Shown: piece after piece, positions 1 to 64,000 of the stretch
Numbering within the stretch: the stretch's first letter is position 1
Layout: each line of letters begins with the position of its first letter
Assembly: GCF_964204865.1 (NCBI RefSeq)
Contig: NC_135259.1
Coordinates: 2,294,001 to 2,358,000, forward strand
Direction of reading: 5' to 3'
Length of the DNA stretch: 64,000 bases
Source: Styela clava
Lineage: Eukaryota > Chordata > Ascidiacea > Stolidobranchia > Styelidae
Made by a program: the position numbers and the translations under genes
Notes under the pieces: generated by a model
Told to the model about the DNA's origin: nothing
The model's database searches: none
What the model saw: the letters and a program-made list of their open reading frames with translations, nothing else

Positions 1-295
1 ATATTTTAAATTACTCTACTGTAATTTAATACGACTGAGGTGGTCGCACAAAAAAACACAAATAAATATTTAATTGATAATTACACAACAAATTGCATAT
101 TATCCTGTTGTCGTATATCGCCACTAGTCCGACGATAGAATTGTCATTGCGAAATTCTGAATGTGTAATAAACAAGCAATTTTCGAAGAGTCTGTTGTAA
201 GATGATGTATGAAGGAAGAAGTTGTGAAAATGTGATTAATAAATAATAACTATGTCATATATATTTGAAAAATAAAATTGAAAAACATTTCACAA
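1..295. other. 3' flank of gene D, no gene seen
   Basis: AT-rich sequence beyond the stop codon of gene D. No convincing coding exon is visible on either strand and no clear polyadenylation signal was found for D. The short overlapping reading frame on the plus strand at 278-484 is the antisense shadow of D's last exon. Confidence 0.5.
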
Positions 296-1952
296 TCATT
301 CTTTTTCACTTTGGTCGGAACAGGCACAGGCAGTGCAATCAGAACCAAAAAATCCACTGTAACAGTTGCATTGCAAAACATATTTAGAAACTGTTTGTAT
401 AGGATCAACGTATTCATTATTTTCATTCTTTTCCACAAGTATCTGATAAACACCTTTCACAAAAGCGTACTCAAACGGATTTAAGGCAAAGGGCTGGTAA
501 TTGCTCAAATATTTGTATCCAAATGCTGTTAAAAGCATCTCCATTCTCCATTCCTCAATTTGTTGCGCTAGATCTGGAGGCGGTTGCAACATATGATCCA
601 CAGCTATTTCATCTGCATTGTCAATTCTATCTATTTCTTGAAGAATATTTTCTGGTATGTCAATAATCGATGGCTGGTTTGAAATGATATATGCCCACGC
701 ACTTGACATTTCATTCATCGCCTCTTGAACACTGAATGCCATATCATATAGAGGTTTTATAGAGCAAACTCCGTAAGAACAAGGAGAGTATGGACACATT
801 AAAGCCCTTGTGTGTCGCATCAATTTGTAAAGTTTCGCCTTTAATTTGAGTCTGACTCGATCTGAATAGAAATGTGTATTATTTATCATAACTTAAACTA
901 ACCAAGTGTCGTCAGTTTGCGACAAAGCCTGTTCGTGTTCATTCATTGAAAAATTTACAACACGATTTGATAAAAAAACTAAAACATTACCATTATAACA
1001 TTATAAAATAAACTACATACCTTCGTCCCAGATCTTTACCACCGTAAATCGATGATTATAAATATCTGTTGCTAATGCCACCAACGCCGCTAATTCTTTC
1101 ACTTCTCTTGTATTATATTCCACTGTAATTACCGGCTCTATATTGAAATATTGTTATTCTCATATTGCATTTTACTGTAGCACTATATCGTTGGGTGGCG
1201 TTTTCTGGGGGACATCATCAATATATCAAAGAAAATCATTTTTTATCACTGTAGCGCGAGTCTATCAAGGTATTAAATTTTGAATTATAGGATATTTATG
1301 TACAAACGTAAAAACTATAAACCTGAAACTGTTGCAAGACACTGCATGATACAACAAAACAGAAATATAATATTATTATCAGACGACAAATTATGTCTAC
1401 ATTTTCGAATAGTTCATTTTATTAATTTATGATTCTACATAAGATACTGCATGCACTGTCGAGCAGCTACATAACATTACAAATTACATGAGAATGGTAT
1501 ATATATGTAAAAACATACTGCACATAATTGAAAAAAAAATACGAATACATACCACCAGGTCGTGGTGGAGCTGCCATTTTTAGTTGTGCTCCAAAGTGCC
1601 TTGGCGTCTCAAACAATATGCCTTCATCAGCTGCAGTATAAAAAATGTTTAACTTTGCATATAGTTTGGCAAAAAATAGCGACTAAATTAATATTATAGC
1701 TGTATATTCTGAAAGTAACAAATTTTATGACGGAAATCACAATTTGTCAACTTTAAATTAATTATTTTCAAGGATATAGAAAGGCCTATGTCATGCAATA
1801 TATATACCAACAAATTGCATACCTGACATAATCCCACTTCCGAACTCATCAAAAACTGCAGTTATTTCTGAAAATCCAGATTGGCCCAAACAAAAATCAG
1901 CAAAGAAACAGCATGTTATCAGAATTGATGTTAACATTTTTGTTCCGTCCAT
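296..1952 (-). CDS. Gene D: secreted cysteine-rich protein, divergent member of the local family
   Basis: Four exons assembled by hand on the minus strand: 1952-1823, 1630-1553, 1137-1021 and 861-296. Each intron has GT and AG borders and is phase 1. The total is 891 nt, giving 296 residues. The start is the first ATG. A second Met at residue 6 leads into a hydrophobic signal-peptide-like stretch ending near residue 23. The last exon carries C-x4-C-x3-C at residues 131, 136 and 141 and a C-terminal C-x-C-x8-C-x2-C-x-C at 273-289, resembling half of a laminin-type EGF module. Relative to A, B and C it lacks the short exon containing the S-D-T-F-x-C motif and the separate fifth exon. It also lacks both N-terminal mature cysteines. 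It is transcribed away from gene A. No named family is recognised. The exon structure is well supported by shared phases and the matching 117-nt third exon. Function is unknown, probably extracellular. Confidence 0.72.
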
Positions 1953-3252
1953 TGAAAGATACTTTAGTCCTATTTAATATGCGAATATAATAATTTATTA
2001 TTCAAAATGTTGTTATATATTTTAAATATAAGCAGTAACGAGGAAGTGTAAACTGTTGGTTTAGACTCAATAAAACAAATATGGCAGGCAAAAATTATAT
2101 ACATATAAACAGTGGAAATTTTCATATAACATCTTACGTCACGTAAAGGAAAAAAAACATACGACGCCCATAAATGTAGTGCTAAATCTAGGTGACATTA
2201 CAATAAATAAGTTGAGTAGTACAATTATATTAATTCAGTAACAAATTACTATTTATATAAAAGAACCCCTTATGTAATGACTCTCTACCATCCAAGTACT
2301 TATTTATAGGACCTAACAGTTTATTTGAAAAACTAGATTCTGACCTACATTGGCTTTATGTCGCATTTCGCGACGAAATATTCTTGTAATAGTTTTCTCT
2401 CCTGAAAGTTTTCAGTATGTATGGCCTGTTTTTGAAACCTTATACATCGTGGAAGTTAAAATGAATCAATGTGTAAACATTATTTTGTAGATTGGGAAAA
2501 AGGTAATTTCCTAATGCGGTTTTCCGGCATTTCATAACTTATTTGCGTAACCTCATGTAATTATTGAAATATTATCTGATATTTAAAAAAAAAAATTAAC
2601 GATAAGTAATCTATCAGTCTTATTTTGCCTAAAATTTAATTGAACAAAAGATTAATCCACACCATTTGAATTCGATTTTTTTTAATCTACAAAATTTATA
2701 TTGCGATTAACCGATAAATTAATTCCATATATAAAATATATATATTTTTTGAACTTTTGAAATTGACTGATGCCGAGCACAGGTTAACAAATCTGAATAA
2801 CGCATACAAAATCAGAGGTTTCCTGAAAGCCAATGTTACAATTGGGTAAGTTTTCAATGCTTGGCATATAAATGTTCTCGCTTCAATTTCTAATTCCATT
2901 TCTGAAAATTTTATTACCTTCAAACATGATGCCGATTGTGAGCCATCAATATTATGTTTGATTAACCACTTTTTTCAGGGTGGGTCATTTGATATATACT
3001 ACACTATTACATTTTCAAACAATACATGTAAGTATTTTTTTGTTTTGAAGAATTGCTTTTGAAGTAGAAACATGTTAAACTATGAAAATGTTAAAGATTA
3101 CATTAATATGATTATGACAAATTAGAATTGTTAAAATGGCTTGTCGTAGAAGATATTAGTTATATCGCTGAATATTTTAGGCACAAATAATGATAACCAA
3201 TGACGTATGAACACAGTTAAGTGGTAATGCGTAAATCCGGAACAAAAATTAA
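1953..3252. other. Divergent intergenic region between genes D and A
   Basis: About 1.3 kb separates the start codons of D (minus) and A (plus). It is AT-rich, has no convincing coding exon and lies outside the tandem array, so it is present once. It must hold the promoters of both genes. A TATAAAA box is clear for A but no comparable one stands out for D. Only the first copy of A has access to this region. Confidence 0.55.
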
Positions 3253-3259
3253 TATAAAA
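3253..3259 (+). promoter_or_regulatory. TATA box of gene A (single copy)
   Basis: TATAAAA lies 40 bases upstream of the ATG at 3293, which fits a transcription start roughly 10 bases before the ATG. It is outside the duplicated segment, so A copies in units 2-5 lack it. Confidence 0.6.
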
Positions 3260-3292
3260 GCACGTGCTTTGTTTGCAATACCATCCAACACC

Positions 3293-5239
3293 ATGATTGT
3301 TTTTATCATTCTAGCGTTTGTGGTCAAGAATTGTATCGGCGTTGCTGCAGCACGGTCGGAGGGTGTAGGAATGACTCTAAGTTAGTACATATTCCATTTG
3401 ATATAATTGTGTTAAACTTATGCATATAGGAGTGATAATCATTTAGAATTAACCTGTAAATCTGGAAAAATTTTCGCAAAGTGTTTCCCTCCATCCATAT
3501 ACTCCGCATCAAAAAACTATCCGAATCAGTTTAAACATTTTTTTTTTATTTCTATCGCATTTTATCAAGCTAGGTTCATTTTCCGAGTCTTTGATGTTAT
3601 TATTTACTACAGCAAATATTACTTTCAGATGATCCAAACGATCTTTCATCCTTCAGCGACACATTCACCTGTGAAAACGTTCAACACGGTAATTACGATT
3701 AATATTTTTTCAATTAAACTGATGTGAAGTCAATGTGAAACTGGCGCCTTCTGCGAGCCCAGAACTAATTTTGTTCCCATTGCCTTTGAGTCAATTTGAA
3801 ACAATATTACTTGAATGAGTATCAACCCAGTTTCAGTTCAAGTTGGATTATTGTGTGGTCTTTGGTACGCTGAGTCACCTAATTATCATGAATGTTGTAC
3901 TTTTGTGGATTTATAATCTTGCTGATTTTCAGTTGATCGATACTTACTGCTTGAGTATCTACCTGCGCCAGGTTTTATACTTGAGGTGTTTTTTACAATG
4001 GGATGGTTTTTCGCTGGAGGTAAGACTTTCATGTAAAGCACATTAAATTTAGTATAGATTTTAAACCTTCCTCGGATAAATATATTTCAGAACCTGAGCT
4101 GGTGACTGTAAACGAAAGTTTGAAATATATTGTTTCACCGGCGATAGACGGTTTTAAATCCAGACTTTGTTCGCTGCGAAATAGACTTAAAAATGCAACG
4201 GCTCATGGTAAGTAGCAAGCTTAACTATCTAATTCTAGCATACCATCTTTGAAATGTTTGTAGACATTCTTCCTTCATCCTAAATCAACTGCGACAATAA
4301 AAATGGCTGGTGTTGTAATTAGCAAAACACCCCCACACACCCGCATGCGTGAGCGTATTCACTTTAGATTGGCAAGCTGCATATTCTCAACACTCGAAGA
4401 AATTTAATTTATAAACCATTTCTTATTTTGTTCGTTACGCTAGATATTTTAGAAGCGTATAAGAGTCAAGAAAATCTAGAATCTCTAATACTAAATGGAT
4501 GGAAGGAGAACGATTATGACAGAATGAAACAATTACACTATAACCAAGGAGATTGTAAGTCCATAATAAGTGACTTTAATGCTGTATAAAGCAAATATTA
4601 GTTTGAAAAATTTACTCGATCTCACAAATATTACCCAATTTGGTCACTCTCACAACTCACATGATACCTCTTGCAGAAATGCTATTTTAATAACCCGATG
4701 AAAGTTAACTATAAACCAGAATAAAATTTTTGTTCAGATATTTTAATTTTTCTCGAATTTTTACGATTCTGTAACGTTTCCCTTTTACAGTATGGTTTTT
4801 GAGATATCCAAATGTGTTTGATCTTCTTGAAAGTGTTCGAAGGTTTTTCTGCACTTATCGTAGATGCAATGTGGGAGAGTGTGCAATTCCACCAATCCGT
4901 TTCACGTCAGTTGAGCAAGAAAATGCGATGTTAGAACTTTTCCATTTATGGGAATGGCACTTTGAAGATAAAGAATTGGATCTTAGCGAAGTATTTGTTC
5001 ATATGGTTGGTGAACCCCTTCTGAAAAAAGAGGGCATATCGGGAATAGATTTGACTAATTCGAAACTTTCTACGTATTTTGCTAATGTCCTTATTGCCAT
5101 AGACACGTTGTTAGGCTTGTTCACCAACTTAGAAGATAATTTAAACAGAGAAACGTATCTTTTTACACAATGGCATCTGACTCTTTGCAATTGCTGGGGA
5201 GGATATTCTGGAAGATCTTGCAACACTTGCCCTGCTTGA
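3293..5239 (+). CDS. Gene A, intact copy: secreted cysteine-rich family protein
   Basis: Six exons: 3293-3380, 3629-3688, 3933-4019, 4091-4207, 4444-4554 and 4791-5239, totalling 912 nt and 303 residues. All introns are GT-AG and phase 1. Residues 1-20 form a hydrophobic signal peptide. Exon 2 (residues 30-49) has S-D-T-F-T-C with C44. Exon 4 contains C105 in a C-S-L-R motif and an N-A-T glycosylation sequon at 113. The last exon opens with L-W-F and carries C-x4-C-x3-C (175, 180, 185). It ends with a laminin-EGF-like C-x-C-x8-C-x2-C (287-301). The mature protein has nine cysteines. This is the only A copy with exon 1 and a promoter. The exon 1 donor (GTTAGT at 3381) is the least certain border. 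GTGTAG a few codons earlier is also phase-compatible. Function is unknown, and secretion is inferred from the signal peptide. Confidence 0.78.
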
Positions 5240-5434
5240 AAACTGATATAGATCGGGTTGCGATTCTAATTGAAAATCTGTATCTGAGTTTGAATATTTT
5301 GTTGAATACTCGGTTGTCCTTACTTCTATTAAATGCTGACGGAACGAATTATAACTTGCAGATCTTGCTAATATTGAAAATAATCTATCGGTGAGATAAT
5401 GCTGTAATATTTCTATATTTTCATGTCTTGAAAG

Positions 5435-5440
5435 AATAAA
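5435..5440 (+). terminator. Polyadenylation signal of gene A
   Basis: AATAAA lies about 195 bases after the A stop codon, followed by a T-rich stretch. It is repeated in every unit, for example at 14848 in unit 2, so truncated A copies keep a 3' end signal. Confidence 0.5.
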
Positions 5441-6339
5441 ATTGTACGCATTTTTCAAAAGTGCATGCGTTGATAAATAAAATAAGAATGAGTTTCTGAA
5501 GGAAAATTTCCTACTTTGAGACTACAACTTCGTGGATTGGTCAAATTGGTCAAAAAGTTTTAAAAGATAACTCAGATTGTGTGAAAAAACTTTTCCTTGT
5601 TCTATATCACTGAATAAATCGAGATATTTATGAATGAGTGAAATGTAGTCCAACTAGGTGTGTCATTGTAATTAGATTCTAGCCTAGCTTGGAATTCGAA
5701 AAGTCATTGAAAACGACGGGAGATATTCTATCTAACTGAGTTTTCTACCAACAACAATTGTGAATATATTTTTTTTTCAAAGTAATTGTTACGACAATCA
5801 CGGGAAAGCTGTTTTCAAATCAAAACTAGGTCTTTTTATCAGCCTATCGTGAACGAGCTGTTTTTGCTTTACTTTGATTTTCCTATGCTACAAGGGTTCA
5901 GATGGAATATCTGGAATACGTGAAACCTAATTGCACGTGTTTAGTTCTTGTTTCAAATAAAAGTTATCAATTTACCTCGTGACCTGAAATAAATTTCCGG
6001 GTGGTTGTGCTCAGTGTATTTCCTGTTGTGGCTTTGTGTGGTTTCGTAAGATCACAGCCAAGTGGAATACCAATTGGGTCAAATTCTGCACTACAATCTT
6101 AACTATAGCCGTACAAGCGTCATCAAAACAATATGTATCAAAGACTCTATTCGTTACTCGATTTAAAATGAATTTACGCCCACGTTTGGATATCGTATAT
6201 TTTGTAATTTACCATTGCTTCATGTCGTTACATTTCATTTCAATGTATAGTTATAAAAAATGCAGGAGCTTTTTTTAAGGAATACGGCGTTTCAATATTT
6301 GGTTGGATGCAAGATTTACACAGATCCCTTTTTTCATTA

Positions 6340-6605
6340 CTTATCGATCTTGATCGGTAAGTATGTTGATACTTGAGGTATTTGTCTGTTTGTTTGTTTG
6401 TCTGTCTGTTAGATACACGCGATATCTCACGAAAGCGAGGTTGGATCTGCTTAAAATTTTGCATGTGCATTCATCATATCTCGGACCAGGAGCATATTGA
6501 TTTTGAATGAACTATATAATTAGCGAGTTATTAATTAATTAGTAATGGGACACGCGGTGTCGCTATTGAGTCAGAGCGGAGGAAACATGCCGCTAGATCG
6601 ATAAG
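6340..6605. repeat. Repeat-like block with 11-bp inverted ends and TGTT/TGTC microsatellite
   Basis: CTTATCGATCT at 6340-6350 is matched in inverse by AGATCGATAAG at 6595-6605. Between them are a TGTT/TGTC-rich run (about 6382-6411) and a stretch containing GATATCTCACGAAAGCGAG. The arrangement looks like an interspersed repeat, but no target duplication was found. Array copies are at 15753-16018, 25167-25432, 31938-32203 and 41351-41616. Confidence 0.35.
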
Positions 6606-7080
6606 TCGGCGGTCTCTATATCTCGTTTAATGATTTTTGATAAATTTCTGAAGTCTGTATCAATAAAGTAAATAATCATTATCGTTTTTTGTCTACGTTC
6701 TACGTTTTTTGAAGTGGAAAGTCAAATGCGACAAGAATCACGCCCTTCATACACGAATAACAGACTTGGATTATTTTTAGGTCTGTTGATTCTTTTCCCT
6801 CAGCAAGAGTAAGTACCATTGTGTCTGTTGAAACAAACTGATTCTTGATCCAATCGCATATTGGATTTCAGTAGTTTTTCACATTTTAGTTCTGTGATTG
6901 TATTACCAAAATCCATCTTAAACTGAATACAGAACAGCAATAAACTGGTATAATGTCAGGGATAAAAGTTTTCAAACGATCAGCATTAGAACTTTACATT
7001 TTGGTATCAAACTATTGCAAACTGTGAATACCTGTCTAACTCAAACTAAGCCAAACACTGGCGATAGGGCAGGTATTATT

Positions 7081-7284
7081 GGTTCCCTTACATTTGAACC
7101 CACGTACATTTGAACCCATGACAATTGCACCTGTATGCTATTGCACCTATGGATTTTTTTTTTGTTTCACGGATAGTTAAACTCATACTAACCCTAACCC
7201 ATGGGTTTTAGCATACGCATATAGATTGAACCCGTGGATATACACATGGGTTCAAATGTACGTGGGTTCAAATGTACAGTCACC
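7081..7284. mobile_element. Miniature inverted-repeat element, 204 bp, unit 1
   Basis: The element starts GGTTCCCTTACATTTGAACC and ends with the inverse of GGTGACTGTACATTTGAACC. It is flanked by perfect 9-bp direct repeats GGTATTATT (7072-7080 and 7285-7293). Each end carries the motif TACATTTGAACCCA twice. The interior contains CTAACCCTAACCC and a T-run, and there is no coding capacity. A 9-bp target duplication fits Mutator-like elements, but that class assignment is inference. Confidence 0.8.
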
Positions 7285-8188
7285 GGTATTATTACATATG
7301 ACTGCTTTCAGCTCAATGGTCAAAATTATTAAACGAATGCAAAGTGGGCAAACATGATAAATGAAACAACAGACAGTACGACAGTAATTTGATTCCACCA
7401 TGGTATCGCTTGTTTTGATGAAACATTTACAATTTGTGGTGTACGAGATGTGTCACAGGTTTGTATTTAAAAGATCAACGTCATCATGTATTGTGGTACC
7501 ATTTATGTGATTGAAGCTTTCAATTTCGATATTTTTCCCAGTCTGTTTATTAATCGAGATGTATGTTTGCCTTGTTGTCATAGCGTTCAATGACATTCAA
7601 ATCAAAATACGGTCACTGGATGAATTTTCATGTAATGACATCATTCAGATATCTATAATTTTTACTATCCGGATAACGGATATATCCGTATATTTCGAAT
7701 TTTAACCATCCGATTAACCGGAAAGATATTGTTGAGTTTTAGAAAATCCATTTCCTCAAGTTTTTTTTGATGAATTGATCAAAAATTACGACACATTTTT
7801 TGCGAATATATAAACATGCACTCTAAAGGCGTTCCACTGCAAAAACTATAAGCTACACCCGACCAAAATGCAACAGAATCAGCAATTCGTGGAACGCACC
7901 TCCCACAGTGTAGGCCAATACTTGATGCGTGAAAGCACAATGCACCAGATAAGAGATGCACCACCCTGCGTGTCGTCGATCGTGCAGTATTAGCGTTGTA
8001 TCCAGTACCAAATCAAAACACGCTTTCAATTGCCCCACAATATGCCCGAATCACAATGGCACAAACCACGACAGTAGAATATAGTTATCACCAAAACCGC
8101 CACCTCCATCTGCCCCGTCGTTATACCCACCCATTTAAAGCTTTTCAACTGTATTCGTTTATAGCCTTGCTTATATTTTCAACCTAAC

Positions 8189-8233
8189 TTAAAAGAATGG
8201 GCTCTTCTATTTTAAAAGAATGGGCTCTTCTAT
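8189..8233. repeat. Short direct duplication, 22 bp twice
   Basis: TTAAAAGAATGGGCTCTTCT plus AT occurs twice with a period of 23 bases. It is repeated in units 2, 4 and 5; the unit 3 equivalent lies in the gap. Confidence 0.7.
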
Positions 8234-10020
8234 TACATATTAATCACATTTGTGTTACATATTTTGTGATGTGAGAGTGAAGTTCACGATGGCTGAAATA
8301 TAGACAGAGAAGTGTGAATAAAAATTGTTATCACGTGATATGGGGTATGTCCGCCGTAATTTAACAAAAAATATCAAAATTACTAATGAGCATATACACC
8401 ATTCATGCAACTTTATTATTCGGTTAATCGTCACAATTATATTCGATATCAGAGAGCAAAATATCTCTCGGTTTACCGGTTATTCGTTAATCCAACCCCA
8501 GCCTCCTATTATGTATATGTGAACAATGTCTTTTATTGTTATGCATAAATCCATGACTGAACTTTTCTTCCTCCACCGGCACTTGAAACTTTCCATTATG
8601 TATTGCTTCACCTCAAATTGTTCTTTGACCAAAAAATAAATGTGATGGCTTATTTGGGGAATCAAATGTGACTACAACTATTTTGTTGATATTGTTTTTC
8701 CATTTTCTGAGTTTCTCATTATTCTCGATTCATTTTTAGTAGTGATATCTGAATATATATTGCGCACTGTTTCAATAGACTTTTGACTCTATTTCCTGTA
8801 TTCAACAGGGGTATTCAAAGTTTCTTTTAATATCCTCTATTCTTTTTAGAGTATTTAACATGTTTCAACATTTTATTTTTAGATGATGGCAACTTTCCAA
8901 CATTTTCAGCATTTTGAACTATTTGAGATATTTCTTTACTGATATTTATACTTTTTAGACTAGTTAGCTAGTTGTCTTTGTTTTTACTACTTACAATAAT
9001 TATATTTTGTTCTTTAATTTCTTCAAATTGTGTCATTAACTCTGTTGTTTCATTATTTGATGACAGCTCTTTATATCTAAATCTATTCCTATGCGATGTA
9101 ATTATCCAGTTCATTTCTTTGTCCATTTTTAGTTTAATATGTTATACATTTTAAGTTAAGTTATCAATAACTTAGGATACTACGTTCGAAATGACATGAG
9201 TTTAATGGCGCTACATAAGAGAATTGTTTTCGTGTGTATGTAGGCCCAAAGCGCATGGAAATATATTAACTCCAAGATCACAATTTTTAAGATGACGACT
9301 GTCGAAAATAATATAACACTGAACTGTAATATTGTTTCAAGCCAGTAAGCGGCACACCATCTTACTACAAGCGACGCACTAATGTTTGGAACCTCTGGTT
9401 TAGGCAATTAAGGCAAGGCATGCAGGCACGTTTCAGACATGCAGGCGTGTAGGGAGGTGAGAAAATTAAATGTCAGAGCTCTCGCATCTTGTAATTTATA
9501 TATGAGAAGACTGCGTAGAAAAACTCAAGTAATCAATTCGGTAACATTTGAAATTGATAACATTTACCATTTAAACCATTAATTTTAAACCCCTTTTCGA
9601 ACTCTTCATCATCAAACTTCACACATCTTCTGCGTAGAATATGCTTTATTCGTTTACCATTCCAGCATAACTGCAGAGAGTGAAAACTAAGTGCACATGA
9701 TTTGACTGATATTATTCGCCTTGGTATGGCTGGTAGTGTTGCCTGAACTGAGTTGCAACTATTTAAAAATTGATACAAAATTAATCGTCCTCTATTTAAT
9801 AGTGGGTGTACTTTGGTCAAACTCCTCTTGAAAAAGTAACAATTTTCTGTTAAACATGCGGTGCTTGTTAAAATCTGTCAGTTACAAACGCGGGGAAAAG
9901 ATGTTAGTCATTTTGTTTTGACGTGAATTCATTCTGTTCATGATTGCGTATTCAGGAAAGACGAGACGGAAAAACGTTGATAACAATTGTGCCCTTCCTT
10001 TTGAATGATTTGATTTAAGT

Positions 10021-10029
10021 TATAAAAAA
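10021..10029 (+). promoter_or_regulatory. TATA box of gene B, unit 1
   Basis: TATAAAAAA lies 55 bases upstream of the B start codon. It is inside the duplicated unit, so B keeps its core promoter in units 2 (19434), 4 (35619) and 5 (45032). The unit 3 equivalent lies in the assembly gap. Confidence 0.55.
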
Positions 10030-10075
10030 TCACAGCAGCAATAAAGCAGTCTGGGCAAACACTGTAACAAAGAAA

Positions 10076-13000
10076 ATGTCGCGTGCGAGACTTTTTTTGT
10101 TCAATTTACTCATCCTCTTTTTGATAGCAAAAAGTATAGCAAACGTTGAAGGTAAGTAGTGAATTGATCAGCATTAGATTATTTGAATTCATTACAAATT
10201 TGTCGTATTTGCAAGGTTGGTTCAAGTTGGGCAATCGTACGTGTAGTATACATGATGAATGAATGAGGAATGGTACCTGAATTGGCCGAAGAGATGAAAC
10301 ACAAAGTTTAATTTTTAAATGAATTCTACATTCTGAAATGCAATGGATTGTCTAATTTCGCATAATTTATATGCTACGTATGCGAATATTTTCATAGCTT
10401 TCTAGCAATATATTACCTAATTATTATTATCATTTTATCGCAATAAAAAAGCTATTCAGCACGGCCAATCCACATGCACAAACGTTTTTTTTTTATAGAA
10501 AGGCAAGAATATCAAGCGGAATTTGATAGGACCTTTACGTGTGACGACGTTGTTCGCAGTAAGCCATCTCTATATTACTCAAGTTATTCATATAATATAT
10601 ATTTTCTTCATACAACCAATAAAATACACACAGCGATGCATGGTTTATTTCCAGATCGCATATTGTCAAGGAAAACGCGTCTACAGTCAATTTACTGACA
10701 TACTGTATTTATTGACGATAGATAAAAAATAAAACTCCCATGAAATTTAAATCAAGTAGGCCTAGTTTTGTTTCATATTCCTAATTTCCATGTCATGGTG
10801 TTTTGATTATTTTTATCAGTATGGAAAGGCGAGGATTATGCTTCTACTAAACCTTCGGAAGAGTTTATAAAAGATTTTGAAATAAACTTTGGTGAAGCCT
10901 ATCGATATGGTACGATAATGTTTATTTTTGTTGTGTCCCACTATTTTTACCCTTTTCTGTTTATTTATACGGTGATAGAAGAAAAACGACAAAAAATTCA
11001 CTACAGATACGTAATTTTAAATAAACCAGTCCTGGACAATGAGGCATTCTACCTGATATATTTTTACACCAATTGTGTGTCCGTAGCGTAATGCTATGCG
11101 AAGTATAAATAAAGCTATACGTTAAGAATATTGTCCTGGTCTCTGTGCATTCAAGTGACAATGAGCATCTGCCCATCTATTACAGTTTATTGCTGATAGA
11201 TATAAAATCGACTCTTGTTAGGACGAACCTTGGGTAAAATTAACAATTTATTTTGAGAAGAAGAAATATATGATTTAAATAACTGTATACTAAGAATTTT
11301 ACGAACGGAATGTGGGTCGTTAAAAATCACTGTACTTGAAACGGGATTGAGTCACTGCTTATATAAAAGCATTTAAGTTCAACGGGAAAAATGATAAATG
11401 TTTTTCCTCGGCTATGGGGTTTTATATTAGCAAACAATTGACCACAAATTTGCAATATAGTTCTTAGATATATCTTATCTATACGCATGTCGAAACTAGA
11501 GAGTTTGCAAACGTCTGTAATCAATACGTAGATTAATCATGACTAACCCAGAGAATATGCCATAATTTTGTATATTTAGTATTATTAGGGAAATATACAT
11601 TTAACACCTTAATACATTTAATACAGGCGGCCCTGGACCCACCATAGCTACGTATGACGTCATGGAAATTGTGACTTTACCCACCATTAAACAATTTCTC
11701 GTGACTGCTTGCTCTTTACGGAAAAGAATTCTTAATGCAACCGCACATGGTACGTTCATAGCTGCGATCAATTTTTTACTGTCATCGCAGGGCAATGTTA
11801 ACATTATAACAAAAATTTGGAATACGAATATTTTGCATCAAAGATGATAGTTAAAATTTTCAGTTTTAATCGAAGGGAGTGAAATGAATCTGATAAAACT
11901 GTAATCATTTTCCTAATTTCTTAATAATTCAAACTTTCAGTATAAGATCATTATTTATTCCATCTTTAGACATTATGGAGAGTTATTTGACAATAAAAGA
12001 AATCAGGAAAGTCGTATATGGAGGTGGTTGGGGACCGAACACACATGGCTTGTTAGGTAATAGCAAGAAACCAGCGGAATATTGTGAGTGTAGAATTTTC
12101 AATTACCATAACACGAAATTTATGTAATTTAACTAAAATAGGTCATAATTGGGAGCCTATTTTTGTTTTTTGTTATATGCCGACTATTCTTGTATGATTA
12201 TTGGGTATTCGGGCACTTTTCCGTAATGCAAAAATGCTGCTATCACAAAAACAGAAAATGCGCTTTTTCATTCTTGAATCCCAAATTATTCATTTGTCAG
12301 TGCAAGGCCGACTATTGGCTTAATTGTCCAGTTGTGGATGGATAAATTCAGAAAATAAAGCCTGCTATTTAAGTTTTAAACTTTGGCATAGTTGAAAACA
12401 GCTTCCCAACAAGTTTGAAGGGTATCACATCAAGACAATTGTTTTTGTTTCACAGCAACCGCAATGCTTGAAAATTGAAAATTTAAATAATGACTCATTT
12501 GCTGCCCATATATGTACATTCCTATGCATTCATATGATATTATTCTCCTTTGAAAATATGATAAATTTCTTTTGGAAACAGTGTGGTATATGAGACAGCC
12601 AACAACAAACGATCTAATGCATATGCTACGCACGTTTTTCTGCATCTACCGCACTTGCAACGTTGGAATATGTAAAATTGGATCTGTGGAATTTTCGGAA
12701 GCACATTATAAAACAGCAAGAATTGAACTTCTGACAGCATGGCGTGATAAGATAAAAGCATTGGATGAAGATATTGCCGACGAAGTCGTTATGGTGAAAA
12801 TGTTGCAGCAAGCCATTGTTCTCGATGAAAAGTCCGAAGCAGACTTGTTGAAGGGAGAACTTCTTTCCTATTGGATCAACGGAATCTTGATGTTAGATGG
12901 TATAATCACAATTATGGTGGGTATAGAACAAAATCCAACGAAAGAAAATTTCATGAAAAGTATTTGGGACTCCACCATATGTGAGTGTTTAGATGGATAT

Positions 13001-13087
13001 GGTGGGAGAATGTGCAATGTCTGCCCAACGGAAAATATATTGCCACTTTATATTTTTAACAAATTTCAGCGACACATTCACCTGTGA
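10076..13087 (+). CDS. Gene B copy 1: secreted cysteine-rich family protein with extended C-terminus
   Basis: Six exons: 10076-10151, 10499-10558, 10820-10909, 11627-11749, 11970-12083 and 12582-13087, totalling 969 nt and 322 residues. All introns are GT-AG and phase 1. Residues 1-24 form a signal peptide with a long hydrophobic core. Conserved features are R-T-F-T-C with C40, A-C-S-L-R with C104, and an N-A-T sequon at 112. They continue with F-F-C-x4-C-x3-C (175, 180, 185) and the EGF-like C-x-C-x8-C-x2-C at 288-302. The reading frame runs past Phe316, where the ancestral copy in unit 5 stops, and adds six residues (Q-R-H-I-H-L) encoded by sequence from exon 2 of gene A. That extension was made by the tandem duplication. 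The family is not named and a molecular role cannot be assigned. Confidence 0.78.
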
Positions 13088-14652
13088 AAACGTTCAACAC
13101 GGTAATTACGATTAATATTTTTTCAATTAAACTGATGTGAAGTCAATGTGAAACTGGCGCCTTCTGCGAGCCCAGAACTAATTTTGTTCCCATTGCCTTT
13201 GAGTCAATTTGAAACAATATTACTTGAATGAGTATCAACCCAGTTTCAGTTCAAGTTGGATTATTGTGTGGTCTTTGGTACGCTGAGTCACCTAATTATC
13301 ATGAATGTTGTACTTTTGTGGATTTATAATCTTGCTGATTTTCAGTTGATCGATACTTACTGCTTGAGTATCTACCTGCGCCAGGTTTTATACTTGAGGT
13401 GTTTTTTACAATGGGATGGTTTTTCGCTGGAGGTAAGACTTTCATGTAAAGCACATTAAATTTAGTATAGATTTTAAACCTTCCTCGGATAAATATATTT
13501 CAGAACCTGAGCTGGTGACTGTAAACGAAAGTTTGAAATATATTGTTTCACCGGCGATAGACGGTTTTAAATCCAGACTTTGTTCGCTGCGAAATAGACT
13601 TAAAAATGCAACGGCTCATGGTAAGTAGCAAGCTTAACTATCTAATTCTAGCATACCATCTTTGAAATGTTTGTAGACATTCTTCCTTCATCCTAAATCA
13701 ACTGCGACAATAAAAATGGCTGGTGTTGTAATTAGCAAAACACCCCCACACACCCGCATGCGTGAGCGTATTCACTTTAGATTGGCAAGCTGCATATTCT
13801 CAACACTCGAAGAAATTTAATTTATAAACCATTTCTTATTTTGTTCGTTACGCTAGATATTTTAGAAGCGTATAAGAGTCAAGAAAATCTAGAATCTCTA
13901 ATACTAAATGGATGGAAGGAGAACGATTATGACAGAATGAAACAATTACACTATAACCAAGGAGATTGTAAGTCAATAATAAGTGACTTTAATGCTGTAT
14001 AAAGCAAATATTAGTTTGAAAAATTTACTCGATCTCACAAATATTACCCAATTTGGTCACTCTCACAACTCACATGATACCTCTTGCAGAAATGCTATTT
14101 TAATAACCCGATGAAAGTTAACTATAAACCAGAATAAAATTTTTGTTCAGATATTTTAATTTTTCTCGAATTTTTACGATTCTGTAACGTTTCCCTTTTA
14201 CAGTATGGTTTTTGAGATATCCAAATGTGTTTGATCTTCTTGAAAGTGTTCGAAGGTTTTTCTGCACTTATCGTAGATGCAATGTGGGAGAGTGTGCAAT
14301 TCCACCAATCCGTTTCACGTCAGTTGAGCAAGAAAATGCGATGTTAGAACTTTTCCATTTATGGGAATGGCACTTTGAAGATAAAGAATTGGATCTTAGC
14401 GAAGTATTTGTTCATATGGTTGGTGAACCCCATCTGAAAAAAGAGGGCATATCGGGAATAGATTTGACTAATTCGAAACTTTCTACGTATTTTGCTAATG
14501 TCCTTATTGCCATAGACACGTTGTTAGGCTTGTTCACCAACTTAGAAGATAATTTAAACAGAGAAACGTATCTTTTTACACAATGGCATCTGACTCTTTG
14601 CAATTGCTGGGGAGGATATTCTGGAAGATCTTGCAACACTTGCCCTGCTTGA
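13067..14652 (+). pseudogene. Gene A copy 2, 5'-truncated
   Basis: Keeps the last 35 nt of exon 2 (13067-13101) and exons 3-6 at 13346-13432, 13504-13620, 13857-13967 and 14204-14652, with splice sites intact. It has no promoter, no signal-peptide exon and no start of exon 2. Exons 3-6 remain open, with GGA (not a stop) in exon 5. One missense change, Leu to His, lies in exon 6 near 14431. The first in-frame Met is in exon 3 at 13411. It could be expressed only by read-through from B copy 1 or by trans-splicing, and would then lack a signal peptide. Confidence 0.8.
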
Positions 14653-16493
14653 AAACTGATATAGATCGGGTTGCGATTCTAATTGAAAATCTGTATCTGA
14701 GTTTGAATATTTTGTTGAATACTCGGTTGTCCTTACTTCTATTAAATGCTGACGGAACGAATTATAACTTGCAGATCTTGCTAATATTGAAAATAATCTA
14801 TCGGTGAGATAATGCTGTAATATTTCTATATTTTCATGTCTTGAAAGAATAAAATTGTACGCATTTTTCAAAAGTGCATGCGTTGATAAATAAAATAAGA
14901 ATGAGTTTCTGAAGGAAAATTTCCTACTTTGAGACTACAACTTCGTGGATTGGTCAAATTGGTCAAAAAGTTTTAAAAGATAACTCAGATTGTGTGAAAA
15001 AACTTTTCCTTGTTCTATATCACTGAATAAATCGAGATATTTATGAATGAGTGAAATGTAGTCCAACTAGGTGTGTCATTGTAATTAGATTCTAGCCTAG
15101 CTTGGAATTCGAAAAGTCATTGAAAACGACGGGAGATATTCTATCTAACTGAGTTTTCTACCAACAACAATTGTGAATATATTTTTTTTTCAAAGTAATT
15201 GTTACGACAATCACGGGAAAGCTGTTTTCAAATCAAAACTAGGTCTTTTTATCAGCCTATCGTGAACGAGCTGTTTTTGCTTTACTTTGATTTTCCTATG
15301 CTACAAGGGTTCAGATGGAATATCTGGAATACGTGAAACCTAATTGCACGTGTTTAGTTCTTGTTTCAAATAAAAGTTATCAATTTACCTCGTGACCTGA
15401 AATAAATTTCCGGGTGGTTGTGCTCAGTGTATTTCCTGTTGTGGCTTTGTGTGGTTTCGTAAGATCACAGCCAAGTGGAATACCAATTGGGTCAAATTCT
15501 GCACTACAATCTTAACTATAGCCGTACAAGCGTCATCAAAACAATATGTATCAAAGACTCTATTCGTTACTCGATTTAAAATGAATTTACGCCCACGTTT
15601 GGATATCGTATATTTTGTAATTTACCATTGCTTCATGTCGTTACATTTCATTTCAATGTATAGTTATAAAAAATGCAGGAGCTTTTTTTAAGGAATACGG
15701 CGTTTCAATATTTGGTTGGATGCAAGATTTACACAGATCCCTTTTTTCATTACTTATCGATCTTGATCGGTAAGTATGTTGATACTTGAGGTATTTGTCT
15801 GTTTGTTTGTTTGTCTGTCTGTTAGATACACGCGATATCTCACGAAAGCGAGGTTGGATCTGCTTAAAATTTTGCATGTGCATTCATCATATCTCGGACC
15901 AGGAGCATATTGATTTTGAATGAACTATATAATTAGCGAGTTATTAATTAATTAGTAATGGGACACGCGGTGTCGCTATTGAGTCAGAGCGGAGGAAACA
16001 TGCCGCTAGATCGATAAGTCGGCGGTCTCTATATCTCGTTTAATGATTTTTGATAAATTTCTGAAGTCTGTATCAATAAAGTAAATAATCATTATCGTTT
16101 TTTGTCTACGTTCTACGTTTTTTGAAGTGGAAAGTCAAATGCGACAAGAATCACGCCCTTCATACACGAATAACAGACTTGGATTATTTTTAGGTCTGTT
16201 GATTCTTTTCCCTCAGCAAGAGTAAGTACCATTGTGTCTGTTGAAACAAACTGATTCTTGATCCAATCGCATATTGGATTTCAGTAGTTTTTCACATTTT
16301 AGTTCTGTGATTGTATTACCAAAATCCATCTTAAACTGAATACAGAACAGCAATAAACTGGTATAATGTCAGGGATAAAAGTTTTCAAACGATCAGCATT
16401 AGAACTTTACATTTTGGTATCAAACTATTGCAAACTGTGAATACCTGTCTAACTCAAACTAAGCCAAACACTGGCGATAGGGCAGGTATTATT

Positions 16494-16697
16494 GGTTCCC
16501 TTACATTTGAACCCACGTACATTTGAACCCATGACAATTGCACCTGTATGCTATTGCACCTATGGATTTTTTTTTTGTTTCACGGATAGTTAAACTCATA
16601 CTAACCCTAACCCATGGGTTTTAGCATACGCATATAGATTGAACCCGTGGATATACACATGGGTTCAAATGTACGTGGGTTCAAATGTACAGTCACC
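16494..16697. mobile_element. Miniature inverted-repeat element, unit 2 copy
   Basis: Array copy of the element at 7081-7284 with the same GGTATTATT flanks. It arrived by duplication of the unit, not by separate insertion. Confidence 0.8.
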
Positions 16698-19488
16698 GGT
16701 ATTATTACATATGACTGCTTTCAGCTCAATGGTCAAAATTATTAAACGAATGCAAAGTGGGCAAACATGATAAATGAAACAACAGACAGTACGACAGTAA
16801 TTTGATTCCACCATGGTATCGCTTGTTTTGATGAAACATTTACAATTTGTGGTGTACGAGATGTGTCACAGGTTTGTATTTAAAAGATCAACGTCATCAT
16901 GTATTGTGGTACCATTTATGTGATTGAAGCTTTCAATTTCGATATTTTTCCCAGTCTGTTTATTAATCGAGATGTATGTTTGCCTTGTTGTCATAGCGTT
17001 CAATGACATTCAAATCAAAATACGGTCACTGGATGAATTTTCATGTAATGACATCATTCAGATATCTATAATTTTTACTATCCGGATAACGGATATATCC
17101 GTATATTTCGAATTTTAACCATCCGATTAACCGGAAAGATATTGTTGAGTTTTAGAAAATCCATTTCCTCAAGTTTTTTTTGATGTATTGATCAAAAATT
17201 ACGAAACATTTTTTGCGAATATATAAACATGCACTCTAAAGGCGTTCCACTGCAAAAACTATAAGCTACACCCGACCAAAATGCAACAGAATCAGCAATT
17301 CGTGGATCGCACCTCCCACAGTGTAGGCCAATACTTGATGCGTGAAAGCACAATGCACCAGATAAGAGATGCACCACCCTGCGTGTCGTCGATCGTGCAG
17401 TATTAGCGTTGTATCCAGTACCAAATCAAAACACGCTTTCAATTGCCCCACAATATGCCCGAATCACAATGGCACAAACCACGACAGTAGAATATAGTTA
17501 TCACCAAAACCGCCACCTCCATCTGCCCCGTCGTTATACCCACCCATTTAAAGCTTTTCAACTGTATTCGTTTATAGCCTTGCTTATATTTTCAACCTAA
17601 CTTAAAAGAATGGGCTCTTCTATTTTAAAAGAATGGGCTCTTCTATTACATATTAATCACATTTGTGTTACATATTTTGTGATGTGAGAGTGAAGTTCAC
17701 GATGGCTGAAATATAGACAGAGAAGTGTGAATAAAAATTGTTATCACGTGATATGGGGTATGTCCGCCGTAATTTAACAAAAAATATCAAAATTACTAAT
17801 GAGCATATACACCATTCATGCAACTTTATTATTCGGTTAATCGTCACAATTATATTCGATATCAGAGAGCAAAATATCTCTCGGTTTACCGGTTATTCGT
17901 TAATCCAACCCCAGCCTCCTATTATGTATATGTGAACAATGTCTTTTATTGTTATGCATAAATCCATGACTGAACTTTTCTTCCTCCACCGGCACTTGAA
18001 ACTTTCCATTATGTATTGCTTCACCTCAAATTGTTCTTTGACCAAAAAATAAATGTGATGGCTTATTTGGGGAATCAAATGTGACTACAACTATTTTGTT
18101 GATATTGTTTTTCCATTTTCTGAGTTTCTCATTATTCTCGATTCATTTTTAGTAGTGATATCTGAATATATATTGCGCACTGTTTCAATAGACTTTTGAC
18201 TCTATTTCCTGTATTCAACAGGGGTATTCAAAGTTTCTTTTAATATCCTCTATTCTTTTTAGAGTATTTAACATGTTTCAACATTTTATTTTTAGATGAT
18301 GGCAACTTTCCAACATTTTCAGCATTTTGAACTATTTGAGATATTTCTTTACTGATATTTATACTTTTTAGACTAGTTAGCTAGTTGTCTTTGTTTTTAC
18401 TACTTACAATAATTATATTTTGTTCTTTAATTTCTTCAAATTGTGTCATTAACTCTGTTGTTTCATTATTTGATGACAGCTCTTTATATCTAAATCTATT
18501 CCTATGCGATGTAATTATCCAGTTCATTTCTTTGTCCATTTTTAGTTTAATATGTTATACATTTTAAGTTAAGTTATCAATAACTTAGGATACTACGTTC
18601 GAAATGACATGAGTTTAATGGCGCTACATAAGAGAATTGTTTTCGTGTGTATGTAGGCCCAAAGCGCATGGAAATATATTAACTCCAAGATCACAATTTT
18701 TAAGATGACGACTGTCGAAAATAATATAACACTGAACTGTAATATTGTTTCAAGCCAGTAAGCGGCACACCATCTTACTACAAGCGACGCACTAATGTTT
18801 GGAACCTCTGGTTTAGGCAATTAAGGCAAGGCATGCAGGCACGTTTCAGACATGCAGGCGTGTAGGGAGGTGAGAAAATTAAATGTCAGAGCTCTCGCAT
18901 CTTGTAATTTATATATGAGAAGACTGCGTAGAAAAACTCAAGTAATCAATTCGGTAACATTTGAAATTGATAACATTTACCATTTAAACCATTAATTTTA
19001 AACCCCTTTTCGAACTCTTCATCATCAAACTTCACACATCTTCTGCGTAGAATATGCTTTATTCGTTTACCATTCCAGCATAACTGCAGAGAGTGAAAAC
19101 TAAGTGCACATGATTTGACTGATATTATTCGCCTTGGTATGGCTGGTAGTGTTGCCTGAACTGAGTTGCAACTATTTAAAAATTGATACAAAATTAATCG
19201 TCCTCTATTTAATAGTGGGTGTACTTTGGTCAAACTCCTCTTGAAAAAGTAACAATTTTCTGTTAAACATGCGGTGCTTGTTAAAATCTGTCAGTTACAA
19301 ACGCGGGGAAAAGATGTTAGTCATTTTGTTTTGACGTGAATTCATTCTGTTCATGATTGCGTATTCAGGAAAGACGAGACGGAAAAACGTTGATAACAAT
19401 TGTGCCCTTCCTTTTGAATGATTTGATTTAAGTTATAAAAAATCACAGCAGCAATAAAGCAGTCTGGGCAAACACTGTAACAAAGAAA

Positions 19489-22400
19489 ATGTCGCGTGCG
19501 AGACTTTTTTTGTTCAATTTACTCATCCTCTTTTTGATAGCAAAAAGTATAGCAAACGTTGAAGGTAAGTAGTGAATTGATCAGCATTAGATTATTTGAA
19601 TTCATTACAAATTTGTCGTATTTGCAAGGTTGGTTCAAGTTGGGCAATCGTACGTGTAGTATACATGATGAATGAATGAGGAATGGTACCTGAATTGGCC
19701 GAAGAGATGAAACACAAAGTTTAATTTTTAAATGAATTCTACATTCTGAAATGCAATGGATTGTCTAATTTCGCATAATTTATATGCTACGTATGCGAAT
19801 ATTTTCATAGCTTTCTAGCAATATATTACCTAATTATTATTATCATTTTATCGCAATAAAAAAGCTATTCAGCACGGCCAATCCACATGCACAAACGTTT
19901 TTTTTTTATAGAAAGGCAAGAATATCAAGCGGAATTTGATAGGACCTTTACGTGTGACGACGTTGTTCGCAGTAAGCCATCTCTATATTACTCAAGTTAT
20001 TCATATAATATATATTTTCTTCATACAACCAATAAAATACACACAGCGATGCATGGTTTATTTCCAGATCGCATATTGTCAAGGAAAACGCGTCTACAGT
20101 CAATTTACTGACATACTGTATTTATTGACGATAGATAAAAAATAAAACTCCCATGAAATTTAAATCAAGTAGGCCTAGTTTTGTTTCATATTCCTAATTT
20201 CCATGTCATGGTGTTTTGATTATTTTTATCAGTATGGAAAGGCGAGGATTATGCTTCTACTAAACCTTCGGAAGAGTTTATAAAAGATTTTGAAATAAAC
20301 TTTGGTGAAGCCTATCGATATGGTACGATAATGTTTATTTTTGTTGTGTCCCACTATTTTTACCCTTTTCTGTTTATTTATACGGTGATAGAAGAAAAAC
20401 GACAAAAAATTCACTACAGATACGTAATTTTAAATAAACCAGTCCTGGACAATGAGGCATTCTACCTGATATATTTTTACACCAATTGTGTGTCCGTAGC
20501 GTAATGCTATGCGAAGTATAAATAAAGCTATACGTTAAGAATATTGTCCTGGTCTCTGTGCATTCAAGTGACAATGAGCATCTGCCCATCTATTACAGTT
20601 TATTGCTGATAGATATAAAATCGACTCTTGTTAGGACGAACCTTGGGTAAAATTAACAATTTATTTTGAGAAGAAGAAATATATGATTTAAATAACTGTA
20701 TACTAAGAATTTTACGAACGGAATGTGGGTCGTTAAAAATCACTGTACTTGAAACGGGATTGAGTCACTGCTTATATAAAAGCATTTAAGTTCAACGGGA
20801 AAAATGATAAATGTTTTTCCTCGGCTATGGGGTTTTATATTAGCAAACAATTGACCACAAATTTGCAATATAGTTCTTAGATATATCTTATCTATACGCA
20901 TGTCGAAACTAGAGAGTTTGCAAACGTCTGTAATCAATACGTAGATTAATCATGACTAACCCAGAGAATATGCCATAATTTTGTATATTTAGTATTATTA
21001 GGGAAATATACATTTAACACCTTAATACATTTAATACAGGCGGCCCTGGACCCACCATAGCTACGTATGACGTCATGGAAATTGTGACTTTACCCACCAT
21101 TAAACAATTTCTCGTGACTGCTTGCTCTTTACGGAAAAGAATTCTTAATGCAACCGCACATGGTACGTTCATAGCTGCGATCAATTTTTTACTGTCATCG
21201 CAGGGCAATGTTAACATTATAACAAAAATTTGGAATACGAATATTTTGCATCAAAGATGATAGTTAAAATTTTCAGTTTTAATCGAAGGGAGTGAAATGA
21301 ATCTGATAAAACTGTAATCATTTTCCTAATTTCTTAATAATTCAAACTTTCAGTATAAGATCATTATTTATTCCATCTTTAGACATTATGGAGAGTTATT
21401 TGACAATAAAAGAAATCAGGAAAGTCGTATATGGAGGTGGTTGGGGACCGAACACACATGGCTTGTTAGGTAATAGCAAGAAACCAGCGGAATATTGTGA
21501 GTGTAGAATTTTCAATTACCATAACACGAAATTTATGTAATTTAACTAAAATAGGTCATAATTGGGAGCCTATTTTTGTTTTTTGTTATATGCCGACTAT
21601 TCTTGTATGATTATTGGGTATTCGGGCACTTTTCCGTAATGCAAAAATGCTGCTATCACAAAAACAGAAAATGCGCTTTTTCATTCTTGAATCCCAAATT
21701 ATTCATTTGTCAGTGCAAGGCCGACTATTGGCTTAATTGTCCAGTTGTGGATGGATAAATTCAGAAAATAAAGCCTGCTATTTAAGTTTTAAACTTTGGC
21801 ATAGTTGAAAACAGCTTCCCAACAAGTTTGAAGGGTATCACATCAAGACAATTGTTTTTGTTTCACAGCAACCGCAATGCTTGAAAATTGAAAATTTAAA
21901 TAATGACTCATTTGCTGCCCATATATGTACATTCCTATGCATTCATATGATATTATTCTCCTTTGAAAATATGATAAATTTCTTTTGGAAACAGTGTGGT
22001 ATATGAGACAGCCAACAACAAACGATCTAATGCATATGCTACGCACGTTTTTCTGCATCTACCGCACTTGCAACGTTGGAATATGTAAAATTGGATCTGT
22101 GGAATTTTCGGAAGCACATTATAAAACAGCAAGAATTGAACTTCTGACAGCATGGCGTGATAAGATAAAAGCATTGGATGAAGATATTGCCGACGAAGTC
22201 GTTATGGTGAAAATGTTGCAGCAAGCCATTGTTCTCGATGAAAAGTCCGAAGCAGACTTGTTGAAGGGAGAACTTCTTTCCTATTGGATCAACGGAATCT
22301 TGATGTTAGATGGTATAATCACAATTATGGTGGGTATAGAACAAAATCCAACGAAAGAAAATTTCATGAAAAGTATTTGGGACTCCACCATATGTGAGTG

Positions 22401-22500
22401 TTTAGATGGATATGGTGGGAGAATGTGCAATGTCTGCCCAACGGAAAATATATTGCCACTTTATATTTTTAACAAATTTCAGCGACACATTCACCTGTGA
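19489..22500 (+). CDS. Gene B copy 2, complete, extended C-terminus
   Basis: Exons 19489-19564, 19912-19971, 20233-20322, 21040-21162, 21383-21496 and 21995-22500. The predicted 322-residue product shows no difference from copy 1 that I could see, including the six-residue C-terminal extension. Its own TATA box is at 19434. Confidence 0.77.
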
Positions 22501-24065
22501 AAACGTTCAACACGGTAATTACGATTAATATTTTTTCAATTAAACTGATGTGAAGTCAATGTGAAACTGGCGCCTTCTGCGAGCCCAGAACTAATTTTGT
22601 TCCCATTGCCTTTGAGTCAATTTGAAACAATATTACTTGAATGAGTATCAACCCAGTTTCAGTTCAAGTTGGATTATTGTGTGGTCTTTGGTACGCTGAG
22701 TCACCTAATTATCATGAATGTTGTACTTTTGTGGATTTATAATCTTGCTGATTTTCAGTTGATCGATACTTACTGCTTGAGTATCTACCTGCGCCAGGTT
22801 TTATACTTGAGGTGTTTTTTACAATGGGATGGTTTTTCGCTGGAGGTAAGACTTTCATGTAAAGCACATTAAATTTAGTATAGATTTTAAACCTTCCTCG
22901 GATAAATATATTTCAGAACCTGAGCTGGAGACTGTAAACGAAAGTTTGAAATATATTGTTTCACCGGCGATAGACGGTTTTAAATCCAGACTTTGTTCGC
23001 TGCGAAATAGACTTAAAAATGCAACGGCTCATGGTAAGTAGCAAGCTTAACTATCTAATTCTAGCATACCATCTTTGAAATGTTTGTAGACATTCTTCCT
23101 TCATCCTAAATCAACTGCGACAATAAAAATGGCTGGTGTTGTAATTAGCAAAACACCCCCACACACCCGCATGCGTGAGCGTATTCACTTTAGATTGGCA
23201 AGCTGCATATTCTCAACACTCGAAGAAATTTAATTTATAAACCATTTCTTATTTTGTTCGTTACGCTAGATATTTTAGAAGCGTATAAGAGTCAAGAAAA
23301 TCTAGAATCTCTAATACTAAATGGATGGAAGGAGAACGATTATGACAGAATGAAACAATTACACTATAACCAATGAGATTGTAAGTCAATAATAAGTGAC
23401 TTTAATGCTGTATAAAGCAAATATTAGTTTGAAAAATTTACTCGATCTCACAAATATTACCCAATTTGGTCACTCTCACAACTCACATGATACCTCTTGC
23501 AGAAATGCTATTTTAATAACCCGATGAAAGTTAACTATAAACCAGAATAAAATTTTTGTTCAGATATTTTAATTTTTCTCGAATTTTTACGATTCTGTAA
23601 CGTTTCCCTTTTACAGTATGGTTTTTGAGATATCCAAATGTGTTTGATCTTCTTGAAAGTGTTCGAAGGTTTTTCTGCACTTATCGTAGATGCAATGTGG
23701 GAGAGTGTGCAATTCCACCAATCCGTTTCACGTCAGTTGAGCAAGAAAATGCGATGTTAGAACTTTTCCATTTATGGGAATGGCACTTTGAAGATAAAGA
23801 ATTGGATCTTAGCGAAGTATTTGTTCATATGGTTGGTGAACCCCTTCTGAAAAAAGAGGGCATATCGGGAATAGATTTGACTAATTCGAAACTTTCTACG
23901 TATTTTGCTAATGTCCTTATTGCCATAGACACGTTGTTAGGCTTGTTCACCAACTTAGAAGATAATTTAAACAGAGAAACGTATCTTTTTACACAATGGC
24001 ATCTGACTCTTTGCAATTGCTGGGGAGGATATTCTGGAAGATCTTGCAACACTTGCCCTGCTTGA
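22480..24065 (+). pseudogene. Gene A copy 3, 5'-truncated with nonsense codon
   Basis: Remnant exon 2 at 22480-22514 and exons 22759-22845, 22917-23033, 23270-23380 and 23617-24065. The exon 5 codon GGA is TGA at 23374-23376. This would end translation before the cysteine-rich last exon. Exon 4 also has Glu for Val. It lacks promoter and exon 1. Confidence 0.85.
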
Positions 24066-25907
24066 AAACTGATATAGATCGGGTTGCGATTCTAATTGAA
24101 AATCTGTATCTGAGTTTGAATATTTTGTTGAATACTCGGTTGTCCTTACTTCTATTAAATGCTGACGGAACGAATTATAACTTGCAGATCTTGCTAATAT
24201 TGAAAATAATCTATCGGTGAGATAATGCTGTAATATTTCTATATTTTCATGTCTTGAAAGAATAAAATTGTACGCATTTTTCAAAAGTGCATGCGTTGAT
24301 AAATAAAATAAGAATGAGTTTCTGAAGGAAAATTTCCTACTTTGAGACTACAACTTCGTGGATTGGTCAAATTGGTCAAAAAGTTTTAAAAGATAACTCA
24401 GATTGTGTGAAAAAACTTTTCCTTGTTCTATATCACTGAATAAATCGAGATATTTATGAATGAGTGAAATGTAGTCCAACTAGGTGTGTCATTGTAATTA
24501 GATTCTAGCCTAGCTTGGAATTCGAAAAGTCATTGAAAACGACGGGAGATATTCTATCTAACTGAGTTTTCTACCAACAACAATTGTGAATATATTTTTT
24601 TTTTCAAAGTAATTGTTACGACAATCACGGGAAAGCTGTTTTCAAATCAAAACTAGGTCTTTTTATCAGCCTATCGTGAACGAGCTGTTTTTGCTTTACT
24701 TTGATTTTCCTATGCTACAAGGGTTCAGATGGAATATCTGGAATACGTGAAACCTAATTGCACGTGTTTAGTTCTTGTTTCAAATAAAAGTTATCAATTT
24801 ACCTCGTGACCTGAAATAAATTTCCGGGTGGTTGTGCTCAGTGTATTTCCTGTTGTGGCTTTGTGTGGTTTCGTAAGATCACAGCCAAGTGGAATACCAA
24901 TTGGGTCAAATTCTGCACTACAATCTTAACTATAGCCGTACAAGCGTCATCAAAACAATATGTATCAAAGACTCTATTCGTTACTCGATTTAAAATGAAT
25001 TTACGCCCACGTTTGGATATCGTATATTTTGTAATTTACCATTGCTTCATGTCGTTACATTTCATTTCAATGTATAGTTATAAAAAATGCAGGAGCTTTT
25101 TTTAAGGAATACGGCGTTTCAATATTTGGTTGGATGCAAGATTTACACAGATCCCTTTTTTCATTACTTATCGATCTTGATCGGTAAGTATGTTGATACT
25201 TGAGGTATTTGTCTGTTTGTTTGTTTGTCTGTCTGTTAGATACACGCGATATCTCACGAAAGCGAGGTTGGATCTGCTTAAAATTTTGCATGTGCATTCA
25301 TCATATCTCGGACCAGGAGCATATTGATTTTGAATGAACTATATAATTAGCGAGTTATTAATTAATTAGTAATGGGACACGCGGTGTCGCTATTGAGTCA
25401 GAGCGGAGGAAACATGCCGCTAGATCGATAAGTCGGCGGTCTCTATATCTCGTTTAATGATTTTTGATAAATTTCTGAAGTCTGTATCAATAAAGTAAAT
25501 AATCATTATCGTTTTTTGTCTACGTTCTACGTTTTTTGAAGTGGAAAGTCAAATGCGACAAGAATCACGCCCTTCATACACGAATAACAGACTTGGATTA
25601 TTTTTAGGTCTGTTGATTCTTTTCCCTCAGCAAGAGTAAGTACCATTGTGTCTGTTGAAACAAACTGATTCTTGATCCAATCGCATATTGGATTTCAGTA
25701 GTTTTTCACATTTTAGTTCTGTGATTGTATTACCAAAATCCATCTTAAACTGAATACAGAACAGCAATAAACTGGTATAATGTCAGGGATAAAAGTTTTC
25801 AAACGATCAGCATTAGAACTTTACATTTTGGTATCAAACTATTGCAAACTGTGAATACCTGTCTAACTCAAACTAAGCCAAACACTGGCGATAGGGCAGG
25901 TATTATT

Positions 25908-26111
25908 GGTTCCCTTACATTTGAACCCACGTACATTTGAACCCATGACAATTGCACCTGTATGCTATTGCACCTATGGATTTTTTTTTTGTTTCACGGA
26001 TAGTTAAACTCATACTAACCCTAACCCATGGGTTTTAGCATACGCATATAGATTGAACCCGTGGATATACACATGGGTTCAAATGTACGTGGGTTCAAAT
26101 GTACAGTCACC
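25908..26111. mobile_element. Miniature inverted-repeat element, unit 3 copy
   Basis: Array copy with the same GGTATTATT flanks as in unit 1, duplicated with the unit. Confidence 0.8.
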
Positions 26112-26773
26112 GGTATTATTACATATGACTGCTTTCAGCTCAATGGTCAAAATTATTAAACGAATGCAAAGTGGGCAAACATGATAAATGAAACAACAGA
26201 CAGTACGACAGTAATTTGATTCCACCATGGTATCGCTTGTTTTGATGAAACATTTACAATTTGTGGTGTACGAGATGTGTCACAGGTTTGTATTTAAAAG
26301 ATCAACGTCATCATGTATTGTGGTACCATTTATGTGATTGAAGCTTTCAATTTCGATATTTTTCCCAGTCTGTTTATTAATCGAGATGTATGTTTGCCTT
26401 GTTGTCATAGCGTTCAATGACATTCAAATCAAAATACGGTCACTGGATGAATTTTCATGTAATGACATCATTCAGATATCTATAATTTTTACTATCCGGA
26501 TAACGGATATATCCGTATATTTCGAATTTTAACCATCCGATTAACCGGAAAGATATTGTTGAGTTTTAGAAAATCCATTTCCTCAAGTTTTTTTTGATGA
26601 ATTGATCAAAAATTACGAAACATTTTTTGCGAATATATAAACATGCACTCTAAAGGCGTTCCACTGCAAAAACTATAAGCTACACCCGACCAAAATGCAA
26701 CAGAATCAGCAATTCGTGGATCGCACCTCCCACAGTGTAGGCCAATACTTGATGCGTGAAAGCACAATGCACC

Positions 26774-26973
26774 NNNNNNNNNNNNNNNNNNNNNNNNNNN
26801 NNNNNNNNNNNNNNNNNNNNNNNNNNNNNNNNNNNNNNNNNNNNNNNNNNNNNNNNNNNNNNNNNNNNNNNNNNNNNNNNNNNNNNNNNNNNNNNNNNNN
26901 NNNNNNNNNNNNNNNNNNNNNNNNNNNNNNNNNNNNNNNNNNNNNNNNNNNNNNNNNNNNNNNNNNNNNNNNN
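26774..26973. other. Assembly gap (200 N)
   Basis: The run of Ns replaces about 2.85 kb of unit 3 (unit-1 positions 7947-10791), including the promoter and exons 1-2 of B copy 3. A round 200-N run is normally a gap of unknown size, so further units could be hidden here. Confidence 0.95.
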
Positions 26974-27001
26974 GTCATGGTGTTTTGATTATTTTTATCA
27001 G

Positions 27002-29271
27002 TATGGAAAGGCGAGGATTATGCTTCTACTAAACCTTCGGAAGAGTTTATAAAGATTTTTGAAATAAACTTTGGTGAAGCCTATCGATATGGTACGATAA
27101 TGTTTATTTTGTTGGTGTCCCACTATTTTTACCCTTTTCTGTTTATTTATACGGTGATAGAAGAAAAACGACAAAAAATTCACTACAGATACGTAATTTT
27201 AAATAAACCAGTCCTGGACAATGAGGCATTCTACCTGATATATTTTTACACCAATTGTGTGTCCGTAGCGTAATGCTATGCGAAGTATAAATAAAGCTAT
27301 TACGTTAAGAATATTGTCCTGGTCTCTGTGCATTCAAGTGACAATGAGCATCTGCCCATCTATTACAGTTTATTGCTGATAGATATAAAATCGACTCTTG
27401 TTAGGACGAACCTTGGGTAAAATTAACAATTTATTTTGAGAAGAAGAAATATATGATTTTAAATAACTGTATACTAAGAATTTTACGAACGGAATGTGGG
27501 TCGTTAAAAATCACTGTACTTGAAACGGGATTGAGTCACTGCTTATATAAAAGCATTTAAGTTCAACGGGAAAAAATGATAAATGTTTTTCCTCGGCTAT
27601 GGGTTTTATATTAGCAAACAATTGACCACAAATTTGCAATATAGTTCTTAGATATATCTTATCTATACGCATGTCGAAACTAGAGAGTTGCAAACGTCTG
27701 TAATCAATACGTAGATTAATCATGACTAACCCAGAGAATATGCCATAATTTTGTATATTTAGTATTATTAGGGAAATATACATTTAACACCTTAATACAT
27801 TTAATACAGGCGGCCCTGGACCCACCATAGCTACGTATGACGTCATGGAAATTGTGACTTTACCCACCATTAAACAATTTCTCGTGACTGCTTGCTCTTT
27901 ACGGAAAAGAATTCTTAATGCAACCGCACATGGTACGTTCATAGCTGCGATCAATTTTTTACTGTCATCGCAGGGCAATGTTAACATTATAACAAAAATT
28001 TGGAATACGAATATTTTGCATCAAAGATGATAGTTAAAATTTTCAGTTTTAATCGAAGGGAGTGAAATGAATCTGATAAAACTGTAATCATTTTCCTAAT
28101 TTCTTAATAATTCAAACTTTCAGTATAAGATCATTATTTATTCCATCTTTAGACATTATGGAGAGTTATTTGACAATAAAAGAAATCAGGAAAGTCGTAT
28201 ATGGAGGTGGTTGGGGACCGAACACACATGGCTTGTTAGGTAATAGCAAGAAACCAGCGGAATATTGTGAGTGTAGAATTTTCAATTACCATAACACGAA
28301 ATTTATGTAATTTAACTAAAATAGGTCATAATTGGGAGCCTATTTTTGTTTTTTGTTATATGCCGACTATTCTTGTATGATTATTGGGTATTCGGGCACT
28401 TTTCCGTAATGCAAAAAATGCTGCTATCACAAAAACAGAAAATGCGCTTTTTCATTCTTGAATCCCAAATTATTCATTTGTCAGTGCAAGGCCGACTATT
28501 GGCTTAATTGTCCAGTTGTGGATGGATAAATTCAGAAAATAAAGCCTGCTATTTAAGTTTTAAACTTTGGCATAGTTGAAAACAGCTTCCCAACAAGTTT
28601 GAAGGGTATCACATCAAGACAATTGTTTTTGTTTCACAGCAACCGCAATGCTTGAAAATTGAAAATTTAAATAATGACTCATTTGCTGCCCATATATGTA
28701 CATTCCTATGCATTCATATGATATTATTCTCCTTTGAAAATATGATAAATTTCTTTTGGAAACAGTGTGGTATATGAGACAGCCAACAACAAACGATCTA
28801 ATGCATATGCTACGCACGTTTTTCTGCATCTACCGCACTTGCAACGTTGGAATATGTAAAATTGGATCTGTGGAATTTTCGGAAGCACATTATAAAACAG
28901 CAAGAATTGAACTTCTGACAGCATGGCGTGATAAGATAAAAGCATTGGATGAAGATATTGCCGACGAAGTCGTTATGGTGAAAATGTTGCAGCAAGCCAT
29001 TGTTCTCGATGAAAAGTCCGAAGCAGACTTGTTGAAGGGAGAACTTCTTTCCTATTGGATCAACGGAATCTTGATGTTAGATGGTATAATCACAATTATG
29101 GTGGGTATAGAACAAAATCCAACGAAAGAAAATTTCATGAAAAGTATTTGGGACTCCACCATATGTGAGTGTTTAGATGGATATGGTGGGAGAATGTGCA
29201 ATGTCTGCCCAACGGAAAATATATTGCCACTTTATATTTTTAACAAATTTCAGCGACACATTCACCTGTGA
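27002..29271 (+). CDS. Gene B copy 3, partial (5' part in assembly gap)
   Basis: Exons 3-6 are visible at 27002-27091, 27810-27932, 28153-28266 and 28766-29271. Exons 1 and 2 fall in the gap. In exon 3 an A deletion and a T insertion a few bases apart change one residue (Asp to Ile) without shifting the final frame. Nearby introns carry several other homopolymer indels, so this is more likely sequencing error beside the gap than true divergence. The last exon has the six-residue extension. Confidence 0.75.
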
Positions 29272-30836
29272 AAACGTTCAACACGGTAATTACGATTAAT
29301 ATTTTTTCAATTAAACTGATGTGAAGTCAATGTGAAACTGGCGCCTTCTGCGAGCCCAGAACTAATTTTGTTCCCATTGCCTTTGAGTCAATTTGAAACA
29401 ATATTACTTGAATGAGTATCAACCCAGTTTCAGTTCAAGTTGGATTATTGTGTGGTCTTTGGTACGCTGAGTCACCTAATTATCATGAATGTTGTACTTT
29501 TGTGGATTTATAATCTTGCTGATTTTCAGTTGATCGATACTTACTGCTTGAGTATCTACCTGCGCCAGGTTTTATACTTGAGGTGTTTTTTACAATGGGA
29601 TGGTTTTTCGCTGGAGGTAAGACTTTCATGTAAAGCACATTAAATTTAGTATAGATTTTAAACCTTCCTCGGATAAATATATTTCAGAACCTGAGCTGGA
29701 GACTGTAAACGAAAGTTTGAAATATATTGTTTCACCGGCGATAGACGGTTTTAAATCCAGACTTTGTTCGCTGCGAAATAGACTTAAAAATGCAACGGCT
29801 CATGGTAAGTAGCAAGCTTAACTATCTAATTCTAGCATACCATCTTTGAAATGTTTGTAGACATTCTTCCTTCATCCTAAATCAACTGCGACAATAAAAA
29901 TGGCTGGTGTTGTAATTAGCAAAACACCCCCACACACCCGCATGCGTGAGCGTATTCACTTTAGATTGGCAAGCTGCATATTCTCAACACTCGAAGAAAT
30001 TTAATTTATAAACCATTTCTTATTTTGTTCGTTACGCTAGATATTTTAGAAGCGTATAAGAGTCAAGAAAATCTAGAATCTCTAATACTAAATGGATGGA
30101 AGGAGAACGATTATGACAGAATGAAACAATTACACTATAACCAATGAGATTGTAAGTCAATAATAAGTGACTTTAATGCTGTATAAAGCAAATATTAGTT
30201 TGAAAAATTTACTCGATCTCACAAATATTACCCAATTTGGTCACTCTCACAACTCACATGATACCTCTTGCAGAAATGCTATTTTAATAACCCGATGAAA
30301 GTTAACTATAAACCAGAATAAAATTTTTGTTCAGATATTTTAATTTTTCTCGAATTTTTACGATTCTGTAACGTTTCCCTTTTACAGTATGGTTTTTGAG
30401 ATATCCAAATGTGTTTGATCTTCTTGAAAGTGTTCGAAGGTTTTTCTGCACTTATCGTAGATGCAATGTGGGAGAGTGTGCAATTCCACCAATCCGTTTC
30501 ACGTCAGTTGAGCAAGAAAATGCGATGTTAGAACTTTTCCATTTATGGGAATGGCACTTTGAAGATAAAGAATTGGATCTTAGCGAAGTATTTGTTCATA
30601 TGGTTGGTGAACCCCTTCTGAAAAAAGAGGGCATATCGGGAATAGATTTGACTAATTCGAAACTTTCTACGTATTTTGCTAATGTCCTTATTGCCATAGA
30701 CACGTTGTTAGGCTTGTTCACCAACTTAGAAGATAATTTAAACAGAGAAACGTATCTTTTTACACAATGGCATCTGACTCTTTGCAATTGCTGGGGAGGA
30801 TATTCTGGAAGATCTTGCAACACTTGCCCTGCTTGA
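29251..30836 (+). pseudogene. Gene A copy 4, 5'-truncated with nonsense codon
   Basis: Remnant exon 2 at 29251-29285 and exons 29530-29616, 29688-29804, 30041-30151 and 30388-30836. TGA replaces GGA at 30145-30147 in exon 5. It lacks promoter and signal-peptide exon. Confidence 0.85.
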
Positions 30837-32678
30837 AAACTGATATAGATCGGGTTGCGATTCTAATTGAAAATCTGTATCTGAGTTTGAATATTTTGTT
30901 GAATACTCGGTTGTCCTTACTTCTATTAAATGCTGACGGAACGAATTATAACTTGCAGATCTTGCTAATATTGAAAATAATCTATCGGTGAGATAATGCT
31001 GTAATATTTCTATATTTTCATGTCTTGAAAGAATAAAATTGTACGCATTTTTCAAAAGTGCATGCGTTGATAAATAAAATAAGAATGAGTTTCTGAAGGA
31101 AAATTTCCTACTTTGAGACTACAACTTCGTGGATTGGTCAAATTGGTCAAAAAGTTTTAAAAGATAACTCAGATTGTGTGAAAAAACTTTTCCTTGTTCT
31201 ATATCACTGAATAAATCGAGATATTTATGAATGAGTGAAATGTAGTCCAACTAGGTGTGTCATTGTAATTAGATTCTAGCCTAGCTTGGAATTCGAAAAG
31301 TCATTGAAAACGACGGGAGATATTCTATCTAACTGAGTTTTCTACCAACAACAATTGTGAATATATTTTTTTTTTCAAAGTAATTGTTACGACAATCACG
31401 GGAAAGCTGTTTTCAAATCAAAACTAGGTCTTTTTATCAGCCTATCGTGAACGAGCTGTTTTTGCTTTACTTTGATTTTCCTATGCTACAAGGGTTCAGA
31501 TGGAATATCTGGAATACGTGAAACCTAATTGCACGTGTTTAGTTCTTGTTTCAAATAAAAGTTATCAATTTACCTCGTGACCTGAAATAAATTTCCGGGT
31601 GGTTGTGCTCAGTGTATTTCCTGTTGTGGCTTTGTGTGGTTTCGTAAGATCACAGCCAAGTGGAATACCAATTGGGTCAAATTCTGCACTACAATCTTAA
31701 CTATAGCCGTACAAGCGTCATCAAAACAATATGTATCAAAGACTCTATTCGTTACTCGATTTAAAATGAATTTACGCCCACGTTTGGATATCGTATATTT
31801 TGTAATTTACCATTGCTTCATGTCGTTACATTTCATTTCAATGTATAGTTATAAAAAATGCAGGAGCTTTTTTTAAGGAATACGGCGTTTCAATATTTGG
31901 TTGGATGCAAGATTTACACAGATCCCTTTTTTCATTACTTATCGATCTTGATCGGTAAGTATGTTGATACTTGAGGTATTTGTCTGTTTGTTTGTTTGTC
32001 TGTCTGTTAGATACACGCGATATCTCACGAAAGCGAGGTTGGATCTGCTTAAAATTTTGCATGTGCATTCATCATATCTCGGACCAGGAGCATATTGATT
32101 TTGAATGAACTATATAATTAGCGAGTTATTAATTAATTAGTAATGGGACACGCGGTGTCGCTATTGAGTCAGAGCGGAGGAAACATGCCGCTAGATCGAT
32201 AAGTCGGCGGTCTCTATATCTCGTTTAATGATTTTTGATAAATTTCTGAAGTCTGTATCAATAAAGTAAATAATCATTATCGTTTTTTGTCTACGTTCTA
32301 CGTTTTTTGAAGTGGAAAGTCAAATGCGACAAGAATCACGCCCTTCATACACGAATAACAGACTTGGATTATTTTTAGGTCTGTTGATTCTTTTCCCTCA
32401 GCAAGAGTAAGTACCATTGTGTCTGTTGAAACAAACTGATTCTTGATCCAATCGCATATTGGATTTCAGTAGTTTTTCACATTTTAGTTCTGTGATTGTA
32501 TTACCAAAATCCATCTTAAACTGAATACAGAACAGCAATAAACTGGTATAATGTCAGGGATAAAAGTTTTCAAACGATCAGCATTAGAACTTTACATTTT
32601 GGTATCAAACTATTGCAAACTGTGAATACCTGTCTAACTCAAACTAAGCCAAACACTGGCGATAGGGCAGGTATTATT

Positions 32679-32882
32679 GGTTCCCTTACATTTGAACCCA
32701 CGTACATTTGAACCCATGACAATTGCACCTGTATGCTATTGCACCTATGGATTTTTTTTTTGTTTCACGGATAGTTAAACTCATACTAACCCTAACCCAT
32801 GGGTTTTAGCATACGCATATAGATTGAACCCGTGGATATACACATGGGTTCAAATGTACGTGGGTTCAAATGTACAGTCACC
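32679..32882. mobile_element. Miniature inverted-repeat element, unit 4 copy
   Basis: Array copy with the same GGTATTATT flanks as in unit 1, duplicated with the unit. Confidence 0.8.
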
Positions 32883-35673
32883 GGTATTATTACATATGAC
32901 TGCTTTCAGCTCAATGGTCAAAATTATTAAACGAATGCAAAGTGGGCAAACATGATAAATGAAACAACAGACAGTACGACAGTAATTTGATTCCACCATG
33001 GTATCGCTTGTTTTGATGAAACATTTACAATTTGTGGTGTACGAGATGTGTCACAGGTTTGTATTTAAAAGATCAACGTCATCATGTATTGTGGTACCAT
33101 TTATGTGATTGAAGCTTTCAATTTCGATATTTTTCCCAGTCTGTTTATTAATCGAGATGTATGTTTGCCTTGTTGTCATAGCGTTCAATGACATTCAAAT
33201 CAAAATACGGTCACTGGATGAATTTTCATGTAATGACATCATTCAGATATCTATAATTTTTACTATCCGGATAACGGATATATCCGTATATTTCGAATTT
33301 TAACCATCCGATTAACCGGAAAGATATTGTTGAGTTTTAGAAAATCCATTTCCTCAAGTTTTTTTTGATGAATTGATCAAAAATTACGAAACATTTTTTG
33401 CGAATATATAAACATGCACTCTAAAGGCGTTCCACTGCAAAAACTATAAGCTACACCCGACCAAAATGCAACAGAATCAGCAATTCGTGGATCGCACCTC
33501 CCACAGTGTAGGCCAATACTTGATGCGTGAAAGCACAATGCACCAGATAAGAGATGCACCACCCTGCGTGTCGTCGATCGTGCAGTATTAGCGTTGTATC
33601 CAGTACCAAATCAAAACACGCTTTCAATTGCCCCACAATATGCCCGAATCACAATGGCACAAACCACGACAGTAGAATATAGTTATCACCAAAACCGCCA
33701 CCTCCATCTGCCCCGTCGTTATACCCACCCATTTAAAGCTTTTCAACTGTATTCGTTTATAGCCTTGCTTATATTTTCAACCTAACTTAAAAGAATGGGC
33801 TCTTCTATTTTAAAAGAATGGGCTCTTCTATTACATATTAATCACATTTGTGTTACATATTTTGTGATGTGAGAGTGAAGTTCACGATGGCTGAAATATA
33901 GACAGAGAAGTGTGAATAAAAATTGTTATCACGTGATATGGGGTATGTCCGCCGTAATTTAACAAAAAATATCAAAATTACTAATGAGCATATACACCAT
34001 TCATGCAACTTTATTATTCGGTTAATCGTCACAATTATATTCGATATCAGAGAGCAAAATATCTCTCGGTTTACCGGTTATTCGTTAATCCAACCCCAGC
34101 CTCCTATTATGTATATGTGAACAATGTCTTTTATTGTTATGCATAAATCCATGACTGAACTTTTCTTCCTCCACCGGCACTTGAAACTTTCCATTATGTA
34201 TTGCTTCACCTCAAATTGTTCTTTGACCAAAAAATAAATGTGATGGCTTATTTGGGGAATCAAATGTGACTACAACTATTTTGTTGATATTGTTTTTCCA
34301 TTTTCTGAGTTTCTCATTATTCTCGATTCATTTTTAGTAGTGATATCTGAATATATATTGCGCACTGTTTCAATAGACTTTTGACTCTATTTCCTGTATT
34401 CAACAGGGGTATTCAAAGTTTCTTTTAATATCCTCTATTCTTTTTAGAGTATTTAACATGTTTCAACATTTTATTTTTAGATGATGGCAACTTTCCAACA
34501 TTTTCAGCATTTTGAACTATTTGAGATATTTCTTTACTGATATTTATACTTTTTAGACTAGTTAGCTAGTTGTCTTTGTTTTTACTACTTACAATAATTA
34601 TATTTTGTTCTTTAATTTCTTCAAATTGTGTCATTAACTCTGTTGTTTCATTATTTGATGACAGCTCTTTATATCTAAATCTATTCCTATGCGATGTAAT
34701 TATCCAGTTCATTTCTTTGTCCATTTTTAGTTTAATATGTTATACATTTTAAGTTAAGTTATCAATAACTTAGGATACTACGTTCGAAATGACATGAGTT
34801 TAATGGCGCTACATAAGAGAATTGTTTTCGTGTGTATGTAGGCCCAAAGCGCATGGAAATATATTAACTCCAAGATCACAATTTTTAAGATGACGACTGT
34901 CGAAAATAATATAACACTGAACTGTAATATTGTTTCAAGCCAGTAAGCGGCACACCATCTTACTACAAGCGACGCACTAATGTTTGGAACCTCTGGTTTA
35001 GGCAATTAAGGCAAGGCATGCAGGCACGTTTCAGACATGCAGGCGTGTAGGGAGGTGAGAAAATTAAATGTCAGAGCTCTCGCATCTTGTAATTTATATA
35101 TGAGAAGACTGCGTAGAAAAACTCAAGTAATCAATTCGGTAACATTTGAAATTGATAACATTTACCATTTAAACCATTAATTTTAAACCCCTTTTCGAAC
35201 TCTTCATCATCAAACTTCACACATCTTCTGCGTAGAATATGCTTTATTCGTTTACCATTCCAGCATAACTGCAGAGAGTGAAAACTAAGTGCACATGATT
35301 TGACTGATATTATTCGCCTTGGTATGGCTGGTAGTGTTGCCTGAACTGAGTTGCAACTATTTAAAAATTGATACAAAATTAATCGTCCTCTATTTAATAG
35401 TGGGTGTACTTTGGTCAAACTCCTCTTGAAAAAGTAACAATTTTCTGTTAAACATGCGGTGCTTGTTAAAATCTGTCAGTTACAAACGCGGGGAAAAGAT
35501 GTTAGTCATTTTGTTTTGACGTGAATTCATTCTGTTCATGATTGCGTATTCAGGAAAGACGAGACGGAAAAACGTTGATAACAATTGTGCCCTTCCTTTT
35601 GAATGATTTGATTTAAGTTATAAAAAATCACAGCAGCAATAAAGCAGTCTGGGCAAACACTGTAACAAAGAAA

Positions 35674-38600
35674 ATGTCGCGTGCGAGACTTTTTTTGTTC
35701 AATTTACTCATCCTCTTTTTGATAGCAAAAAGTATAGCAAACGTTGAAGGTAAGTAGTGAATTGATCAGCATTAGATTATTTGAATTCATTACAAATTTG
35801 TCGTATTTGCAAGGTTGGTTCAAGTTGGGCAATCGTACGTGTAGTATACATGATGAATGAATGAGGAATGGTACCTGAATTGGCCGAAGAGATGAAACAC
35901 AAAGTTTAATTTTTAAATGAATTCTACATTCTGAAATGCAATGGATTGTCTAATTTCGCATAATTTATATGCTACGTATGCGAATATTTTCATAGCTTTC
36001 TAGCAATATATTACCTAATTATTATTATCATTTTATCGCAATAAAAAAGCTATTCAGCACGGCCAATCCACATGCACAAACGTTTTTTTTTTATAGAAAG
36101 GCAAGAATATCAAGCGGAATTTGATAGGACCTTTACGTGTGACGACGTTGTTCGCAGTAAGCCATCTCTATATTACTCAAGTTATTCATATAATATATAT
36201 TTTCTTCATACAACCAATAAAATACACACAGCGATGCATGGTTTATTTCCAGATCGCATATTGTCAAGGAAAACGCGTCTACAGTCAATTTACTGACATA
36301 CTGTATTTATTGACGATAGATAAAAAATAAAACTCCCATGAAATTTAAATCAAGTAGGCCTAGTTTTGTTTCATATTCCTAATTTCCATGTCATGGTGTT
36401 TTGATTATTTTTATCAGTATGGAAAGGCGAGGATTATGCTTCTACTAAACCTTCGGAAGAGTTTATAAAAGATTTTGAAATAAACTTTGGTGAAGCCTAT
36501 CGATATGGTACGATAATGTTTATTTTTGTTGTGTCCCACTATTTTTACCCTTTTCTGTTTATTTATACGGTGATAGAAGAAAAACGACAAAAAATTCACT
36601 ACAGATACGTAATTTTAAATAAACCAGTCCTGGACAATGAGGCATTCTACCTGATATATTTTTACACCAATTGTGTGTCCGTAGCGTAATGCTATGCGAA
36701 GTATAAATAAAGCTATACGTTAAGAATATTGTCCTGGTCTCTGTGCATTCAAGTGACAATGAGCATCTGCCCATCTATTACAGTTTATTGCTGATAGATA
36801 TAAAATCGACTCTTGTTAGGACGAACCTTGGGTAAAATTAACAATTTATTTTGAGAAGAAGAAATATATGATTTAAATAACTGTATACTAAGAATTTTAC
36901 GAACGGAATGTGGGTCGTTAAAAATCACTGTACTTGAAACGGGATTGAGTCACTGCTTATATAAAAGCATTTAAGTTCAACGGGAAAAATGATAAATGTT
37001 TTTCCTCGGCTATGGGGTTTTATATTAGCAAACAATTGACCACAAATTTGCAATATAGTTCTTAGATATATCTTATCTATACGCATGTCGAAACTAGAGA
37101 GTTTGCAAACGTCTGTAATCAATACGTAGATTAATCATGACTAACCCAGAGAATATGCCATAATTTTGTATATTTAGTATTATTAGGGAAATATACATTT
37201 AACACCTTAATACATTTAATACAGGCGGCCCTGGACCCACCATAGCTACGTATGACGTCATGGAAATTGTGACTTTACCCACCATTAAACAATTTCTCGT
37301 GACTGCTTGCTCTTTACGGAAAAGAATTCTTAATGCAACCGCACATGGTACGTTCATAGCTGCGATCAATTTTTTACTGTCATCGCAGGGCAATGTTAAC
37401 ATTATAACAAAAATTTGGAATACGAATATTTTGCATCAAAGATGATAGTTAAAATTTTCAGTTTTAATCGAAGGGAGTGAAATGAATCTGATAAAACTGT
37501 AATCATTTTCCTAATTTCTTAATAATTCAAACTTTCAGTATAAGATCATTATTTATTCCATCTTTAGACATTATGGAGAGTTATTTGACAATAAAAGAAA
37601 TCAGGAAAGTCGTATATGGAGGTGGTTGGGGACCGAACACACATGGCTTGTTAGGTAATAGCAAGAAACCAGCGGAATATTGTGAGTGTAGAATTTTCAA
37701 TTACCATAACACGAAATTTATGTAATTTAACTAAAATAGGTCATAATTGGGAGCCTATTTTTGTTTTTTGTTATATGCCGACTATTCTTGTATGATTATT
37801 GGGTATTCGGGCACTTTTCCGTAATGCAAAAATGCTGCTATCACAAAAACAGAAAATGCGCTTTTTCATTCTTGAATCCCAAATTATTCATTTGTCAGTG
37901 CAAGGCCGACTATTGGCTTAATTGTCCAGTTGTGGATGGATAAATTCAGAAAATAAAGCCTGCTATTTAAGTTTTAAACTTTGGCATAGTTGAAAACAGC
38001 TTCCCAACAAGTTTGAAGGGTATCACATCAAGACAATTGTTTTTGTTTCACAGCAACCGCAATGCTTGAAAATTGAAAATTTAAATAATGACTCATTTGC
38101 TGCCCATATATGTACATTCCTATGCATTCATATGATATTATTCTCCTTTGAAAATATGATAAATTTCTTTTGGAAACAGTGTGGTATATGAGACAGCCAA
38201 CAACAAACGATCTAATGCATATGCTACGCACGTTTTTCTGCATCTACCGCACTTGCAACGTTGGAATATGTAAAATTGGATCTGTGGAATTTTCGGAAGC
38301 ACATTATAAAACAGCAAGAATTGAACTTCTGACAGCATGGCGTGATAAGATAAAAGCATTGGATGAAGATATTGCCGACGAAGTCGTTATGGTGAAAATG
38401 TTGCAGCAAGCCATTGTTCTCGATGAAAAGTCCGAAGCAGACTTGTTGAAGGGAGAACTTCTTTCCTATTGGATCAACGGAATCTTGATGTTAGATGGTA
38501 TAATCACAATTATGGTGGGTATAGAACAAAATCCAACGAAAGAAAATTTCATGAAAAGTATTTGGGACTCCACCATATGTGAGTGTTTAGATGGATATGG

Positions 38601-38685
38601 TGGGAGAATGTGCAATGTCTGCCCAACGGAAAATATATTGCCACTTTATATTTTTAACAAATTTCAGCGACACATTCACCTGTGA
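35674..38685 (+). CDS. Gene B copy 4, complete, extended C-terminus
   Basis: Exons 35674-35749, 36097-36156, 36418-36507, 37225-37347, 37568-37681 and 38180-38685. The predicted product is 322 residues, with no difference from copy 1 that I could see. TATA box at 35619. Confidence 0.77.
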
Positions 38686-40250
38686 AAACGTTCAACACGG
38701 TAATTACGATTAATATTTTTTCAATTAAACTGATGTGAAGTCAATGTGAAACTGGCGCCTTCTGCGAGCCCAGAACTAATTTTGTTCCCATTGCCTTTGA
38801 GTCAATTTGAAACAATATTACTTGAATGAGTATCAACCCAGTTTCAGTTCAAGTTGGATTATTGTGTGGTCTTTGGTACGCTGAGTCACCTAATTATCAT
38901 GAATGTTGTACTTTTGTGGATTTATAATCTTGCTGATTTTCAGTTGATCGATACTTACTGCTTGAGTATCTACCTGCGCCAGGTTTTATACTTGAGGTGT
39001 TTTTTACAATGGGATGGTTTTTCGCTGGAGGTAAGACTTTCATGTAAAGCACATTAAATTTAGTATAGATTTTAAACCTTCCTCGGATAAATATATTTCA
39101 GAACCTGAGCTGGAGACTGTAAACGAAAGTTTGAAATATATTGTTTCACCGGCGATAGACGGTTTTAAATCCAGACTTTGTTCGCTGCGAAATAGACTTA
39201 AAAATGCAACGGCTCATGGTAAGTAGCAAGCTTAACTATCTAATTCTAGCATACCATCTTTGAAATGTTTGTAGACATTCTTCCTTCATCCTAAATCAAC
39301 TGCGACAATAAAAATGGCTGGTGTTGTAATTAGCAAAACACCCCCACACACCCGCATGCGTGAGCGTATTCACTTTAGATTGGCAAGCTGCATATTCTCA
39401 ACACTCGAAGAAATTTAATTTATAAACCATTTCTTATTTTGTTCGTTACGCTAGATATTTTAGAAGCGTATAAGAGTCAAGAAAATCTAGAATCTCTAAT
39501 ACTAAATGGATGGAAGGAGAACGATTATGACAGAATGAAACAATTACACTATAACCAATGAGATTGTAAGTCAATAATAAGTGACTTTAATGCTGTATAA
39601 AGCAAATATTAGTTTGAAAAATTTACTCGATCTCACAAATATTACCCAATTTGGTCACTCTCACAACTCACATGATACCTCTTGCAGAAATGCTATTTTA
39701 ATAACCCGATGAAAGTTAACTATAAACCAGAATAAAATTTTTGTTCAGATATTTTAATTTTTCTCGAATTTTTACGATTCTGTAACGTTTCCCTTTTACA
39801 GTATGGTTTTTGAGATATCCAAATGTGTTTGATCTTCTTGAAAGTGTTCGAAGGTTTTTCTGCACTTATCGTAGATGCAATGTGGGAGAGTGTGCAATTC
39901 CACCAATCCGTTTCACGTCAGTTGAGCAAGAAAATGCGATGTTAGAACTTTTCCATTTATGGGAATGGCACTTTGAAGATAAAGAATTGGATCTTAGCGA
40001 AGTATTTGTTCATATGGTTGGTGAACCCCTTCTGAAAAAAGAGGGCATATCGGGAATAGATTTGACTAATTCGAAACTTTCTACGTATTTTGCTAATGTC
40101 CTTATTGCCATAGACACGTTGTTAGGCTTGTTCACCAACTTAGAAGATAATTTAAACAGAGAAACGTATCTTTTTACACAATGGCATCTGACTCTTTGCA
40201 ATTGCTGGGGAGGATATTCTGGAAGATCTTGCAACACTTGCCCTGCTTGA
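38665..40250 (+). pseudogene. Gene A copy 5, 5'-truncated with nonsense codon
   Basis: Remnant exon 2 at 38665-38699 and exons 38944-39030, 39102-39218, 39455-39565 and 39802-40250. TGA replaces GGA at 39559-39561. It lacks promoter and exon 1. Confidence 0.85.
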
Positions 40251-42091
40251 AAACTGATATAGATCGGGTTGCGATTCTAATTGAAAATCTGTATCTGAGT
40301 TTGAATATTTTGTTGAATACTCGGTTGTCCTTACTTCTATTAAATGCTGACGGAACGAATTATAACTTGCAGATCTTGCTAATATTGAAAATAATCTATC
40401 GGTGAGATAATGCTGTAATATTTCTATATTTTCATGTCTTGAAAGAATAAAATTGTACGCATTTTTCAAAAGTGCATGCGTTGATAAATAAAATAAGAAT
40501 GAGTTTCTGAAGGAAAATTTCCTACTTTGAGACTACAACTTCGTGGATTGGTCAAATTGGTCAAAAAGTTTTAAAAGATAACTCAGATTGTGTGAAAAAA
40601 CTTTTCCTTGTTCTATATCACTGAATAAATCGAGATATTTATGAATGAGTGAAATGTAGTCCAACTAGGTGTGTCATTGTAATTAGATTCTAGCCTAGCT
40701 TGGAATTCGAAAAGTCATTGAAAACGACGGGAGATATTCTATCTAACTGAGTTTTCTACCAACAACAATTGTGAATATATTTTTTTTTCAAAGTAATTGT
40801 TACGACAATCACGGGAAAGCTGTTTTCAAATCAAAACTAGGTCTTTTTATCAGCCTATCGTGAACGAGCTGTTTTTGCTTTACTTTGATTTTCCTATGCT
40901 ACAAGGGTTCAGATGGAATATCTGGAATACGTGAAACCTAATTGCACGTGTTTAGTTCTTGTTTCAAATAAAAGTTATCAATTTACCTCGTGACCTGAAA
41001 TAAATTTCCGGGTGGTTGTGCTCAGTGTATTTCCTGTTGTGGCTTTGTGTGGGTTCGTAAGATCACAGCCAAGTGGAATACCAATTGGGTCAAATTCTGC
41101 ACTACAATCTTAACTATAGCCGTACAAGCGTCATCAAAACAATATGTATCAAAGACTCTATTCGTTACTCGATTTAAAATGAATTTACGCCCACGTTTGG
41201 ATATCGTATATTTTGTAATTTACCATTGCTTCATGTCGTTACATTTCATTTCAATGTATAGTTATAAAAAATGCAGGAGCTTTTTTTAAGGAATACGGCG
41301 TTTCAATATTTGGTTGGATGCAAGATTTACACAGATCCCTTTTTTCATTACTTATCGATCTTGATCGGTAAGTATGTTGATACTTGAGGTATTTGTCTGT
41401 TTGTTTGTTTGTCTGTCTGTTAGATACACGCGATATCTCACGAAAGCGAGGTTGGATCTGCTTAAAATTTTGCATGTGCATTCATCATATCTCGGACCAG
41501 GAGCATATTGATTTTGAATGAACTATATAATTAGCGAGTTATTAATTAATTAGTAATGGGACACGCGGTGTCGCTATTGAGTCAGAGCGGAGGAAACATG
41601 CCGCTAGATCGATAAGTCGGCGGTCTCTATATCTCGTTTAATGATTTTTGATAAATTTCTGAAGTCTGTATCAATAAAGTAAATAATCATTATCGTTTTT
41701 TGTCTACGTTCTACGTTTTTTGAAGTGGAAAGTCAAATGCGACAAGAATCACGCCCTTCATACACGAATAACAGACTTGGATTATTTTTAGGTCTGTTGA
41801 TTCTTTTCCCTCAGCAAGAGTAAGTACCATTGTGTCTGTTGAAACAAACTGATTCTTGATCCAATCGCATATTGGATTTCAGTAGTTTTTCACATTTTAG
41901 TTCTGTGATTGTATTACCAAAATCCATCTTAAACTGAATACAGAACAGCAATAAACTGGTATAATGTCAGGGATAAAAGTTTTCAAACGATCAGCATTAG
42001 AACTTTACATTTTGGTATCAAACTATTGCAAACTGTGAATACCTGTCTAACTCAAACTAAGCCAAACACTGGCGATAGGGCAGGTATTATT

Positions 42092-42295
42092 GGTTCCCTT
42101 ACATTTGAACCCACGTACATTTGAACCCATGACAATTGCACCTGTATGCTATTGCACCTATGGATTTTTTTTTTGTTTCACGGATAGTTAAACTCATACT
42201 AACCCTAACCCATGGGTTTTAGCATACGCATATAGATTGAACCCGTGGATATACACATGGGTTCAAATGTACGTGGGTTCAAATGTACAGTCACC
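42092..42295. mobile_element. Miniature inverted-repeat element, unit 5 copy
   Basis: Array copy with the same GGTATTATT flanks as in unit 1, duplicated with the unit. Confidence 0.8.
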
Positions 42296-45086
42296 GGTAT
42301 TATTACATATGACTGCTTTCAGCTCAATGGTCAAAATTATTAAACGAATGCAAAGTGGGCAAACATGATAAATGAAACAACAGACAGTACGACAGTAATT
42401 TGATTCCACCATGGTATCGCTTGTTTTGATGAAACATTTACAATTTGTGGTGTACGAGATGTGTCACAGGTTTGTATTTAAAAGATCAACGTCATCATGT
42501 ATTGTGGTACCATTTATGTGATTGAAGCTTTCAATTTCGATATTTTTCCCAGTCTGTTTATTAATCGAGATGTATGTTTGCCTTGTTGTCATAGCGTTCA
42601 ATGACATTCAAATCAAAATACGGTCACTGGATGAATTTTCATGTAATGACATCATTCAGATATCTATAATTTTTACTATCCGGATAACGGATATATCCGT
42701 ATATTTCGAATTTTAACCATCCGATTAACCGGAAAGATATTGTTGAGTTTTAGAAAATCCATTTCCTCAAGTTTTTTTTGATGTATTGATCAAAAATTAC
42801 GAAACATTTTTTGCGAATATATAAACATGCACTCTAAAGGCGTTCCACTGCAAAAACTATAAGCTACACCCGACCAAAATGCAACAGAATCAGCAATTCG
42901 TGGATCGCACCTCCCACAGTGTAGGCCAATACTTGATGCGTGAAAGCACAATGCACCAGATAAGAGATGCACCACCCTGCGTGTCGTCGATCGTGCAGTA
43001 TTAGCGTTGTATCCAGTACCAAATCAAAACACGCTTTCAATTGCCCCACAATATGCCCGAATCACAATGGCACAAACCACGACAGTAGAATATAGTTATC
43101 ACCAAAACCGCCACCTCCATCTGCCCCGTCGTTATACCCACCCATTTAAAGCTTTTCAACTGTATTCGTTTATAGCCTTGCTTATATTTTCAACCTAACT
43201 TAAAAGAATGGGCTCTTCTATTTTAAAAGAATGGGCTCTTCTATTACATATTAATCACATTTGTGTTACATATTTTGTGATGTGAGAGTGAAGTTCACGA
43301 TGGCTGAAATATAGACAGAGAAGTGTGAATAAAAATTGTTATCACGTGATATGGGGTATGTCCGCCGTAATTTAACAAAAAATATCAAAATTACTAATGA
43401 GCATATACACCATTCATGCAACTTTATTATTCGGTTAATCGTCACAATTATATTCGATATCAGAGAGCAAAATATCTCTCGGTTTACCGGTTATTCGTTA
43501 ATCCAACCCCAGCCTCCTATTATGTATATGTGAACAATGTCTTTTATTGTTATGCATAAATCCATGACTGAACTTTTCTTCCTCCACCGGCACTTGAAAC
43601 TTTCCATTATGTATTGCTTCACCTCAAATTGTTCTTTGACCAAAAAATAAATGTGATGGCTTATTTGGGGAATCAAATGTGACTACAACTATTTTGTTGA
43701 TATTGTTTTTCCATTTTCTGAGTTTCTCATTATTCTCGATTCATTTTTAGTAGTGATATCTGAATATATATTGCGCACTGTTTCAATAGACTTTTGACTC
43801 TATTTCCTGTATTCAACAGGGGTATTCAAAGTTTCTTTTAATATCCTCTATTCTTTTTAGAGTATTTAACATGTTTCAACATTTTATTTTTAGATGATGG
43901 CAACTTTCCAACATTTTCAGCATTTTGAACTATTTGAGATATTTCTTTACTGATATTTATACTTTTTAGACTAGTTAGCTAGTTGTCTTTGTTTTTACTA
44001 CTTACAATAATTATATTTTGTTCTTTAATTTCTTCAAATTGTGTCATTAACTCTGTTGTTTCATTATTTGATGACAGCTCTTTATATCTAAATCTATTCC
44101 TATGCGATGTAATTATCCAGTTCATTTCTTTGTCCATTTTTAGTTTAATATGTTATACATTTTAAGTTAAGTTATCAATAACTTAGGATACTACGTTCGA
44201 AATGACATGAGTTTAATGGCGCTACATAAGAGAATTGTTTTCGTGTGTATGTAGGCCCAAAGCGCATGGAAATATATTAACTCCAAGATCACAATTTTTA
44301 AGATGACGACTGTCGAAAATAATATAACACTGAACTGTAATATTGTTTCAAGCCAGTAAGCGGCACACCATCTTACTACAAGCGACGCACTAATGTTTGG
44401 AACCTCTGGTTTAGGCAATTAAGGCAAGGCATGCAGGCACGTTTCAGACATGCAGGCGTGTAGGGAGGTGAGAAAATTAAATGTCAGAGCTCTCGCATCT
44501 TGTAATTTATATATGAGAAGACTGCGTAGAAAAACTCAAGTAATCAATTCGGTAACATTTGAAATTGATAACATTTACCATTTAAACCATTAATTTTAAA
44601 CCCCTTTTCGAACTCTTCATCATCAAACTTCACACATCTTCTGCGTAGAATATGCTTTATTCGTTTACCATTCCAGCATAACTGCAGAGAGTGAAAACTA
44701 AGTGCACATGATTTGACTGATATTATTCGCCTTGGTATGGCTGGTAGTGTTGCCTGAACTGAGTTGCAACTATTTAAAAATTGATACAAAATTAATCGTC
44801 CTCTATTTAATAGTGGGTGTACTTTGGTCAAACTCCTCTTGAAAAAGTAACAATTTTCTGTTAAACATGCGGTGCTTGTTAAAATCTGTCAGTTACAAAC
44901 GCGGGGAAAAGATGTTAGTCATTTTGTTTTGACGTGAATTCATTCTGTTCATGATTGCGTATTCAGGAAAGACGAGACGGAAAAACGTTGATAACAATTG
45001 TGCCCTTCCTTTTGAATGATTTGATTTAAGTTATAAAAAATCACAGCAGCAATAAAGCAGTCTGGGCAAACACTGTAACAAAGAAA

Positions 45087-48037
45087 ATGTCGCGTGCGAG
45101 ACTTTTTTTGTTCAATTTACTCATCCTCTTTTTGATAGCAAAAAGTATAGCAAACGTTGAAGGTAAGTAGTGAATTGATCAGCATTAGATTATTTGAATT
45201 CATTACAAATTTGTCGTATTTGCAAGGTTGGTTCAAGTTGGGCAATCGTACGTGTAGTATACATGATGAATGAATGAGGAATGGTACCTGAATTGGCCGA
45301 AGAGATGAAACACAAAGTTTAATTTTTAAATGAATTCTACATTCTGAAATGCAATGGATTGTCTAATTTCGCATAATTTATATGCTACGTATGCGAATAT
45401 TTTCATAGCTTTCTAGCAATATATTACCTAATTATTATTATCATTTTATCGCAATAAAAAAGCTATTCAGCACGGCCAATCCACATGCACAAACGTTTTT
45501 TTTTTATAGAAAGGCAAGAATATCAAGCGGAATTTGATAGGACCTTTACGTGTGACGACGTTGTTCGCAGTAAGCCATCTCTATATTACTCAAGTTATTC
45601 ATATAATATATATTTTCTTCATACAACCAATAAAATACACACAGCGATGCATGGTTTATTTCCAGATCGCATATTGTCAAGGAAAACGCGTCTACAGTCA
45701 ATTTACTGACATACTGTATTTATTGACGATAGATAAAAAATAAAACTCCCATGAAATTTAAATCAAGTAGGCCTAGTTTTGTTTCATATTCCTAATTTCC
45801 ATGTCATGGTGTTTTGATTATTTTTATCAGTATGGAAAGGCGAGGATTATGCTTCTACTAAACCTTCGGAAGAGTTTATAAAAGATTTTGAAATAAACTT
45901 TGGTGAAGCCTATCGATATGGTACGATAATGTTTATTTTTGTTGTGTCCCACTATTTTTACCCTTTTCTGTTTATTTATACGGTGATAGAAGAAAAACGA
46001 CAAAAAATTCACTACAGATACGTAATTTTAAATAAACCAATTGTGTGTCCGTAGCGTAATGCTATGCGAAGTATAAATAAAGCTATACGTTAAGAATATT
46101 GTCCTGGTCTCTGTGCATTCAAGTGACAATGAGCATCTGCCCATCTATTACAGTTTATTGCTGATAGATATAAAATCGACTCTTGTTAGGACGAACCTTG
46201 GGTAAAATTAACAATTTATTTTGAGAAGAAGAAATATATGATTTAAATAACTGTATACTAAGAATTTTACGAACGGAATGTGGGTCGTTAAAAATCACTG
46301 TACTTGAAACGGGATTGAGTCACTGCTTATATAAAAGCATTTAAGTTCAACGGGAAAAATGATAAATGTTTTTCCTCGGCTATGGGGTTTTATATTAGCA
46401 AACAATTGACCACAAATTTGCAATATAGTTCTTAGATATATCTTATCTATACGCATGTCGAAACTAGAGAGTTTGCAAACGTCTGTAATCAATACGTAGA
46501 TTAATCATGACTAACCCAGAGAATATGCCATAATTTTGTATATTTAGTATTATTAGGGAAATATACATTTAACACCTTAATACATTTAATACAGGCGGCC
46601 CTGGACCCACCATAGCTACGTATGACGTCATGGAAATTGTGACTTTACCCACCATTAAACAATTTCTCGTGACTGCTTGCTCTTTACGGAAAAGAATTCT
46701 TAATGCAACCGCACATGGTACGTTCATAGCTGCGATCAATTTTTTACTGTCATCGCAGGGCAATGTTAACATTATAACAAAAATTTGGAATACGAATATT
46801 TTGCATCAAAGATGATAGTTAAAATTTTCAGTTTTAATCGAAGGGAGTGAAATGAATCTGATAAAACTGTAATCATTTTCCTAATTTCTTAATAATTCAA
46901 ACTTTCAGTATAAGATCATTATTTATTCCATCTTTAGACATTATGGAGAGTTATTTGACAATAAAAGAAATCAGGAAAGTCGTATATGGAGGTGGTTGGG
47001 GACCGAACACACATGGCTTGTTAGGTAATAGCAAGAAACCAGCGGAATATTGTGAGTGTAGAATTTTCAATTACCATAACACGAAATTTATGTAATTTAA
47101 CTAAAATAGGTCATAATTGGGAGCCTATTTTTGTTTTTTGTTATATGCCGACTATTCTTGTATGATTATTGGGTATTCGGGCACTTTTCCGTAATGCAAA
47201 AATGCTGCTATCACAAAAACAGAAAATGCGCTTTTTCATTCTTGAATCCCAAATTATTCATTTGTCAGTGCAAGGCCGACTATTGGCTTAATTGTCCAGT
47301 TGTGGATGGATAAATTCAGAAAATAAAGCCTGCTATTTAAGTTTTAAACTTTGGCATAGTTGAAAACAGCTTCCCAACAAGTTTGAAGGGTATCACATCA
47401 AGACAATTGTTTTTGTTTCACAGCAACCGCAATGCTTGAATATTGAAAATTTAAATAATGACTCATTTGCTGCCCATATATGTACATTCCTATGCATTCA
47501 TATGATATTATTCTCCTTTGAAAATATGATAAATTTCTTTTGGAAACAGTGTGGTATATGAGACAGCCAACAACAAACGATCTAATGCATATGCTACGCA
47601 CGTTTTTCTGCATCTACCGCACTTGCAACGTTGGAATATGTAAAATTGGATCTGCGGAATTTTCGGAAGCACATTATAAAACAGCAAGAATTGAACTTCT
47701 GACAGCATGGCGTGATAAGATAAAAGCATTGGATGAAGATATTGCCGACGAAGTCGTTATGGTGAAAATGTTGCAGCAAGCCATTGTTCTCGATGAAAAG
47801 TCCGAAGCAGACTTGTTGAAGGGAGAACTTCTTTCCTATTGGATCAACGGAATCTTGATGTTAGATGGTATAATCACAATTATGGTGGGTATAGAACAAA
47901 ATCCAACGAAAGAAAATTTCATGAAAAGTATTTGGGACTCCACCATATGTGAGTGTTTAGATGGATATGGTGGGAGAATGTGCAATGTCTGCCCAACGGA
48001 AAATATATTGCCACTTTATATTTTTAACAAATTTTAG
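45087..48037 (+). CDS. Gene B copy 5, complete, ancestral C-terminus
   Basis: Exons 45087-45162, 45510-45569, 45831-45920, 46595-46717, 46938-47051 and 47550-48037, totalling 951 nt and 316 residues. It ends in N-K-F followed by TAG, which is probably the original end of gene B because unique flank follows it. One missense change (Val to Ala) lies in the last exon near 47655. Intron 3 is 43 bp shorter than in the other copies. No AATAAA is evident close behind the stop. Confidence 0.78.
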
Positions 48038-49599
48038 TTTTTATTTATGCAAACTGTTAAAATCTTGTTTTTAGTATTTCTAAATGTCCCCACACAGTAT
48101 CTGGTAATGAAAAACATATCCATTTATTTCATCTTGGTTGGTTTAGCCGGTCTATCGATTGAAATTATTCGGGTTTTTATTTTTGGTCCTCTACATTTGG
48201 TCTAACATTCGATCTCCATATGTGACACCAGAAAATCTAAAGAAGGTTATTGCGGAGATTTGTAAAGACTAGATATTGTCGAGGTATTTTAATACATTTT
48301 GCATCGCTCAAATTGTCCTTTAATAATAATATATATTTATATACATATATATATATTGATAATATGTTATAGTTTATAGTTACTGTAAATGTCATAAATT
48401 GTGAATTTTCTGAGTTCAGAAGAGTCATAACAGCAGAGTTCATTGCAAGCCATACGCGATTCTTGTATCGAGAGTTTTACCGGGGTAACTCTTTTTAGTC
48501 TATAACGCAATAGTCCTAACTCTTAATGATCTGATTCTAGAATCAAACAATTGCATGATCGCAGTTCGCGACTCAAAGCTGCATAAAGAATTTGAAATAT
48601 TTTAGAAAACTTCTAACCAGCGCAAGAACATGTTCGCTAATGTTGGAAAGTTACAGTTTAAGAGGGGAGACGAGCTTACTCTGCGTGTTTTTACCCCGGT
48701 ACTAATAAACGTACTTCAGCTTTAGAGTTCAATAATCACAAAATAGCTTGTAATGCCAAATATTTGTATATTGTAAAGTTTCACAATCGAATTGACCCAA
48801 CAGATAACGAAATACACAGGCGTGTCTATGGGACATACGTTGCCCCATTGCCTGCCCCATCCTATTCCATGGGATTCCCTTTGAAATACAATTCAATAAA
48901 AATTGGTTGTAAAATTGGTGTAGCGTCTCCTAAATAGGACTACATGTACAAAGAAACATGCAAATGGACAACATTTATTGAATTTGTTAATTTTAAAAAT
49001 TAAGAACTATTATATAACTAGCAAGAGAGCTATGCTCGAATATATGGGCACGAAATCCACAAGGAAATGTTTTGCCATCAATTTCTCAAAAATCATACGG
49101 CATCCTAAACAGCCACGGTAACTTACCAGTACAACGGTACGCGATCTGTCCCAGCTTTTCCAGGTCATGTGAAGATGATCTATGGCTTTCTATGCTACAT
49201 GATTCAGTTTTTAAAACCGTGTTCCTATGATTAGAAAATAATACAGCGAAATTTTGGATGAAATATTAACCATTTTGCTATAAAATAATGAAGAACAAAG
49301 AAGATCAGATAAGGGAATTTTATTCATGTAAATACAACATTCCCTGTATTTAGTACCGCGTATAGAATAATAATGGTGGATGTCAGTGGGACTGATGTTC
49401 CTGGTGCTTCAACACTATACTGTTGCAATTTGTGGACGAATGTGAGAGAGACATACTCTTAACTCTTCTTCTGTGACCAAATACCCGAGCAGCATAGTTT
49501 ACTCTCATCTTCTTTTCAAGTTTTAAGCGAAAATGCACGTTTGTAAGTCGATATGCTAACTTTCAAGTGTCTATTGAAAATTGCAATCAATTGAAATAA

Positions 49600-49800
49600 A
49601 TTCAAAAATGAAATCTCATCGCGGCACACCAATATTTATTTCGTGGCACACTAATGTGCCGCGGCACGGTGGTTGGGCACCAATTGGTATCCCAATGGTT
49701 CTCAAACGTTTAGGTACCTTCGCTAATTCTAACCTTCCGAAAGAGATATCGTATTTTGCACCCTTTGGGCGATATTGCTAACCGTGAGAACCGCTGTCTT
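49600..49800. mobile_element. hAT-like repeat end(s), degenerate
   Basis: The stretch has GCGGCACACC, TGTGCCGCGGCACGGTGG and TGGTTCTCAAACG, followed by GTGAGAACCGCTG near 49797. GGTTCTCA-type termini with GCGGCACA-rich subterminal sequence are common in non-autonomous hAT elements. I found no 8-bp target duplication, so the boundaries and class are tentative. Confidence 0.35.
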
Positions 49801-50615
49801 AGACAATGCATACAAGCAATAATATTGCACTGATACAAATAAATACCAAAATCACTTAACTTGTATACTACGGCACTAAAATGACAAATCACCAACTATC
49901 AGAAACACTCCGACAGAATTCCTACGGTAGGCGTATTTTTTTCTTAGCGCATAATTGCCACCAGATGTATGTATGTGGTGAGTAAAACAACTTCATTTGT
50001 ATTTAAACAATACAATGCTATACAATTTTATTTTGACCTTTCGTCCATAACACAGAACACGAATAAACAAAAATAAAGAACACGACGGAATTAATCGGGA
50101 AAATGGGCAAATCTTAAATGGAAGGTTTATAACTAACGCTGTAACCAACGTTTGTGCCCACTCACACAACTGAAAAACACATCACGAAAATCATACTAAA
50201 AGGAATAAATTCATAAACAGCACACACGAACATGAGAGAACAAAATTCACCGGCGAAGCTTACGTGTAAAGTTTTGAATAATTTTGATGAACGAAATGGT
50301 GAAGAGTACAAAAACAATTAGAAGTTATGTGACGGTGTCTGTGCCGAAATGCGAATCCCAATAAAAAAACATTTAAGGGACTAGCTGCTGGTTTTCTCAC
50401 TAAACAAACGAAGCTAAAAAGCAAAGAACAAACATAAAAACTCGAAAACTAGTTTCGGGCGAGCTTCTTGTGTAACCAAATTGGTTCGAATTTAGAAAGT
50501 TTGCATTTTAAATCTTAAGATCACATTTAAGTAGATAACGGTCTTTAGTCGTAGCTCCATATGAATGCCATTCTTTTTCCATGTAGATTGTAGAACATTG
50601 AATCAGGTCTCTCCC

Positions 50616-50894
50616 TGTGTCCAGTTTAAATAGCATGTTTCCATCCTCAATATTATTGCCGGTACCGTGTAGAATGTTCGTTGTTAACATTTTCGATTCA
50701 AAATAATTACGCAATACGGTTCTGTTTTTCATATAATAATATACCGTATTATCTCCTTGTGTCCAGTTTAAATAGCATGTTTCCATCCTCAATATTATTG
50801 CCGGTACCGTGTAGAATGTTCGTTGTTAACATTTTCGATTATAAATAATTACGCAATACGGTTCTGTTTTTCATATAATAATATACCGTATTAC
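50616..50894. repeat. Tandem duplication, period 142 bp, two copies
   Basis: The sequence starting TGTGTCCAGTTTAAATAGC at 50616 recurs at 50758 with very few changes. The second copy ends near 50894 after TATACCGTATTA. Confidence 0.85.
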
Positions 50895-51230
50895 ATTGTA
50901 TATTAAGTACACGCTGGGGGACAAAAAAGTAATAGAAATATAAGGCTACAAGCGTATTAAGGTATAAAACATGGATACTCAACTAACTTCCATCAAAAAT
51001 TCGTTTAAACAACTTTCAAAATCAATGGGACCCGGTCATTTTAGAACATAGGCTATATTTTACCATACAAACGTCACGTCTTTACTGTCTTTCAAAAGGC
51101 CCAATAGAGTACTTGCAGATTTGTCCTTTAACGTTATCATGCTGGCGAAGATATAAAGATGACGTTAGGCACACCGTACCTATCCAAATACGGCTCCAGG
51201 TAAAACAGATAATTAATATAGAAATTGGGT

Positions 51231-51336
51231 GCTCCAGAAGTATGCACACCAAGATGTCGCACAGCCTGATTCGTAACCGGTACACACATATTATGTTCAG
51301 GTTGCGCGCCATCTTGGTGCACATGCTTCTGGAGGT
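51231..51336. repeat. Short inverted-repeat element
   Basis: CTCCAGAAGTATGCACACCA at 51232 is mirrored by TGGTGCACATGCTTCTGGAG near 51316-51335. The pairing extends inward with mismatches. It resembles a small foldback repeat and has no coding content. Confidence 0.55.
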
Positions 51337-51629
51337 CCAAAAATTGTAATCTGGGTAATGCGCCGAAGTTGTACTGTTATCAGAACCAGAAAGCTTTGCT
51401 CAAATATGAGGACATGAACGGCAAAACTCAAAATATTTTATCACCAATTTACCGAAAACCATATGCGGTAACTTACCAGTATTGGTACATACAGGACAAA
51501 TTGACTACACGGACAACTCATCAGAGTCAATTCCTCTAACCAGGGTACCGGTAATGATACAAGGTCCTGTGACGATGATCCATTCTTCATGACTCAGTTT
51601 CAACGCAAATTGAAATATTAACTGATCCG

Positions 51630-51832
51630 GGTGACCGTACATTTGAACCCATGTACATTTGAACCCATGCGTATATCCACGGGTTCAATCTATATGCGGG
51701 TGCTAAAACCCATGGGTTAGGGTTAGTATGGGTTTAACTATCCGTGAAACAAAAAAAATTCCATAGGTGCAATAGCATACAGGTGCAATTGTCATGGGTT
51801 CAAATGTACGTGGGTTCAAATGTAATAGAACC
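51630..51832. mobile_element. Miniature inverted-repeat element, independent copy in opposite orientation
   Basis: Same element as at 7081-7284 but reversed, starting GGTGACCGTACATTTGAACC. It is flanked by its own perfect 9-bp duplication ACTGATCCG (51621-51629 and 51833-51841). Different flanks show a separate transposition event and confirm the element ends. Confidence 0.85.
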
Positions 51833-53368
51833 ACTGATCCGAGTATTTGTATCTGCATTGCCAGATCAGGTACCACAGTCCACCGTTCTCCATAAAAAAC
51901 TTCCTACTTTCGATGAGCACCAGATCCGCCGACGTGTGCGGAACCACCACAACGTGCGCAAATTTTGATGACGTCATAGAATTTTAAAAATTCCCATGAA
52001 GCTCACAAAAATATTTGAAATATATATAAGTAATAATCTTTTGGCAAAATGTACAATCTTCAAAACCAGTGAATATTGCAAAGCAATTGGTCCAGTAATT
52101 TATGAGAAAAACGATTTTTCATAACGATATAAAGAACAACAACAACATTATAACAAAACAATCCATATGTCCACTCTGTGTCCAATAATGATTCGTGGTG
52201 AAGTTAGGAACCACCATACAGTCGTCGACATCACGCAATTCTTTTTGAAGTAAACAAGTTAATATTTATCGCTATGTCTGAAAATCGGTAAGGGTGAAAA
52301 TGTGTCCAAGCGCCAGTTAAAAAAAATTGTGTCGCTGTTGACACCATGCTGATTAGCCAATGCCACAATTGAGCTAAAACCATAAAAATATCTAGTGTCA
52401 TGATGTCACTTTTGTTGGTGGTTCCGTGAAAAATGCAATTAGAATTAAAATCCTTAAAACATAAAATAAAGCACGATGCTAAGGTTATGATGTGCGAATA
52501 GAATACTCGAGAGGTCCGAATTCGGAACGCGGCCTAGCAGTAGACCAGCACTGGTCCAGAATACCACAATGAACGACAACGCAAGTTTCAGTTCAATGGA
52601 TTATGTGAGTAAGACATGAGATATGCTATATTTTTTTCTTTTTCTGTCTTCTGATTATCGTGATAGTGATATTATACGAAAAAACCAATGAAAAGCGTCC
52701 GAATCCCCAGAAATCATATTATGAGAATAGTCGCCATAGGACAAGACATTCCAATTAAGCGAGTCCCATAAAATAAACTAAACGTTGTTTTAAAACTAAA
52801 TATAATTTCAAAATTCGAGTAAATGTATAGTGCAAATTTAAGGTAAATTAAACCCTAAGCAGTTTTGTATTATTTATCTATGCACGATGTCTACACGGAC
52901 AATTCCCACCAAGGCAATGAATGAGGAAAATAAAAGTCCCTGCATCTGCTGGTTAACTAACCCCATACCCATGTACTGGTAACCGAACGAAAGGCCGTGG
53001 TTCGTCAGATCATTAAGGACCTCGGAAATAGATAGCTATATGTTGGCAAAGCATGCTTTATAAATCAGGATCCTATGATCAATGAACCTGAACGTATATC
53101 CCAAACTACATGTTCTGGAGATGGGTCTTGAATGAATATTATCTGTGCAATAACAGCATGTGACATATTCTGTAAAAAATGTATCAATCAATATAAATTA
53201 TTCAGTAGCTCTATGAATATAATTAAAGAAGGCATATTTTAATTTGATTTCCCAATAAGGATTTGATAATTGGATATATTCACTGACGAAATTCGGATTG
53301 GCGACACGATTGTGCGCATCAGAAACGGATATTACCAAAACGAATACGTTTTTCCGTGTTTCAACAAA

Positions 53369-53375
53369 TATAAAA
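53369..53375 (+). promoter_or_regulatory. TATA box of gene C
   Basis: TATAAAA lies 39 bases upstream of the gene C ATG, the same position as for gene A. Confidence 0.5.
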
Positions 53376-53407
53376 CAAAGAATTGCATAAGCAATTTAAA
53401 ATTCATT

Positions 53408-56400
53408 ATGACAAATCTGAAGTTCTTGTTGCTATATTTTGTAATTTTTGAACTATCAATAGAGCATGCAAATGCCATTGGAAGAGGTTTAATGGGAGGA
53501 TATACAGATGGTCTGCGCTTAGGACAAACAGTTAAAGGTTTGTATGCGTTTCACGGTGATTGTATATTTTTTTAATCCCTTCTAATAACATTATCTTTAT
53601 TGTTAGATATTCTCAAAACTTATAATAGCCGCACGTGATTTCTTATTTACAGTATTTTAAAGTGCTTAAAATCTGCTCAACTTTGAAGATTTTAGATTCG
53701 ATATTTTTCTGATAATCAAAATGTAAGTTTGAAATGAAATACCATAAAATGCACAAAACACTTTGGAAAATTAAGCGTTTCAATTATGCCCAATATATTA
53801 ATTTACTCTAGTAGCTGTATCCTGTATGACTTTCATTGGTTATTCTTGCAAAGTCTCGAAGCAGATGCATCTTAATTTCTAATAAATTGTTCTTAAACAG
53901 AATATCAAACCGATGTTGAACCATTCAGCGACACCTTTTCTTGCAGCAACATAAGTCGAGGTAAGTTTTTCGAAAACAAAATATATTCGGGAAACAATAA
54001 ACTTTTTGAAATATTTTGGCAATGGTTTAGTTCTATGAAATCAGACAGCAAGAAGCACTTTGGCTAGTAAAACTACTCACTCAAGATACGACTTACAAGA
54101 AAGCACTTGCCGATTAGTCAAATATCTTTCTGTAATAATCATGTTAGGGCTATTGGGCTATAGCTAGAAAACTAATAAAAAAAATAACTTGCATGCATAT
54201 AGTATAATAACGTGTATAAAGACAATATATTTATATTAATACCTAACAGTGGAGCTGAAATCCATTACTCGAGCTTACAAATTATTCAGTTATAAAGCAG
54301 CTGGGAAGTGGGATATATTTATATTTTCACGATGCATGATCGCGTGATGTCATTTATCGGATAATATAAAGCATAACTACGGTATAACTTACCACAGTGT
54401 TCCAACATCATTGCAAATTATTTTCAGCTTATTCTCGACCCGATCTTGTTCCATACGATCCTTCCGTCGAGTTTATGGAAATGTTCTGGAGGAATTTTGG
54501 TCCGGAATTTATATACGGTAATTGTTTATTCAGTGGTACAACCACAAGCATAATGTATAACGAGTAACAATTTACTCTGATATAGTAAGTTTATTCAAGT
54601 ACAGACAGAGGTATTTCAATTCTTTACCTCTTTTAGAGTTTTTCTCAGTGACAATATTTTTACAGTTGTGTCACAAATCTAAAGTAAAGCCTCTAAATTT
54701 GTTTGTTCATTTTTGTGAATGTTTTTAATGAAATAGAACAAAATCTTATGTTGTTTCTCAGCGGGGCCGGAATCTATGTTTACTGGATATAATGTTATGG
54801 AAACTGCAATTATTCCGAAAATAGATGAACTGAAGAGCACCGCGTGTTCGTTGCGCAGAAGGATTCTAAATTCCACTGCTCACGGTTGGTAATTATTCAG
54901 CTAATTTATAATTTCTGACCGTTAGTGTAACCTATAGCATGAATACTGAGGAATTGCGTTTTGGAGTATGCATCACCACATTTTCCCAGCGTGCAAACAA
55001 ACGACAAGATACGGATTGAATAAATATATGAACCGACATGATTTAAATTGATTTATAATTTCATTCATCAGATATCCTGGAAAGTTACAATTCTCTGGAT
55101 GCGATAGAAAGTGTCACGCATATGGGACGATATACATCGAAAGACCATGACAAGTTGAAGGATCTTAAAAACCGCTCGGAAAAATGTAAGATTTTCTCTT
55201 CTGCTGCTTGAACAACAACATATTCCCTATTCTTGTTATACTCTATATATGTTGATGTGCGCAATCTTATAGAATTTTTGAACTGCTTTATTTATCGCCA
55301 GTTTTCTTACCTCAAATCTAACTCAGATTTCCGTGGTCATACAGTCACACACAAGTGCCTATCTTTGAGTTAACGCTTAATAAACAACTATCTCTTAATA
55401 CTACAAGCGTTAACTCGTATTATTGTTATTTATTAAGATATTATTATCAATTATTGGTATTTATTAAGTGCAGCTTTATTTAACTAATATAGCATGATAC
55501 CTTACCGGTACTATAGCGGTTCTCATCATCCTATTTGTATATTTCTAGTGCATTTTGTTGTCTCATGCGCTTTTGTGCTGGATCTATCCTATGATTAATA
55601 TCTTAGCATTTACCAGAAAAATGCTTACCTTTTACTGCTTTTTTGCCCATTTTTGTCACATTTTCATGTTTATATCTGCCTCCGCCTTCGGTAGAGACCT
55701 ACGATTTTATATTCAAAAATCACTCAAATTCTGAGTGCTACTGAATTCACTTATACTTTCCGGCGGTCTCTACCCTCCTATGTCGTACTTCGGTACGGCG
55801 TCAAAATATAACACTATTTCCGCATCGATTGGAATAACTAACTCGACTTTATCTTTCTGTTTGTTATTCAATAACCAACTGCTGTTACCATGGCTACCTC
55901 GACCAGTGGTGTCGGGAGTCGCATTCTCATATTAACTAGAGTGACACCGTGATATCGGTCACTTAAATGTGTAAAAAGGCCGTCTTCGACTTTATTATTT
56001 TATTTATTATTCACGACTTTTGCTAGTATCCTGTTTGACTTTTTTCTCACTATGATTTAATTTTTAGACTCACTCCCCCAGGGTGACGCTGCTGGATAAC
56101 CTCTTCTGGTTTATCGCGCCTCCCTTCACACTGAAAGTATTGTTTTATATGTGATTCGTAGTTATTTTTGTCTATTGTGTACTTTTGGTATGTGATGAAA
56201 TAAACTACTGACTGACTGACTGATAAATACCATATATACTTTAACTCCAGCTTCAGTTCTTTAAACCGACTGCATAGATTGATTTTGTCAATAGTGGCAC
56301 ACAATGAGACATAAGTATATATATATAATATATTCATGCTCGTATATTCTTTCAACTCTTTTCAATTTCTAATCGTGTCAGGCAGATTTGTGTGAATCCA

Positions 56401-56985
56401 TGCCCTGCAATGCAAAATGTCTGCGTTTCGAAATATTATAATGGTCGGCATTGCATCATATTTATTTCCACAATATCACGTCGGTAGCCGGTTTGAATCT
56501 GGAAGCCGGTTTGAGGCGCCATCACGTTCTTTTCCTTTTTTACAGTATGGTTTATGAGACATCCAAATATCAACGATCTTCTTGCTGCAATGAAAACATT
56601 TTTCTGTGGGTTTCACACTTGTAACGTTGGAGAATGTGTAATTGGAAGCGAGTATGGAGAAGCGGAACTGGAAGCTGTAAGAATTGATTTGATAAAAGCT
56701 TGGACAAAAAGTGTAGGAACATCAGACCTGGATGGCAAAGAGAACATTGATTTTAAAAGTGCTATGGGAATGATGCAAAACAACGATGAAGCTTTGAATG
56801 GCGTACCCCTTGAAGACTTGCTACCATATTGGGTTTTACTACTTGCAGCAATAGATAGAATTTTGTTTATTACGACGTTTCTAGAGAATAATCCCACTGC
56901 AGAAAACTTTATGATGGCGGTGTGGTATTCAACACAGTGTGATTGCTTGGAAGACTTTAAAGGCGAATTTTGCAACGTGTGTTAA
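53408..56985 (+). CDS. Gene C: secreted cysteine-rich family protein
   Basis: Six exons: 53408-53537, 53901-53960, 54428-54517, 54762-54884, 55072-55185 and 56546-56985, totalling 957 nt and 318 residues. All introns are phase 1, and the sizes of exons 2-5 match gene B exactly (60, 90, 123, 114). A signal peptide covers about residues 1-22. The protein has S-D-T-F-S-C with C58, sequons at N60 and N130, and A-C-S-L-R with C122. It also has F-F-C-x4-C-x3-C (193, 198, 203) and ends in C-x-C-x8-C-x2-C at 304-318. The frame is open upstream of the ATG, but the ATG next to the hydrophobic stretch and the TATA box favour this start. It lies outside the array and is single copy. Intron 5 (about 1.36 kb) holds a LINE-like tail. 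Function is unknown, probably extracellular. Confidence 0.78.
55730..56223 (+). mobile_element. LINE- or SINE-like 3' tail in intron 5 of gene C
   Basis: The segment ends with AATAAACTACTGACTGACTG and a short CTGA repeat (to about 56223). This arrangement is typical of non-LTR retroposon 3' ends with microsatellite tails. The upstream limit is uncertain and no reverse transcriptase coding is visible. Confidence 0.4.
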
Positions 56986-59427
56986 AACTGCATATAAATG
57001 TTGTTATGACAACTCACTTGTTTTTTGGATAACAGTTTTATCTAAACTTAGACCAAAGAAAATGTAATAGCAATTTACCCGTGAAAGCTGACTGTAGGTG
57101 GTGCAACACAGTAAATTGGAAAGGAAGATTTTTGTCATTTCCACCTCATCCGTTGTAATATACATTGTGTTTCCTTAATCACCAAAGCGTTAATACACAC
57201 TCGTACAGGTACAAAAGTTATCGAATAAGTTTTCAACAAAAATCGGTGAAAAAAGTTTCATATTCTATCTAATCATAAATTCCCACCCCGCGATGCTTGA
57301 ATGAAGACCAGAAGTTTATATACAGCTATATAGACGGAAAATCGTCAATACCAAATGATTCACCCCAGGTCGTTTTTCGTGTATGCCCAACAAAACTATT
57401 TTAATCTTTCACACAACTTAATCACAAATTTATTTTCAGTTTGTTTTATGTAATTCAAACACCGTCGCAAGTAAGGGTAGAATATTTCATTTGATAATTA
57501 TACATATAAATACATATAAAATATTTTGTAGAAGTCGACCATTCTAGTTTTGAAATAGATACGTTTTTACAATACTAAAATTCATTGTTCAAAACTAAAT
57601 TACGCAACGTTGACACCGACAGACAACGACACTTGCAGGCAATCTATTATCTTTGTGTATACGTATCGTTCATTTGTAGTGCAACAGTGAGTTTCGATAT
57701 GATTATGAGGACGTGAGAACGCTGTACGCTATTGGCTGAGCCCTTCTCAATTTGAACCTGAGAACCTGTGTTGTTTGTATTCTTTTTCATACTGTTACTG
57801 TTGTTTTGGAAAAATCGCTCATCGTTTAAGATGATCTCTAGAAAGGTCTTGTTCTAATATCGCTACGTTGGCCTACTAAAACCACGTACTGGTCAAAAAA
57901 AAAACATTTTAGACGTGTATGGTTTGAGTGAACCCAACGACATTCCGAAATAGTCTATTATCTGCCGCGATTCTTACGTCGCGAGAACGAAAGTCGTGCT
58001 TATCCCTGCACAACAAGAAACATATTCCGTAGTGATCTGATGCTGAAATACCAGCTGCACACACATAAATTTACATACATTTTATTGGTAAAGTTGGTCA
58101 GTGGTGCTCCCCTGCAGGATGCGTCTAAATCAGCTCCTGCTAATTTTAGATCCGTTATATCTATTAAAGTAAAATCATGCAATGAAATAAAGTCACAACT
58201 TTCTAAAAAATTTCCGACAATCTAAAGGACATGAGACGTAAGTCAATAAACCTATACTCTGTGCTATTCAACTCAATTCCATGGCGTACGTCGACTGAAA
58301 ATGTCAAGATTTCACCGCTCGGTGACAAAATAGACCAGAACACTGGGCCAATAACAATACCAGAATTGGGTAATAGTTTTAAAAGTAGGAGTTAATAATT
58401 CACCACCTAAGATTTCACAACAATACCTGTGGCGAGATTTTTTTGCCACGCTCAATAAATCCGTTTGTTTTTCTTTTGAGTGCTTGTGACATGACACGCG
58501 AATTGATATTTTACCTCACAGTGCTGTTTCAGCAGCAATTTGAACATTTACCAATTCCGTGCTGAACCCCTTGTCGATTCAATGGATAGGTCGTTCCGTT
58601 CGTTTATATTTGTTAATTTTATTAGATAATGTCTAATCATTGGCGTAAATACGTAAAATGGCGCCCATGGCAAAGTTTGAAAATGCGCCCCCTTGATGGT
58701 TTATAATGGCAATTTATAATGACTATTATTGAATTGAGATATTTGTACGTTATTATTTGAGTAAAAATACGAGTTTCAGTTATTCCCAATTTGAAATTAT
58801 TGGACACGTCAATGTACATAACAATCGTTTTGCATTTTAGGCTGGCACTCCTCTTCTTCTTGTTGTTTTTAAAAAATCGCGTTTCTCTTTATTCACTGGA
58901 CAAATGGCTTTGAAATTTTCAATGGAGAAAGATTGATTTTTTTCGTCAGGAGGCTATTACTTTTATTTATTTATTTCAAAAATTCCTGTGAACTTTGAAA
59001 GATTCGATTTTTATTGGGTCAGAATAAAATAGCGCCACTTTGTTTAGAATCTGAAATGCAGCACTATGCTCGATGTGCAGAATACGTGAAATCCAAGTGG
59101 TGGTAAACTCTGGACATGCACAAAATGATCTTCGCAGTTGACAGCTTCGAGCATATTATCAATATTGACGTTCAATACTCCGATCTTTATGTAATGGGAA
59201 ATAACCGGTGCTTTTATTTCTTCTAAATGTTGACTGTTACCTTTCTAATATCATTCGCAGAGGAATTGTCAAACCAGATAGTAGATGGGATAAGAGCTAC
59301 ATAATAGAAGACATTAATCAATTATGGAAAAGTACCAATTGAACCAAAATTCATTGTTCTGTCGTTCCTATAACGTTGTTATATAGGGAACAAGGCATTT
59401 ATGGCACAGAAACATGTTTGTGCCCAT
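56986..59427. other. Gene-poor 3' flank of gene C
   Basis: AT-rich sequence with no convincing exon. Short frames at 58000-58225 overlap on both strands and show no recognised motif. No clear poly(A) signal was found close behind gene C. Confidence 0.45.
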
Positions 59428-59685
59428 TCAGACATACTTTAAAGAAACAAAAGTAATAAAATGTAAGTCGCGATCACCAGCATCAGTTTCTAATAAACCT
59501 CTATAATATTGAGGAAGAGTACTAAGTTTATGGGCTACGATTGACCTTAATTGTTCGACAGTGTTTTGTACATTTGGTATGCTCAGAGATTGCATATCTT
59601 GTAGAATAGATATGAAAGCGCAGTTGCCATCTCCAGCTTTCTTTATCGAATGTAAATTGTTTATTCGACATACTTGTAAAGCCAT
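59428..59685 (-). pseudogene. OTU-family cysteine protease fragment
   Basis: An 85-residue frame starting at an ATG. It contains G-D-G-N-C-A-F with the catalytic-type Cys at residue 22, followed by a helix-like stretch with Q-L-R-S-I-V. D-G-N-C-x-F is the active-site signature of OTU deubiquitinases. Whole OTU domains are about 120-130 residues and need a C-terminal His, which is missing here, so this is a fragment or a single exon. It lies about 1.05 kb downstream of the integrase remnant on the same strand. OTU domains occur in some transposable elements as well as in host genes, and the source is undecided. Confidence 0.6.
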
Positions 59686-60734
59686 AACATACCACCTGGA
59701 ATATTGAAGAATGCTTTACGAAGTCTGTCAGTACAATCCCACGAAGCAGTTAGTTATTGGTAATAAATCACGAACCGTATGGCCGATAACCGGATACTGG
59801 GACGAGTTGGTTTGGTAAAATTCTCAGTTTTACAGTCTTTCTTGCCAGTCGGTTCAGTAGAAGTGGTGTCATTGTCAGATTTTCTTTTTTAAGTCATTGC
59901 ATTTTGGTAAGCCATGGCTTTACCAAAAGCTTTATAAGTTTTTAAGCATTCATCATATCGATGTCCTCTGCAAGGACAAATCATTATCTCGCAATGCTGC
60001 GATTCCTCAACACTTCATTACGACTGCCTCAAGGCTTTCGTATACTAGCTTGGTTTTGGCCAAAAACGTATGTAAGTATAAGTAATCTTATATTACTGGG
60101 TCAGAAATTGCCATAATTTAACAATGAAGAACCTGTGTTGGAATATCATGAAATTAAAGATAAAAAAAAAGTCACGAACAAATGAGTCATCTACATTCTA
60201 CATATAGAACTGCTTGTAATATTCTCCATTTCTTCCCTCTTTTTAATTTTCTAGCTTAATTTAACGAGTCAATGACATGTTGACATTAATTTTAATAAAT
60301 GATGTTTTTGTAATAATTCTTTCTGAGCACTGAAAGCCAATATTCCGATTTTTTAAAAAAACGTTCTTTAACTCTGCATGCATGTTCCCCTTCTTTCACC
60401 GACGTATAATGATGTTAGCATAATATCGCTGTACCCCAAAGATCAAACATAACATTAAAACATGTCAATTTCATGAGTGCAGATTTTCATTGCGATATTC
60501 TAAGAAATCTGAAAGCAGATGTGCGTGTGATGATTTTAACACAGAAATAAACGAGCTACACTAAGCTTTCATTGACTTAAACGTCAACCTAAAAATCAAA
60601 ACGTCATGTTATTCAAGGACGCACAGTATACGTCAACAGGGTCAAATGTTAATGCGTAGCTTGATTTTGGAACTAAAAAAAAAAACTATAAAAGTATAAT
60701 AATAACTCATTGATCCGAAATGAAGATATGTGAA
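59686..60734. other. Interval between OTU and integrase fragments
   Basis: About 1 kb with no coding region I can support. It may be the interior of the decayed element that carries the two flanking fragments. Confidence 0.4.
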
Positions 60735-61110
60735 AACTCAAATATGAACACGCGATTGTGTGGTGCAAAGAAGAGATTGCATGTAAAGCGTCTGGTAGAA
60801 TTTTCTCTCAAGCACTGTCGGGCATCAGTTTGATAGGTTTCCATATCCCGTTCGAGTGATAAGGTGTTGTATTTCTAGTCGTTATGCCTTTTTTTGTAAA
60901 ATACTGTCTTAGTCGATTAGCCAAAATGCAAGATCCCCTGTCGCTGTGAACGTACTCCGGTAAACCGACCAAAGAAAATAATGATGTGAGACATTCTTTT
61001 ATCTACTATCTATTATACTTGATTACTATCACAAGTAAATATCGCCGATTCCCCGCGACGGGGTTTACAAAATCAATCTTAATTCTCTCCCACGGCCGAG
61101 TATCTTTGAC
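60735..61110 (-). pseudogene. Decayed Ty3/Gypsy-type integrase core
   Basis: Reading the minus strand shows P-W-E-R-I-K-I-D-F (first acidic residue near 61072), then G-N-R-R-Y-L-L-V-I-V. Next come G-L-P-E-Y-V-H-S-D-R-G (second Asp at 60940-60942), T-T-P-Y-H-S-N-G and finally L-P-D-A-L-H. This is the normal order of the Gypsy integrase core. Stops and small frame breaks interrupt it. The two Asp residues are about 43 codons apart, shorter than usual. The expected third acidic residue after P-Y-H is not seen. It is therefore an inactive remnant. No LTRs or reverse transcriptase were found in the window. Confidence 0.75.
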
Positions 61111-62325
61111 CAAGTGATGACTCCCATCTTATATATAAAATTCTTTAGGCACATTGCCGATAATTAGTGCATTCCTCCTTCCAGAAAAAAGTGAAGAATT
61201 AGACCGTATATAAAGGTTCAACCACTTCATTGATATTTAAAGAATAAGGCAAACGAATGATGAAAACCGCAAAATATTCATCATTTACCGGCTAATCCAA
61301 CCATCGTATATTGCAGAATAGAGAATGGTACAGACAACCGACGTAATTAAATGACGATAAATCTTCCCAGTGGAAATCCTGTGCTCAAAAATTGTTGATA
61401 AAACATCTTATCTCAAGTCACTTTGGCCATGTACGGTCACAACAATTTAAAACACTTGTATCTCTGAATTAGAACATTCCAAGTAGAATAGTGAATGACT
61501 CACGAAGTAACCAGTTAAAGAGGTGGTTTATATATATCACGTAACATGTACAAAAGAAAAACAGGAATAAAAGCCAAGACTACGATATTTTATTAAAAAT
61601 TGCATGCAGTAGATCTCACATGAAGAAGAAAGTTATATATTTCGGTTGGTGTAAAGTAGATGTAAATATGAAATATTAACCAACGCTTTTTTATTTTTCA
61701 CTCGGGCATTATCCATAATTCGCATATCCATTATTTATCATTTATTTCAACAGCGGCGCCAGGCGTGACAAATTGATCGCATGACTGCAGATAATGAAAA
61801 GTACTTCGCAATTGTTTCACCATCATTGCGAGCGCGAAAATAAAAATCACAAGACTATGAGCGAGGAACGTTACCCTCCAGGTAAACAAATTATTGGTAA
61901 ATGACTTCAAAATTGTGTCAAACTATCTTCAAACTATCAATAACTCGTGCTTTACTAAAAAAATATCAGTATTCAAAACTATCAATAATACATTATATAC
62001 AGTGTATGAGGTTGATCTGGAAATATAGATTTGGTCATATGCAGAGAATTTGGAGGTAAAATGCAGTTGACTGAATGACTAATTTTTCACAAAACTTTGT
62101 TACAGATTTTACAAACACATTGTTCGCTAACTGTTTCCTGATGGCATTAGAAAATCAAATGATAATAGTAATATATAAAGAGGATGTGCCGAATATTGCT
62201 AGTGATAACGTGAGAGGGTTACTACAGGAATTGAAAGGTGATGGGCGATTTTTATGGGCGATGACGTCATCAAAATTAAGAATTGAGCGAAGGTTGCGCG
62301 TTCGCAATTTTATGCTTTCGTGTCC
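61111..62325. other. Gene-poor interval, upstream of the integrase remnant
   Basis: No supported gene. The open frame at 62075-62377 runs into the A-rich arm of the foldback structure and shows no motif. Confidence 0.4.
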
Positions 62326-62512
62326 ATATATATGGTGGCCCATCGTTGTCACGTGTAAAATTAAAAAAAAAAAATGAAAAAATAAAATGAAAAAGCGAAA
62401 ATAAAAAAATAGTTGTGAAAAAACATAAAAATAATTGAAAAAAAATAAATAAAAAAAGATTGAAATAAAAAAAAAATTTGAAAAATAAAACAAAAAAATT
62501 AAAAAAAAATTG

Positions 62513-62548
<36 letters not shown>

Positions 62549-63963
62549 AAAAAAATTGGATAAAAAGAAAATAAAAAGGTTGACAACGATGGTCCGCCTC
62601 GTGGCCCATCGTTGTCACGCGTTTTTATTTTTGGAAAATTTGATGCTGCTTGGGACCAACGTTGTCAGGCTTAATCCTACACGCACAAATGTGTTTCCTG
62701 GGTTCCTAACTCACTACTGATTTTCATGAGCAATATCCAATAAATTCAACATGAAAATGTTCTATAAATTCTCCATGCTACAAGTTCAACCACAAGCAAT
62801 ATATTTATAATAATGATAAGAGAATATAGAATTGGATACGAAAATTTGTTTTTACGTGTAGAAGGTAATTTAATTGGAAAATGCTGCTTAACTGCTCAGA
62901 CACTCGTGCGATGCCGGTACGCACTACGGTACCGTCTTATCGTACCGGTACCCATGCAATCACTCGTGAAAGAATGGGAGATACAGATAGTCTCTTAGAA
63001 TATAGTCTACTGAAACACTCTCTGCGCCTGCCCCATACCGTACAGCCGTAACGTACCGATCCAGACAAATGATAAATCGCCCGTGCTCAACCATTTATTT
63101 CAATCCATACCTCGACTCACTATATTCTACTAGGATCGAGGTATGGATTGAAATAAATGGTTGAGCACGGGCGATTTATCATTTGTCTGGATCGGTACGT
63201 TACGGCTGTACGGTATGGGGCAGGCACAGAGAGTGTTTCAGTAGTCTATATTCTACGAGACTATCCGTATCTCCCATTCTTTCATGAGTGATTGTATGGC
63301 TACCGGTACGGTCAGACGCAAGGCGACTATAACCGACTACCGGTATTTGGTAAGACGGTACGGTACCGGCATTGCGAGTGTCCAGACAACTGAGTAGTTA
63401 AGCAGCATTCTCCAATTAAATTACCTTATACACGTAAAAACAAATTTTCCGAATTTTCGTATTCAATTCTATATTGTCTTATCATTATTATAAATATATT
63501 ACTTCTTGTTGAACTTGTAGCATGGAGAATTTATAGAACATTTTCATATTGAATATTGCTCAAGGAAATCAGTAGTGAGTTTGAAACCCAGGGAACACAT
63601 TTGTGCGCGTAGGATTATGCCTGACAACGTTGGTCCCAAGCAGAAGCAAATTTTCTAAAAATAAAAACGCGTGACAACGATGGGCCACGAGGCGGATCAT
63701 CGTTGTCAACCTTTTTATTTTCTTTTTATTTAATTTTTTTTTTAATTTTTTTTTTTTTTTTTTTCAATTTTTTATTTTTTGTTTTTTTTTATTTTTTATT
63801 TATTTATTTATTTTTTTTATTTTTATTTTTTTTTCAATTTTTTTTTTAATTATTTTTATGTTTTTTTACAACAATTTTTTTATTTTCGGTTTTTTATTTT
63901 ATTTTTTATTTTTATTTTCAATTTTACGCGTGACAACGATGGGCCACCATACATATATTTGAG
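62326..63963. mobile_element. Large foldback (inverted repeat) element, about 1.64 kb
   Basis: Two arms of about 0.8 kb meet at a loop of about 22 bases (63115-63136). The stem closest to the loop pairs AATCCATACCTCG with CGAGGTATGGATT. The outer ends read TATGGTGGCCCATCGTTGTC on the left and its inverse on the right near 63930-63955. Each arm has an A- or T-rich tract of about 200 bases bracketed by CCCATCGTTGTCAC motifs. The inner parts are rich in GGTACCG-like words. The arms differ by point changes and small indels. No transposase is encoded and no clean target duplication was found. Confidence 0.7.
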
Positions 63964-64000
63964 CACCGCTCTCTCGTTTTTTCAACATATTACATTGGGC

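Follow-up and report, generated by a model that had tools for sequence, protein, structure and literature searches.

The window, which is the whole stretch of 64,000 nucleotides analysed here, contains a unit of about 9.4 kb that follows itself several times and carries a gene B together with a part of its neighbour, gene A. This raises the question how such an array arose, how many units it holds and what the multiplication means for the two genes. We consider it very probable that the array goes back to a tunicate segment having been amplified in tandem, head to tail and recently, a process which would have begun with end joining and continued with unequal exchange between the units. As an event it is an ordinary, young and tidy tandem amplification.

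Units and junctions of the array

Both the count of word offsets and a self-BLAST gave 9,413 bp as the dominant repeat distance, with the copies arranged head to tail (Table 1). Between the complete units U1, U2, U4 and U5 we found 4–9 substitutions and 0–2 indel events per 9.4 kb in all six pairwise comparisons, and this near-identity extends to the non-coding DNA. An identity of ~99.9% along 9.4 kb is too high for their likeness to be a matter of chance. The alignment also revealed that each of these four units has variants of its own, so that they represent four different sequences. A probe of 534 bp from the last exon of B gave five matches in the searched genome of 376.6 Mb, all of them located in the window. 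A preliminary description of this DNA had proposed a 9.4-kb unit occurring five times between 3654 and 48034, with only a handful of differences between the units. Its limits are correct, given that the junction is ambiguous by 2 bp, and the low number of differences was confirmed for the complete units. The head-to-tail arrangement of near-identical 9,413-bp copies also stands, but not the number five, as unit 3 is split by a gap. The same description had located the start of the unit inside exon 2 of A and its end at the last sense codon of B, and we likewise found the start in this exon (3629–3688) and the end just before the stop codon of B (48035–48037).

Table 1: Positions of the units, genes and further features discussed in the text (positions refer to the window, except for those with the prefix L031).
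Feature	Position	Strand	Remarks
Unit 1 (U1)	3652..13064	+	9,413 bp; B1 and that part of intact A which belongs to the unit; self-BLAST and alignment
Unit 2 (U2)	13065..22477	+	9,413 bp; truncated A2 and B2; self-BLAST and alignment
Unit 3 as assembled	22478..29248	+	4,296 bp + 200 N + 2,275 bp; possibly overlapping ends of two contigs
Unit 4 (U4)	29249..38662	+	9,414 bp; truncated A4 and B4; self-BLAST and alignment
Unit 5 (U5)	38663..48034	+	9,372 bp; 43 bp deleted from intron 3 of B; truncated A5 and B5
First junction	13059..13087	+	end of B joined to exon 2 of A, TT common to both; repeated at 22478, 29249 and 38663
Assembly gap	26774..26973		200 N, inside unit 3
Gene A	3293..5239	+	only intact copy; six exons, 303 aa; GT-AG model by eye
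Truncated A, copy 2	13065..14652	+	frame open from the middle of exon 2 on; one Leu-to-His exchange, located in exon 6
In-frame TGA, exon 5 of A3	23374..23376	+	same codon at 30145-30147 (A4) and 39559-39561 (A5)
Gene B, copy 1	10076..13087	+	six exons, phase-1 introns; ends with QRHIHL and TGA
Gene B, copy 5	45087..48037	+	native TAG at 48035-48037; one Val-to-Ala
Gene C	53408..56985	+	single-copy downstream relative; six exons, phase-1 introns
Gene D	296..1952	-	distant single-copy upstream relative; four exons, phase-1 introns
Cellulose synthase	L031:4732-5553	same as GH6	PF03552, 28.3 bits (cut-off 24.7); PF13632/PF13641
GH6	L031:7389-7670	same as cellulose synthase	PF01341, 42.4 bits (cut-off 27)

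All four junctions, two on either side of the gap, are identical over the 71 bases around each of them. The native sequence of A reads ...CATCC TT CAGCGAC... and that of B reads ...AACAAAT TT TAG..., while the junction has the sequence ...AACAAAT TT CAGCGAC..., which is a simple join with a microhomology of 2 bp (TT). By this join B1–B4 have lost their stop codon TAG and carry the six additional residues QRHIHL followed by TGA (four of four copies). This new TGA falls within exon 2 of the truncated A (A') and the native downstream DNA of B is replaced by the truncated A. B5 alone retains the native stop codon as well as the original downstream DNA of B. The preliminary description had made no mention of these altered ends.

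The assembly gap and the number of units

The 200 N inside unit 3 are the sole run of N in the 124 kb of sequence covered and they leave this unit ~2.85 kb short. Over its 4,296 bp the left piece of unit 3 shows zero differences to unit 4, and between the right piece of 2,275 bp and unit 4 there are 10 indels of one base each but not a single substitution, all located in the first 1.44 kb of this piece (in another alignment these differences were tallied as 6 substitutions plus 6 indels). As each of these indels lengthens or shortens a single-base run, they look like sequencing errors at a badly polished contig end. A probe of 2,401 bp from the part missing in unit 3 (8300–10700 in unit 1) gave exactly four full-length matches in the 376.6-Mb assembly, each of them located in the window, after scoring 40 of the 68 first-look candidates; the other 37 among the matches listed were short pieces of interspersed repeats with 72–85% identity.

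It is thus nearly an even bet, with the odds slightly against it, that the array consists of four units and that the contigs flanking the gap share ~6.5 kb of sequence and were not merged during scaffolding, a failure that could be ascribed to the poorly polished head of the right contig. This would be a correction of the count within the best explanation and not another process. In line with it, positions 20205–26773 and 26974–33544 can be aligned without a mismatch and with indels only, the left piece is identical to unit 4, the right piece lacks substitutions over its 2.3 kb, and the missing middle of unit 3 was found on no other contig among the scored candidates. However, U1, U2 and U4 show zero differences to one another over the 5.2 kb holding B, and because neighbouring units can be truly identical, the identity of 4.3 kb is no proof of an overlap. 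Furthermore, it was the scaffolder that put the gap there, the length of 200 N probably being a placeholder. Since U1, U2, U4 and U5 are all distinct, the sequence supports at least four units, and with the assembly gap it is compatible with four (with overlapping contigs), five or more. The locus also illustrates how a scaffold gap can conceal the true copy number.

The gap inside the array and the error-rich end of one contig might even suggest that the array as a whole is an artefact, in which haplotypes or contig repeats were strung together and the true locus holds one unit or two alleles of unequal length, and the differences between the units do lie within the allelic range. A locus with a single unit, however, would hold no junction from B to A, and this junction occurs four times in sequence free of N, on both sides of the gap. 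Moreover, four units with distinct variants are more than the two alleles of a one-unit locus could supply, and we regard such an artefact as very improbable.

Origin of the array and fate of the copies

For the amplification of true units we propose two steps. In the first, a break in exon 2 of A would have been joined to a break at the stop codon of B with the help of the 2-bp microhomology, resulting in the first 9.4-kb duplicate; end joining is assumed for this step because of the sequence of the junction. In the second, the units, being long and identical, would have undergone unequal exchange, by which the array grew to four units or more and stayed nearly uniform; this is assumed because of the identical junctions and the pattern of the variants. 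At the sites 4548 and 7773 all four combinations are present among U1, U2, U4 and U5, a hint of exchange between units, although repeated mutation could be another source of this pattern. All 8 sites that vary among U1, U2 and U4 are located in the initial 45% of the unit and none in the 5.2 kb holding B; under a uniform rate such clustering has a probability of 0.0017 in a test picked after the data had been seen, and it may be taken as another hint of exchange.

A second array is located just upstream of the window (contig C13, 2273434–2290162) and consists of units of ~4.9 kb with an unrelated small gene. As its copies are only 90.0–96.6% identical (matches over 600 bp), the array in the window is much younger by this local comparison, and the region has undergone amplification before. 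The earlier proposal of a very recent event or a strong homogenisation is supported.

A and B have fared differently in the units. A1 is intact and all added copies of A are without the sequence before mid exon 2. Promoter and signal peptide are missing from them, as the preliminary description had stated, and so is exon 1; there are four of these copies as assembled or three if the contigs overlap. A2 has an open frame with the Leu-to-His exchange, and A3, A4 and A5 share, in addition, a Val-to-Glu exchange in exon 4 and the in-frame TGA in exon 5, which is thus found in three of the four truncated copies, or in two of three should units 3 and 4 be the same unit. This shared stop codon suggests that units 3–5 derive from one ancestral unit that had already split from the type of units 1 and 2. 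With each unit the locus gains a complete B that is preceded by 4.8 kb of upstream DNA of its own. The statement that all exons of B are present where sequenced proved correct, with B1, B2, B4 and B5 being complete and B3 being without exons 1 and 2 because of the gap. The B proteins of U1, U2 and U4 are identical and B5 differs from them by its single Val-to-Ala exchange; the deletion in intron 3 of B5 shows the letters ACCA at both ends. The pattern fits copies of A that are free to decay and copies of B that are young or constrained, the counts of coding changes being too small for a selection test.

A plausible net effect would be more transcript and more protein of B, in keeping with the dosage amplification suggested in the preliminary description, because every added B is complete and includes its 5' region. 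On the other hand, the transcripts of B1–B4 might be impaired rather than adding dosage, because the native downstream DNA of B has been lost. A possible poly(A) signal, ATTAAA, is located at 13126, ~40 bp past the new stop codon of B1; both AATAAA and ATTAAA are absent from 48034–48700 after B5 and from 56985–57500 after C.

Since B and A' abut at each junction, read-through from B into A' has to be considered as well. It would result either in secreted B–A hybrids made by splicing, with the signal peptide and front of B and the body of A, or in two messages made by spliced-leader (operon-like) processing, with a separate headless A'. As every intron of A and B is of phase 1, such hybrid splicing could keep the frame, and with A2 19 of 20 joins of B exons (from exon 1 alone to exons 1–5) to A' exons (from exons 3–6 to exon 6 alone) are open to the end. 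The new end of B directly adjoins exon 2 of A', like the genes of Ciona operons (PMC2760879), and according to this source about one fifth of the Ciona genes are found in operons with abutting genes, so that the idea of an operon is not absurd. However, when A3 or A5 took the place of A2, only the 5 of 20 joins that lead straight to exon 6 were open in each case, and A4 has the same stop codon. Hybrids would also require skipping of the last exon of B, the product of an operon would be without a signal peptide, and the possible poly(A) signal past the new stop codon of B also speaks against read-through. We consider read-through highly improbable; if it were true, the stop codon shared by A3–A5 would show its products being lost, with A2 as the only copy that is open throughout.

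Under the preferred model of end joining followed by unequal exchange, the locus is a snapshot of a young amplification with a complete passenger gene, a beheaded and decaying neighbour and the original junction still readable. If the copy number varies between animals, it would allow a direct test of selection for dosage and of the remaking of 3' ends after duplication.

The gene family, its genome and related systems

The gene models are predictions that rest on GT-AG sites identified by eye, and every intron in them is of phase 1. A, B and C are mutually 30–40% identical over most of their length and D is a distant relative with ~20–22% identity to them. All four start with a hydrophobic, signal peptide-like stretch (by eye), and their last exons have seven invariant cysteines, among others, common to all. 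From these models A–D form a predicted family of cysteine-rich, secreted-type proteins encoded with phase-1 introns, and a further relative is located 1.97 kb outside the window (L009:1972-2385). With the last exon of B as protein query, 12 genome matches were obtained after scoring all 13 candidates, all of them in the A–D cluster; weak tblastn matches of the family to the loci L006–L010 (E 2.5–8.4) were disregarded.

The multiplied family is thus found in one genomic cluster only. In the scanned pieces (the last exons of A–D, an exon-1 frame of C and two other frames) no Pfam family exceeded its cut-off. The last exon of B reached 15.6 bits with the laminin-type EGF domain PF00053 and missed its cut-off of 21, and the last exons of A, C and D gave no match to it. 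NCBIfam gave no match for the four last-exon pieces of A–D, and neither did a sequence search of the PDB for the last exon of B, the predicted structure of which was poor (mean pLDDT 53.3, pTM 0.40, 4 sequences). No relative of B was found in viral contigs, and none of six peptide strings of the sequence was found printed in the literature. Rfam searches of the window and of 11 further loci were without a match, and no tRNA was found in the window.

For the origin of the genome, contig C9 is informative, as it holds a frame for a cellulose synthase and 1.8 kb downstream a GH6 frame, which we infer to be parts of one gene. In the relevant passages of PMC7464555 the tunicate CesA is described as holding both a cellulose synthase and a GH6 domain, a cellulose synthase gene having been found in no other animal, and the pair thus points to a tunicate-type genome. 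The schistosome egg antigen kappa-5 had come up as a candidate due to the genome size, the GC content of ~35% and the symmetrical exons, and it was rejected on the evidence of this pair. A search for COX1 gave no match. The telomere repeat CCCTAA/TTAGGG is abundant at the starts of the four large contigs C1, C8, C10 and C14, and eight of the contigs inspected have lengths of 22–33 Mb.

The array can be compared with three known systems, as far as the passages cited describe them. In the Avr1a/Avr3a arrays of Phytophthora sojae (PMC2661136) the copy number varies between strains and an effect on the phenotype has been shown, whereas the present array is known from its sequence; furthermore, the host is an animal here and a neighbouring gene is truncated with each added unit. 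In the tunicate TNF superfamily (PMC12843592), too, genes encoding secreted or surface proteins have been duplicated in tandem, frequently and independently, but it is another family with separate diverged genes, in contrast to the near-identical units with one shared junction described here. With Ciona-type operons (PMC2760879) the array has in common that genes on the same strand follow each other without intergenic DNA, here the end of B and the truncated A at each junction, but the downstream gene is truncated in our case and the likeness is one of gene layout.

One-base indels beside the assembly gap

In the third unit of the tandem array as assembled, which is split by a gap of 200 N, the piece to the right of the gap was compared with unit 4. 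Ten one-base indels fall within the 1.44 kb adjoining the gap (26974-28413) and the rest of the piece shows no further ones. Two of the ten lie in exon 3 of the gene B copy of this unit, where they offset each other and leave the reading frame intact.

Short repeats and transposon-like sequences

Each unit carries a short element with 32-bp inverted ends that looks like a MITE, and its one copy outside the units is about 93% identical. The two minus-strand frames are probably transposon remains. They match OTU cysteine protease weakly, at 17.6 bits where the cut-off is 23.3, and the same holds for the retroelement integrase core, at 26.1 bits where the cut-off is 32.6. In the large fold-back, an inner inverted repeat (62933-63318) is enclosed by a pair of inverted arms, each about 570 bp long and sharing 87% identity, and there are A- and T-rich stretches.

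Features in the window and elsewhere in the genome
Feature	Position	Details
Short element	7080-7299	~220 bp, in each unit
Short element, single-copy part	51833-51615	inverted
Tandem repeat	50610-50893	142 bp x 2 copies, 97.9% identical
Frames with sub-cut-off domain matches	59428-59715; 60808-61002	minus strand
Large fold-back	62326-63956	
Second tandem array	L006:9434 to L008:6162 (genome C13 2273434-2290162)	upstream of window
Satellite-bearing starts	L012-L015, L018, L020, L025, L026, L028-L030	

Satellite at contig starts

Judging by the look of the first 80 bases, one satellite, TTTTTGACGGTTTTTCACTGTTTTTAAGCGTTTTAGCAGGGTTATTGG or its reverse, stands at the start of a number of small contigs and of two ends of large contigs.

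The upstream tandem array

The units of the second array are about 4.9 kb long, 90.0-96.6% identical (matches above 600 bp) and built around a small, secreted-looking cysteine-rich frame (ALNCFCPNGGKNC...). Three frames scanned against Pfam gave no match. This array is older than that of the 9,413-bp units.
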